DNA of 64,000 nucleotides, from NCBI GenBank assembly GCA_004335835.1, contig RWJK01001882.1, forward strand, positions 9,210 through 73,209, given 5' to 3'. The notes under the pieces were generated by a model. The model did not search any database. It saw only the letters and a program-made list of their open reading frames with translations, and was not told the origin of the DNA. Position 1 is the first letter of the stretch. Each line of letters starts with the position of its first letter. Source of the stretch: Scenedesmus sp. ARA3. Its lineage: Eukaryota > Chlorophyta > Chlorophyceae > Sphaeropleales > Scenedesmaceae. Below are positions 1 to 64,000 of the stretch, in pieces. A program made the position numbers and the translations under genes.

Positions 1-49
<49 letters not shown>

Positions 50-60
50 GCAGCAGCAGC
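1..60. repeat. (CAG)n run at window edge
   Basis: Nearly pure CAG triplets with one interruption (GCAGAAGCAG near 41-50). On the minus strand, the coding sense of the nearest gene, it reads CTG, which is typical of the tracts upstream of 3' splice sites in this window. Confidence 0.95.
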
Positions 61-252
61 ACAAAGTGGGCGTCAAAGGTTCTGATCTTGTCATGATCAT
101 ATGCCAGGCCGTATGCATCGGCAAAGGGCTCAAAGGTAACCGAATGCGGCGGCAGCGCGGTGGATTGCAGCATCAGCAGCAGCAGCAGCAGCGGCGGCGG
201 CGGCGGCAACGGCGGCGGCAAAGAGCGTGGCAGCACAAAGACAGGGCACATG
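61..252 (-). CDS. possible exon of the leftmost minus-strand gene
   Basis: The minus strand is open here. After a Pro/Leu-rich low-complexity stretch it contains an ordinary-looking peptide (TFEPFADAYGLAYDHDKIR) that resembles coding sequence more than its surroundings do. It lies in the same direction as the secreted-protein gene at 1013-2586 and could be a downstream exon of it. I cannot place its splice sites, and the Leu/Pro run may simply be translated CTG/CCG repeat. The product is not recognised. Confidence 0.25.
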
Positions 253-335
253 TGTTGCGTTAAGCAAGCTGTTGAATAGGCTGGCACTGCTGCCTTTGCA
301 AATCGCATGTGTGGCGCCAAGCAAACTGGCGGGCC

Positions 336-422
336 ACCACTGAGTGGACATAAGTGTCCTGCGCACCACTGAGCGGACATAAGTGTCCTGCGCACCACTG
401 AGCGGACATAAGTGTCCTGCTA
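336..422. repeat. 29-bp tandem repeat, 3 copies
   Basis: ACCACTGAG-GGACATAAGTG recurs at 336, 365 and 394, an exact 29-bp step, with one T/C difference in the first copy. It lies in non-coding sequence left of the secreted-protein exons. Confidence 0.9.
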
Positions 423-769
423 AGGCCGGACAAGCTGCACAGCAGCTTTCCTACGGTGTAGGTCTGTCTTCACATAAGCAGCGCCACACTTTTCATGTCT
501 GTGGTAGCTGCCTCAGCTGTAGCGCATTACAGCTGAATCTTCTCCATACTATGCAGCAGCTGCTGGGATGAGGATGCACGGCCGCAATTCAACTCCCTAC
601 TGCCGCCACAGCGCTGTGATGTGTGCCACAAGCACAATCATTGAAGCACGCAGGCAGCTGCTATGCTGTCACAGCACAGCAGCCCTTTGCCCCAGACTGC
701 CTGCCATGCCACCCCAAACGTATCGCCCAACAATTCATTTGTACTGGTAATCCTCAGACTGCATGACCC

Positions 770-945
770 GCTGCCGGCAGGTTCTTCCTGACCTTGTTAG
801 ATGTCCTTATGGCATGCTGCCAAAACCCGGGACCCTACGCTCCAAGCGCCTACATCCTGTATGCTTAACCCGCACCCTGCACAACACGCTGCCATCAGGT
901 GTCTGCCTAAGCATTGCAGATGTCCTGCATGGTGTGATGCCAAAC
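770..945 (-). repeat. exon-2 tail copies of the secreted-protein gene
   Basis: On the minus strand, two degenerate copies of the end of exon 2 follow the exon: the CCTGATGGCAGCGT block with GTGCGG after it near 880-940, and a weaker copy near 770-830. Each repeats the exon tail plus the donor side and carries stop codons or frame changes, so they are intronic duplicates and not extra coding exons. Confidence 0.6.
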
Positions 946-1012
946 ACCCTCAACCGAAACTATATGTCACCAATCACTTGATGCCTGAACCCTTGAATGC
1001 CTAAACCCTTAC

Positions 1013-2586
1013 CCTGCAAACCACGCTGCCATCAGGTCTCTTCATGAGCATGGCAGATGTCCTGCACTGCCACTCTGCGCAGCCCTGCATGTTGCCGCCA
1101 GCTGTCAGCTCAGTGCAGTTCCTCTGCAGCAGCACACAGCAAAAACAAAACATTTGTTATGCACTGTAACATGTATGTTAGCTGTTGTAGGCACTCCGCA
1201 CAGCCCTGCATGTTGCCGCCGCCATGTTCCTCTGCAGCAGCACACAGAAAATACACAGCAGCATCGATTGCCATACTGAATGTGTAGGTGGAAGTGTGGG
1301 CGGTGCAAGCAGCCCTGCATGTTGCCGCCGGACATGAATGCAGTGCAGTTCCTCTGCAGCAGCACACAGCATCAAAACAACCAATTGTTATGCATTTCAA
1401 TCCGTATGTTTGCTTTTGTAGGCACTCTGCGCAGCCCTGCATGTTGTCGTCAGCTGTCAGCTCCGTGCAGTTCCTCTGCAGCAGCATGAGGCAAAAGGCA
1501 GCTTTTAGGCATGTTTAAGCTAACATATACATTGTATCAAGAGCAATCACAGCACAGCCCTGCATGCTTCACCAGCGCAGCGCAGTTCCTCTACAGCAGC
1601 ACGCAACAAGAAACAACAGGAGTTGTGTGAACTCAAAGCATGTATCTGGTGTTGCTGGCATGCTGCACAGCCCTGCATGTTGCCTCCAGCAGTCAGTGCA
1701 GTGCAATTCCTCTGCAGCAGCATCGATAGGCATAATGAGTGTGAAGGTTTGGAAGTGTGGGCGGTGGAAGCAGCCCTGCATGCTGCCACAGCATGCTGCT
1801 GACAGCGCAATGCACTTCTCCTAAGAGAAAAAAGCCACATGCAGCTGTCAGACATACTGATATAACGCATGCCTGACAATGCAGGCCGCCAGCGCTGCGC
1901 AGTTGCTCTGCGGAATCAGAAACTGCAGTGTATTGGTGGCTGTTGTTGACGAATGCTCAGCACTGCGGGTGATATTTGCAGTGGTATGATCAACAGCAGC
2001 ACTATGCAGGCTGGCATAGTATGACAGCAGCATGTTGATCCCTGGTTCAAATATCTTGTCAGAGGTTGCAGGGGATGCTCTGCTAAGCAGTGCTGAACAG
2101 CATCTGCTGGGCAGACACCAGCTAGGCTGACTGCTGCATTCAGCTTTTCAGCCCAACTCAGCTCTCAGATGCTCTGCAATGGCCTCTTGACACTTCAGCT
2201 GTCATGCATTTTCATGCTGCAGCTGCCTATGCATATGTTCCTGCAAGTCAGGCCAGCATTCACAGCCACACAGCAGCTAAATAAAAGTTAAAATAAACAA
2301 ATAACAGCAGCCAGCTCACACTGATTGTGGAAGGCTGCATCAGCTTGCGCCTCTGGCTGTCCTGCTTACGGCTGATCCTCAGCAGCTGCTTCTGCACTGC
2401 CAGGGCACGATCCAGGTCACCAGCTGCTGCTGCTGCCTCAAGCTGAGAGAACAGCTGCTCCTGCGCAGTAGTAAGTCCATCGCCCTTGCTGCTGACTGCT
2501 GCTGCTGCTGGCTTGTCTGCTGCAGAGAGGCACACTAGGGCTGTGCAGCACAGCACAGCCACACAAGCGGCCGCTGAAAGACGCAT
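1013..2586 (-). CDS. secreted small protein, partial (two 5' exons identified)
   Basis: Exon 1 is 2320-2586 and exon 2 is 1013-1123, both in phase 0. The start at 2586 opens a textbook signal peptide: MRLS, a hydrophobic core rich in Ala/Val/Cys/Leu, then CLSAADKP near residue 20-24. A soluble Ala/Gln-rich helix (about residues 40-80) follows, ending in a basic RKQDSQRRK segment. Exon 1 ends at a GTGAGC donor. Exon 2 starts after TGCTGCTGCAG and encodes 37 residues with four Cys (NCTELTAGG, GCAEWQC, SVVCR), suggesting a disulfide-containing extracellular domain and one possible N-glycosylation site (NCT). The exon ends at GTAAGG. Later exons lie toward the window edge and are not resolved. 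No family is recognised. Both flanks of exon 2 carry tandem copies of its junctions. Confidence 0.6.
1124..1830 (-). repeat. array of six exon-2 head copies (3' splice-site echoes)
   Basis: The block GCAGCCCTGCATGTTGCC (plus strand) recurs near 1200, 1311, 1432, 1556, 1670 and 1771, spaced 101-124 bp, in addition to the true exon-2 copy near 1079. In the gene's sense each unit is a CTGCTGCAG acceptor followed by the head of exon 2 (AGGAACTGCAC...GGCAACATGCAGGGCTGC). The true exon is the last copy in transcription order, and the other six lie in the intron. Confidence 0.85.
1831..2319. other. intron 1 remainder of secreted-protein gene
   Basis: Between the exon-2 head array and the exon-1 donor I see no conserved coding sequence and no clear repeat. 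Confidence 0.4.
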
Positions 2587-3794
2587 CGCGAGCTGCTGTT
2601 CTCGAAAAACCGTCTGGTGAAGCGCAAACGCTCGAGGCCAGCACCGTTCGGGTTGTTTTGCTGCGGAAAGTGACAGGCCAGGACGTTTGGCGCGTAATCT
2701 GTACTTAGCAGCCCACGCACATCCGAACGCAACAAACAGCGTAGCGAAGGGTGGCATGAGACTGCAGCAAAGGTTGGAACCTTGGCTGGTGTACCATGAT
2801 GGGCAGCAAAGGCAGTCGGGAGTGATGTCGGCCTGTCCAAGGGAGGCCTGTCGCGGACAAGGACTTGGAGAGCAAGCCACTGACGTTCAAAATAGAAAAT
2901 CAAATCATTACTGGTGTTATTTGTGTTTCAATTTACGATTTCTAGTGGCAGCAGCTTGCTTGGTGTTACAAGGTTGATTGAGGTGCGCCTCATGCCTGAC
3001 GCAGCCATTTCGCCAGTATAATAGCAAAATTGTAAGATGAAATTGGGTTTTCGTATGTTGTTAGGCGGTTCGGCAGCACTCACACACACCTGAGGGGGCA
3101 CTTGGTCATCATTGCGAGTATGACTTGGTGCGGTGACAGCAGTACAGATATATGTGGTCTTGTACTTCTACTTTACAGACGCTATGCTCAGCAACTCGCA
3201 GATAAATGCTGACATCCAAGTTTGTACCAGCATCAGCAGCCAGCAGCATAAACTGGCACTTTGCACACCCGTGCCCTGTCTAGACAGATCTGTCTCCAAG
3301 AAAATAGACAGCCGCCGCATGGTGCTACAACAGTTAAGGAAAAATAAGTGGCTGCTGCCTCGTACACGAGTAGCAGCGTCAAACGATATCAAACGATATC
3401 AAGTCGTCCTGGTCTCTGTATAACCAGAGACAGTGCTCTCACATTGTGCTTCACCAACACAACAACCTGCGCTGCATGTGCATGTGGAACAGATAGAAGA
3501 GGACGGATGCCTGCTGCAGCAGCTGCCAACCCGCAGCCTCGCTGCAGCTCAACACAACAACAGCAACACAAAGCAACACACAACAATGCCAGGCGTGGCC
3601 ATGCCACAAGGCTGCTCAAGATGATCTGGCGGGCACCAACTTGAATTCAAATTAAGTTCAAATGCAACACACCAAGGTGGCGCTGCTGTGGCGCTGCGGC
3701 TTGCCCAGTTGAAAACAGCAAGCACCATGGTTTATTCCATTCCCTTCTTTCCACCTCGCGACAGCTACCACTACTGTCGCTGTACCCTGCTACT
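2587..3794. other. spacer between the secreted-protein 5' end and the PMI 3' end
   Basis: The region holds the putative 5' flank of the left gene and the 3' flank of the phosphomannose isomerase gene. An 11-bp unit (AACGATATCAA) is doubled near 3381-3402. Short open frames here have no recognisable domain and I do not call them. Confidence 0.4.
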
Positions 3795-4342
3795 TCAGTC
3801 TGTTTCCATTGCAGCCTGACCAGCATCACCACCTCCAGCAGCAGCAGCAGCAGCACCCGCCTCCTGCACATTCACAGGACAGGCTGCTACCCGCCGCGCC
3901 CACCATCACTGCTGCCACAACCTGCTCAACCATACTTCAATCTGTTTCCATTGCCGCCTGTCCATCACCAACACCACCAGCAGCAGCAGCAGCAGCACCA
4001 GCCTCCTGCACGTTGACAGCGCAGCTGCTGCCAGCCACGCCCGCCATTGCTGCTGCCGCAACCTGCTCAGCAACACATCAATCTGTCTCCATTGCAGCCT
4101 GGCCGGCATCACCAGCAGCAGCAGCCGCTTCATGCACATTGACAGTGCAGTTGCTGCCAGCCGCGCCCGCCATCACTGCTGCCGCAACCTGCTCAGCCAA
4201 ACCTTCAGTACAATTCAAGTACAAAACAAACACAATGCAACATACTAGGGACTGAAGCCTGCCTCAGGCACAAGCCCAGCGAGCTGCTAACCCGCTCATG
4301 AGGGGGATAATACATCTGACCAGTCTGTCATTCGTTGTTCCT
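3795..4342 (-). repeat. three copies of the PMI terminal exon tail, stop codon included
   Basis: Below the true stop (4343-4345) the C-terminal segment is repeated with stops at about 4078, 3937 and 3795, spaced 265, 141 and 142 bp. Copies retain the AEQVAAA-MAG-AGS and QAAMETD-stop blocks. The second and third are open for about 40 codons and the last has shifted frame. These lie in the 3' flank or 3' UTR. Confidence 0.85.
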
Positions 4343-4660
4343 TCAATCTGTTTCCATTGCAGCCTGACCAGCATCACCTCCAGCAGCAGCAGCCTCCTGC
4401 ACATTTACAGCGCAGCTGCTGCCAGCCGCCCCCGCCATCACCGCTGCCGCAACCTGCTCAGCCGCCGTAAAACCTACCCCAGGCTCTAAACCGCTGCCTG
4501 ATCCCTGAACCACGCCACCGCTGCCAGCTCCTGTCTTCCCTGCAGCATCACCAACCTCAATACCACCAGCAGCAGCGCAGCAATGTGAGGCGTGTGAGTT
4601 GCTGCTGCCAGTGAAGCTTAGAGACGTGCCGGCAGGGATGAACAGTGCAGTGCCTGCAAT

Positions 4661-4698
<38 letters not shown>

Positions 4699-5623
4699 GT
4701 GGGGCGTGTGTGCTGCTGCTGCCAGTGAAGCTGACGGACTCTCTGGAAGTACCTGCAAGGTTGAGCAGCGCAGTGCCTGCAGCAGCACCAGCAGCAACAA
4801 CTGTTGAACGTCTGTGTGCTGCATTGACAGTGAAGCTGATACGCGTGCCTGCAAGGATGATACAATGCATCTGGGTAATCCATTGCAGTTCTAGAATGGA
4901 CAAACGGTTTCAATCCCACATCATGTTTTGAACCACACCTGGGTGCAGCTCTGCTTTGATAACAGTAGCTTCATCTATCACCACGCCTGCATTCATGCAT
5001 GAGCTGAAGCTTCCACGCCTGAACCTTTTTGTAAAGTACCTCTCAAAGCACCTCTCAATCAAACACACACGAGCATATCAAGCCCACTTGGGTGCAGCTC
5101 TGCCTCATCAGCTGCCGTTCAAGAAGCAGTTGACGAGACAGAGCTGCACCCAGGTGAGCTCACCAGCCTTGACGCATGTCTTGTCACTCCAACCTGAACC
5201 TTCGGAGAGCCCTGAATCACGTGTACTATCAGTAAGCTCACCTGGGTGCAGCTCTGCCTCATCAACCGCCGCTTCATCCATCACCACTCCTGCCTTCACG
5301 CTGGCATGACCGTTGCCGCCTGTCACTAGCAGCAGACCAGGCCCAGGGTCCATCACCTGCAGCAGCAACAGCAGCAAGAGCAACAGCAGCAGCGGCAGCA
5401 GCAGCAGCAATTGTTGGAGAGCAGTACACAGCGCCACACATCACCAGCAGCAGCCCAGGCCCTGGGTCCATCACCTGCAGCAGCAGCAGCAGCAGCGGCA
5501 GCGGCAGCAGTAGCAGCAGTAGTAGTTGTTTGAGAACAGTACACAGCGCCACACATCACCAGCAGCAGCCCAGGCCCGGGGTTTATCACCTGCAGCAGGA
5601 TGTTGGAAATCAAACACAGCAGC

Positions 5624-5716
<93 letters not shown>

Positions 5717-8543
5717 TACAAAGGTGAGATAACATACATTACCGGCACAGCAGCAGCCCAGGCTTGCAACCAATCACCTGTGGTTGCAGCAGCAGCAGTG
5801 ATGGTAGAAGCAGTAGGGCAGCAGCAGCAGCAGCAGTAGCCAATGGCAGCAAACAACCCCTAGCTCCAGCCAACACAGCAGCAGGCCCGCAGCACCGCCC
5901 TGTTCCCGCAATTGAAAACCGCATGCTTTCCCACCACAAAATGCAGCAGCTAAACTCTCGTGCCTTTTGAAGTGTGTGCTGCTGCTAGAGCCAAGGGCCA
6001 AAGAAACTGTGGCGCAAGTAGCACTACACACCTCAGAACCACATGAGCCAGTCGATCAGCCGAAACCAGATTTAGAGGGTGGTCACTTCACCGCAACATG
6101 GCTTAGCAGCTGACCACATGTAGTCTGACAGCTTCATTGTGTGTATTCAAAGTATGTGCTGCTGGTGTGAAGTGCGTGGAATCAATAACCAAGCTCTTCA
6201 ACCAGCAGCGCAAACCTAAAATTCACAGCCACCAAAGCCCAGCATATTCAAACCACAAACCTATAATTCACAGCCAGTCCAACAGCCAGTCAACAGGCCA
6301 GTCAAGCTATGAGCAGGGATGCAGGCATAATCTGAAAACCACATGCATTGTACATGCCATATGCATCATGTTGGCAGCTTCATGTACCATTGGGTAGTAA
6401 GAGTTGTGCTGCTGGCTGAAGAGCATTGTTGTGCACGATGTGCTTCACCCAGCAGCACAAACCTCAAGAGCACAGCCAGTCGAACAGCCGGTCTTACTTC
6501 TAGTCAATATTCAGATGTATCTTTCAGTCATGCTTCATCAAAATGTTGCGCTGCTGGCTGAAGAAGACAACTGTTCACGATGCCTTCATCAAACAGCACA
6601 AACCATAAAACACCAACCGTCCACTTTGTGCTGTTTTATGGTTTGTGCTGTTTGATGAAGACGACTGTTCACGTTGACTTCTTCAAACAACACAAACCAT
6701 AAAACAGCACACCATAAAGCACCAGCCGTCCACATCCCACCGCCTCCAACCATGTCAATGCCCTTCTGTCCAACATCTGCGGTGTGACATGCCTTAGAAC
6801 CCCTCGGCCCCTAACCCCGGCCTGGGCCCCTAACCCCGGCCTCGGCCCTTAACCCCGGTGCCTCAGGCTCAAACTTTGGGGGACTTGAAGGCAGTCATTT
6901 TTTGAATGATTCCCTCCACCCCCAGCCCCAGTTACTATAGCTGCAAGCCTTCAGCACCAACTAATTTTATGGACATTGCAACCACTAGCTTACTCCATGT
7001 TTGTGAAGTGTGTGCTACTGGATAGTGGCCATCATCACTGAATGCGGCACCAGGCTCCCGTGCCCAACAACAAACACATGCAGTGTGTGCAAGCCAGTCA
7101 TATAAAGCTGGTCAAACCTTCGAGTCTCCAATGGCTAGCACATCGTAGCATCACGCCTGCAGCTGTAGGTTGCAGCCGCATACGAGGGTGGTACTGGACT
7201 GCGGCTGCAACCTACCGCAGCAGCATTGGTTTGCACCTTCGAAATTTGACAATACTTCTCTGCAGATTGGTGACGTGCAGAAGTTGTGCGCAGAGGCACC
7301 GACTGCATTGGTTGAAGTGTGTGCTGCTGGTTAGAGCGAGAGCTGAGAATTCTCAGCTCTTTGTTAGGGCTTCGAAGCCCCGCGCTCTACCCAGCAACAC
7401 AGCCATCAACAAAACCAGAGCCAATGAAACAGCTGTTCGAACCAGCTAGTCAATCTGCTAAACAGACGAATTGCAAAAAACTGGATGAAAACAGCAACTT
7501 TACGTACTCACCATGTCAACAGCCTTTTGCCCTTATGCCCTTGATCGCGTGCATCTGCTTTGACGAGAGCAGCAGTTCAATGGATGTTGTTGATGTTTGT
7601 GCTGCTGGCTGCAGGTGAGGGCTGATTGTGCCGCACCACCAGCCAGCAACACACATCTCAACAGCATGCAAGCAAGTCTAGTAGTTGTTCAAACCAGTGA
7701 GTCCATTTGCCGGTCAAACAGCGAGACGACCAACAGAAGAGTGAGATATGCAGTCACTTCAACTCACCATGTCAATGGCCTTTTGCCCAGCCTGTGCACA
7801 GATGTGCCACGCCTGAAACTCCTCCACTCCCAGCCCCGGCTGATACAGCAGCAGGCCCTCCGCACCACCAGACGGCAGCGCAGCACCAGGGGCAATAGGC
7901 AGCACAGCAGGTGGGGGGCCCTCCCAAAGCGCTCCCTCACTGCCTGCAATGCCTGCGTCACCAGGGCCTGCTGCTACTGCTGCTGCTGCGGTGTCTTGTG
8001 CAGATGCTGGGGCTTCTGTAGGTGTTGCGGCAGGTGCTGCAATGTTGTCGCTTATGAGGGCAGTAGGGGATGAGGACGCGAGGCCTATGAAAATAATACA
8101 TTAAAAAGCAGCAGCAGTTTGCAGGTATCAGTGAGATATACACCGAGACCGCGATGATGTGTAGGTCGGTTGCGTGACAGCCGTGTCTGCTGCAGTCAAC
8201 ACCGGCTTACCTGCAGTGACGCTGTCCACCAAGGCCACAAGTCAATGCCCATCTGCTGACACAGGCTGCCAGTTCAAAGCACCACTGCTGTGTGCTGCTG
8301 TCAAACCAGTCTACTAACAAGCGGTGACAGTGTGCACCAGGGCTGCCTACTTGTGGGGTTGCCAGTCAAAATCTAGAATAGATCTGCTGTGTTCTGCTGT
8401 CAACATCTGTGCACACATTGTGAACTGTTGCAAATGCCTCACCTGCGGTAACGATGTCCACCAGTGCCTGTCTGTCAGTGGGGTCTCCAGTGAGGCCGCC
8501 CTTGATGGTGTTGTTGCTGGCGGCCTGCACCTCCAGCACATCA

Positions 8544-8633
<90 letters not shown>

Positions 8634-11600
8634 GGCGGCAGCAGTGTCAGCTGTACTTGTGCTGGCAGCCTACATCATCAGCAAGACTCTGCTTCATTGT
8701 GCACACGTGAAGCAGTGCTCATGTGGAGGTGGCATGGCATAACATGCCGAGTCTGCAATGTTGTGCCATTACATGCAGGAGATCAGCGGGTGTTGGAATC
8801 ATGAGTTTCCCAAGTCCGCTGATGTCCCACATGCGATGCCAAACACCTGGATTGACCTGTTGCGTGTGTACAAGCACACATATGCATACGTTAGTTGACT
8901 GTTAACAGAGAAGCTTCAACAACATGCTTATGCTTTCTGTGACTGCCCGTCCCGCCCGGCAAATTGTGAAGGACTGACACCCACACATTCTGAACAAAAG
9001 CAGCATGAACAAACGAGCTTTCACAACATGTGGTATGCAAGCTATCTGGCAGCGCAACCACACTGCTCAGCTGGTGGAGGATATGCAGATGGGGCAAGCA
9101 AAACAACATTGACACGATTGCTTGCTTACAGACAAAAGACCTCATAAATTGACCTCTGTGGTGCCGAGTGTCCAGTCTTGTGCCATCGCATGCAGAAAGA
9201 TCAGCGGGTGTTGGAAACATGTCTTTCCCAAGTCCGCAGATGTCCCAAATGCAATGCCAGACACCTGGATTGACCTCTTGCGTGTGTACGAACACACATA
9301 TGCATACAATGATTAACTGTTGACAGCGAAGCTTCAACAGCATGCTAATGCTCTCCATGACTGCCCGTCCTGCCCGGCAATTTGTGGAGGGCCGACACCC
9401 ACACATTCTGAACGAAAAAAGCATGAACAAAACAGCTTTGACAACATAAGGTATGCAAGCAATCTGGCAGCGCAGGCACACCGCCCAGCTGGTGGAGGAT
9501 ATGCAGCTGGGGCATGCAAAACCACATTGAAACGATTGCTAGCTTATAGTAGTTTTGGTAAACAAAATTGGTACCATCGCATGCGAATTTGCTCTATAGA
9601 GATCTGCCTGACGATAAGCAAGCCTTGTTGCTTTGACACCGCAAGGCAGCCAGATGTACTGTTCAAAACGCCAGATACATTGACTGCAGCGATTTAAACC
9701 AGCGGCATGTCATGCACACATGGCAGGCTGGGGACAACAACAGCAACCAACACAAACCTATACAAGCACACCAGGACACCACACGGCTTACTGAGCAGCA
9801 TGCAGGTGCTGGTGCGCCGTCAACCTCCATAGAAGACGATGGCGCTTCAGCAGCAGCAAGCTGTTTCAGCAGTGCATCTTAACAGCGGTTCAACGCAACT
9901 AAGTGCATCTTTGCAAGTTGATGCTTAGGCAAATATGGCAAAAATCTGGCCCAGTGCCATGCGCAGGTTGTAGGCAGCTGATGCACGCAACATTCTTCAA
10001 GCATTCTCGAACGTGGCCGGCGGGTATCCATCTCCCCTGCAGGGTGCAAGTTGCTGAGAAAAAACAGTTGCTGAGCAGCCACAAGCTGTGCAGGCAACAC
10101 CAATAGCCTAGCTACTGCGCAGCATGCTGCTGCTCGGCATGCCCTGGATCCTTCAGAAAATCGAGCACACCAAGCAGCAGCAAGTTGTGCAGGCAGCATT
10201 AAATCTGCTGAAAAGCCTATTTCAGCGTGCCTTGATGTGGCTCGGCATGTGCAATTCTGGCAATGCATTATAAGCGGAGTAGGGGGGGACCCAGGTGCTG
10301 TACACAAAGTCTTCGCGCCAAAAAAGCAGCTCAGCACAGTTGTTGCATTGCAAGCCATGTGTCTTGCAACTGCGCAGCATGCTGGTGCTGGGCATTCCCT
10401 GACTCTTCTGGAATCAGAGCTGCGCTCAGCAGCGGCACGTTGTGCAGGCAGCCTAAACTTGGTACGCCAAATTCTGCAGTGCAATGATGTGTTGTCTTGA
10501 TGTCCGACATGGTGGAGTCCACCAGCAAGTGTGCTTCTAGCTATGTGCTTTTGGCTATGCAGTGCTAGTGCACTAGTGTGTTACGCGGGTGTAAATACAA
10601 AGCATCCAAAACATCCGATGGCAACACATCTGAGCACCACATAGCACACTGCCCAGCACGCTGTTGCTGGGTTGGCTGAACTCTTACAGCCCAGGCAGAT
10701 CCAGCATCAGCAAGCTGTGTAGGTGGCTTCAGCACGGCCAAATTGGTCAATTATACACTGCATTGGATGTGGTTTGGCATGTGTACATCCGGCTATGTGT
10801 TGCTAGTGGACTACCAACTGTGCAATCATCAACTCCCAGCACTCATATCAGGCGTAAATTGCAGCACATCTGAGCACCAAGGGCGTACTGCACAGCCAAG
10901 CAGCTGCTGAGTGCGCTCTGGTTTGTTATCCAACCACGACAACACTCAGCAGCAGCAAGCTGAGCAGGCAACAGCAGCACAGCGAAAACCGGTCCTTCTA
11001 GCGCGCATTGCCAGTGAACTTTTGCGACATGCAGGGCTTCACTAACTAGTGTTCAAAGAAAATATGGCGCAGCACCTTACAGCATCATGCCGCCACTGCG
11101 CAGCAACCTGCCGCTGGGTGGGCTAACACGTTGTTGTCAGAAGCTCCTCCAGCAGCAGCAAGTGCCCAAGCATCCAACAAACCAGCAACACAGCAATACA
11201 GCACATGCATGCACCACGTAGTGTACTGTACAGTGTGCTGCTGCTGGGCGCGACCTGATGATAGAACATCTACACTATCGCCCCCAGCAGCTGCACACTG
11301 TGCAGACAACTGCCAACACAGCGCAGGTTGACCTTGTAGTGCTCTAATGTGTCCCGGCATGTGGGCTTCTATCTGAGCATTGCTGGTGGACTACTGTGTG
11401 GCATGCAGGTGTGCTACACCAATCATTGGTTGAGGAAGCGTGTAATGTAACGTAATATATTGCAGCAATAAGCTTCACAGTGATTCTAAGCGCCATACTG
11501 TACAGCATGCTGCTGCTGCGTGAGCCCCATGCGCATTCTGCGGAAGAGTCACCGCGCATCAGCAGCAAGCTGGGCAGGCGGCGCTACACTGCATTTTTTT

Positions 11601-14600
11601 ACAATGATGAATCACGCACAGCAAGGGACAGGCAGCCACACTCTAGCGCCAACAGAAGGGCTAATGAAAGCTGAATGTAGATTGAGCGGCACAGGACTGC
11701 AGAAACAAGCGACTAGCATTCCACACAGCCATCCCCACCGCGCAGCGCACTGAGCACTGCGCAGCATGCTGCTGCTGGGTATGCTCTGGCTTCGTCAAAT
11801 CCACGAGGACCCACGCAGCAGGAGCAAGCCATGCAGGCAGTACTAACGAGACAACAGTCGTTTGCAGAGTACCGCCATATGGCTCATGATCAGCGTGTGT
11901 TCTTCTGACCACGCCTTGCTGGTGGACTGGTGTCCTTTGCTGGTATTGTACGCCGAGCACTTTTATTTTCTGGGAACACTGACACTACACAGCAACAACT
12001 GCGAGGGGTGATGCAGCTTGACACTGTGCAGCATGCTGCTGCTAGGTACCGCCTCACTCTTTGAGAAGCACGGCAGCCCCGGCAGCTGCAAGCTGTGCAG
12101 CTTAACACAGTGTCAAGTCAACCATGGAAAAAATTTACTGCCTGTTTCACGGCACGCGTAAGTAGGGCTGTGAACGCAGCATCATGTTTGCTCCTATATG
12201 TGCATCCTAGTTTACTAGTGCATCATGCAGGCATTGCCCTTGCAGTGCTTATCAAACCAACTGCACAATGATTTGTGCACCACGCAGCGTACTGTGGAGC
12301 GTTCTGCTGCTGGGCCGGGCATGAATTCATGACGATTTCATCCCCAATCCAGCAGCAACACACTGCACGGACAACGTCAACACAGCAAACATCGGTCCCA
12401 CGGTGCCCTGATGTGTCTTAGCATGCGTGCCTTTAGCTGAGCATTGCTGGTGGACCTGCGTGTTGTGCAGAAAGTGTACGCCAGGCATCTAGAAGCTAAA
12501 CAAAACAGCACCCTTGCAAGCCACGTGGTGCACTGCCCAGCACGCTGCTGCTGGCTGCACACCCTCGCCCTGCAAGGACGGAACGACGCCAGCAGCGGCA
12601 AGTTGTGCAGGCAGCACCAAGGTTTTAGCCACTGTGCAGCACGCTGCTGCTGCTTGTGTCTTGACCCTTGCGAGAGTAGACCATGCCAGCAGTGCCAAGC
12701 TGTGCTGGCAACATCAGCATCAACCTGAGCATGGGAAAGAAGAAGTTCTCAGAGTGCTCAATGCGCGACAGCCTGTATACCTCTAGCTCCTGCATTGCTA
12801 GTGGATTGGTGTGCTGTGTTGCTATCAGCAGGTCAAGCAGACAAAGAACAAGCTGAGCAGCGCAATCCAGCACCACTCGGCGTACTGCACAGCATGCTGC
12901 TGCTGGGGTGGCTCTCTCCCCGAGGAAGGGCAGGAGCACCCTAGCAGCGGGCAGTTGTGCAGGAAGCCTCAACATAGCAACAGCCAATTCCAGATGTGTT
13001 GATGTGTCTCAGCCTGTCTGCTGCTAGCTCTGCATTGTTAGCGGACTGGTATGCTGAGCAAATATTGTACATCAAGCAAACAAACAACGAGCAACGCAGC
13101 CCATCTGAGCAGCATGCGGCGTACTGCACAGCATGCTGCTGCTGGTAGAGTCCTCACCCTGTGGAGATCAAAAGCACCCCAGCAGCGGCAAGCTGTGCAG
13201 GCAGCCTCAACATAGCAGCAGCCGCTTCCAGACTTAGTTGGTGTGTCTCAACATGTTTGCTGCTCGCTCTGCAATGCTAGCGGACCGGCGTGTTGAGCAT
13301 ACACCACCACTCTAACAACGGGCGACGCAGTGCATCCAAGTAGCATACGGCGTACTGCGCAGCATGCTGCTGCTGGAGTGGCCTTGACCCTGTGGAAACC
13401 AAAAGCACCCCAGCAGCGGCAAGCTGTGCAGGCAGCATCAACACCATCAGCCTCAGCAAGGAAATAAGCAGTTCCTAGAGTGCCTTGCTGCGAGTCGCAC
13501 TTTGAAAATTTAAATCCCAGCTCTGCATTGCCGGTGGACTGATGTGCTATGCATGTATTACTGTGTTGTAAGTCAAAGCAATGTAAAACAAAGAGCTCGT
13601 GGTGTACTGCACAGCATGCTGCTGCTGGGCTGGCTCTCAGATTTTGCGGGTCTGAATCCTCCCCCAGCAGCGGCAAGCTGTGCAGTCAGCATCAACTCGG
13701 CAAACACTGGTTGCAGAGTGCCTTAGCTCAGCATGTGTGCTTCTAGAATTGCATTGCCAGTGGACTACAGTGTAATGAGGTTATTTGTCAAAAACTCACA
13801 CTTTGATCTTCTAGGATCACCACAGCCACACACCAGCACCTACGAGCGGTGCTGCAGATGTGTACTGCGCTGCATGCCGCTTTTGGGGGCGGCGTTGCCC
13901 CTCGACAGGCACGGCAGCCCGATTAGCAGCAAGCTGTGCAGCTAGGTGCGGCACTAAACAATCATGGCAAGCAGCGCAATCAATCTCGAGCAAATGCTTC
14001 TCAACATGTGTAGTCCCAGCTGCAATTTGCCATGGGACTAGTATCTGATGCAGGCGTGGCACGTTAAGCACACACATGTCAGTACCACCACACAGCTGAG
14101 CGGACGTACTGCGCAGCATGCTGCTGCTGGTTTTGGCTGCGACGTTGAAAGCATTCCTGCCAAAGTCCAGCAGAAGCAACCTGTGCAGGCAGCATCAATG
14201 TGGATCCGACACCAATCCTAAACCCTAAAAATCCTGCTACCTAACGACTGCGCAGCATGCTGCTGCTGCTGGATGCACCCCCACGCTGTGGGCTTCAGCG
14301 GGCAGGGCGGCCCAAGCAGCTGAAAGCTGTGACCGTTGAAATTTGATGTTGGCGCAACATACAGCATACTAGCCCACCAGGATGCACAGTTGGGAGCATG
14401 CATGCATGGGGTCGCCGGCGGCGCTTCTAAAGAATCAGCAACACATAACATGCGTGCACCACGGAGAGGAAGTTGCAGCATGCTGCTGCCGGGCGCAATT
14501 TGAAGCCGTCCGTAGATCAAGGCCGCCCCACCAGCCGCAAGTTGCGACAGTGTCAACACAGCGCAACTCCATCCACAGTGCTTTGATGTGTCCCAGCATG

Positions 14601-17600
14601 TGTGCCTTTAGCTGAGCATTGCTGGTGGACCGCCGCTTTGTGCAGAAAATGTACGCCAAGCATGTTGAAGCCAATCAGCACAGCACACTTGCAAGCCACG
14701 TAGTGCACTGCGCAGCATGCTGCCGCTGGCAGCACCCTCGCCCTGCAAGGACGGAGCGACGCCAGCAGCGGCAAGCTGTGCAGGCAGCACCGTGGTTGTA
14801 GCCACTGTGCAGCACGCTGCTGTTGGCTGTGCCCTTGCTCTGTTGAGATCAAGAGCACTACCAGCAGCGGCAAGCTGTGCAGGCATCATCAACATGGCAC
14901 ATCTAGAGCCACAGGCATACCTACCTAAGCAACAAGGTAAAAATCCAGTGGGCATGTGTGCTAATCGGAAACGCGTATGAGCCAAGTTGGCTGGATGTAA
15001 GCGCTTCGTGGGTTGGATATGGTTTTAGACGGTTTGAGAGCACAGTCATTAGGCTGTGGACAAGACCACGTGCGCTGCCACATGGCTGTTCAGGGTCGAT
15101 AAAGGAACTCAGCACAGCATCCCCAGGCCCCCAGCACCACCTCTCAGTGGCAGCAGCAGCAGTAGCGCTGCCACACAACCAAGGATATACAGAACAAAAA
15201 CAACGTTGAAGCAGAAGAACCGCCCCCGTAGCAGCCGAAGCAGCAGCGAGTGAAAATGTGCGCACGACTTGACAACACAAGTACAAACACTAACAGCACT
15301 ACTCTCACCCACTCACCGCTGATGTATGCGTGTGGGCAGCCGGAGGGGATCAGCACAGCATCTCCAGGCCCCAGCACCACTTCTTCTAGCAGCAGCAGCG
15401 CCAGCACTCCTGTGGCCTCACCCGGCCATGCAGCAGCAGCAGCCTGCGGCATGAACAGCAATGTAAAGCATGAGGAGGGAACACAATGGTGTGGTCAAGC
15501 GTCGACACGGCAGCAGTGCCTAGACCAGGCTAGGCAGCAGCAACAGCCTGCAGCGAGAATATCGGTCGCGTTGGTGAGTTGAAGCGGTTGCACCACTCAT
15601 ACGGTGCACGGTGCTATTGTTGAAACAGGCTGCTCAGCAGTGCCTGCTCTGAGAGAGGCCAACATCCAAAGTGTGACAGAATTTGCTTACCTTGATCATG
15701 GCATCGCGTCCAGCCAGGCCACCAGGCTCCGACACAACGCCCATCGCCAGAGTGAGGTCGCTGCTGTGGAAGTGGGGCGGCTCAGGGCCCGCCACAACAT
15801 GCTTTTGATGACCTTATTCAAAGCACTATGCACAAAAGACACCTGGGGACTTGTGAAGCTGCAAGCAGCTAAGCTCACGCTGTTGCCACTGGAATGCACA
15901 AAACGCGACACACCACGGTGTGTGTGCTTACCTTGATCATGGCATCTCTTGCCGCCAGACCTCCAGGCTCTGACACAACGCCCATCGCCAGAGTGAGGTC
16001 GCTGCTGTGGAAGTGGGGCGGCTCAGAGCCAGCAAGGGCTTGTGCCTCAGCAATTGTTGCTTTGCTAGAAGTGCCTGTTGTGGGGACCTTCACACCTGGC
16101 TGACTTGGGCCTGCATAACAAGCAGCAGTGAAGCAATAGTTTTGGGTTTAGGGCTTGTGCAGTTGTGGCGACTCAGGGCCAGCCAGTGCTTGTGCCTCTG
16201 CAATGGTGGCCTTGCTAGATGTGCCTGTGGATGGCACCTTGACATTCAACTGCTGGCTGGGACCTGCGGAAAAAGAAGCAGAGGTACAGTGAAGCAATTT
16301 GAAGTTAAGGTTTCTGTCTCGTGAAGTGGGGCGGCTCGGGGCCAGCCAGGGCTTGTGCTTCAGCGGTGGTTGCCTTGCTGGAGGTACCGGTCGTGGGGAC
16401 TTTCACACCTGGTTGGCTGCTGGGGCCTGCAGGGGCAGCGGTACAGCAAAGCCAACTGGGGTTTAGAATATCATCTTGTGAAGTGGGGCGGCTCAGGGCC
16501 CGCCAGGACCTGTGCCTCTGCAATTGTTGCTTTGCTGGAGGTGCCGGTTGTGGGGACTTTCAGGCCTGCCTGGCTGGGGCCTGCAGGGGGCAGCGGCACA
16601 GCAAAGCAGTTCATGATTGAGGGTTTGAGGTTGAGCAGGTGTGGCGGCTCAGAGCCTGCTAGGGCTTGTGCCTCAGCGATTGTGGCCTTGCTGGAAGTGC
16701 CTGCGGTCGGCACCTTCACATTCGGCTGCTGGCTGGGATCTGCAAAGGAAGATGCAGAGGTGCAGCGAAGCAATTTGGGTTGAAGGTTTTGGCTTGCGTG
16801 TAGGCGGGGCCAGCCAGGGCTTGCGCCTCAGTGATGGTGGCCTTGCTGGAGGTGCCTGCTGTGGGGGCCTTCACACCTGGCCGACTTGGTCCTGCAAAAA
16901 AAGCAGCAGCACAGCAACAGTTTTGGGTTTTGGGTTTAGGGCTTGTGCAGGTGTGGCGGCTCAAGGGAAGCCAGTGCTTGTGCCTCAGCGATGGTTGCCT
17001 TGCTGGACGTGCCTGTGGTTGGCACCTTGACACCTGGCTGGCTTGGGCCTGCACATAATCGGCAGCAGAGGTACAGATCCACTTTGGGAGTATTTTAGGT
17101 TTTGTGCGTGTGCCTCAGCAATGGTTGCTTTGCTGGAGGTGCCAGCAGTGGGGACCTTCAGGCCTGGCCGCTGGCTGGGGCCTGCAAAAGACGCAGCGGA
17201 GGTACAGGGAAGCATTTTTGGGTTTGTGGTTTGTGAGAAGGTGTTGGACGGTCATGTTTTAGTGCACACCTCGCTTGACGGCACCTCTACAACAAAGCAT
17301 GGCAGTATCACACGGGAGAGAGGACAGCAAAATGGAATGGCAGCTACTGGCATCAGATCTCTCAAGTACCTGGTGGAAGGCGTGCTGCAAAAGGTGCTTT
17401 GCTGACAGCAGCTGGTGCATGACCACTTGCTGTTCAGCAAGCATCTCAAGCGGCACTCCTGATGCCAAAAAATCCAGGAAAATCCAAGACAATCCAACCC
17501 TTGCATGCAGCAAAACATCCAAGTTGCTCAGCAGCACAAACACACGCTCACAGATGTACAAGCATTGTTTTCAAACAACTCAACTCTTTGTACCTCCCTA

Positions 17601-17641
17601 TCATCATCACCCCCTGCTAGCTGCTGCCGCATCCCGCCTTC

Positions 17642-17673
<32 letters not shown>

Positions 17674-20322
17674 TGCACACTGTGTACCAGCCGGCAGCAG
17701 CACAGCACCGCTGCCGTGCTGCTGCGCCTGCAGCCGCTTCAGCACCTCCTGCAGCGCCTGGGCAGCCAGGCCAACACCACCACACCGAAATAAAAATACC
17801 CAGAACACACTGTAGGGTGTGTGTAACACACTGTAGGGAAGTTCCCAAATTGATGCAAAGTTGCTACTCACCGGCTCCGGCATCACCTCCCGCCGAGCTG
17901 CTGCCCCCTCCAGCCTCCACAGCAGCAGCAGCATTCTGCGTACCAGCCGGAAGCAGCGCAGCACCAGACCCCTGCTGCTGCGCCTGCAGCCTCTTCAGCA
18001 CCTCCTGCAGTGTTTGAGAGGCCAGGTCTGGCGGTGTGTGCAGCAGCAGCTGCTGCCACATGGCAGCAAGCGCCTGCATGGTGACAAGCAGTGCAGCAGA
18101 TGGGGGTTGTGTACGAGTAACACAGTGTCTCGACCACTGTTCTTGGTGATGTGGGGCGTGAGGCCAGGTCTGGCGGCGTGTGCAGCAGCAGCTGTTGCCA
18201 CATGGCTGCCAGGGCCTGCATATAATTACAAAGAAGAAACATAAATTTGGGGACCGCCGGTGAATGCACTTTGCAGTGTTTGAGAGGCCAGGTCTGGCGG
18301 TGTGTGTAGCAGCAGCTGCTGCCACATGGCAGCAAGGGCCTGCAAGATGTCACACAGAAGAAGCAGACAGCTGTTAATTGACTGCATGTGCCCCTTGCAA
18401 AGTCTGAGAGGCCAGGTCTGTCGGAGTGTGCAGCAGCAGCTGCTGCCACATGGCAGCTAGGGCTTGCATGGTGGCAAGCAGTGCAGCAGATGGGTGATGG
18501 GTACTTGTAACGGCATCTGTTGGCCGCTGTTCTGGATGGTGTCAAGTGTGCAGCAGTAGATGCTGCCATATAGCATACAGGGCCTGCAAATGCAGCAGCA
18601 CAAAAAACTCCATCGTGTCATGCATGCTGTGAACATGAGCCATGCATTGACAGATGTGTAAGCGAAGTCAGGCGTGCAGCAGCAGCTGCTGCCACATGGC
18701 AGCTAGGGCCTGCACGGAGAAAAGCAGTGCAGCAAATGGGAGATGAGTGCTTGCAAGGCAGTGACCACTGTTTTGGGTGGTGTGGGATGTGCAGCCAGGT
18801 CTGGTGGCGTGAGCAGCAGCAGCAGCTGCCACATAGCTAAGATGGTGCAAGGACCCTAAGATGGTGCCAGGGCCACATGTGACTATCCTCTCTCTCATAG
18901 CTGCTAGGGCCGACCGCTGCATAATGCATCTTGCATACTATGGCACGGCACGCATGAGCTGCGTGTGGTTTTTTTTGTGTCATCTTTATCTTCATGTTAC
19001 TGTGTGGTTTTTTGTGTGTGGTGTGTGCTTACGGAAGAGCCCTGCCAAGCGGCTGGATTTCACGCAAGTAATCACCACACAAAACCCGCGCAGGTCCAGT
19101 CCCTCTTTTGGGTAGGAACATTATGGCACAGGAAGTACATTCCGCACCGTTTGATGCCAGTGCTGGCAGACATCAATGCGTCTGGGTGGCGCATTCCCTA
19201 CTAGCATGCATGCACAGCGCCTGGCCCCCGCAGCTGGGTAGTACAAAAACGTCAGCACCACCCAACACAAGTGTTGTTCAACTCCAAACACAGTTTTTGA
19301 TTGAGTATGTATTTCAAAGCATCAACTGTGTGAACTTGCTAATGCATGATGCACGCCCACCTGCTGCCGTGCCTGTGCGTTGCTTGGCCCTGCAGCCAGG
19401 TAAGCGTGCACGTTTGGAGTCACCCAGCACCCCACAAGTACGCCGCACCAAAAACAAAGCACTGCTGAAGCAGCCACATATAGCAATATCAGGAGCCAGT
19501 AACGCAGGCGCCTCCCCACCTGCTGCCGCACGCTTGGCCTGCAGCCTGGTATGCTTGCACCTTGGAGTCACCCAGCATCCCACTAGTACGCCGCAAAACA
19601 AAAGACAATGCGTTGCTCATATTTCACAAAACACAGCAGTGTGAGGAACCAGTAATGCAGGCAAACTCACCTGCTGCCGCGCATGCGTGTTGCCTGGCCC
19701 CGCAGCCAGGTAGGCCTGCACACTGGAGTCACCCAGCTCCCTGCAAGTACGCCTCAACAAAAATAAAGCACTGCTGAAGCAGCCACATATTATAGTAGTA
19801 TCAGGAGCCGATAATGCAGGCTCCTCCGCACCTGCTGCCGTGCCTGTGCGTCGCCTGGGCCTGCGGCCAAGTAGGCTTGCACGTTAGAGTCACCCAGCAC
19901 AGCAGCCAGCTGCGGCACTCTGCCCAGCAGCTGCGACATCTTGTCAAAGGCGAGGAAGCCTGCAAAATCAAAGCAGCAGCAGCAGCAGCAGCAGCAACGT
20001 ATGGGTGGCTGTCAGTTGCGGCATGCGGCGCGGCAGCTGAGACATCTTGTCAAATGCAAGGTAGCCTGCAACATAAAAGCAGCAGCAGCAGCAGCAGCAA
20101 CGTGTGAATGGCTGCTAGCTGTGGCATGCACCCCAGCAGCTGAGGCATCTTGTTAAATGCGAGGAAGCCTGCAAACAGCAGCAGCAGAAGCAGCAGCAGC
20201 GGGTGGGTTGCTGGCAGCTGCTGCATGCGCACCAACAGCTGCAACATTCCATCGAGTGCAAGGGAGCCTGAGGAAGCAGCAGCAGCCACAACAACAGCAG
20301 CAGCAGCAGCAGCTGCCACAGT

Positions 20323-20359
<37 letters not shown>

Positions 20360-23300
20360 TGTGTCAGGTGCAAGCCAGATGCGGCAACCAGCACAGCAGC
20401 TGTGACTCATGTCAACAGCAAAAGAGCTAGAGAAAAAGTTGGCAGAAGCAACGGGATATCATGTCTGCGGCTGTGTCATGTAGGTGTGACTGACACACAG
20501 CCGTAGCCACCACGTTACCCAAATCCACACTGGGTTGCTTGCTCATCTGAAAAGCGACACCAGCACGCGTGCCAGACGGCGCATTTCAGCTGAGCAAACA
20601 GCACAGCGTGCATTCGTCATACAACGTGCTTGGGCAGCATATGCTTGACAGGCATGTCATCGTCATGCAATCAAACTATTCAGCCAGAGCGACAACGCCA
20701 TCTCTCAAATGCTTGTGGGGCTCCATTTGCGCATGCAGTTCTGTACGCCACCCAGGGCTTGCACCCAAGCAAGCTAATGACAACAGGTGTTGCTGTGTTG
20801 GCAGTGCCGCCGTGCTTGGTGCAGGCTTATGAGCCAGGTCCAGCATTCAAGTACAACAGCATTGGAAACACAAAACAGAGGGCTCAACACACCAAGCACC
20901 AGCCGCCGACACAAACAGGCATGCTTCTGTTATCAAAACTCCAGCCAGGCATACAACACCAACAGCACTACCACAACACCCCCCTGCTGTCCACCCTGGC
21001 CATGCTGCAGCCAGAGCCTGCATCCACGTTCAAGTCACTTGTTAGTAACATGTTAGTAACATCACCTGCAGAGCAAGCAGCACTGCTGGCCTGCAGCAAC
21101 AATTGCTTGCAAACCTGCTGATGCGTGTGCTGATGAGACCATGAGTGTCTAAATTCGTTCTTGTACGAACAGTCAGGCTGGCAAGCCTGGCGGCGGACGC
21201 ACCGACTCCTGAGGACCACGGTGAATACGTGGCTGCGCATTCTAAGCACACCTGGGCCTGGTGACAGAAATACAGCGAAGAGTTGCATGCTGCACACCGC
21301 TTCTGGAGCGCATGAGCTTCCCCGTCAAGCTCACCTGCAAAGCCTGAAAAGGAGTTGAGGGCCACCACCATTTCCGGCTTGTGAGCTTCGTCAGGGTAGG
21401 TCTGCGGCAGCGGCAGCAGCAGCAGCAGTAGCAGCAGCAGCAGCATATGCGGCAGCAGTGACAATGGCCACATGTGCTTTGCCGAGCACCAGTGTGGTTG
21501 GTGCGGAGGGGCAACGCGGTTACACAATTGCTGCGGGAATACAGCTTGTAGTAACCTCCTGCAGGTATGTGCTACAAGGGTGAGCTCTAGTACCTCTTGC
21601 CCAGTTCTGCAGCTGCAATAGTAAAGTGGGACTCACGGGCTACTGCACAGCCCAGAGAGCAGTGTCTCATCCTACGCCTCAGCAATCCCCTGGGATGGGC
21701 GTGCGTGAGCTCTGTCGGCTCTTGCTCAGAGCAATGACAGACCTGAAGCCCGCGCACCCCAGGAACAAAGCTGGACACCGAGGGCCACACTTGCAGCAGC
21801 AGCCGCACCTGCCTCCACCAGCAAGGGCTGCATCCAAGCCAAGGCTGTGTATGCATGCCAGGCACTGCAGCAATGCTTACTGCAAGCATCCTACACCTCA
21901 GCAAACCCCTGGCATTGGCTTGCTTCACATCTTTGGTCCTGCTTACACACAACAAAGACCTGAAGCACGCCCACCCCAGGAACCAAGCAGGACACCTAGG
22001 GCCACACTTGCAGCCGCGGTACCTGCAGTACTTGTGTCCAGCACCACGCGCAAGAAGACGCACCTGCCTTCACCAGCAAGGACAGCATCCAAGCCAAGGC
22101 TGTATGTGAATGCCAGACACTGCAGTTATACAACAACTGTATACATCATATTCCTCAGCAATACCCCTGGGATCGACGTGGTTGAACTCTTTGACGTCGT
22201 GTTAAGCGACAGCCACACAGCTCAACCACACCCACCCCAGGAACAAAACTGGACACCAAGAGCCGCACTTGCATTAGCAGCAACACTAGCCCCCAACAGC
22301 AAAGGCTACACCTGACGTTCCTTATTGCACTTCATCAGGTACGGCAATGCGCCACTAAGCTGTGCCTCATCCGAAACCCCATGCTGGCGTGCTAAGCCTC
22401 CTGGGGTGTGTGCATGACGCACCACGGATACGTACCACACCAACACAGGGTTTGTTCAGCACCCACCCACATACAGAAACTTGTTGCTAGTACGGCCCAA
22501 CAACCCCCAAGCCCAAATGCATACTACTACCAAAGGAAAACAATGGCAACTCTGCACAACATGGTACCTTTGTGCAAGGCGGTGCGTACACAGCAACCAT
22601 GCGCAACATCGCTGCAAATTCAGCAGCTTGCGCCACTCTCGAAGCACAACATTGTCAACAGCAGTGGCTACTGCAGCAGTGAGGAAATACGGCTGGCCTA
22701 CTGCAGTCTTCAACGTGTGGGCAGCAGTAGGCCAGCGATGCCACATCGCTGAACAGGCGACTACTTGAAGGCCAACCCTACCGTACATGGTGTGCTTCCA
22801 AATTGCGCACAGCTAAACTTCATACGAATGCGACAGTGCAAAAACATGTGGGCTGGAACCACATGTTGACGTGCTGCAAGCTGCTGCAGGATGTAGACAC
22901 CAAGCAGGAGTCGGCATCATGCTGCAGGAGCTGCTTCACCCCAACATGGCATTGATGATAACCAATGATAACCAATGATAATGTACCACACACAAACAAA
23001 GGATCCCGAGTTGCTGCTGCTGCTGTTGCTGCTGCCGCTACTGCTGCAGATGCCTGGCAGAGTGAAATCAGCGTAGTACAAACTGTCAAGCCTACATCGC
23101 CGCTGCAACCTCATGTTGGTGTGCTGCAAGCTCCTGGAGGGTGTGGACACTGAAGGCTACACACTGCAGGAGCCGTAGCATGCCAACATGGAAATCTCCG
23201 ACACCTACGCGCATGTCCTTGGTTTCAAAAGGCCACGCTTTTCAACTTGCAAGTGGCACAGCTAATTTGCTGAAAACTATTATTGGTGCTGCGCTAAGTT

Positions 23301-24853
23301 GAGGATAACTATGATCAGTGCTGCAACACTAATGGATACAACACTGCAGCAGCAGTGTGGCAGAGCATCCTGTGGCACTGGTGGCAGGCACTTCCTCCAA
23401 AAGAGGGGGGTCTGTCACCAGCGACACAGTTCAGCCTTGCACACGCCGTCCAACTTGCAAGTTGCACCAAACCGTGGAAATGGTGACATCAATGATACGT
23501 GCGGCGCTAATGGCTACAACACTGTAGCAGCAGTGTGGCAGAACACCCCGTGACACTGGTGGCATGTGCTTCACTGACCAGGGAAACACTAACCACCAGC
23601 CGCACGTGACAACTTGCACACGCTATTCAACTGACAACAGCCTTCCCAGGCAGCCAGCAGCAGCACCTGCGTGATGATTGGTGTACCTGACACGGCCCGC
23701 TTGAAAACGTCACGTTAAGCTTGATAAGCTGCTGCAGGAATGCGCTGCAAGGGTAGTTCATGTAAGAGATCGCCCCATGACTTCAACCTGAAATATGTCC
23801 AAAATGTTTTCCAGAAAAGCAGCATCGTGTCAAGGCCTCACCTTGGGGTCTTTCTGGTGCAGCTTTTTGGCGGTGCTGGTAGTGGAGTGTGACTGCCCGC
23901 AAACAACCCACGAACCTGCAACATAACAAACGCAGCTGCAAGGTTGCTGTGCCTACCTTGGGGTCTTTCTGGTGCAGCTTTTTGGCGGTGCCGGTGGTGG
24001 GGTGGGCCTGCAGCGGCAGCGCCTTGTCGATGGACAGCACCTGCAGCAGACCAGGCAGCAGCAGCAGCAGCAGCAGCAGCAGCTGAATGATACTGCTGCT
24101 GCATCACCACCAACAACAGCTGCTGCACCATTCACATTACATTACATGACATTACATGAATGTTTGAGGGGGATAGCAACCCATGACAAAACGCAAACAA
24201 AACAGCAACAAAGCAATGCTGATGCTGTGCCGTGCAGTTTTAGGGGTATAGCTGCATGTGTTACGCCATGCTGCACCTGCCAGAGGGGCAATTGAGCGCA
24301 AAACTTGCCGTTTCACTCGCACTCGCAACGATTAGCAGCCGGCCCTGGCCCTGCTACTGCTACTGCTGTGCATGTAATAGTTTTTCGTAACTGCTGCAGA
24401 TTTTAGAACGAAGGCAAACGCAAGACTATGAGTAATTGGCCCCACCTTATCTGTAAAAAAAGCAGCAGGTCTTAGCATGCACATCGTGCTTAGGGTTTTG
24501 GTACCAACATACGAGTATAAAACAACTGGAACCAAAATGTAACTTTCCCTTCTTTCAATGGACTGCTGTACTGCCCAACTGCATCAGGAAAGGCAGCCGC
24601 CCTGACCGTATTGCTGCTGCCAGTTGCTGCTGCAGCAATGCAACGCGCGCTGAAGCCCACAGGATTCAAAAAGGCGCCATGCAGGCCTGACACCCACCTT
24701 CATATGCAAAGGCAACGGCTCGTGGCCCTACTGCTGCTGCTCTTGATGGAGATGCAATACATTGCTCAACAGCACTGCACACAAAATGCTTACAGCATGA
24801 CGATAAAAACAGCCCCACCTTCATCAGGAAAGGTAGTAGCCCCTGGCCTTGGC

Positions 24854-24894
<41 letters not shown>

Positions 24895-27547
24895 ACCAGC
24901 CTGGTGCACTGAGTGCAACATCTGCCGCACAGACAACAAACACACCAACGGCAAATCATGAAAGAATGCAGTACATCGCAGCAACAGCGAAGCACAGAAA
25001 CAACCACAGCACCTACCTTCATGTGGAAAGGTACAGGCCCCTGGCCCTGCTGCTGCTGCTGCCGGCTGGCCAGCTCAGCGCACTGGGAATTATGCTGTAA
25101 GACAGCAATCAACTCCAGCAACACACTACAACAGAAGAAACCATAACACTTACCTTCATCAGGAAAGGCAGTGGGCCCTGGCCCTGCTGCTGCTGCCAGC
25201 TGGCCAGCTTAGCGCCCAACGCCTCAGGGTGGCCCCCCAGCCACTCGCCTAGGCCTGCACCAGCTTGGCCCGACTTGGCAAGAACAGAGGCAGCGCCACT
25301 TGGGTGGGTGCCAACCCTGCAGGCAGGTCAGCAGTGAACACAGCAGCTGCAGGTTGGCGTGTGTTTGAGCGTGCATTACGCATTAGAGAGGGTGTCCACC
25401 TTGCACACACGTAGCAGAAAGGTCGGCAGCAGCAGCAGCAGCAGCAGCAGATTCTGAGTGTGGTTTAGAACCAGGGCCTCAGGATGGTTGCCCAGCCACT
25501 GGCCAAGGCTGAGCCCTGACTTGCCCGATTTGGCCATAAAAATAATATATTAATAGAAATAATAGACTAAAAAATAGTGGCAGCTCCACTGGGGTGGCTG
25601 CCAACCCTGCAGGCATTAAGATGTAGCGGACAAGGTAGCGGCAGCGGCTGATTGTTCATGTGACATCAGCCTAGCCACTAGGGCCTTGGGGTGGAAACCG
25701 GGTCACTCGCCAAGGCTTGCCCAAGCATGGCACGACTTGGCATGCATTGTGGACAAGGTAGCAGCAGCGGTTGATTGTTCATGTGATATCAGCCCAGCTT
25801 TAGGGTGGAATCCCTGTCACTCGCCAAGGCTTGCCCCAGCATGGCCAGACTTGGCATTCAATATGGGGGCAGCTCCGCTTGGGTTGGTGCCGATGCTGAA
25901 GATCGTCACAAACTCCAAGCGGAGCCGCGTCCATTTTGAAGATGGCATACAACATTGCTTATGTACTAGTGCAGAAACCTCGTGGAACTGATGCCACTTT
26001 GTTGAAGGCAGCACACGCCGCAATGCTGGCAGAGAGCAGCTTCTTCAATTCCTGCGCTTTTTACCTGCTACAGTTGTGCAAAAAATCACAAGCAGCACAA
26101 GCTGCAAAAGCAGCTGTTTAAACCTACAACTGCTCTGCACAGCACGGACATACAGACGCCAGCGAGAGCAGCAACGCTGCAAAAGCAGCAAATGCGCAAC
26201 TCGCAAGCAACCCCTCCCACCCACCACAGCTCTGCAGAGGAGGTGAAAAAACGCTTGCAGAGCAGCAAGGACATACCGCATACACACAGCACACAAGCAG
26301 CGACAAAGCAGCACCCAGGCACATTTTCGTGTACATTGCTGCATCGACGGTGGCAGTTATTGCAGCCATGTACACCAAAATGTCCCTCGGTTTCTTCCTG
26401 AGCTGCGCATACCCCCACAGCGCGGCAGAACCCTGCTAACGCCGACGCCAAGTCACACATAAGACCCCAGTTACACACCACAGCCAACAAAACACACAAG
26501 CAGCGAGTGCACCACTTCACATGGACCAAAGCCCTGCAGAGCCAGCGTACAGCAGCAACAGCACACGCAGCACTGCACACTCACCACAGCTCTGCAAAGC
26601 GCGTGTTGCTGCTGCGTTCCACCCATCACAGCTCTCTGCCCAGCCCTTGGATACCAGTAGCAAGCAGCAAGCAGGGCACCCGCAACAAGCGGACCTACAA
26701 ACTCACCACCGCGGCACCACCAAACACCCCGACTCAAACAGCACACGAGCAGCACAGGCAGCACAGTCCATCGAGCACAGCTGTGCAAAGCAAACACACC
26801 GCAAACAACAACAGCAGCACGAGCTGCACTTCACACTTACCACAGCTCTGCAAAGCGCGTGTCGCTGTTGCCGGTCTTGGCTGCTGCCGCCTCCACACCA
26901 TTTGCGCGAGCCAGTGTCAGCACCTGCAATGCAGCAACATGCATGTATTTACGACCATGCAGCCCTCTCGTTCCTGAGGCAGAGCAGCGTTGAATGTAGC
27001 AGATCATGTTGCAACACGCCAGCATTGGTAGGTGTCAATGTGCATGGTGCACAGTGAACTAGTGCTAAGCATGGCAGCGGCTGCAACCCCAGCACAACCG
27101 CAGCAGCAAAACATCGTCTACGTTGCCCCATCTCGCCAAGCAGCACAAGCTGTGCAGCACAACTAGGTGCCCTGGTTTGCTGTCACCCTGAGCATAAATG
27201 GACGAGGAGGGCAGCAAACCAGGGCACCTGACATGCCGACTGCAGCTGCTCTTAAGTTAAGGTCTCAACTACCTTGGACAGTCAGCAACAATCAGGCGCA
27301 AGCATGCTGCTGCAGCGCAGCACAAGCACAACAACCACCTGAACTGCCGCACTGCGGCAGATGGCTGCAGATCTTTGCTAGCAGCTTCACTGCAGCGGGC
27401 AGCTGTCAATCCGCACCAATTCTGCAGTTTTGCAAGCGCATTACATGTGTCCGGCCATTGTATTTTGTGCAGCACACGCACCTTGCTGTCAAGTGAAGCG
27501 GGCACTCCCCAGTCATAGCTCTGGGTGGCACAGCGCAGCGGCAGCAT
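4343..27547 (-). CDS. PMI: mannose-6-phosphate isomerase (type I phosphomannose isomerase), 13 exons
   Basis: Interconverts fructose-6-phosphate and mannose-6-phosphate, feeding GDP-mannose for glycans, cell wall and ascorbate (family knowledge). Exons, 5' to 3': 27482-27547, 26841-26923, 25154-25316, 23957-24040, 21335-21401, 19832-19959, 17872-18073, 15932-16110, 15317-15443, 8443-8544, 7768-8084, 5242-5356, 4343-4653. Every junction has GT/AG and all phases join to one 647-residue frame. Visible motifs are CATQSYDWG (residues 6-14), ELWVGTHPSG (about 49-58), LPFLMK then PLQAHP with Zn ligands Gln115/His117, HKPEM with Glu142, PHAY with His361, a GLTG motif (383-386), EEFQAWHI, and FIPAGT near the C terminus. 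In-frame TGA just upstream supports the Met. It is longer than the usual ~400-450 residues because of Ala/Gln/Ser-rich inserts (about 190-320 and the C terminus). The Arg usual in R-A-G-(L/F)-T-P-K is Lys380 here. Almost every exon is flanked by echo copies of its own junctions. Confidence 0.88.
4654..4885 (-). repeat. two head copies of PMI exon 13
   Basis: Copies of the acceptor plus exon head (encoding versions of ALF-PAGTS-SFTGSS) start at about 4775 and 4872, upstream of the true acceptor at 4653, spaced 122 and about 97 bp. A (CAG)12 run (plus strand) at 4661-4697 immediately precedes the true acceptor and reads CTG in the gene's sense. Confidence 0.8.
4939..5000 (-). repeat. tail copy of PMI exon 12
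   Basis: On the minus strand this repeats the exon-12 tail (AGVV-DEA...AELHPG) followed by a GTGTGG donor, about 300 bp downstream of the true donor at 5241. Confidence 0.75.
5092..5154. repeat. inverted pair derived from the PMI exon-12 tail
   Basis: The exon-12 tail appears here once in minus orientation (GGTGCAGCTCTGCCTCATCA at 5092) and once in plus orientation (ending CAGAGCTGCACC near 5154). The ~24-bp arms match at about 21 positions around a short loop. It is the only inverted echo I found; all others are direct. Confidence 0.8.
5357..5800 (-). repeat. three head copies of PMI exon 12
   Basis: The sense motif CTGCAG/GTGATGGACCCTGGGCC (true exon start 5356) recurs with starts at 5474, 5589 and 5777, spaced 118, 115 and 188 bp. 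Copies keep the AG and the GPGLLLV-coding block, then diverge. The longer last interval contains the (CAG)30 run. Confidence 0.9.
5626..5715. repeat. (CAG)30 uninterrupted run
   Basis: Ninety bases of pure CAG within the PMI intron between exons 11 and 12, CTG in the transcribed sense. It is the longest uninterrupted triplet run in the window outside the gapped tract at 35.7 kb. Confidence 0.95.
6585..6659. repeat. perfect 28-bp inverted repeat with 19-nt loop
   Basis: Arms 6585-6612 and 6632-6659 are exact reverse complements (TTCATCAAACAGCACAAACC...). A direct, slightly diverged copy of the left arm follows at about 6679-6706. It lies in the PMI intron between exons 11 and 12, so the pre-mRNA would form a stable hairpin. 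Confidence 0.9.
6751..6800 (-). repeat. distal tail copy of PMI exon 11
   Basis: The sense sequence GGACAGAAGGGCATTGACATG followed by GTTGG repeats the last codons of exon 11 (GQKAIDM) and its donor, 1017 bp downstream of the true donor. Confidence 0.7.
6798..6858. repeat. ~21-bp GC-rich tandem, 3 copies
   Basis: CCCCTAACCCCGGCCT-GG recurs three times in a row with point changes. It superficially resembles a telomere motif but is not a telomeric array. Confidence 0.7.
7166..7214. repeat. perfect 15-bp inverted repeat with 19-nt loop
   Basis: Arms TAGGTTGCAGCCGCA (7166-7180) and its exact complement (7200-7214), with a 19-nt loop, as in the larger hairpin at 6585. Intronic in PMI. Confidence 0.9.
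7339..7380. repeat. two perfect palindromes
   Basis: A 22-bp perfect palindrome centred on GAATTC spans 7339-7360. A 14-bp palindrome (GGGCTTCGAAGCCC) spans 7367-7380. Both lie in the PMI intron between exons 11 and 12. Confidence 0.9.
7512..7550 (-). repeat. proximal tail copy of PMI exon 11
   Basis: The end of exon 11 (AAAGGCTGTTGACATG) plus a GTGAGT donor is repeated 256 bp downstream of the true donor at 7767. Confidence 0.75.
8211..8345 (-). repeat. two tail copies of PMI exon 10
   Basis: Copies of the LVD-VTA coding tail with donor end at 8211 (GTAAGC) and near 8321 (degenerate), downstream of the true end at 8443; steps are about 122 and 110 bp. Confidence 0.7.
8549..8632. repeat. 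(CAG/CAA)n run at the PMI exon-10 acceptor
   Basis: About 28 CAG triplets with a few CAA. In the sense strand the CTG run ends directly in CCAG, the 3' splice site of exon 10, so the triplet run occupies the place of a polypyrimidine tract. Confidence 0.9.
8745..9560. repeat. ~415-bp tandem duplication
   Basis: 8745-9159 and 9163-9560 are diverged copies in the same order. Shared blocks include GGAGATCAGCGGGTGTTGGAA-type sequence, the CCAAGTCCGC-GATGTCCC block, the CACCCACACATTCTGAAC block, and the CAGCTGGTGGAGGATATGCAG block. It lies inside the 6.8-kb PMI intron 9. Confidence 0.85.
9840..14905. repeat. intronic satellite, ~22 units of ~245 bp with inverted-repeat core
   Basis: A 5-kb degenerate array fills most of PMI intron 9 (8545-15316). 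Each unit contains a core bounded by CTGCACAGCATGCTGCTGCTGG and CCAGCAGCGGCAAGCTGTGCAG. These arms are imperfect reverse complements (20 of 22 in the unit at 13124-13200) around a 30-45 nt centre. A second conserved block (CATTGCTGGTGGACTGGTG) lies between cores. Cores occur near 10117, 10372, 10645, 10890, 11090, 11220, 11495, 11758, 12027, 12292, 12530, 12633, 12883, 13124, 13360, 13602, 13863, 14108, 14250, 14475, 14708 and 14805. No conserved reading frame runs through the units. Confidence 0.85.
15100..15175 (-). repeat. degenerate copy of the PMI exon-9 middle
   Basis: On the minus strand GGTGGTGCTGGGGGCCTGGGG and the following GATGCTGTGCTGA match the exon-9 sequence coding VVLGPGDAVL, with an extra G that breaks the frame. 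It is downstream of the true exon (15317-15443). Confidence 0.7.
15691..15800 (-). repeat. tail copy of PMI exon 8
   Basis: Repeats about 100 bp of exon-8 tail (HSSDLTLAMGVVSEPGG...DAMIK) and a GTAAGC donor, 241 bp downstream of the true end at 15932. Confidence 0.85.
16111..17185 (-). repeat. array of seven PMI exon-8 head copies
   Basis: The acceptor plus exon-8 head (PSQPGVKVPTTGTSSKATIAE coding block in the true exon) recurs with starts at 16263, 16426, 16580, 16739, 16891, 17048 and 17181. The true start is 16110. Steps are 153, 163, 154, 159, 152, 157 and 133 bp. Most copies keep TGCAG at the boundary. Unit lengths are not multiples of three, so a transcript reading across copies would change frame. 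Confidence 0.95.
17620..17775 (-). repeat. tail copy of PMI exon 7
   Basis: Encodes a close version of LQEVLKRLQAQQ-GSGA-LLPAGTQ, including the Ala run, downstream of the true exon 7 (17872-18073). Confidence 0.85.
18074..18850 (-). repeat. array of PMI exon-7 head copies
   Basis: The acceptor plus the block coding ALAAMWQQLLLHTPPDLAS recurs with starts at 18215, 18339, 18463, 18583 and 18709, and as a degenerate copy near 18840. The true start is 18073. Steps are 142, 124, 124, 120 and 126 bp. Confidence 0.95.
19221..19760 (-). repeat. array of PMI exon-6 tail copies
   Basis: The exon-6 tail (LGDSNVQAYLAAGP...ARQQ) and its donor are repeated with ends at 19671, 19520 and 19361; the true end is 19832. 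Steps are 161, 151 and 159 bp. A remnant lies near 19221. Confidence 0.92.
19960..20275 (-). repeat. array of PMI exon-6 head copies
   Basis: The acceptor plus the head of exon 6 (GFLAFDKMSQLLG) recurs with starts at 20065, 20168 and 20267; the true start is 19959. Steps are 106, 103 and 99 bp. CAG runs (CTG in sense) separate the copies. Confidence 0.92.
21660..22310. repeat. ~240-bp tandem repeat, three copies
   Basis: Blocks CCCAGGAACAAAGC/GGACAC and CATCCAAGCCAAGGCTGT recur near 21690-21840, 21910-22100 and 22167-22300. It lies in PMI intron 4. Unlike the junction arrays, I cannot match the unit to exon 4 or 5. Confidence 0.75.
22850..23160. repeat. diverged two-copy repeat
   Basis: ACCACATGTTGACGTGCTGCAAG... 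near 22859 and a CTCATGTTGGTGTGCTGCAAGC block near 23109, both followed by a G-A-TGT-GACAC element, are related. GATAACCAAT is also tripled near 22957-22981. PMI intron 4. Confidence 0.6.
23320..23580. repeat. diverged two-copy repeat
   Basis: The block around CTACAACACTG-AGCAGCAGTGTGGCAGA occurs near 23332 and 23512 with the following TG-CACTGGTGGCA element (180-bp step). PMI intron 4. Confidence 0.65.
23842..23900 (-). repeat. tail copy of PMI exon 4
   Basis: Repeats ACCGCCAAAAAGCTGCACCAG...CCCAAG and a GTGAGG donor, coding GTAKKLHQKDPK, 115 bp downstream of the true end at 23957. Confidence 0.9.
24446..25090 (-). repeat. array of PMI exon-3 tail copies
   Basis: The exon-3 tail (QQQGQGPLPFLMK) plus donor is repeated with ends at 25017, 24819 and 24698; the true end is 25154. 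Weaker copies lie near 24583 and 24446. CTG runs of up to 13 units precede several copies. Confidence 0.88.
25317..25900 (-). repeat. array of PMI exon-3 head copies
   Basis: Upstream of the true exon-3 start (25316), copies of the GTHPSGAA-coding head begin near 25596 and 25892, with a partial copy at about 25700-25780. The 25892 copy stays open for about 30 codons (SGAAPILNAKSGHAGASLGE) and then hits a stop. Confidence 0.85.
26225..26640 (-). repeat. tail copies of PMI exon 2
   Basis: The exon-2 tail (sense ...TTTGCAGAGCTGTG followed by GTGAGT/GTGGGT) is repeated with ends at 26585 and 26225, plus a weaker copy near 26630; the true end is 26841. Confidence 0.75.
27165..27229. repeat. perfect 18-bp inverted repeat
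   Basis: AGGTGCCCTGGTTTGCTG at 27165-27182 is the exact complement of 27212-27229, with a 29-nt loop. It lies in PMI intron 1. Confidence 0.9.
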
Positions 27548-29254
27548 GGCTGCTCACAACTGCTGCTGCTGCTGCTGCTGCTGAAAGGACTGCGCTGTAC
27601 AGGACCACAGTTGCGAAGCACAGCAGCAGCAGTGCCTGGAACGCCTGATGGTGCTGTAGAAACGCGGGCTTGACAGCAGCACTGGTAATCTGGGTATTCC
27701 GTTGGTCGAGTTTGTGATTGCGTGGGCTGTAGGCAGCAGGGATGAGTGCAGCAAGTCAAGCACAGATCAGCAGCTGCAGTAGGCGATATAAGCAGCGCAG
27801 ATCTGAATGGTGGCATGCATGCCGTGCTGTGCATTGCAGCTGTAGATAAGCTGTGCTGCGTTCTGGATCTTTCTGTGCTTTTGATATCGTAGTTCATGTG
27901 TTGCAGAGTGCTACGTTGGTCAAGTGCATGCTGGTTGAGAAGGAGGTAGGCAGCAGCAGCAGATCACTGTTGGGACAGCAGCAGCAGCAACAGCGGCACC
28001 ATTTCTGAGTCGCACGCACTTGAAGCATACAATGGATGCGATCACATGGTTCAAACGAGCACAGTGAACATTACCGTGTGAACCAGCCTTGTTGCGGAGC
28101 AATATATGCGGGTAGTGCGCGACGAAGCAGCAGGAGAAGCTGATCTGTTCAACACCACTCATCGAAGCAGAAATTGTTTGTGTTGAAGCACAGTCCGCAC
28201 CGACTGCAGGGCAGTTGCGATATGCTGAAGCGGCATGTGTAATCCTTGGACCCCTCCCAACAGAACACCTGCTGACCTTGCACGGGTGATTTGAACGTTC
28301 ATTTGGCGCCTAAACCTTCATTCTGCTGTTATAGTAATGTTCACTCATTGTTTTTTCGGCTAAGAGTGATGTCAGCGCTGAGACAAAGACACCAAGTTTT
28401 CTCACTGCTGTCACACCCCGCAGTTACAGGCTGACTGCCAGTGGCTCAGCTGGTTTTTTTTTCACGCAATCAACATGCATGCCTGCGCAAACTGTAATCT
28501 ATATTTGGAAACCTCTGTTGAAATATTATGGTGCAATGATGCAGAATGTAAGCAAGGGAAGTGCCTGAGTTACTCCTGCAGTAACACTGGGCCTCGGCTG
28601 TTGTGTAAATTTGTTCACTTTCCACCAAGTCTGCTGTGCCGAACCTCAATGCCAGGTTTACTGTTTACAGGTATCCTTGACAGTCACGGCTACTGTGTTG
28701 CAGGCAGTACCACCAAAGACATAAAACAAGGTGAAATGTCACAAAGCTGTCACAAGTATGCATACAATCTTCTGATGGTGCCTAGACCTACCAGCAATAT
28801 GACAGAACAGCACCCAAGATATCCCTGAGAAGTATGCACAAAGGTGTGGGCATCGCACACCTCTGCAATTGCTCCTCATCCGCCCTGACCCGCAAGACCA
28901 CCAGAATGCTGCTAGGTTCTTCCCCAGACATACTTCGCTCCTGATCGTGATTGGGTTTCCACTCCCTCACCAGGTCAAGTACAGAAAAGGGAGTATACCA
29001 GGCTGCAAATGCTGCTTGCCGCAGTAGCTGCAGGCGAGATGCATGGGCTCAAACCATGAGGCGGCATGATCAGCAGCCGCACACCAATCAATGGCCTTGA
29101 AAAAGCAGAGTTGTTAGCAGCCATGCCACATTAGCGCGCCGCGTCATGACTCACAGGAAGACGAGCAAAACATGTGTTGGCAAAAACAGAGAAATGCAAA
29201 GCTGCAGGCGCTAAACAGCTGCCAGACACAAAGTCAAACACAAAAGCTGAGTCA
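27548..29254. other. intergenic region upstream of PMI
   Basis: Contains the PMI 5' flank and the 3' flank of the next minus-strand gene. A plus-strand open frame at 28475-28828 (117 codons, Cys-rich) sits in locally AT-richer sequence, but I recognise no domain and do not call it a gene. Confidence 0.4.
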
Positions 29255-29474
29255 TCAGCAGTGGTTGACCACACCACCACCCCACGCCAACTTGGCAGCG
29301 CCTAACGCTCAGGCATCTGCATGCCATTCAAAGGTAACTTGTTATACTCAGCAGCCGCAGTTGACCACAACATGCACCAGGCTGACCTTGCAACAGGGTA
29401 AGCAAAAGCATCAACAGCCGCATGCATCTTGTGCCACCCAAAAACATTGAGGCTCAAAGTCAAAGTCAACTCCC
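29255..29474 (-). repeat. two tail copies of the Cys-rich gene's terminal exon
   Basis: The true 3' end codes VDLVDGVVNYGC-stop (stop at 29475). Copies ending in GC-stop or HC-stop lie at 29348 (SLVHVVVNCGC) and 29255 (VVNHC), steps 127 and 93 bp, in the 3' flank. Confidence 0.8.
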
Positions 29475-30677
29475 TTAGCAGCCGTAGTTGACCACACCAT
29501 CCACCAGGTCAACCTCAGCCAGCGGCCTACAGCTAGGGCCCAGCGCTGCAGCAGCACTTGAACCCTTTTCAAACACCGCACCCAGCTGCTTGTCTGCCAG
29601 CAGGCTCCTCCTACGGTCCTTGCCGCTGCTGCCTGTGCCCTTGTTTCGGTCTGCTGCTGCTTCTGGCGTCTGTTCATAGGCAGGGCCGGCCTCCTGCTCA
29701 AAAGCAGAACCACGGATGATGGGGAAGCCACACACCAAGCCTTCACAGCAGGATGCGCTGCACATGCACATGCTGTACTTTGCGGTGCACTGGTTAGACA
29801 GTAGGCCGCCCGAGAAGAGGGACTTCAGCTGGGCGTCTTGTACAGTAGCTGTTTCACCGTCAGGCTGGTCTGCTGCTGCGGTGGTGGTGGTGTAGCCATT
29901 GTTAGGGTAGGTGATGCTGGCCTGTGTGTTGCTGTCGTCTGTTGGTGGGTTGAGATTGACAGAGGCAGGCAGGGGGTAGCAGGGCAAGCAGTTGTGAGGG
30001 CGGCAGTGATGCATGGTTCAGGGGCAGAGCTTGTTGACTGCTGCTGCTGAGTCATGTCGAACTAGCAGCATGGTGTGGTTTCTCTTGCAGGAGAGGGACC
30101 CCCTCTCCTGCAAGGAATCACAGGTTACGTATGTGTACAACCCTGATCTTTGGGAAGGCAACACAAAGGGGCCGCTACAATGCTGTGTACGGGGTGCAGA
30201 CACCATCCAAGGTATCAGCCCTAGCTGCTGCTGCTGCATGTCCAGCGGATTTGCTTGCAGGAACGGACACGGTCACTGCTGAAGCTGTTCTATATCATGC
30301 AAAAGATGATATTGAAGGTAATCAGGCTGGCAAGTGACAGCGAAAGTGCTGCAACTTGAGGAATGAGCTTGCAGGAACTCACCCGGGGAGCACTGGCAGG
30401 AGCACTTGCCACACTCATACTTCGTGCCTTTCATGCCATGGGGGCATGGGTAGCGCATGCAGGGATCGTTGCCACACTTGACACGAGGCAGGTTGTTTGG
30501 GCATGTCGTGTTCTGCGAAACTGGAGAACTAGCTGTTCCCGCCTCCTGCTGCTGCAGGCTACGGTGCTGCTGCAGGCCAAACCCGGTCAGGCCTGACCTC
30601 GCCGCATGCAGACTAGTGATGGATGATAGACAAACAAGCAATAAAATCGCACGCATAAGCGCTGTCTGAGAAGGCAT
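29475..30677 (-). CDS. secreted cysteine-rich protein
   Basis: Proposed two-exon model: exon 1 is 30383-30677 and exon 2 is 29475-29938, with a phase-1 junction that joins cleanly to give 252 residues. The N terminus is a signal peptide (Met1 or Met8, then AILLLVCLSSITSLHA). A compact Cys cluster follows at about residues 57-95 (TTCPNN, KCGNDPCMRYPCPHG, ECGKCSCQC). Its spacing recalls antistasin-type or other small disulfide-rich modules, but I would not assign a family. A second cluster (NQCTAKYSMCMCSASCCEG) lies in exon 2, followed by an Ala/Gly/Ser-rich region containing a basic DRRRS site and a terminal GC. The role is unknown; an extracellular or cell-wall location is inferred. The intron (29939-30382) might hide another small exon. 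The terminal exon is echoed downstream. Confidence 0.65.
30084..30114. repeat. 14-bp palindrome containing two mirrored CTTGCAG sites
   Basis: CTTGCAGGAGAGGG, a 3-nt spacer, then its exact complement. Both strands therefore display CTTGCAG/GAGAGGG, a consensus-like 3' splice site. It lies in the intron of the Cys-rich gene. Confidence 0.85.
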
Positions 30678-30805
30678 GGTCGAGGACTGCGAGTTCGAAG
30701 TGTGTTTTGCAAACAGCTCGCAATAAGCGCTTCTGGTTGTATGGCAGCAACGTGACGAAGAGTTTAAACGTGAGTGAATTATTTTCTCAACCAGTTTGAC
30801 TGGTG

Positions 30806-30813
30806 CTTTTATA
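30806..30813 (-). promoter_or_regulatory. TATA box of the Cys-rich gene
   Basis: TATAAAAG on the minus strand about 130 bp upstream of the proposed ATG (30677). It is flanked by GGT/ACC dyad sequence. Its position fits a core promoter with a ~100-nt leader. Confidence 0.5.
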
Positions 30814-30969
30814 CCAGCCGTGTTGGGATGGCTTGCTGTCCAGGGTTTCAGGGTCTGACAGTTGATTCAAATTGAGCACTACGTCAACCATTCACCGTGG
30901 GAGACCGACTGGGCCTGGCCCCACGGATTTCTACCTTATCCTCTTTGATAAGGCTGGTAGCACAATAAC

Positions 30970-31749
30970 GTGAACATCACAACCCTGTGTAGAAGCTCCC
31001 TTGCAGTGGCCCAGTCTAAAAGTAGCGCTGTCATGTGCACAAGCAGCATGCTATGCCTCGAGTGCGTTGTTGACGTTGTTGATTTTACGGTTTGGACAAG
31101 CATTCAGCAAGCCAGCTCCCAACTGCAGTTCATAACATACTGCTGCACAGTTGTAAGGCAACAACCAGCATGCTGTGCGCCACAAATGCGGCTGTGCTTT
31201 GCAGCGCAGCTGCAGCAGTGGCACATACTGCTGTGCACACCAGCGTCGCTGCTGGCATGCTTCATACCAACACCTGCATGTAGACAGTTGTTTGTGTGCA
31301 GGCTGCCAGTACGCAAGCTGCAGCCAGGCGAGGTATGCAGGGCACAGCTGATGTCTACACTGCACCATACATCAGGACGGCAGCGCTCCTTCCAGGACAA
31401 TTTATGCAGGCAGCCTGCTGCACAGCTGACACCAGTTCCTCACACCAACCAAACTTATGCTGATGCCAGCTGTATTTTCCAGTGGCCACACAGCACATTC
31501 AGCAACCTTGATGTGTGTGCGAAGGTTCGCAACTGTTACTGTTGCTGTCACTGCTGCTTCTCCCTGCTGCTCCAACCCACACCCTTGCTGTGTGTCATAC
31601 ACACTGCACCTAATATGCAGCATTGCATGCTCAAAATGATAGAACCTGTGGAGCTGCTGTTTAGCAAAGCAGCTGATTCCTCATCTCTGCAACATGCTGC
31701 TGCTGTTGTTCCAGATATCTATACCGTATGTATTGTTGCGCTGCCATGA
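30970..31749 (+). other. unrecognised 259-codon open frame
   Basis: Open for 259 codons from an ATG at 30970, but the predicted peptide is rich in Cys/Leu/Gln with no domain, signal peptide or repeats. It lies between the promoter of the Cys-rich gene and the 39-bp minisatellite. A chance open frame in triplet-rich DNA is as likely as a gene. Confidence 0.2.
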
Positions 31750-31834
31750 GAAACAGCACTGGCCACCCATGTGTGTGTGCAGGTACACACATAACTGGCT
31801 CCTGCAAGATACAGCATCACAGAATGAGCCAGCA

Positions 31835-32640
31835 AATCTCGCAAGCTGCAGCACCATGGTGTGATTCGAGCACTTCCTGCAAGCACTTCCTGCGAGCTGC
31901 AGCGTGCACACTGGCTCCTGCAAGCTGCGTCACCCCAGTATATGCAAAGCAAACACGGCAAGCTGCACTGCCACAGTATGATTCAAGCATATCCTGTAAA
32001 CTGCAGCACCACAATGTGCACGAAGCAAATTCTGCAAGGTGCAGCACCACAGTATGTGTCAAGCACACGCTGCAAGCTGCAGCATGCACACTGGCTCTTG
32101 CAAGCTGCGCACCCCAGTATGTGCGAAGCAAACACTGCAGGCTGTAGTGGCACAGTATGAGCCAAGCAAATCCTGCAAACTGCAGCACCACAGTGTGCAG
32201 AAAGCATTTCTACAAGCTGCAGCACCACAGTATACGTCAAGCACATGCTGCGAGCTGCAGCAGCATGCTGGCTCCTGCAAGCTGCGGCATCACAGCAGAC
32301 ACCACAAGCTGCAGCGTCACAGTATGAGCCAACCGAATCTTGCAAGCTCCAGCACCACAGTGTGCACCAAGCGAATCCTGCAAGCTGCGGTGCCTCAGTA
32401 TGAGCCAAGCACCCACTGCAGGCTGCAGCATGCACACTGGCTGCTGCAAGCTGTTGCATCACAGCATCAGCCCAGTAATCATTGCCAGTTGCTGCACCGT
32501 ATGAGCCAAGCAAACTTTGCAAGCTGCAGCAACACATTATGAGCCAAGCAGACGCTGCAAGCTGCAGCATTGCAGTATGAGCCAGGCACTCGCCGCAAGC
32601 TGCAGCACGCACACTGGCTCCTGCAAGCTGCAGCTTTGCA
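31835..32640. repeat. ~39-bp minisatellite, about 20 degenerate units
   Basis: The consensus on the plus strand is CTGCAAGCTGCAGCACCACA followed by GTATGAGCCAAGCAAAT. Units of 37-39 bp are interspersed with a shorter variant containing GCATGCACACTGGCTCCTG. Read on the minus strand it stays largely open and gives ~13-residue Cys/Leu/Ala repeats, but stops and shifts between frames argue against a protein. Each minus-strand unit carries TTGCAG. Confidence 0.85.
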
Positions 32641-32937
32641 AAATGACCCACGTTGGTGCTGCACACACTGAATAGGTATGCTTGTCAACACGCTTGTCAA
32701 CACACAATCGCCCCTCAGACAAGTTCTCTTGTTCTCTCCCACAGCATGGCCATGCAGCAATTGACTGGGCGCTCAACATCTTCAACACCGTATGAAGATG
32801 CTGCTGCTGCTGCTGCTGCCGCTGCTGCTGCACATGCTGGCCTCCTCACGCCCGGACACCCAAAGCACACCGTGTTTACTCTGCTGTTGTTTTCCCTGCT
32901 GCTGCAACTTAGCAGCAGCATGCAGCTGCGCATGTGC

Positions 32938-32940
32938 CAC

Positions 32941-32988
<48 letters not shown>
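32938..32988. repeat. (CTG)n run
   Basis: About 16 CTG triplets on the plus strand in the intergenic region beside the small membrane-protein gene. Confidence 0.9.
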
Positions 32989-32989
<1 letters not shown>

Positions 32990-33162
32990 CTCCTGGCAGC
33001 ACAGCATGCTGCGCTGCCGAGCCCAAGTGCTCCTGCCCTTTCCTCATTCATTTTGTTTTCAGCAGCTCTTCACGCACCCACCGCAATGCTGGTGTCACTG
33101 GGAAAGCAAGCTGCCAGTGTCACCAGCAGGTGTCACCCGCCCCAGCCCCTGCGTGCTCCGCT

Positions 33163-33531
33163 CTAACCGTAGCGGAACAGCAGCAGCGACAGCACCAGCA
33201 GGCCACCGGAGCCCCCTGCCAGTCCTGCAAACATTGTATGCTTCTTTGTGCGCTTCTGGTAGCAGTCGACGTAGGTCATGTCCTTTAAGCACTGCTCCTG
33301 GTCGAGCAGCTTCTCGCCGTTGCCCAGAATCCTGTATGGATTGGCACATGGGCAACTCGTCCTGCTGTTTTGAGTTGTTACTGCCATGATGGAGAAAGCG
33401 ACCACGCCCACGAGGCCTGCCACCACCAGGAACACCAGGAACTTGCTGTTGCGTTTCGGCCTGTCTGGATTCTTGCTAAGTTTGTTAACATTGCCCCAGA
33501 ATCCCTCCTCCTCATCGTGGTGAGCGGTCAT
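33163..33531 (-). CDS. small two-TM membrane protein
   Basis: Single-exon frame of 122 residues starting MTAHHDEEEGFWGN. The N terminus is acidic then basic (NPDRPKRNSK). There are two hydrophobic segments, about 31-50 (FLVFLVVAGLVGVVAFSIM) and 101-118 (FAGLAGGSGGLLVLSLLLF). Between them lies a ~50-residue loop with four Cys (SCPCANPY, EQCLKD, VDCYQ), suggesting disulfides on the non-cytosolic side. The end is LFRYG-stop. Composition is balanced and free of the poly-Ala/Gln artefacts around it, which supports a real gene. The overlapping plus-strand frame I treat as a shadow. The family is not recognised. SBNO begins 1.1 kb away on the other strand. Confidence 0.65.
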   Translation of the reverse strand: MTAHHDEEEGFWGNVNKLSKNPDRPKRNSKFLVFLVVAGLVGVVAFSIMAVTTQNSRTSCPCANPYRILGNGEKLLDQEQCLKDMTYVDCYQKRTKKHTMFAGLAGGSGGLLVLSLLLFRYG

Positions 33532-33988
33532 GGTTGCGGCAGTGGGGTGTGTGGCGAGTGCGGTGTGCTGGCTTGTAAGGTGAAGGAAGCGTATGTGATT
33601 CGAATGCTGTTGGAATCAAAGACACTAAAACATTTGATGCGCGGTATGGCCATGCTGATACCCGCAGTGGCAGGTATGCCAACGACTAGGCTTTCGAAGC
33701 GCCAAAACCAGAGCGAAGGCCCAAAGGCAACTGCAAATCGGTTACATAACGGTGAATTGAACCCAATCAATAAGCTGTAGTGAATGCTACTAGGCGCGCT
33801 GCAGGCAGATGAGCATGGCCGGTGCCGGTGTGCAGCAGGTGAGCCATGTCAGTGCAGCCCCGGCCAGAAGGCGCGGTAAGCGTTGTGCTGCACAACTTGT
33901 GCAGCAAACAGTGTCGAGGCAGCTGTGGCAGACGTGTTGCTTTCTACACCTCCACAGTTCGTCTGCAGTTTATGTATTTCAAGCATGC

Positions 33989-34513
33989 TCAGCACGCTGG
34001 TGACACCAGCAGACCAGCCAGGCAGGACACATGCACTGCGCAATTCGCAAGGCATGACAACCAACTCGATGGGGAGGATGATGGTTTGGTTTTGCTAGCT
34101 TGACAACTGCTGAGGGTTCCTAGCTCGTTGTCGGCCATTGTAAAATCCAGTGGCACGCGCAGCGGCATGGCCGCCATGCCCCCCGGGGGGCCACCACTGT
34201 TACTGACACTGAGTATTTGCACCCTGTGCATAGCCAAAAGCTCTTTGTAAGAACCGATGCTTTCAATGACATCTGCGCACCAGTGGCAACTAAACTGTCT
34301 TCTGGTCGCAGCCAACTCCCACCTGCAACTTCCTGCCGCTGGCTCAGTGGGACCAAACCCTACACCACAAACCTGCTGTTGAAGCGACATATCATCAAGC
34401 TCACTGGAGTTCAACATGCTAAAGTGTTTGTTTTTCGAAAGGATTGCTTCGAAGCAACAGCGCATAAACCGCCTTGCTGTATAAGCACGAACAGGCCATT
34501 CTACTGTTGACAC
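33989..34513 (-). CDS. hypothetical protein, uncertain
   Basis: A 174-codon open frame with ordinary composition (for example SSELDDMSLQQQVCGVG, AADVIESIGSYKEL-like segments). It lies between the divergent membrane-protein and SBNO genes. No domain, signal peptide or membrane segment is evident, and no supporting splice structure was found. It could be a short gene or part of the shared promoter region. Confidence 0.25.
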   Translation of the reverse strand: MSTVEWPVRAYTARRFMRCCFEAILSKNKHFSMLNSSELDDMSLQQQVCGVGFGPTEPAAGSCRWELAATRRQFSCHWCADVIESIGSYKELLAMHRVQILSVSNSGGPPGGMAAMPLRVPLDFTMADNELGTLSSCQASKTKPSSSPSSWLSCLANCAVHVSCLAGLLVSPAC

Positions 34514-34621
34514 TCCAACTCTGCATCAAGCCAGAGGGTGGCACAAGTATTAAGATCCACCTGAATTTCAAAAATGTCGAGTTTGTGATGAGTACAACAG
34601 GCCTGTCTGCAGCAGCTGATC

Positions 34622-35723
34622 ATGGCGCTTGCTGCACCGGTCGAGGAGGACTTCGGCTCAGACGAGCAGTTATCAAAGCAAGTGTTTCAGACGTATGAGT
34701 GCAAAAGCATTGGCAAGGGCAAACCCCATGCAGGCGACATCGCGGAGCCTTCTTCACTCAGGTGCTTGAGCAGCAGCAGCAGTACAGCAGGCTTGCATGG
34801 GCCCTGCATCTGTGCATGGCGTTTCCAGTCTACGTTTGTAACAATGGTATAACAGCATGTCTGCAATCAAGACTGCAAGCTCCGGCACACCCCATGGTGA
34901 AGCCAAGTGCTTGTGGTATTCTGCCCAGCAGTGACAATGCTGTGCATGCTATGCTGCTGGTAGCCCCACCTGCGTGCCCGTTTAACCACCAGATGGGCTT
35001 TTACGTTATATGGAGTCTATGTGTCCACGCTTGCTCGTCTGCCATCCTCTGCAGTGTTGCTGAACCGCCCAGCTTTCGTTCAACTGCTGCAACCATTCGC
35101 CAACCATTCACTCTGCTTCACTGCACCACCTGCCACTCCTGCAAACTCTCCTGCGAACGTTCCTGCAAACATTCCTGCAAACTTGTTCCTGCAGCGCGAT
35201 CCCGCTGCCTCCCTCAGACTATCCCCTGTGGGATTCCCTGCCGTTAGAGGTGGTTGAGCAGGGCAAGCTGAGCCAGCTGCAGCTGGAGGGCGTGCTGTAC
35301 GCCTGTAGCCGCCACCAGCAGATACTGCCCAGCGGCCAGCGGGCAGGCTTCTTCATTGGTGCGTGATTGTGGTGGCTTGGAGGGTGTACCAGCAGCAGCA
35401 GCAGCAGCAGCTTCCCTGGAGCTCTGCATGCATCAGCACACGTGCAGCAGGGCGGGAGTACTGGCAGCAGGATGCAGGATGATGGTTGCAGCAGTGCACA
35501 AGCCAGGCATGCGATGCTTTCCGTCGGCTGGTGCAGTGCAAACACGCGCAGCATGATGAACTGTGCCTGTCCTGCTGCGCTGCAGGTGATGGCGCTGGTG
35601 TGGGCAAGGGGCGTCAGATAGCAGGCGTCATCTTAGACAACTACATCAGGGGCAGGAGGTGTGCACAGGAGCGCTGGATGGGGCAGCAGCAGCTGTGCCA
35701 GCAGCATAGTGCTGTTGTTTTTC

Positions 35724-35782
<59 letters not shown>

Positions 35783-35832
35783 NNNNNNNNNNNNNNNNNN
35801 NNNNNNNNNNNNNNNNNNNNNNNNNNNNNNNN

Positions 35833-35894
<62 letters not shown>

Positions 35895-36659
35895 CTCGCA
35901 GGCGTAGCGCTGAAGCTGCTGGCCTGCAGACGCATCTGCTGCAGCAGCTTCCCGCGCATTAGATGTCAAGTGCCCTATCATTACCAGCCACCAGCTTATG
36001 GCCTTGTTCGAATGTATGCAATAGTACATCTATTTTTCAAACTGCACTGCAGGCGCCACTTGTGGCTGTCAACAAGCACTGACCTGCATGTGGATGCGGG
36101 GAGGGACTTGAGGGACCTTGGGGCACACATCCCGCTCATCAACGGCTGCGCGGGCCTGGACAGGGGCACGCGGGCCCTGGGGCTAGCGAAAGACCTGCAG
36201 GAAGGCGTGCTGTTCCTGTGAGTGTCGTGTATAGGGGTGTTGAAAATCTGTTTGAAATATGTAGCCTCTGTGATGTGCTTAGTCTGCTCAGGGCTGGACA
36301 GGGGCACACGGGCCCTGTGGCTTGCAAAAGACCTGCAGGAGGGAGTGCTGTTCCTGTGAGTGTTTGTTGCGTCACTGCTATGGTATTGCACACGTCTGCA
36401 GGCTGTGCCGGGCTGGACAGGGGCACACGCGCCCTTGGGCTGGCATATTGTTTGCGGGAGGGCGTGCTGTTCCTGTGAGTGCCATGCAACAACTGCAGAA
36501 CCTTGCAAAAATGCATGCCTGCAAGCAGCTGTTGGTAGCTCAGCAGCGGGGGCCGTGGGTTACAGGCGCGCTGCAGCATGACCTGGCACTGCTGCTTGCA
36601 TCCTCAACTGATGGTCCTGTCGTTTTGCTGCGTATGTTGACTTGCCGCTGCTGCTGCTG

Positions 36660-36690
<31 letters not shown>

Positions 36691-39600
36691 TTTGTGCTGC
36701 AGCACCTACTCCACACTCATTTCAGCAGGCAAGGGAGGCAGGAGCCGCATGGAGCAGGTGGGAAGGCTTGAAAGGGTTCTGATGGAAGAGTTGACAACGC
36801 GAGGCAGCCACGCATCTTTCATGTTGCGCAGCGCGATTGCAGCACATGTAATGGAACACGGGGCGTTCTGTACGTTCTGTGTCAGGCGTCAACGCTGGCC
36901 TGAGCTGCTGCCCTATTTTTGTGTGCTGTCTGTGCCCACAGGTGGTGGAGGGGCTGGTGGGAGGCACCAACAGCTCCGTGCAACTTGTGGTGTGGCCCAG
37001 TCAGACGTATTGTGAATAATAACATCTCAACAACATCAAACGTGCTGGCCCTATCATATGTGCTGTGCCACAGGAGGTGGAGTGGCTGTTAGGCGGCACC
37101 AACAGCTCTCCGCTAGTTGTGGGTCTGATGGCTATCTGACAACATGCCAAACTGTAACATGCTGGCTGCATCATGTGTGCTGTCTGTGCCACAGGTGGTG
37201 GAGTGGCTGGTGGGAGGCACCAACAGCTCCCCGCAGCCGCAGGCCGGCAGCAGCAAAGCCGGCGACACTGCTGCTGCTGCTGCCGCCGCTGGCGCTCAGG
37301 CCTGGGATGGGCTGATCGTGCTGGACGAGTGCCACAAGGCAAAGAACTTCACACCTGGAAAAGAAGCGCAGAGCACCAAGGTGAGCTGAGTGTGCGTCAC
37401 TGACATTGAATGGTACTTGTCACCGTAAGCAGTAGCCTGTTGGCAACAGCACCCCAGGCATCTTTGGCGGACAAGCACAGCCACGTTGTTTGCAACCGCA
37501 TCCACTCACGCAGTCTATAGCTTACAAGCCGCTGCTGCTGCTGCTGCTGCTGTTGCTGCCGCCAGGTGGCCTCTGCTGTCATTGACCTGCAGGCCATGCT
37601 GCCAAACGCGCGCGTGCTGTACTGCAGTGCCACGGGCGTGAGTGAGGTGAGGCAGAAGAGCGTGTTTCGACATGTTTTACCAGACCGCTGTCGCCAGTTG
37701 CTGTGGGTTTCTGCAGAAGAGAGCCAATCCACAGCTGTGTGAGGTCATGTTAAGACAGTTGCAAAACAGATAGAGTCTTGATCAGCAGCAGCTGCAAGCT
37801 TGAGCACATGCACAGCTAGTTTCTTTGCATCATGCCATACTTTGGTCCCTACATGCTACCCACCGTAATTTATGCTTCCGATGCGATTGTACTGGGCTGA
37901 TGCTGCTACTAGGTGCTTAGCCTGGTTTGTGAAGTGACAATGAGGGCATGCGTTGGCGTGCTTGTAGGTGGCCAACATGGCCTATATGGAGCGCATGGGC
38001 CTGTGGGGACCCGCCAGCCCCTTCCCAGACTTGTTATGCATCAAACACATGTGTCCATACGCTGTTTGTGACAATCCCAGGTGGCCAACATGGCCTACAT
38101 GGAGCGCATGAGCCTATGGGGACCTGCCAGCCTCTTCGCAGACTTGTTATTCATCAAACACCTGTGTCATATGCCGTTGATGATAACTGCAGGTGGCCAA
38201 CACCTCCTATATGGAGCGCATGGGCCTGTGGGGACCTGCCAGCCCCTTCTTGGACTTGTGACTCATTAAACACCTGTGTCATATGCTGTTTGTGACAACC
38301 GCAGGTCGCCAACATGGCGTACATGGAGCGCATGGGGCTTTGGGGACCTGCCAGCCCCTTCCCTGACTTCGCTGCTTTCTTGGAGAGCATGCGCAAGCGG
38401 GGTGTGAGCTTCATGGAGCTGCTTGCGATGGAGATGAAGGCGGCTGGACGCTATGTGGCTCGCGGGCTGAGCTTCAGGTGCTTTGGTTGAATGTTTGACC
38501 AGGTTGACCGAATGTCTGACTGATTGTTGATGTTCGTCCGTTGACGGTGAGCTCAGCTGCTGGCGATGGAGGTGAAGGCGCCTGGGCGCTATGTGGCGCG
38601 CGGGCTGAGCTTCAGGTGCTTCGACAAATTGTTTGACCAGGTTTGACTGGAGTTCTGCACAGCAAACGTGGCGCAGCACGATGAACAGTCGCCCTGTAGG
38701 ATGCTCACAACTTTGACATTGGCGTGCCTTCATGCTGCTCTGCAGGCAGGCACTTGCAAGTAGAAGCGCCCCTCAGCCCAGCCAAAGTGGCACAGTACGA
38801 CGCAGCAGTTGCTCATAATGTTTGTTTGCTGCCTGCCGCCATGCTGTCCTGCAGGCAGGCGGAGTTCCTGCAAGTAGAAGCGCCCCTCATCCCAGAGAAA
38901 GTGGCCCAGTATGATGCAGCAGTCGCGCTGTGGCAGAGCCTGCGCAGCAAGCTGGAGATGGCTCTGCAGCTGGCAGGCATAGACAAGCGGGACGTGTGGA
39001 AGACGTACTGGGCGGCGCAGCAGCGCTTCTTCAAGCTGCTGTGTGTGGGGCTGAAGCTGGACACAGTGATTGCAGAGGTACGCTGGAGGGCAGAGTTGGG
39101 CTGTAGGTGTCAAATGTTAGGATTGGGGCAGCGCAGCAGCGCTTCTTCAAGCTGCTGTGTGTGGGGCTGAAGCTGGACACGGTCATCGCAGAGGTGCGCG
39201 CTGTCGGGCCGGGTTTAGTTGTTAGGTGTGGGGTGTGGGTGGCGCAGCTGTGGTTCTATAAACTGCTGTGTGTGGGGCTGAAGCTGGACACGGTCATTGC
39301 AGAGGTGCGCTGGAGGGCAGAGTTGGGCTGTACGCTTCAGATGTTTGGGATTGGACTGCGGTGGCGCAGCAGCGCTTCTTCAAGCTGCTGTGTGTGGGGC
39401 TGAAGCTGGACACAGTCATTGCAGAGGTAAGCGTTTGGAGACCAAGTCGTTGAAGTGCTTGCATTGAGCTGCGTTCGTGCAGCAAGCAGGTTGACAGCAA
39501 CCCATGTGGCGTTCCGCCGTGCTGTTTTGTGTTGCCATGCCTATACAGCGGTCGTCTCTTTCCAAGAGCAGCAGCACTAGCTGTCATGCACATAATAGTC

Positions 39601-40875
39601 TTTGTGGGCACAGCCATGAACTTTTGGCCTAATCATCACACCTCACATGCGTGACTCTTCCTTTGCAACTTCTTCTGCTCAATCATCCTCTGTTGCTTTG
39701 TCATGCTGCTGCCCGCAAACAGGCCAAGGCAGCGCTGGCGTCTGGCATGTGCATGGTCATCGGGCTGCAACAAACACATACCTGTCCTCCTGTGTCTTGC
39801 TCAAATGTTGCGTTCTGCAATCACCTGTTGTCATGCAGGCCAAGGCAGCGCTGGCATCGGGCATGTGCATGGTCATCGGGCTGCAGAGCACTGGCGGATC
39901 ATGCTTGTCGGTTTCCGTGCACACAGCCCAAAGCTGCGCATGATCTCCATCTTTCCTCTTCCTCTTCTGCTGAACTGCCTTCTCTTGCTTGGATGGTGTT
40001 TCCTGCAAATGTATGCAGGCCAAGGCAGCGCTAGCGTCAGGCATGTGCGTTGTCATAGGCCTGCAGAGCACCGGCGAGGCAGCAGCAGATGCAATGGGGC
40101 TGGAGCCAGGCCCCTTGCCTGGCTTTGTGAGCCCCTGCAAGGAGATGCTGCTGCGCTTCATACAGCTCAACTTCCCAGAGCATGCGGCGCAGTCGCCTGA
40201 AGGTGGGCGTTGAGGCTGTTGCTTGTGTCTGCTGCTCAGTGAACGGGGCGCAGCCGGATATGCCTGCATGCTTGTTGTTTTGCTGTTGCTTTGTGTGGCA
40301 TTGCAAGGAGATGCTGCTGAGGTGGATTCAGCTGAATGTCCCAGAGCATGCCGCTCAGTTGCCTGAAGGTGGGCAGTGTGGATGGCTACTAGCTGAACTT
40401 CCTGCAGCAGCCTGCACGTGTCCCGCCTGCTAGGACACTGCGACAACGCACGCGTCCTGTGCATTCCCATATGCTGGTTATGTCCTGCATAATCATGTTC
40501 CCGTCCGTCTGCAGCTGCAGCGATGGGCCTGCAGCCTGAGGCCATCCCCGCCTGCCGCGCCATGAAGCAGCAGCTGCTGGCGCAGCACGCCTCTCTCAAC
40601 CCACCACAAAGTATCTTGGCGCAGCTGACATGCCACACACGCTGTGCTTCTTTCCTGTCTGCTTATGTCCCGGCTGTCTGCAGCTGCAGCAATGGGGCTG
40701 CAGCCAGAAGCCATCCCCGCCTGCCGTGCCATGAAGCAGCAGCTGCTGGCGCAGCTTGCCCAGCTCGACCTGCCGCCCAACTTCCTGGACCAGTTGATCG
40801 ATGAGCTGGGAGGGCCGAGCATCGTTGCAGAGATGACTGGGCGCAAGGGCCGCGTGGTGCGCGAGCAGCGCAAAG

Positions 40876-40912
<37 letters not shown>

Positions 40913-43900
40913 GCTGAGTCAGCGCGTGGTGTATGAGCTGCGGGCTAAGCCGGACAGCAGCGAGATGGACTCACTCAACGGTGAGGCTGTTTGGTTGCCT
41001 CAGTGCTGATGGCTCGAAGTGCAGCATGTGTTGAGGTTGATAGTGTGCGTGTGCTGGTGGCCGCCTTCGTTTTACCGCATCCAATTCTCCTGCAAGCTCC
41101 ACAAGTCAAACGCATGCACCTACCTGCCTGCAAGTGGCTGCCAGTGTCCCTATTGCACTATGCAGCCACATAGGGCTACGTGTGCGTGTTTACTGTCACC
41201 TATTCTTTTGCAACCAGGACGCAACCCAGCAGCATACACCCGTTCATGAATCTCCTCCACCACCCAACCACCTGCTTCCGTGTGTGCGCGTTGCTTTCTC
41301 CCAAATAGCACTTCTCCCCTCATCGATGTATGCTTGGCCTCCACCAACCATGCATATTTGCCTTCATTGTTGCCGCTGCTAGTTACGGAGAGGGAGGCTT
41401 TCCTGTCAGGCAAGAAGCGTGTGGCGCTCATCAGCGATGCAGCAAGCACCGGCATCTCGCTGCACGCAGCAGCAACAGCAGCCAACCGCAGCCAGCGGCG
41501 GCTGCACCTCACCATAGAGCTGCCTTGGAGTGCTGACAAGGCCATTCAGCAGCTTGGCCGCAGCCACAGAACAAACCAGGTGCGACAATGCTGCTTTTTT
41601 TGCGCTCTCATGAGTTTTGCCTGGTTTGTACACATCTTCATGCACCTGCACCGCACAAATGAGCTGCCCTTATAGCAACCGGGGCGCAGTCACAACCAAC
41701 CAGGTGCACTGCGTCACCAGTGCAGGTTTTGTTGCAACTTCCCACACAAGCCAGTCATGCCTGCTCTCCAAGGGTGAGGCGGTCATTGCAATGCTGCTGG
41801 CTGTGGTGTACCACACCACACTCACGCCAATGTGGCTGCATCACGTGCTTGCTCAACTGCAGGTGTCAGCACCGCTCTACAAGCTGGTGGTGTCTGCTGC
41901 TGGCGGCGAGCGGCGCTTTGCTGCAGCAGTGGCAAGGCGGCTGCAAAGCTTGGGGGCCCTGACGCGCGGCGACAGGCGCGCAGCAGCGGGTGGGTGGTCG
42001 CTGCTACACATACTGAACACTCCAGCTCTGCTGCTTGACTCATTTGTACTTGCCAGGCATGTATGCCGCATCTGGGTGAATGGTTGGTGGGATGCATGAA
42101 GTCAACGCCGCTGCAAACATTGGTGTTGCTGCTGCTGTCTTTGTGATGTGCAGGCGTTGACCTTTCAGACTCAAACTTTGACACCCCGTGGGGCCGCAAG
42201 AGCCTGCGCAAGATGTATGATGCCATAGTCACAGAGTCCCCTCAGCTGCCCAGCGGAGTGACAGTCTCTGCCCTGCTAAAGGACCTCCTGGTGTTTCCTG
42301 CAAGCGGTGCCGCTCAAACAGCAGCAGCAGCCGCCACAGATCAAGCTGCAGCTGCTGCGGATGTCAATGCGACGCTGCAACAAGAGGAGACAGCACGGCT
42401 GCTGCAGCAGCAGCTGCCGGCGCTGTCAGCCCTGCAACGCCTCGCAGCAGCAGAGGCCGCGGCAGCAGCGAAAGCTGCAGCAGCTGCCGCTGCAAAGGCT
42501 GCTGCTGGCCAGTCACCTGCCAAGTCAGCAGCAGCAGCACCTGCAGCAGCTGCTGCAGCAGAGGAGGCGATGCTGGTGGCTGCTTTGACTGGCAAGGCGC
42601 CGCCGCCTGCAGCTGCAGCAGCGTTCATGACGCCTGCTCAAGTTGGGGCTGCAATTGCGGAGCTTCACAGGGAGCTGCGGGGCTGCTGTGACATGATGGG
42701 CATTGGGCTCAGCGGTCGCAGTAACGACAGCGTGGTTGAGGTGAGTGCACTTGATGTGCTACGTCTCAAGTCACGCGTCACAGGTGGCTCAAGTTGGGGC
42801 TGCAATAGCAGAGCTGCACAGGGAGCTGCAGGGCTGCTGTGACATGATGGGCATAGGGCTAAGTGGGCGCAGTAACGATAGCGTGGTTGAGGTGAGCACG
42901 TGCGTTTTGTGTCCTGGACTGCACTGAGTAGTAGCCATGGGCTTTTGGCTCAATCCTGCAGCAACGACAGCTCAGTTGAGGTGAGTGTGTGTGTGTGTGT
43001 TATGTGTCCTAAGCTGTATTGAACAGACATACCATGTCGCCCGCTTTAGCCACTTGAGTTGGGGATGCGATTGCGGAGCTTCACAGGGAGCTGCGCGGTT
43101 GCTGCAACATGATGGGCATTGGGCTCAGCGGTCGCAGCAATGACAGCGTGGTTGAAGTGAGAATGCGACACATGCTGGGCCAAAAGGGACCGTCTTTGCG
43201 ACAGTTGGTGTGCATACACGTGCGATAGACTCACACTTTGCATGTTGCACAGACATCAGCGGGTGGCACGGCCTGCGTACAGCACCCCTCGCTTTTTGGG
43301 TTATACGCAGTGACTCATCTCAGCTGTTGGCGCCAAGCACTGCACATCTGATCAAGCCGCCCACTCCCCTCGCAGAGTAGTGTCAGCAGCTAAGGATGCA
43401 ACCACAGCAGCATCCTGTTTCTGTGCGCTGCCAAGCTTTATGAATAACTCATTCCTCAAACGTGCTGCTGCTTGCAGGACCGCATCAAGGACACCGTGTC
43501 AGCAGCAGCCAAGGACGCCAACGCAGCAGCAGCGCCGGGCGCAAAGGACCTGGGCGATGTGCGCCGCTTCCTCAACAGGCTGCTGGGGCTGCCGCTGGGC
43601 CGCCAGAACCTGCTCTTCAACTACTTTGCGGCAACACTGGCGGCTGAGATCGCTGCTGCACGCGCTGAGGGCAGGTGTGCTTGCTCGGCAGTTATCTGGA
43701 GATCCCGGCCACTGTGATCAGCTTGTTCATCGTTTGAAGACACATGCGTTCAACCCTGAACTTCACTTGGCGCTGCTGCCGCCCGCACACACATGTGTCC
43801 AACCCTGAACTTCACTTCGTGCTGCTGCCGCTGCTGCTGTTTCGGTTGCGCAGGTACACCGAGGGCGTGAGTGATATCCAAGGCAGCAGCATCAGCCTGG

Positions 43901-45979
43901 CAAGGCCCCCGCAGCTGCTGCGGCCGACCCTAATCCTTAGCTACTGCTGCTGCTGCCGCCGCTGCCGCACACTGTGCAGGTACACTGAGGGCGTGAGTGA
44001 CATCCAAGGCAGCAGCATCAGCTTGGCGCGGCCCCCGCAACTGCTGTGGGGCGCCGCCAGCGGCGGCAGCGAGGCTGGCGCGGCGGCGCAGACATGGGTC
44101 AACACGCTGCAGGTGGATCGGGGCATGACCTTTGAGGTGAGCGGCAACAACACATCTGGGCATTGTGATGTGATTCCGCATATTGTCATTCAGACTGTTG
44201 CATCAGCATACCTGGTTTGGCTGCACTACAGTGGAGCAATGTTGTGGATTGTTTAGTGTAATAGGTGGTAGCGGCAGCGAGGCGGGCGCGGCGGCGCAGA
44301 CGTGGGTGAACACACTGCAGGTAGACCGGGGCATGACCTTTGAGGTGAGCGGCAACAACACATCTGGGCATTGTGATGTGATTCCGCATATTGTCATTCT
44401 GACTGTTGCTCCAGCACACCTGGTCGGCTACGCTGAAGTGGAGCATTGTGTGCAGCTGTAAACTTGGCAATTATATGTGGTAGCGGCAGCGAGGCGGGCG
44501 CGGTGGCGCAGACTTGGGTCAACACGCTGCAGGTAGATCGGGGCATTACCTTTGAGGTGAGCGGCGGCGGCGGCTAGTCCTTGACCGCAGCAACATTGAT
44601 GTTGAACGCTGATACGGTGCACTTTGCTGCCCAAGTCTCCTTCTGCCACTGCTGCTTTAGATATATTCAGCCTAGTCTGTGGCGCATTGCAGAGCACGGC
44701 ACTGTGACTGTTCATGTTGTGCCATTTCTTACTGCAGCATGCTGCTGCGCCGCCACCATCCTGCCCCGGCTGCCTGAGCGGCTTCACTTCTGTGCAACTC
44801 CTTGGCAAGCAGACCTCTATCAACTGTCTGTGCTGCATTGCTTTGTTCTTGCAGGATGCTGCGCGCCGCCTGGCGCACGAGTCATTCCCTGGCTGCCTGA
44901 GTGGGTTCCGTCGCAGCAGGCGGCCCATGTTTGGGTCTCACCTGGTGCTGCTGGCGCTGCAGAAGCCTGGCCAGAAGCACTTGTTCAGCCTTGTGAGACC
45001 AAACACAGGTAGGCGGGGCTGACGGTTGTGGAGGGTGATAGGTTGTCAAACAGTGATAATGGCAGTACTTTTGTTGAGTTTTTTTGGCTGTGTTTTGTGT
45101 TTTAAGCTGTTGGTATTTGGCCCATGTTTGGCAGCAACTTGGTGCTGCTGGCGCTGCAAAAGCCAGGGCAGAAGCACCTCTTCAGCCTCGTGCGGCCAAA
45201 CACAGGTGCGAGCGCCCAGGCTGTTGGCAGCACTTGAGTGTGATTGGATTGAGAGCAACAGCCTTGTTTTGTGTTATTGTGGGGTTCTGGTGCATGTTTG
45301 GGTCCCTCTAGGTGCTGCTGGCGCTGCAGAAGCCTGGCCAGAAGCACCGCTTCAGCGTGGTGCGGCCCAACACAGGTGCGAGCGGCCAAGCTATTGGCAG
45401 TACTTGGGTGTGATTAGATTGAAAGCAATAGCCTTGTTTTGTGGTATTGTGGGATTTTTGTGCGTGTTTGGGTCTCACCTGGTGCTGCTGACGCTGCAGA
45501 GCCTGGCCAAAAGCTCCTGTTCAGCCTCGTGAGACTAAACACAGGTGCGTAGTTGGGATGCCTGTGGTGTCCTTGTTACCAACCCATCTGGGGAAGCAGC
45601 CCACTTGCTGCCCTGCCCCAGCTGGACTTCTGATCCGACCTGCTGTTGCTGCTTGCTGCTGCAGCACGGCAGGCGAGGCCTTCTAGACATGACACGCATT
45701 GAGTGGGATGATTAGCACATGTACGCCCATTGCTGAATGCAGTGCAGCTGATCCCCCTGCTCTTGCTGCTGCTGCTGCTGCTTCTGTGCTGCAGGCGAGG
45801 CCTTTTATGACATGAAGCGGGGCGACCTTGATGAGAAGTACGTGCTATATCTTATGCCTTTCTTGTTGCTGCTGCTGCTGCTGCCATTTCACAAACTTTG
45901 TGCACGGCAGGCGAGGCATTTTATGCCATGGAACAGGGCGAGCTGGATGAGAAATACGTGCTATATCTTATGCCTGTCA

Positions 45980-46014
<35 letters not shown>

Positions 46015-46238
46015 ATTCACAAACAACACGGCAGGCGAGGCCTTTGATGACATGGAACGTGGCGAGCTGGACGAAAAATACGTGCGGCTGGCGCCAGAGG
46101 CAGCACAGGAAGATTGCGCTGACTGACTACGTCTGATGTGCTGCTGCCATTTATGTTGTTACATTGCAGGCGAGGCGTTTTATGACATGGAGCGCGGCGA
46201 GCTTGATGAGAAGTACGTGCTACATCTTATGCCATTCA

Positions 46239-46285
<47 letters not shown>

Positions 46286-47555
46286 TTTCACAAACTTTGT
46301 GCCGGCAGGCGAGGCCTTCTACGACATGGAGCGGGGCGAGCTTGATGAGAAGTATGTGCGGCTGGCGCCGAAGGCTGCGCAGGAGGAGTGGGCGGCACAG
46401 CACGCCGCCAGCCTGGGCAGCTGCATCCACGGCGCTGCCTGCGCCAGCAAAGCCACGTGCCAGGTGAATGCTGTGAATGCTGTGATACAAACGAGCCAGT
46501 GAGGGTTGGTGGTTCTGGGGATCATCTGAGGATGGTATGAGCCGTTACGAGCTGCGTTTGAGATGGTGGTGTTTGGTTTGGCAGGCGATGACTGTGTAAA
46601 CCAGCATGTGATTGGGTGTGTTGTCGCCAGCCTCAGTAGCTGCATCTTTGGTGCCGCCTGCGCCAGCAGAGCCACCTGCCAGGTGAGGGCAGTGTGGTGC
46701 AGAGCATGTGTGGTATGTATGGTAATATGATGCGGCCAGCCTGGGCAGTTGCATCCATGGCGCTGCCTGCGCCAGCAGAGCCACATGCCAGGTGAATGCT
46801 GTGAATGCTGTGATACGAAAGAGCAATGGGTTGGTGGTCTGGGGATCATCTGAGGATGGTATGAGCCGTTACGAGCTGCGTTTGAGTTGGTAGTGTGTGG
46901 TTTGGCAGGCAATGACTGTGTAAACCAGCATGTGATTGGGTGCGTTGTCGCCAGCCTCAGCAGCTGCATCCACGGCGCCGCCTGCGCCAGCAAAGCCGCG
47001 TGCCAGGCGAGCGCGGTGTGGTGCAGAGCATGTGTGGTACGTGCGGTAATATGATGCGGCCACCTGGGCAGCTGCATCCACGACGCCGCCTGCGCCAGCA
47101 GAGCCACATGCCAGGTGAGTGCTCTGTTGATACAGCGAGGTTGTTGGTGGTCGAGAGTGGAATTGCCGCCAGCCTCGGCAGCTGCGTCAACGCAGCCGCT
47201 TGCGCCAGCAAAGCCACCTGCCAGGTGAGTGCGGTGTGCTCCATAGCCTGCAGGTCTGTACGGATTGTTTGTTGCAAGAGCTGCATAAATAGTAGTGTAA
47301 CATACTTCCAGCAGCGGCAGCTGCATTCAAATCCGCCTTGCCGCACTTGGCATTGTTTTTGCTGAGCTCTGACGCTCCTGCCCTTGCTGACATGCGTGCT
47401 GCCACTGCCAGGTGGGTCGCCGCCTGACTGAGGTGACCATTCTGTCCGGCAGCGTGGTGCGCGTTTGGGGGGTGCTGGAGTCAGTGCTGGAGCGGCGCTC
47501 GCGCGAGCTGCATAACAAGGCAGACAGGACAATGCGCGTGGTGCGCGTCACACTG

Positions 47556-47605
<50 letters not shown>

Positions 47606-47700
47606 ACGGCAGCAGCAGCAGCAGCAAGGGGAACATCAGGCGAAATATCAGCAGCAGCAAGAACAGCAGCAGGAGGCGGCAGATGGTGCAGGGCAGCAAG

Positions 47701-47759
<59 letters not shown>

Positions 47760-48718
47760 CCTGAAGCAGCTGTCAAGGCCGCCAGTCCTGCAAAAGCTGC
47801 TGCTGCAGCTGCTGGTGAAGAGCGCACGATAGTAGGTGTGCGCTACCCTGCCATGCTGCTGCCAGAAGTTGTGGCCACGCTAGCCTCTTTGCACAACAGC
47901 AGTAGCACAAGCCTGCAGGGCCTGCAGCAGCAGTCCCTGCATGCTCTTTGGAGCCAGCAGCAGCAGCAACAGCAAGCGAGTCAGCAGCAGCCGCTGCACA
48001 TGAGTGGCTGGTGGGTAGCAGGCGTAGACAAGCAGCAGCTGGCAGCAGCTGCTGCTGGCAAAGCAGCAGCAGGTAGCTGTGGCAGCAGCAAAGCGTCACT
48101 AACAGAGGCCTTGGGCATTGCCCGGATAGAGCCGCCAACCCCAGTAGATAAGAAGCTGCAGGCGAAAGCCTTCAGGGCTCCCCAGACTCTACATAACTAC
48201 TTTCTAAGCAACGGGGCAGCAGCAGCAACTGGAGGCAGCAGTACGCCAGAGCATGCTGCTTCTGATGGAGGGGCTGTTTTTGGTAGTGCAGCTACCAGTG
48301 CCAAGCAGGCTGCAGCAGCAGCAGCAGCGATGCCGGGGCGGTCAGCATCAGCGCCTGCAGCTGTTGCAGCACGTAACAGCAGCGGCAGCAAGGGCAATGC
48401 AGCAGCAGCTGGCGCTGCAGCAGCTGCAAAGAGAGGTGGCAGCGCCTCATGCCTTGACAGCTTCTTCAAGCGGCCAGCTGCAGGAGCAGCAGCAGCAGCG
48501 TTAGCAGCAGGCACTGGCAAGGGCCAGCAGCAGCATGGGGGGCAGCAGCTGCCGCCAGCCAAGAAGCAGCGTGTCCAACCACCGCAGCAGCGGCAGCAGC
48601 AGCAGCAGCCAATCAAGTGCGACTCGTCCTCTGTTATACTGATTGACAGTGACACGGAGTGCGATGACAAATCAGTAGGCGTCGAAGGCTTCGATGCAGA
48701 AGACGCAGACACCGTTGG

Positions 48719-48750
<32 letters not shown>

Positions 48751-49331
48751 GTGCTGCTTCGGATGTGGGCGCTGCCAACAGCTGCGGGGTGAACAGCAAG
48801 CGCAGCAGCAAAAGCGATGCGTACTCCAAGCAGCAGCCGCAGCCCAGCAAGCGGCAGCGGCGAGCAGCAGCAGCAGCAATGGGCAATGGCAGCAGCAGAG
48901 GTGCTGCTGGGCAGTTTGAAACAGCAGATGGCTGGGCTGAGTCTGATGATGATGTGGAAGCAGGTCAAGGTGTTGATGCTGATGATGCTGACTCAGACTT
49001 TGACCCAGCAGAAGAGGCTGCAGGATCGTTTTCTGCTGCTGCAGGCGCACAGCGAGTGCCGACCCAGCAGCAGCGGCAGCAGCAGCAAGCCAGCTGTGCA
49101 GCAGGGAAGCCAACAGCAGCAGTTGCAGCCAAGCCGCGCAGTGCTGCTGGATCTGCTGCTGGTGCTGGCAGCTGGTTCAGTACAGCGAAGAAGCAGCAGC
49201 AGCAGTCTCAGGCTGAGAAGCTGCAGCTGCTGCATGGCATGGGCTTCACTGGTGCCAGGGCTGAGAGGGCACTGTGGGTCAGCAAAGGAGACGTGGACAG
49301 GGCCATAGAGTGGTGCCTGTCGTCTGCATGA
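34622..49331 (+). CDS. SBNO: Strawberry notch / FORGETTER1-like DExD/H helicase-family protein, 19 exons
   Basis: Nuclear chromatin-associated coregulator family; the Arabidopsis member acts in heat-stress memory (family knowledge). Exons: 34622-34761, 35195-35358, 35586-35658, 36053-36217, 36703-36757, 37195-37380, 37566-37646, 38305-38477, 38855-39077, 40019-40202, 40684-40980, 41383-41579, 41863-41989, 42154-42740, 43478-43674, 43980-44136, 44855-45008, 46309-46463, 47412-49331. All phases join to a 1744-residue frame. Motifs: Walker [11 protein letters not shown] (102-111), DECH (243-246), YCSATG motif [23 protein letters not shown] (motif V region), [11 protein letters not shown] (636-646), [15 protein letters not shown], and a Cys cluster [14 protein letters not shown] long Gln/Ala/Ser-rich tail then ends in a UBA-like segment (about 1709-1744: MGF, RAL, AIEWCL). 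The N terminus is short relative to plant homologues. Most internal exons are flanked by decoy copies of their own splice junctions. Confidence 0.93.
35137..35194 (+). repeat. short TCCTGCRAAC repeats before the SBNO exon-2 acceptor
   Basis: Four or five 11-14-bp units of TCCTGC-AAC lead directly into TTCCTGCAG, the exon-2 acceptor. This may be a miniature version of the acceptor-echo arrays. Confidence 0.6.
35727..35892 (+). repeat. (CAG)n tract containing an assembly gap
   Basis: CAG triplets run on both sides of 50 undetermined bases (35783-35832). It lies in SBNO intron 3 with CAG in the sense strand, whereas most acceptor-proximal tracts here are CTG in sense. The true length is unknown. 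Confidence 0.95.
36218..36480 (+). repeat. two tail copies of SBNO exon 4
   Basis: The exon-4 tail ([21 protein letters not shown]) and GTGAGT donor recur with ends at 36355 and 36474; the true end is 36217. Steps are 138 and 119 bp. The last copy encodes variant residues ([10 protein letters not shown]). Confidence 0.92.
36942..37194 (+). repeat. two head copies of SBNO exon 6
   Basis: CCACAG/GTGGTGGAG...GGAGGCACCAACAGCTC recurs with starts at 36942 and 37074, before the true start at 37195 (steps 132 and 121 bp). Upstream intron sequence (CAAACGTGCTGGCC-like) is duplicated with each head. Confidence 0.92.
37968..38304 (+). repeat. three head copies of SBNO exon 8
   Basis: Acceptor plus the head coding [18 protein letters not shown] starts at 37968, 38081 and 38193, then the true exon at 38305. 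Steps are 113, 112 and 112 bp, almost perfectly regular. Splicing into the first copy and reading on reaches a stop within the second copy. Confidence 0.96.
38550..38615 (+). repeat. tail copy of SBNO exon 8
   Basis: Repeats the tail ([19 protein letters not shown]) with the same unusual GTGCTT donor, ending at 38615, 138 bp after the true end at 38477. Confidence 0.9.
38746..38854 (+). repeat. head copy of SBNO exon 9
   Basis: TCTGCAG/GCAGGC... followed by GTAGAAGCGCCCCTC repeats the exon-9 head from 38746, 109 bp before the true start, with a 7-bp internal deletion. Confidence 0.88.
39130..39426 (+). repeat. three tail copies of SBNO exon 9
   Basis: The tail coding [18 protein letters not shown] plus a donor (GTGCGC, GTGCGC, GTAAGC) ends at 39193, 39304 and 39426; the true end is 39077. 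Steps are 116, 111 and 122 bp. Confidence 0.95.
39723..40018 (+). repeat. two head copies of SBNO exon 10
   Basis: GCAG/GCCAAGGCAGCGCTGGC... coding [16 protein letters not shown] starts at 39723 and 39839, before the true start at 40019. Confidence 0.93.
40305..40368 (+). repeat. tail copy of SBNO exon 10
   Basis: Repeats the tail coding [21 protein letters not shown] and a GTGGGC donor, ending at 40368, 166 bp after the true end. Confidence 0.9.
40515..40610 (+). repeat. head copy of SBNO exon 11
   Basis: GTCTGCAG/CTGCAGCGATGGGCCTGCAG... coding [20 protein letters not shown], 169 bp before the true start at 40684. Confidence 0.93.
41683..41703 (+). repeat. short tail copy of SBNO exon 12
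   Basis: GCAGTCACAACCAACCAG/GTGCAC echoes the motif-VI exon end (GCAGCCACAGAACAAACCAG/GTGCGA), 124 bp downstream. Confidence 0.7.
42781..43156 (+). repeat. three tail copies of SBNO exon 14
   Basis: The tail coding [20 protein letters not shown]...SNDSVVE with donor ends at 42891, 42980 (short) and 43156; the true end is 42740. The copy ending at 42891 contains over 100 bp of exon sequence. Confidence 0.93.
43375..43415 (+). repeat. degenerate head copy of SBNO exon 15
   Basis: CGCAG followed by GTGTCAGCAGCTAAGGATGC resembles the exon-15 head with an internal deletion, about 103 bp before the true start. Confidence 0.65.
43854..43979 (+). repeat. head copy of SBNO exon 16
   Basis: GCGCAG/GTACACCGAGGGCGTGAGTG... 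through CCGCAGCTGCTG repeats ~70 bp of exon head, 126 bp before the true start at 43980. Confidence 0.94.
44137..44556 (+). repeat. two ~210-bp tail copies of SBNO exon 16
   Basis: The exon tail ([20 protein letters not shown]) plus donor ends at 44344 and 44556; the true end is 44136. Steps are 208 and 212 bp. Each unit includes the following ~110 bp of intron (GTGAGCGGCAACAACACATC...), so exon tail and intron head were copied together. Confidence 0.95.
44738..44800 (+). repeat. degenerate head copy of SBNO exon 17
   Basis: CTGCAG/CATGCTGCTGCGCCGCC...GGCTGCCTGAGCGG matches the exon-17 head with small indels, 117 bp before the true start. Confidence 0.75.
45119..45544 (+). repeat. three tail copies of SBNO exon 17
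   Basis: The tail coding [20 protein letters not shown] with ACACAG/GTGCG ends at 45205, 45375 and 45544; the true end is 45008. Steps are 197, 170 and 169 bp. Flanking intron is included in the unit. Confidence 0.95.
45673..46308 (+). repeat. array of five SBNO exon-18 head copies
   Basis: GGCAG/GCGAGGCCTT... (coding [16 protein letters not shown] in the true exon) starts at 45673, 45795, 45911, 46035 and 46170 before the true start at 46309. Steps are 122, 116, 124, 135 and 139 bp. Several units also contain a CTG run and the CATTTCACAAACTTTGTG element just before the acceptor. Confidence 0.97.
46242..46283 (+). repeat. (CTG)n run before the SBNO exon-18 acceptor
   Basis: About 14 CTG triplets in the last echo unit. 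Shorter runs sit at the same place in preceding units (near 45868 and 45980), so the triplet length varies between sister copies. Confidence 0.9.
46464..47224 (+). repeat. array of five SBNO exon-18 tail copies with higher-order structure
   Basis: The tail coding the Cys cluster ([17 protein letters not shown]) plus donor ends at 46682, 46791, 47006, 47114 and 47224; the true end is 46463. Steps are 219, 109, 215, 108 and 110 bp. The alternating long and short steps reflect a ~325-bp two-copy block (46464-46791 and 46792-47114) that was itself duplicated. The copy ending at 47006 has GC in place of GT. Confidence 0.95.
47561..47750 (+). repeat. coding CAG runs (poly-Gln) in SBNO exon 19
   Basis: Two long CAG stretches (about 47561-47602 and 47708-47748) code poly-Gln within the low-complexity tail. 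They remain in frame, unlike the intronic runs. Confidence 0.9.
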
Positions 49332-49691
49332 GTGTGCGTCAGCAGGTTGCCAGGGCTCGTTGTTTGTGCTGCAACCGCCATCCACGTTTCACATTCGGTC
49401 AATCAATTGGAGTGGTAGTTATCGCGAGGCCTTCCCATGCGCTCTGCGGCAGCACACCTCCAGTGTAAACCCTCCTCGGCTCAAAACGTTGTCACTTTGC
49501 AAGCAACGCAGACGTCGCTGCGAACAATCCACTGCAATGTTCTTATGTTCTACCACTACATGTGGAGTATCGTTTCACGCCAACACACAATCGTCGGCAG
49601 TTCTTGCACGGACGTTTCACACCGACTCTGTTAGCGTCGCAAGTGTGCGACAAGGCCGTTTGAAGTGAAGGTTTAGTTAAGTAGCAGCTCT
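49332..49691. other. SBNO 3' flank and R1 5' flank
   Basis: From about 49455 the sequence (CCTCCAGTG-AAACCCT, then a CACTT-GCAAGC block) is related to 59760-59860 upstream of R3, so this is the left part of the segmental duplication. Confidence 0.6.
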
Positions 49692-51449
49692 ATGAATTTC
49701 AACAGCCAAGACCGCGTTGACCATGTCTTGCGCGGCTGCCCCAGGCTCTGCCCCCACCTGGGCTTACAGGGCTTGGCCTGCTTGGCTGCATGCAGCAAGG
49801 GCCTCAAAGCGACGTGCTTTGATGCTGTCAGCCTCGATGCCATCAGCCTTCTGGATACAACAGTCAACGCAGCCAGAACCGGTCAGCTGCTAGGGCAGGA
49901 CAAGGACGCGGCAGCATGGCTAGTTGAACTGCTGCAGGGCATGGCAACACCCAAAGCAGTAGAAGCAGCAGAAGGCATAGCGCGGCAACTCACATCATTG
50001 CCAAAAGTGCCTCTGGAGTGGGCAGTGCAGCTCGTGGCAGCTGGTGTACGCATCAGTCACGAGCAGCTGCTCGCAGCAGCCAGCAGCATGCTTGCAGGAG
50101 TAGAGGTTTGGGTTCAAGCACAGCAGCAACTTGGTGTGCAGACTGATGTACCAGCAGCAACACAGGCAATCTGTTGTGGCAAGTATTGGGTAAGTGGTCG
50201 TCAACAATTACAGCAAGCAGCTAGCTACCTGCGCCACTAAGCTGCACCGTTTGTTGGCCAACGGCTTGCAAACAAATCAGATGACATTGTATGCAGCATT
50301 CTTCCAGTTGGCCTCCAGCATGAGTCGACCCCTCATCGCCTCCTCTGCTTCCTGCTGTTGCTGCTGCTGGTGTACATGCATGCACAGGATTCAACAGGAC
50401 TACCTGCCAGCGAAGCCACTGCTCTGCTGACACTGGCAATGAACTGCAGCAACCGAGCGACAGCAGACGCAGCAGTCGACCACCTGCCAGCACAGCTTGA
50501 TGAGGGCACTGCCCGCCAGCTGCTGCGGACCGCAGCAGCACGCCAGCACGTAGTACCTGTACTGAACATGTTACATCGGCAGGGCATGCAGCAGCTCTTA
50601 GATGAAGCTACGATAGAGACCGTGTTCAGCCAGCTGCTTTGGCAAGAGTGGATTGTCCAACACCTGTGCCTAGCGCCAGCAGCAGCGCAGCTGAGCGGTG
50701 AAGCAGCAATTCGCCTGCTAGTTGAAGCCACCAAGCAGCGCAGTGATGAAGCTGTTGTGCAGCTGTGCGCCATTGCAGGAGCCCAGCAGCTGAGTAGCAG
50801 GCAGATGATGGCACTTTTGGAGGCATGCCTTGAGACATGCACGGAAGTGGACGACGAGATCACTTCATGTTTGCTAGCAGTCTGCCGCCTGCCGGCTGCA
50901 GCAGCGCTTAGCAGTGATGATGTGGTGCAGCTGATAAAAGCAGTGATCAAGCATGGCCCGTGCGATTGCTCCCCTGGTGATGCTCGTTGCGATAGCCTGC
51001 TTTTGAAGGTTATCGTGCTCAGGCAGCTGCCATCAGCAGCAGACTTCAGCAGCAGTCAGATGGTGCAGCTGCTGAATGTGGCTGTACTGCACAACAGCAC
51101 CTTAGGTATTTCCAGCCTGCGCAATCACAGCATAGCAGGGGGGCTCAACAGCGAGATGCTGCTGGAGCCACTTCAGCAAGCCGTTGCATGCGGCAGCGGC
51201 CGTTGCACATCGCATCTTTGTGAGATGCCTTCAGCTCAACAGCTCAGTGTTGAAGCAGTGGCGCAGCTGCTGCAGGTAGCGACAGATCCTTTGTCTGTTC
51301 GCTTCTTGAGCCAGCTGCCAGCTGCCGCGCAGTTGACAAGCCGCCAGTTGTTGAAAGTGCGGGAAATGTATGTGATGCAAGGCAGCAATGACTGCATCCT
51401 AGCACTGCGTCCACTGATTGAAGCATGCGGATTGCCTATGGGCATTTAG
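49692..51449 (+). CDS. R1: alpha-repeat protein of a local tandem family
   Basis: Exons 49692-50189 and 50388-51449, phase 0, giving 519 residues. The N-terminal region (about 1-165) has the family signature LGLQGLACLAA-SKGL, then a block ending VQLVAAGVRISHEQLLAAAS and VEVWVQAQQQLGVQTD. Exon 2 is a series of helical repeats built on (L)C-LPAA--LSS--V-QLL-A, about 32-50 residues per unit, resembling a solenoid. There is no catalytic motif, signal peptide or membrane segment. Leu/Ala/Gln-rich helices suggest protein-protein binding (inference). It is intact with a short intron and no junction echoes, unlike SBNO and PMI. F1 is downstream. Confidence 0.75.
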
Positions 51450-52371
51450 CAGAGCTTTCAATGACAGCTGTATAGCAAGTGGTCGCTGTTGCCATGTACG
51501 ACGTGCTTTGCCTGACGTTCATGTGCAAGTTGCAGCAGTAGGACAGCTCAGGAACAGCCCATGCGAAGCACGCACTGCAGGCAGCTCAGCTGCCACAGTG
51601 TGAAAAATACCATGCAGCAACCTCAGCACTGGAAACAACAGCAGCTGCTGCTGCGGCATGGGGTTGGGCTATATCCAACTGGCGGTTGCACATGGTGGCC
51701 TGGACAATGCTGTGGGCTATGCAGCTGTGCCGCAGCCCTGTGGCTGGGCCGCCCGCGATAGCTGGCTTTTGTTCACACGTGTAAATAACAGAGTGGACGC
51801 TGGGTGCACTGCTTGCAGTTGAAACATTGGCTATGTACATGACCCAACATGTTTGCAGGCATCACTATCGCTTATGTGACTATCACAATTCGTCACCAGT
51901 TCAACACACACGGAGTGTCAGGGGGCACCTGCACCAGATAACTTGTCAGCGAAATCGTTGTGCGTGCAGATGCTCATGTTGGATGAAGGTGAGCTTCAAC
52001 GTCAAGTGAAGGCACCTAGCAGCTCTAGAACCGGTTTGATGCACACCAGTACTGTCGCCCAGCGGGGGACCTTTAACGGGGGTTCAGCGGGAACTTTGAA
52101 TGAACTTTGAATGCACAATAACATGGTTACACCAGCGCAGCAGCTCCCTTGGCTTGCTTCCACCTCCAAGAGCGACGATAAGCATTGATGTTCCGCAGCT
52201 TAAAATTTCTTTGAATCGTGCTCGTAGCTGCACACTGCTGTAGTTTTGCCAGAAAAGGCTTCAGTGTCACAACACGTGGTGGATCCCTCCGTGCATCGCA
52301 GCTGTCGAATATTCAAGTATTCAACGAATATTCAGTATTATCTAAATGGAATTGCATTGTCAGGTGCGGCA
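51450..52371. other. spacer R1-F1
   Basis: Non-coding as far as I can see, but clearly related to 61921-62823 (for example CAGCT-TATAGCAAG at the left end and the CTTC-GTGTCACAACACG element at the right). Conservation without an open frame suggests it holds the R 3' region and the F-box 5' region. Confidence 0.6.
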
Positions 52372-55300
52372 ATGGTCAGCATGCTGATCAACGACAGCAG
52401 CAGCAGCAGCTCTGAATGCAGCTGGGATGCATGTACCTTCCGTTTGCCCTCGGGTGAGCTATAAGCAGCAGCTACGAAGCATGTTTTCATCGCAAAAACA
52501 AGTATCGGCAGCGTGCATTATATGTCAGCGGCAGCCTAGTATGCAGATGATGAATCCGCTCATGACACAGCAGGGTTGCAGGCACCGGCACCTGCCTGGC
52601 ACATGCTACACACCCTGCGGCTGTTGACACACCAATCTGCTGCTCATTGCTGCTTCTGGATCCGCCTGCAGAAGACAGACAGGCCCCTGCCTCAGCTTCC
52701 AGTGGAGCTGGTGTGCCATGTGCTGCGCCATGTGGACCAGCAGCAGCGACTGCGCAGCTGCGCCTTGGTATGCAGCACCTGGCGTAGAGCAGCAGCAGCG
52801 GCCAGCAGCAACGTGAGGCTGGTTGCCAAGCGCGGCTACTGTCTCAATGCGCCCCCATTGAGGCGCTTGGGGCAGTGGCTACTCAAGCATGCACCAGCAG
52901 TAGCACAGCTTGTGGTTGACACCCAGTGGCGGGGTGTGAACGCAGCTGGCGATGCGCCCAGGGTCTTGCAGCTGCCTGCTGCACAGCTGCAGCGACTGCA
53001 GATGCTGTCAGTGTCCAGCTGTGAGCTGCTGGTTCAGGCAGACACATGCAGCTTGCAGCAGCAGCAGTTGCTGCTGCTTGAAGCAACGCACAAATGTGCC
53101 ACCACCAGCAGCAGCAGCAGCAGAAGCAGCGGAAGCAGCCTGCAAGCGCTCTCAAGCTTGACCAGCTTGACTTCTCTGGTGCTGCAGTCTGTTGGTCTCA
53201 TTGGCCCTGTGGGCCTGGGTGGCCTGTCAGCGCTGTGTGGGCTGCAGCAGCTGCAGCTCAGCGGCTTGTATGTAGCCAAGCAGGTGCATGCACTATTAAA
53301 GAATCCAGCACTGCAGAACGCAGCACTTGCCCAGCACCAGCAAGAGCAACAGATGAAGCAGGACGTTGTGCTGAGCCTTGGCAGTCTAACGCAGCTCACT
53401 CAGCTGGAGCTGCAGGTGGATCTGCTGCCAAAGACGGCAGTGGCGCCATTCAGCTGCTTGCAGCAGCTGCGAGAGCTTGTGCTGTCTGGTGCCGTCAGTT
53501 CACCTGACACGCTGCTGCGGCTGCCGCCATCCCTAACAAAGTTAAAGCTGGTGTAGCGCGGGGAGCAGGAGCTCAGCAGCAGCTTGTGCCCTGACCTGGC
53601 AGCGCTGACAAACCTGCAGCACCTGGTTGTGACTGGCGACAGTGCACCTGGGTTGCTGCCTGACTTTTGCGGCAGCATGCAGCAGCTGCGTGAGTTGCGG
53701 CTGTATGAAATCCTGTCACCCCAACGCACTGCCCGCACTGGCACGGTCGCTGCCTGCCTTAACACGCTTGGAGGGCCTGCTCTTACACAGCATCAGCGAG
53801 CTTGCGCCACTGCCTGCGAGTGCTGAGTATTCTGCGCTGCTGCCACTGTCGTTGCACATCACAAGCATTGACATGACTTGGTGGGACCATGGTAACTTGC
53901 TGCATGACGGCTGCGGCCAGCGTTTTTTAGCAGCTGGGCGGCAGCTGCCGCAGCTCAAGCGGCTGATGCTTGGGCTTGAGGATGATTGGGATGTGTGGGA
54001 TGACAACGTGCGCTTGGGTGCTCTTGCAAACTGCACGTCAGGCGTGGGGACATGCCTGGGCGAGGGCAGTCTCAGCAAGCTGGTTAGCTGCTGCCCTGGT
54101 TTGCAGCAGCTGGGGATTCCAGGGCTGGTTGAGCCGGGCGTGCAGATGCAGCCGCTGCTGCAGCTGACAGCACTGACTTGGTTGAGTGTGGGTGGCGAGA
54201 TGGTGACTGATGATGTGGCATGTGATGTGCTGGCGCAGCTGAGCGGACTGCGGCAGTTAGGCGTGTTTGATGCATCAGGGTTCACCGACTGCGGCTTGCT
54301 GGCGCTCACGCAGCTGCGGCAGCTGGCGTGGCTAGCAGTGGGCGGCTGTGGCATCAGTGCTGAAGTGTCAGCCAGGTTTGCGCATGGCGGAGAAATTCAA
54401 GAGGATGATGAGGGTGAAAGCCTGGAGCTCCGACTGCAGGTGCGCTGTTTCATTTTGCAGGTGTGCTCTGTTGTGCCACATTATGTTTGCGAAACACAGC
54501 TGCTAGTGCATGTATTAGGTGTGCAAACATGCTGGCTTGATGCACATAGGGTATCACTGGCTATGCATGTTGAGCATCTGGCCAGGCGCACATTGCTCCA
54601 GGCATGCAATAGACACATGCAGACAGTCAGGTGCTGCTAAGCAACATGCATATCATGTCACCGCAGCTGCATCCGCTTGTACCGTACGCACTTAGACACA
54701 ATGCAGCCTGTATGTTGCCTGGAGGCTTTGATTTGTCTGCCACTGGTGACGGATGCACTGCGGTGGCCACCTCATCAACGTGTAACCGCCAGCGCCAACA
54801 TAACCGCTTGCCTGGCATCTGTGCTTGCGCACAACACGCGAGTGACTGACTGACTGCAATGCAGTGCTGGCCTGTGTTGTTTTTATTAAGCCTGTCATTG
54901 TTGACAAAGCTGCTTTCCTGGTACTTTTGCTGTGCAGGACTCGCTGCCGCCCGTGTGGCTGCAGCTGCTGAGCCGCTGCGTGCGCAGCAATCAGCGCTCC
55001 CGACGCGGCGATGGCAGCTGTGGCAGGCTGGAGTTGGAACAGCTGATGAACCTGCAGAGAGGTGAGAGCAGGCAGCTGCACGCGGTGATGCTCATTGGTT
55101 CACTATACAGAGCATGCAGCTAGCTAGCTGCAGATTAGTCTGCATCCACGCAAGGCGCCAGTGGCATCACAGCACTGCAGGTGGCTCATGTGAAAACAAA
55201 AGCCCTGGCTCTGCTTGCTTGGGTACCTGCCTTGGCCCCTGTGCATCAGGTTGGCAATGCAGATATTGCAACACACTTGCCAGCAGCAATCGCGAGCAGC

Positions 55301-55701
55301 AAACTCGTATTTGGTTGCTGCGGTTTGCTGTGTGCATTATTCACTTGTACTGCAGGCACGTAGGGCCCCATGACTTGGCTGAAGCTGCGGCTGGCAGCGG
55401 GAGCAGCAGCAACAGCAGCACATACACGCTAACGCTACCCAGCAGGAGCCAGCTGCAGCTGAGGCCCACACAGCTGAGCTGGAGCGGCGGCTGGCAGCAG
55501 CAGCAGCGGCAGGAGAGTGAGCAGCATAGGAAGCAGGCGCACGCTAAACCGCGTGTGCCTGACTTGGCGGTGTGGCTGTGGCTGTGGCAGCAGCAGCAGG
55601 AGGAGCAGCAGCAGCAGCAGCATCAGAGCTGGCAGGTGGCTGGCCTCAAAGCGGGCCCACAGCTGGATCATCGCGTAATGCTTGCAAACATGATGGTGTA
55701 G
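52372..55701 (+). pseudogene. F1: F-box/leucine-rich-repeat gene, probably decayed
   Basis: A short 5' exon (52372-52453, MVSMLINDSSSS...CSWDACTF) is conserved in F2. The main exon begins after CTGCAG at about 52673 with an F-box (LPQLPVELVCHVLRHVD...LVCSTWRRAA, about 45 residues). LRR-like segments follow (LTSLVLQSVGL, LQQLQLSGLYV, LTQLELQVDLLP, LRELVLSG). F-box/LRR proteins are substrate receptors of SCF ubiquitin ligases (family knowledge). An in-frame TAG lies at 53554-53556, yet homology continues in frame beyond it (LTNLQHLVVTGD). A further 1-nt shift is needed near 53722 to continue the LRRs to about 54439 (donor GTGCGC). Further exon-like segments are 54938-55061 and 55356-55701. Two lesions make loss of function likely, unless one is a sequencing error. 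Confidence 0.65.
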
Positions 55702-56650
55702 TGTCCCTTTCTGTTGCCGCTCCATTGGGGCGCGGGGCCGAGGGCGTTGATGCTATGGCTTGATGGGTAACATGATGATGAGCTGGATCATCACGCTTGC
55801 TTGTAGTGCAATGGTGCCAGCTGAGGCTGGTTGATCATGGGGCTGTTCTGCGTTATCAGGCAGCAGCTGGCGGCTTTTCTGGATGCTTTGTGTTTTGTAT
55901 TGCATCACCAAGGGTACACTTGGTGCGATGCAGGCTATGCAACTGACAGCACTAGTTGAGCAGCTGCATGCAGGCGGCAGTGCAGTTCATTATAATGGCG
56001 GCATGTCGACATGGTTTGCTTTCAAACATGCACCAAGTTTTGACCACCTTCAGCTGAATGTACTGCAACGGTTGCAAGCGGAATGGAGCAGTGCATCCTC
56101 GTCCTTCCATTCGTTGGGCGCGAGGCCGGAAGCTGCGTCCAAGGTTGCTGGTGCGTTTTTCATGAAACGTAAACAGCAGCGATGGATGCGGTGTAAAATG
56201 ACAGTTTTAGGCGTGGTCACCAGAGGCCCCCCTGCCCAAAGGATCCATCAAAGCAGCGATGGATGCGGTGTAAGGAGCAGCACACTGTGGCTGGCAGATG
56301 TGAAGAGCTCCCTAAAAGGTTAGTGTCAAAAGCTGGTCAGCTGGCAGCTGACCTAACGGTTAGGATAGCAAAGTCGTCAGCTGACCGTTCTGTCCCTTAC
56401 CTGAACTTCAGCCTGCATGATGCAGCACTGGTGAGGTGTTGGTGCCTGCTGTGTACGTACACGTTGCAGAGCACAAGCAGGCTGGATTCTTATGCAGGCC
56501 ATACAAACGACGTTGACGACTTGACGACTGCAGAAGCCATTCAGTGACCTGTTGAGATGAAAAGTGCGGTTGTGTTGTCTGTTTGGCGTGCGGGCTGTAC
56601 GGTACAGCCAAGGTTTTTAGGCTGAGTGTGGTGCGTCTCTGCATGCTTGC
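55702..56650. other. region between F1 and R2
   Basis: An open frame at 55883-56323 (146 codons) has no recognisable domain. A block AGCAGCGATGGATGCGGTGTAA occurs twice (about 56176 and 56253, 77-bp step). I do not call a gene here. Confidence 0.35.
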
Positions 56651-59209
56651 TTGCACTACTGCATTGAAAGTGCTCCTAGCGATATGAAGGTTCCCACCCT
56701 TACCTACCTCGAGATACCACTGGTCAAAGCAGCTGCTGGCGGAGAGGTGTCGCCCCCCTCGCCATCTTCAGCATTGCTGAACAGAAGTCGCGAGTCCATC
56801 TTCGCGTTGTTTACTAGTCCGAACCAACTCGCTACCTGCCTAAACAAGATGCTGAAACGTGTTGAAACGTGCCCGGGTCATGAGGCCTTAGCTTCCCTTC
56901 TGCAAGTGCCCCCTCTGCTCGCAGAGCTAGGCCCTGCGGGCCTGGCTCGCTTGTCAGCAAGCAGCAAAAGCTCTGAATCAACTGTCGCCGTCATCGCCTG
57001 CAATAACAGCCTCGTCCTGCTGGACTGTGCTGTAGACACAGCAAGCAACAGCAAAGTGATGCAGCACATGCAGGCAGTAGGGTGGCTTGGAGCTCTGCTG
57101 CTGCGCAAAGCGCCTGAAACTGCACCAAATGTGACAACGAGGTTGCTGAAACTTCCAGCAGTGCCTTTTGATGTGGCTCAGCAGCTGGTGTCAGCTGGCA
57201 TGCACATCAGCTATGCGCAGCTGCTGGCTGCAGCTGACAGCATGGTGGCAGGCGTGGAGGTGTGGGTGCAGGCGCAGCAGCAGCTGGGCGTGCAAACCGA
57301 CATCCCTGCAGAAGCTGTGGCTGTCTGCTGCAGTGATAACGAGGTAGGTTCCGTTGATGGCATGCATATAAAGATCTGCACATGTCGCTTGTTGGTCAAC
57401 CATGCACAAGTTGAACTCACCCCAGACCAGACACTGCGCAGACAGGCCCCAGCAATGACATGGCTGGCAGATACTGAGTAACCGACAGATGCAGTTCGCC
57501 AGAAGCACTGCTTTGCATGCTTGCTTGCTTGCGTGGCTGCAGGGATAGGCATTTGATCTTGTTTTCCTCTTTTTCTTTTGCTGCTGCTGCTGCTGCTGCT
57601 GTGTTTTCAGGCCGACATCGTACAGGGCATTCAGAATGGTGACACCTCTGGCCTGCTGCAGCTAGCCATGAACTGCAGCAACCCCCAGCCAGCATCAGCA
57701 GCCCTCCAGTGCCTGTCAGCAGCAGCAGCAGCAGCAACCCCGCTTGAGCCTGACGTGGCTCGCAAGCTGCTCCTGACAGCAGCAATGCGGCATCCAGCAG
57801 CAGTTCCAGACATGGTGCAGCTGTTGCGGCAGCATGTTGACGCAGCAACAATAGAAGCAGTTCTTCTGCAGCTGATGGGGCCCACAATAGGTGTGGCGTG
57901 GCTGATACACTGCCTGGAGCAGCTGTGCGAACTGCCAGCAGGGCAGCAGCTGACCAGCACAGCAGTGCTGCAGCTGCTGCAGGCAGCCCTTAACAAGCAG
58001 CAGCTGGTGGCCGAACAGTTGTGCAAGCTGCCAGCAGCAGCACACATCACCAGTGAGGCAGTACTGCAGCTGCTGCAGGCAGCCATCGAGCATGACGTTG
58101 ATCCAGCAGAGTTGTGTGAGCTGCCAGCAGGAGCGGGGATCAGCAATGAGGCGGTGCTGCAGCTGCTGCAGGCAGCTATTGCAAAAAACATGGAACTAGT
58201 TCGATTGTGCGAGCTGCCAGCAGCAGCTAATATCAGCAGCGAGGCAGTGCTGCAGCTGCTGCAGGCAGCAGTAGCCGAATCAAGGACAGAAGACATTGAG
58301 GAGCTGTGTGCTTTACATGCAGTAGCGCAACTCAGCAGCGACGCGGTGGTTTCGCTGTACAGCAGCGCTGTGGAGCGTAACAGTGCTCGCATGATACGCG
58401 TGCTGTCGACTGTTCTACCGCGAGAAGTGCTGGAGCAGCTCAGTAGCGAGCAAATGCAGCAGCTGCTAGCAGCGGCTGAGGAGCAGAGTGAAGATTTGGA
58501 GGATGATGAATGCATGGTGGCCCTGTGTAAATTGCCAGCAGCAGCGGGCATCAGCAGTGAGGCAGCGCTGCAGCTGCTGCAGGCAGCGCTGCAGCTGCTG
58601 CAGGCAGCGCTGCGCAGGGGCGCCTATGAAAGCATACCAGTGATGTGTCATTTGCCACCTGCAGCGCACCTCACCAAGGAGGCAGTGGCACAGCTGCTTG
58701 GCTTAGCTGTGGAGTGCGAAAGTCCACAGCTCCTAGAGGCACTGTTGGACGGCTTGCCGCTACCGCTGCTTCATCAGCTCAGCCGTTGGCAGGTGGAGCA
58801 GCTGCTAGCAGCAGCCCTGGGCAGAAATGAGTTCTAGTATCATGCGCACGTGCAAGGCCTCTGCGCGCTGCCAGCAGCAGAGGGCATCAGCAGTGCGGCG
58901 CTGCTGCAGCTGCTGCAGGCAGCAGTGGGCAACGTCTGCGCTGAAAGCATAGCAGCCCTGTGCGCGCTGCCAGCAGCAGCGCAACTTACCAGCAAGGCGG
59001 CGTTTTCGCTGGTGCGCACGGCTATCACCAACTGCTTTCCTTGGCACTGGTCCCCTATGGTAGATGCGCTGTCAGGACATTTGCCGCCAGGGGTGTTTGA
59101 CCAGATGTGCAGGGAGCAGGCGCAGCAGCTGTTGGCGGCAGCTGAGCAGCAGGGCAATGAGGGCTGCATTGCGGAGCTCCGCAGGCGGCTGACCACGCCG
59201 CGAGGATGA
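56651..59209 (+). pseudogene. R2: alpha-repeat protein interrupted by an in-frame TAG
   Basis: Exon 1 is 56651-57343 (start could be the Met at 56684). Exon 2 starts at 57611 after TTTTCAG, phase 0. Exon 2 encodes very regular ~32-residue repeats (LCELPAAANISSEAVLQLLQ and variants), at least five in a row at 57920-58340. The frame hits TAG at 58835-58837. It then continues in the same frame for another 123 codons with the same repeat (LCALPAAEGISSAALLQLLQ) to a TGA at 59209. The repeats align straight across the TAG, so it is a recent nonsense change, a read-through site or a base error. A truncated 639-residue product remains possible. A 36-bp block (GCTGCAGCTGCTGCAGGCA-type) is locally doubled near 58567-58610. 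Confidence 0.7.
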
Positions 59210-59971
59210 GAGAGGGGCAGCAACACAGAGCTGCCGTGCCAGCTGCCTGCAGTCAGCCTGGGTGGCAGTGCAACGGCAGCTTAGCTGCTGCAGATGGCTG
59301 AGCAGCTGAGCTGTTTCGGCTGTACTGGTATAGAGCAGCTGCGCAAGCTGGCAGGCAGCAAGTTGACAGCAAGAACTGCGTCGCTTTGCAGCGCTGCTAT
59401 CCAATGGTGATTCTGGCTTGGCCTGCAGGCCTTGATTGTTCTGGATGGATTTCACGCTCGTGGCAATGGCTGCCATGGATTGGGTTGTGTGTATTGCTCC
59501 TGCGCTGACAAATTGTAATGCCCTCTTTTTACGCCGTTTGGACATAAAGATATGACTTGTGGCGGCTATCTTACCTGAGTTGCAATTCTTTATATTGAAT
59601 TGTAGCACAGCATAGGCGCAGCAACACCGCCAGTGCAAACATCCCTGAGGATTCAGATTTGAACTCAAAGGTGGCAGCAACCCGCATCTACTGATCTGAT
59701 AGCATCATACTGCATTTTGTGCTTTTGCAAAGCGCACTCCTGTAAGTGTTCACACCAACCTCCAGTGCAAACCCTACACGTGGTTTGAAAGTTGCCACTT
59801 CGCAAGCGTCGCTTAGCCACTCAAACGACGTTGAGTATATGTCATTGTCAATTTAACGTGTATTCATAGTTACGATAATGCCTTGACAGCATGCCATGCC
59901 AGGAAATCCCCGACAGTTCTTGACCATAAGCTTCACAGCGCTCTGCTTGTCTCGCAAGTACCCACCAATCA
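59210..59971. other. R2 3' flank and R3 5' flank
   Basis: No coding sequence is recognised. 59760 onward is related to the R1 upstream region. Confidence 0.45.
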
Positions 59972-61920
59972 ATGGTGTCTGTTTCGCTGAATGAAGAGGG
60001 CTTCGCTACGCAGTTCATTAGCCAAGACCTCGTTGACCATGCCTTGCACGGCTGTCCCAGGATTTGCTCCTACCTGGGCCTGCAGGGCTTGGCCTGCTTG
60101 GCTGCAAGCAGCAAGGGCCTCCAAGAAACGTGTCATGCAGCTGTCAGCTGTGACTGCACCAGCCTTCTGGGACCAGCACTAGAGGCAGCCAGAGCCGGCC
60201 AGCTGCTGAACCACACCAAGGATGCAGCAGCATGGGTAGTCGCGCTGCTGCAGGGGATGGGAACATCCCAAGCAGCAGAAGCAGCAGCAGCTGTAGCTTG
60301 TCAACTCACAGCACTGCCATCAGTACCTCTGGACTGGGCAGTGCAGCTGGTGGCAGCTGGTGTGCGCATCCACCACACGCAGCTGCTCGCTGCAGCCAGC
60401 AGCATGCTTGCAGGAGTGGAGGTGTGGGTCCAAGCGCAGCAGCAGCTTGGTGTACAAACAGACATACCAGCAGCATCGACAGCAGGTTGTTGTGGCGATG
60501 ACTGGGTGAGTCATCTATGTACAACTGCCACTAGCAACTGGCTATGTTGCTCTGTCAAACTGCGCCATTTGCAGCTAACAGCCTGCGATCAAGACACAAA
60601 AGATGTTGTGCAGCTTGCTTCTAGTTGGCCTCCGGGCATGCGCCATTCTTACAACAGAAAGTGAAGTATGCATGCCTTGCCTTCCCGACCAACGTGGCCG
60701 CTTGCCCGCTCTTGCTGCAGGTGCAGCAAGGATGCCATCAGCTTTTGTGCAACAAATAGAAGCCCACAAGGATTGCTGAATGCCTCATCATTTCCTTTGA
60801 CTGCTGCTGTTGCCGCTGCCCGTGTCCGCGCGTGCGCAGGATATGGCGGGACTGTCTGCCAGTGCAGCTACTGACTTGCTGATGCTGTCCATGAACTCAC
60901 CCAGCAACAGCAGAGGCAGCAGTCGATCACCTACCAGAGCAGCTTGAAGAGGGCGCTGCTCGCCAGCTGCTGCTGATCGCGGCAGCACGCCAGCACAAAG
61001 GAGCAGTGACGCAGATGATACAGCTGCCACGTGTGGAGCAACACGTGGACGCAGCTACACTAGAAACCGTGTTCAGGCAGATGCTAGCTCATGATGTGCC
61101 TGTAATGTACCTGTGGCGGGCGCCTGCTGCAGCGCAGCTAAGCAGTGAAGCAGCAGTGCGCTTGCTGGCGGAGGCCATAAAGCAGCGCGGGGCTTCAGCC
61201 ATTGAGGTTCTGGTCACTCTTGCAGGAGCCACGCAGATGAGTAGCAGGCAGGCGATGGGGCTATTGGAGGAATGTCTTGAGACAAGCACGTACACAGACA
61301 CAAGATACACAACTAGTGCATGTCTGCTGCGGCTCTGCCGGCTGCCGGCTGCTAAAGCACTCAGCAGTGATGATCTGGTACAGTTGCTGCAAGCAGTCAT
61401 CAAGCGGGGCCCCTGCATGGACTTTTCTGCTGATCCTTGCTTCGATGGCCAGGCAGTGATGACCAGAAGTCTCCTGCGGCTGCCAGCAGCAGCAGACCTC
61501 AGCAGCAGTCAGATGGTGCAGCTTCTGAGTGTTGCTGCACTGCACAACAGCAACCTTTGTCTGTCCACCCTGTGTGGTCTCAGCATAGCAGCTAGCCTCA
61601 GCATCCAGCTGCTGCTGCAGCCTCTACAACACGCCGTTGCATGCGGCAGCGGCGAGTGCACATCTGCCCTGGTCAGGCTGCTGCCGTCAGTTCAGCAGCT
61701 GAGCGTGGAAGCACTGGCACAGCTGTTGCAGGCAGCAACAGACCGCATGTCTGTTCATTGTCTGTGCAAGCTGCCAGCAGTCATGCAACTGACCACCCGC
61801 CAGTTGTCAGACGCGCAGCAGATGTATCTGTCTCGAGGCAGCAAAGACTGCATCCTGGTGCTGCACAGGTTGCTTGCAGCACGTGGAATGCTTGTGGGTC
61901 AGCTAGCAGAGCTAGCATGA
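59972..61920 (+). CDS. R3: alpha-repeat protein, paralogue of R1, with probable frameshift
   Basis: Exon 1 is 59972-60505 (GLQGLACLAASSKGL, VEVWVQAQQQLGVQTDIPA), ending at GTGAGT. Exon 2 should start at 60840 (GCGCAG/GATATGGCGGGACTG, matching R1 DSTGLPASEA). In that frame a TGA comes after about 35 codons, because the segment near 60900-60925 is 5 bp shorter than in R1. From there the next frame continues cleanly (AVDHLPEQLEEGAARQLL...) to the stop at 61920. An alternative acceptor at GCAGAG just before GCAGCAGTC would restore the frame at the cost of about 25 residues. So either splicing has shifted or the gene is damaged. Repeats and C terminus otherwise mirror R1. Confidence 0.65.
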
Positions 61921-62823
61921 CAGCTTTATAGCAAGGGCCCGCTGCTGCCCTGCACAGCGTGCTTTGCACGGCGTTCATCTGCAGGTTGCAGCAGCAGGGC
62001 AGTGACAGCAGCTCAGCAACAGCCCAGGCCCATCGGATGCATGCACTGCAGGCAGCTGTGGAACACATGAAGCACCAACTCATTGCTGGCAACCATTACC
62101 TGTTGGCAACAGCGGCTGCAGTTACGGTTGATCGTGAGGTTGAGCTGCATCAAGTGTTGATTGTGCATGGTGGCCTGGATGAGGCTGTGCCACAGTGGGC
62201 TTTGCAGCTGTGGGCCGCCCGCAGTTGCTGGCTTCTATTCATACATTGTACACATGAACCACAGCATGAATGGTGGGTGCGCTGCTTGCAGTTGCAGCGT
62301 GGCTATGTACATGGCTCAACATGTATGCAGGCATCACTGTTACTTTCACAAGTCGTCACCAATCGCCACGCAGGTAGTGCCTGCACCAAATCTAGTGATC
62401 TAGATCACCTTGTGAGCAAAATCGGTGTGCATGCACATACTCATGTAAGATGCAGGTGGCCTTCAACGTCTTATGACGGCACCTAGCAACTCTAGAACCG
62501 TATTGACACAATTACAGTCTTCCAGGCCTCTGGCGGAAGGTTATTAAGGAAACTTTGAAAGCAGAGTAACATTGTTATACCAGTGCAACAGCTCGCTCGG
62601 CTTGATTCCTCCACCTTCAAGCGCGGCAGGCCGCTGGATCTGTTGCTGTTTCGGATCATGAAGCTCCCTTGGTCGTGCTCGTAGCTGCACACTCGCTGTA
62701 GCTGTGCCAGAAAAGGCTTCTGTGTCACAACACGCGGTGGTGGATCTCCCGTGAATCGTAGTTGTCCAGTATTAGTCACTCGGCGCGTGCTCTCTTCATG
62801 GAACTGCATTGTCAGGTGCGGCT
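61921..62823. other. spacer R3-F2
   Basis: Homologue of the R1-F1 spacer. No gene is called. Confidence 0.55.
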
Positions 62824-62847
62824 ATGGTCGGCATGCTGATCAACGAC

Positions 62848-62881
<34 letters not shown>

Positions 62882-63588
62882 GCAGCAGCTCTCAATGCAG
62901 CTGGGATGCATGTACCTTCCTTGTGCCCTCAGGTAAGTTACAAGCAGCAGCTACGAAGCGTGTTTTCATCGCGAAATCCGTTATCAGCAGTGTGCATCAT
63001 ATGTTAGCAGCAGCCTAGTATGCGGTTTGGAATTCGCTCATGACGCAGCAGGCTTGCCGGAGCAGGCACCTGCCTGGCACTTGCTACACACCCTGCAGCT
63101 GATCAAACCAAACACAATCTGCTGCCTACATCTGCTGCTCTTGGCTATACACAGATGCGAGAGAAGCCCCCGTCTCAATTGCCACAGGAGCTGGTGACCC
63201 ATGTGCTGCGCCATGCGGACCTGCAGCAGCGGCTAGGCAGCTGCAGCCTAGTGTGTCACACCTGGCGAGCAGCAGCAGCAGCAGCCAGCAGCGATGTGAG
63301 GCTGGATGGCACTTCATGCCTGACACCTATTAGTGGGCTGAGGATGAAGAGCCTGGGCCACTGGTTACTCCAGCATGCAGCAGGAGTGACGCAGCTCGAG
63401 GTGCATACCAGATCCATCGTCCTGCAAGCAGCTCCCGGCACAGACAAGGTGCTGCAGCTGCCTGCAGCGCAGATGCAGCGCCTGCAGACGCTGTCTGTGA
63501 GCAAGTGCCACCTCGAAGTTCAGCAAGGCGTATGCGGCGTGCAGCAGCAGCAGCAGCAGCAGTTGCCACACGCATTGCGCACCATCAC

Positions 63589-63619
<31 letters not shown>

Positions 63620-64000
63620 GGCCGGCAAGCGCTCACTGGCCTAAGCAGTTTGACGTCTCTGTTACTATCGTCTGTTGGTCTCATCGGTCCTGTGGGGTTG
63701 GGTGGCCTCTCAGCGCTGTCTGGGCTGCAGCAGCTGCAGCTGAGCGAAGTGACAGTCACAAAGCAGGTGCTCGAGGTGGCGCCGACGCCATCAGCAGCGC
63801 AGGCAAAGGCCGATCAGAGTCAGCAGCAGCGGGAGCAGCAGCTGAAGCATGACATACTGCTCGGCCTTGGCAGTCTGACACAGCTGACGCAGCTGGAGCT
63901 GCCCGTTCAGCTGCTGCCAAAGGCAGCAGTAGCGCCTTTCAGCTGCTTGCAGCAGCTGCAGACGCTTATCCTGTCTGAGGACGTCAACAGCTACAGCCGG
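62824..64000 (+). CDS. F2: F-box/leucine-rich-repeat protein, partial (runs off window)
   Basis: A conserved 5' exon, 62824-62932 (MVGMLINDSSSS with a longer Ser run than F1, then CSWDACTF), ends in phase 1. The main exon starts after ACACAG at 63155 (MREKPPSQLPQELVTHVLRH...LVCHTWRAAA), the same acceptor position and frame as F1. The F-box is followed by LRR-like segments (MQRLQTLSVSKC, LTSLLLSSVGLIGPVGLGG, LQQLQLSE, LTQLELPVQLLP). The frame is open to the window end. The link between the phase-1 first exon and the phase-0 main exon is unresolved; a small exon around 63050-63105 is possible. Expected role: substrate receptor of an SCF ubiquitin ligase. Confidence 0.7.
62850..62889 (+). repeat. 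coding AGC run (poly-Ser) in F2 exon 1
   Basis: About 15 Ser codons against about 6 at the same site in F1 (52393-52412), showing in-frame triplet length change between paralogues. Confidence 0.85.

Follow-up and report, generated by a model that had tools for sequence, protein, structure and literature searches.

Partial copies of exons recur in the introns of a plus-strand gene in the window (i.e., the whole stretch of 64,000 nucleotides that was analysed), and the question raised by this locus is how such copies arose and why they differ from the working exons as they do. A preliminary description had reported copies of exon heads upstream, and of exon tails downstream, in two genes, PMI and SBNO, and had attributed them to tandem duplication across exon-intron boundaries. 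Such a copy is termed an echo here; it comprises approximately 35–110 bp of an exon head or tail together with the splice site there and part of the adjoining intron, and lies outside the intact exon.

The SBNO gene and its splice junctions

Pfam matches to AAA_34 and Helicase_C_4 identified the SBNO gene on the plus strand. Together with a splice model, these delimited 18 exons and 17 GT-AG introns in a single unbroken frame (35217–49331, +); the model starts at 35217 and exons farther upstream fall outside it. Exons 1–6 were located at 35217–35358, 35586–35658, 36053–36217, 36703–36757, 37195–37380 and 37566–37646; exons 7–12 at 38305–38477, 38855–39077, 40019–40202, 40684–40980, 41383–41579 and 41863–41989; and exons 13–18 at 42154–42740, 43478–43674, 43980–44136, 44855–45008, 46309–46463 and 47412–49331. 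All 17 innermost junctions were present in a predicted Tetradesmus obliquus protein, P0001, which comes from another T. obliquus record and shared 935 of 938 aligned residues with this SBNO product; a second protein, P0002, contained junctions 1–9. These proteins of related strains show indirectly that splicing probably uses the innermost sites and leaves the mRNA unchanged by the echoes, as had been supposed. The best T. obliquus match to the window's repeat-protein gene was 46% identical, a value that is uninformative on strain divergence, while a search of other genomes' contigs for relatives produced two bacterial matches of no use.

SBNO echoes are confined to exon edges

Self-comparison of SBNO identified 15 repeat families. 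Every one had a copy across an exon edge and none was purely intronic, which bears out the two-sided layout first described; one family had an extra, stray match of 31 bp within exon 5. A more sensitive scan of the 34 SBNO edges placed 36 echoes at 16 of them, such that 10 of 16 internal exons had at least one. The polarity previously claimed also held throughout: all 20 tail echoes were downstream of their exon (GT being kept in 19, with GC in one) and all 16 head echoes were upstream, each with its AG. The echoes with intact GT or AG therefore constitute the fields of decoy splice sites that had been proposed.

Tail echoes on the plus strand were identified by self-comparison and edge scan for exons 3 (two, 36144–36481), 7 (one, 38417–38643), 8 (three, 39007–39432), 9 (one, 40122–40374), 13 (three, 42636–43161), 15 (two, 44063–44565), 16 (three, 44922–45549) and 17 (five, 46404–47250). 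The first unit of exon 15 was mosaic; third-position differences adjoined approximately 70 identical bases that ran over the exon end into the intron. The same methods and strand gave head echoes for exons 5 (two, 36920–37234), 7 (three with one common exon-internal breakpoint, 37963–38369), 8 (one, 38722–38926), 9 (two, 39671–40076), 10 (one, 40499–40755), 15 (one, 43820–44049) and 17 (five, 45667–46393). A single, weak head echo of exon 16 (44678–44914, outer limits approximate; junction at 44738) was identified by edge scan only.

The length of the 17 introns closely followed the number of echoes, being approximately 250 bp plus 133 bp per echo (r = 0.97), so that echo number accounted for about 93% of the variance; this agrees with the earlier claim that introns grow by duplications spanning exon edges. 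The commonest repeat steps were approximately 108–139 bp, with others of up to approximately 220 bp, and 11 of 36 echo distances were multiples of three, which indicates no frame preference. Under a crude model (uniform placement over tolerated positions, ignoring the easier detection of pairs that contain exon), the chance that all 15 families would lie at an edge was approximately 10^-7.5 for introns of their present length, and 10^-3.6 if that length is halved. Low complexity was rejected as a source of the matches, which persisted after masking of triplet repeats. Most direct matches in the window (157 of 178) were no more than 2 kb apart, and a 404-bp echo array had one genomic match place among the matches listed. 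The echo layout is thus confirmed as real and non-random. Its polarity is a matter of geometry, since a tandem copy of an exon edge, where tolerated, has only that side open to it.

Support for PMI, the other gene originally named, was weak. The window contained two partial matches to PF20511, at or below cut-off, near 24058–23957 and 21407–21333 (the identification as PMI being weak), while a whole-genome search with PF20511 returned three matches, all of them on a contig other than that of the window. Profile search identified no PMI between 4.3 and 15 kb of the window; the one match, to Cupin_2 near 15.3 kb, was weak. Once self-matches consisting of triplet repeat alone were discarded, one clean tail echo (23896–23835) accompanied the PMI-like exon core (24058–23957, -; together 23835–24058), with differences of 3/0/2 at codon positions 1/2/3. 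The cupin-like exon core (15386–15312, -) had a downstream copy (15160–15109; together 15109–15386) that was irregular, comprising the front and middle of the exon without its tail, and fitted the side rule poorly. Hence, of the two genes said to carry the pattern, SBNO stands and PMI is the weaker example.

Recurrence in other genes

The echo pattern was wider than the genes first named. Among 103 exons of at least 120 bp, heads recurred upstream only (17) and tails downstream only (30); no head or tail copy was found on the other side or the other strand. Echo layout adjoined 28 of 98 anchored exon cores of other genes, these being 85 loci plus 13 chosen chaperonin matches, where cores may stop short of the ends of their exons, loci overlap in some cases and a small number are possibly non-algal. 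The largest arrays had up to nine units. One family in L089 (5279–5406) and four of ten in L090 occurred at places where an exon was expected and none was shown, the match that placed family 3096–3542 of the same examination at an exon was weak, and L057 contained one copy of a whole exon core.

Arrays of this kind could be an assembly artefact, with diverged haplotypes or strains of the sample having been falsely duplicated. The extract of PMC9516828 names heterozygosity as a known cause of such errors and, as in the false heterotype duplication treated there, the copies are adjacent and allele-like; an artefact would also yield copies resembling working alleles, and single-base indels are possibly sequencing error. 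The gap expected between such copies was, however, not seen: there was a single N run in the window, within a CAG repeat, and a single one in the 299,105 bases of the 90-locus set. One breakpoint recurred in many units, and arrays of up to nine units with widely shared breakpoints are unexpected from independent mis-joins. An artefact is therefore considered improbable.

Differences between exons and echoes

Differences were concentrated at third codon positions. Across positions 1/2/3 they were 5.7/3.9/23.9% in SBNO (33 echoes) and 5.9/4.5/18.3% in other genes (80 echoes), with synonymous and nonsynonymous values of 0.34/0.041 and 0.25/0.044 respectively. Copy numbers varied with spans and thresholds; the SBNO total was 33 in the codon count and 36 at junctions, and the further sets comprised 80 echoes outside SBNO (codon count), 115 (indel count) and 117 in 52 families. 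Taking one echo from each of the 52 families, a median of 233 from 358 differences fell at position 3 (median p = 6e-9); position 3 exceeded positions 1 and 2 together in 38 families, was exceeded in 7 and tied in 3. The excess was present inside every base class, which ruled out third-position hypermutability and CpG decay.

Echo indels usually shifted the reading frame (36 of 39), and the echoes are therefore not kept as coding sequence; for the same reason, the third-position bias does not reflect present selection on echoes, which was ruled out. It is accordingly very improbable that the echoes are functional coding segments such as alternative half-exons, despite their coding-type differences and retained GT and AG, given also that distances lacked frame preference and that the halves of several SBNO exons failed to sum to a whole exon. 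Mutually exclusive or cassette exons, which would be complete, open in frame and equipped with both splice sites, were rejected likewise, the SBNO copies being half exons with one splice site each and the echoes containing frameshifts.

The history first proposed, in which exon-intron edges were duplicated in tandem and in place and the outer copies then drifted neutrally, explains the side rule, the intact innermost exon, the breakpoints and spacers common within arrays, the intron-length relation and the frameshifts. It also suits those arrays with little codon bias, such as the PMI echo and six tail echoes at L089:29467 (5/2/5 differences in 90/90/94 sites). However, because any two such copies within a genome include one that is always non-coding, no more than about half of the differences should fall at position 3, against the 233 from 358 found. 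The synonymous excess is beyond that of a within-genome copy, and in-place duplication with drift fails this test. With neutral decay, outer copies should differ equally at every codon position once silent changes of the exon itself are set aside; this was not observed generally, although a few arrays (L089:29467 and the PMI echo) did fit. Within-genome gene conversion between exon and echo was rejected since, by a rate argument alone, it likewise predicts nonsynonymous change of at least about half the synonymous. Thus, the edge-spanning duplications of the preliminary description survive, while simple later drift does not, given mostly synonymous differences and free frameshifts. In-place duplication is unlikely, and already contradicted by the codon pattern unless exon synonymous sites outpace introns several-fold.

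If exon synonymous sites did evolve much faster than intron DNA, echoes would be snapshots of the exon from different times. This would uncouple the exonic part from the spacer, as was observed in binned pairs (46 of 127 echo pairs passed the spacer filter), and hold changes at positions 1 and 2 low. Exon-private changes (7/2/36) were also consistent. In a three-way comparison of 29 families, changes at positions 1/2/3 were 6/4/42 for the exon, 31/24/52 for the nearer echo and 30/31/109 for the farther echo, counts that look star-like with added unbiased decay. Snapshots should instead be collinear, yet the nearer echo had its own third-position excess (p = 0.0008), and in L071 the exon was placed between echoes. 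To our knowledge there is no mechanism for such fast synonymous change, and this explanation has little probability.

An allelic source for the echoes

The preferred explanation, given a probability of roughly 0.45, is that echoes come from further, diverged alleles whose edges were joined through unequal exchange anchored in exons. The introns of this Tetradesmus obliquus-like alga lengthen by arrays of partial exons, and most copies would be exon edges from diverged alleles of the same gene rather than decayed in-place duplicates. In its favour are the third-position excess, the frameshifts, the star-like three-way counts, the uncoupled divergence of exonic part and spacer, the mosaic at exon 15 and the position of all 15 SBNO families. 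Spacer calibration attributed only approximately 0.026 changes per site to the non-coding state, and the unique changes among positions 1 and 2 point to as much as approximately 0.044. Homologous chromosomes would have joined these edges by exchange that was unequal or illegitimate, with multiplication and reshuffling then occurring through recombination in the conserved exonic part. The source may have been a past population or hybrid, with alleles differing by approximately 14–20% at third codon positions. Introns would have been too different to pair, leaving exons alone to anchor exchange and so confining arrays to exon edges, and copies landing inside exons would have been purged. A two-parent hybrid alone was rejected, since exon 13 and two of its echoes were all far apart from each other at third positions and more than two lineages seem needed.

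Several observations count against an allelic source. No second allele was seen, and P0001 is nearly identical (935 of 938 residues); the diverse allele pool must therefore be past, unsampled or hybrid. The implied diversity would be extreme for one species. Units with a common breakpoint and spacer still differed at third positions, so that conversion would be needed besides exchange. Codon bias was slight in the L089:29467 and PMI tail echoes, and a search for the gradient of decay expected from crossing over, rising or falling towards the breakpoint, found none.

Comparison with known systems

Tandem arrays under unequal crossing over and gene conversion grow in copy number and acquire mosaics and shared breakpoints; here, by contrast, the units include a working exon, and the differences are of coding type. 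Internal gene duplication, reportedly described by Gao and Lynch in 2009, has partial within-gene duplication in common with the echoes, which differ in their confinement to exon edges and allele-like divergence. The extract of PMC4974935 presents the model of Rogers (1989), with tandem genomic duplication as the source of introns, and also refers to a tandem duplication of 83 bp within an intron that was already present. As in such gains, tandem exon-intron copies leave the mRNA intact; unlike the cases in that extract, existing introns are lengthened, no new intron lies between duplicated AGGT segments, and the arrays have up to nine units, occur in many genes and contain copies differing chiefly at silent sites. 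Gain of this type, in which an exonic AGGT segment is duplicated and the new intron starts at one copy's GT and stops at the next copy's AG, was rejected, as the introns of SBNO extend to the innermost edges and contain the echoes rather than being bounded by them. Introners, in the extract of PMC9860276, likewise enlarge the intron DNA of many genes repeatedly; echo arrays are local rather than dispersed and each matches its own exon, and introner elements, as dispersed copies making introns in unrelated genes, were rejected because the window's repeats are local. Searches of the open-access literature found no description of such exon-edge arrays among the papers listed, and the word 'intron' was absent from PMC12571836.

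Implications

Because a single countable unit accounts for so much of the length variance in SBNO, the growth of introns can be measured directly, step by step. The arrays also put dense, intact decoy splice sites beside exons, which the spliceosome must ignore; regulated or noisy mis-splicing, as predicted in the preliminary description, may follow, and recursive splicing at the AG|GT of tail echoes is conceivable. Somewhat more tentatively than the allelic source itself, the arrays may preserve alleles as fossils throughout the genome; each unequal event would move a formerly working exon edge into the intron and install another allele, in steps of approximately 130 bp, so keeping past synonymous variation beside the affected exons. 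Should the copies be old alleles, a sample of past diversity could be read from a single haploid genome, which would also document the places at which divergent homologs were still able to recombine.

Local duplication and exon-edge echoes

The window (bases 9210–73209 of contig 1464 in the 87.3 Mb, 1567-contig assembly searched) was dominated by local direct duplication. Self-comparison with triplet repeats masked yielded 178 direct against 10 inverted matches, and 157 of the direct ones lay within 2 kb. (CAG)n/(GCA)n runs were abundant in coding and non-coding sequence, for example at 35724–35892 and in many other places, and the sole gap in the window (35783–35832) fell within such a run. 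At 31869–32634, ~38-bp units were densely arrayed within longer ~177-bp units, not linked to a known exon.

The plus-strand SBNO gene (35217–49331) was modelled with 18 exons and 17 GT-AG introns in a single frame; Pfam placed AAA_34 and Helicase_C_4 across three frames at ~35.2–43.7 kb, and a UBA domain close to the gene end. Its product was identical to P0001, a predicted Tetradesmus obliquus protein, at 935 of 938 aligned residues, and every one of the 17 junctions was present in P0001. The protein P0002, which derives from a transcript assembly (81% identity over 77% of the query), had junctions 1–9 and diverged thereafter, which we read as retention of intron 10. Together, these junctions argue that the innermost splice sites are the used ones, P0001 being a prediction and the strains compared being other than ARA3.

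All 15 SBNO repeat families had a copy spanning an exon edge. A sensitive scan identified 20 tail and 16 head echoes, i.e., partial copies of an exon end with its splice site and some flanking intron; GT was kept in 19 tail echoes and AG in every head echo. Echo ends inside the exon were sharp and often common to the units of one array. The first unit at exon 15 was a mosaic. Intron length was approximated by 250 bp plus 133 bp per echo (r = 0.97, n = 17 introns), averaging 276 bp without echoes and 672 bp with them. No earlier description of exon-edge echo arrays was found in the open-access literature searched for them.

The preliminary description also named a minus-strand PMI gene; a PMI-like profile match gave this weak support, but a genome-wide PF20511 search placed no match in the window. 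In this PMI-like gene a clean tail echo was found, together with a second copy that was irregular. Diverged direct repeats not assigned to exons were numerous on its side of the window (10108–14899 and 16006–18838), at spacings of up to ~1.8 kb. Contig 1001 of the assembly (G000; 22993–23814) carried another PMI type I gene, more compact than this one, in which PF20511 matched three exons.

Elsewhere, Pfam-anchored exon cores were sampled from kinase, ABC and DEAD-box loci and two chaperonin genes, where 80 echoes adjoined 28 of 98 cores. Repeat families overlapped anchored exons in 10 of 13 cases at the CCT-epsilon locus (L089), where PDB matches, one of them weak, put two further families at exons missed by Pfam, and in 6 of 10 at L090. 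At locus L057 (C612), a whole 96-bp ABC-domain exon core was copied 255 bp upstream in gene orientation, possibly a complete exon duplicate, with 3/2/16 differences at codon positions 1/2/3. By contrast with the intronic echoes, ~93–96 bp tandem repeats at 57917–58923 were in-frame protein repeats within a single long open frame; their gene family occurs several times between ~49.7 and 62 kb.

Among 103 exons or cores of at least 120 bp, a head copy lay upstream in 17 and a tail copy downstream in 30, while the six remaining combinations of part, side and strand gave zero copies. Polarity by itself is nothing special: when an exon edge is duplicated in tandem and the copy is tolerated, the copy and its splice site necessarily fall outside the exon. 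Confinement to exon edges exceeded the prediction of uniform placement, although pairs containing an exon are more readily detected, one partner being conserved.

Codon-position differences and the origin of copies

The main rival explanation, and the preliminary claim, is that the copies are simple duplicates made in place across exon edges, the outer ones then drifting. By our argument, divergence at positions 1 and 2 should then reach roughly half or more of that at position 3, since one copy of the two has been non-coding ever since. Exon-echo differences were instead 5.7/3.9/23.9% in SBNO and 5.9/4.5/18.3% outside it, and the third-position excess was found within each base class. When a single echo was drawn at random for each of the 52 families, position 3 held a median 233 of 358 differences (against one half, p = 6e-9; worst of 200 draws, 3e-5), a result that counts against the claim. 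Position 3 was favoured in 38 of 48 families with at least 4 differences, with 7 opposite and 3 tied. Nine head echoes occurred at L071, and the longest six differed from the exon at 4–6 of 30–31 third positions, and at 0–2 of 60–62 others. Echo-echo pairs also had the third-position excess, differing by 8.9/6.0/19.7% (spacers 17.9%) in 46 filtered pairs and 9.1/7.0/23.1% (spacers 22.5%) in all 127. Running against the trend, six young tail echoes at L089:29467 and the PMI echo had little codon-position bias; in-place duplication fits such young arrays.

The exonic parts of 115 echoes carried 39 indels, 36 of them frame-shifting, and present selection on echoes was therefore rejected. Calibrated by spacers (42 indels per 232 substitutions), indels implied that the copies have gained ~0.026 neutral changes per site since entering the non-coding state. 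First- and second-position changes unique to echoes gave an estimate of ~0.044. Under either estimate, most third-position difference predates the non-coding state. Across the 32 families that had two or more echoes, changes private to the exon numbered 7/2/36, those private to an echo 79/70/184, and those common to at least two echoes 14/7/65. Unique changes in 29 three-way comparisons were 6/4/42 for the exon, 31/24/52 for the nearer echo and 30/31/109 for the farther. This pattern fits a star, with similar third-position load per lineage and unbiased decay added per echo.

The simplest account we infer is that most copies would have diverged while they were still working exons of separate genomes, and that unequal exchange between homologs would later have placed them side by side, exonic segments serving as the anchor, with shuffling within arrays. 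Against this, a gradient towards the breakpoint was looked for and not seen, and P0001 is nearly identical, with no second allele seen; the diverse pool must therefore be past, unsampled or hybrid. In-place duplication may nevertheless found arrays which exchange later enlarges. The mean intron length given for T. obliquus in PMC5966456, 462 bp against 230–302 bp in four other algae, agrees with introns having grown in this lineage.
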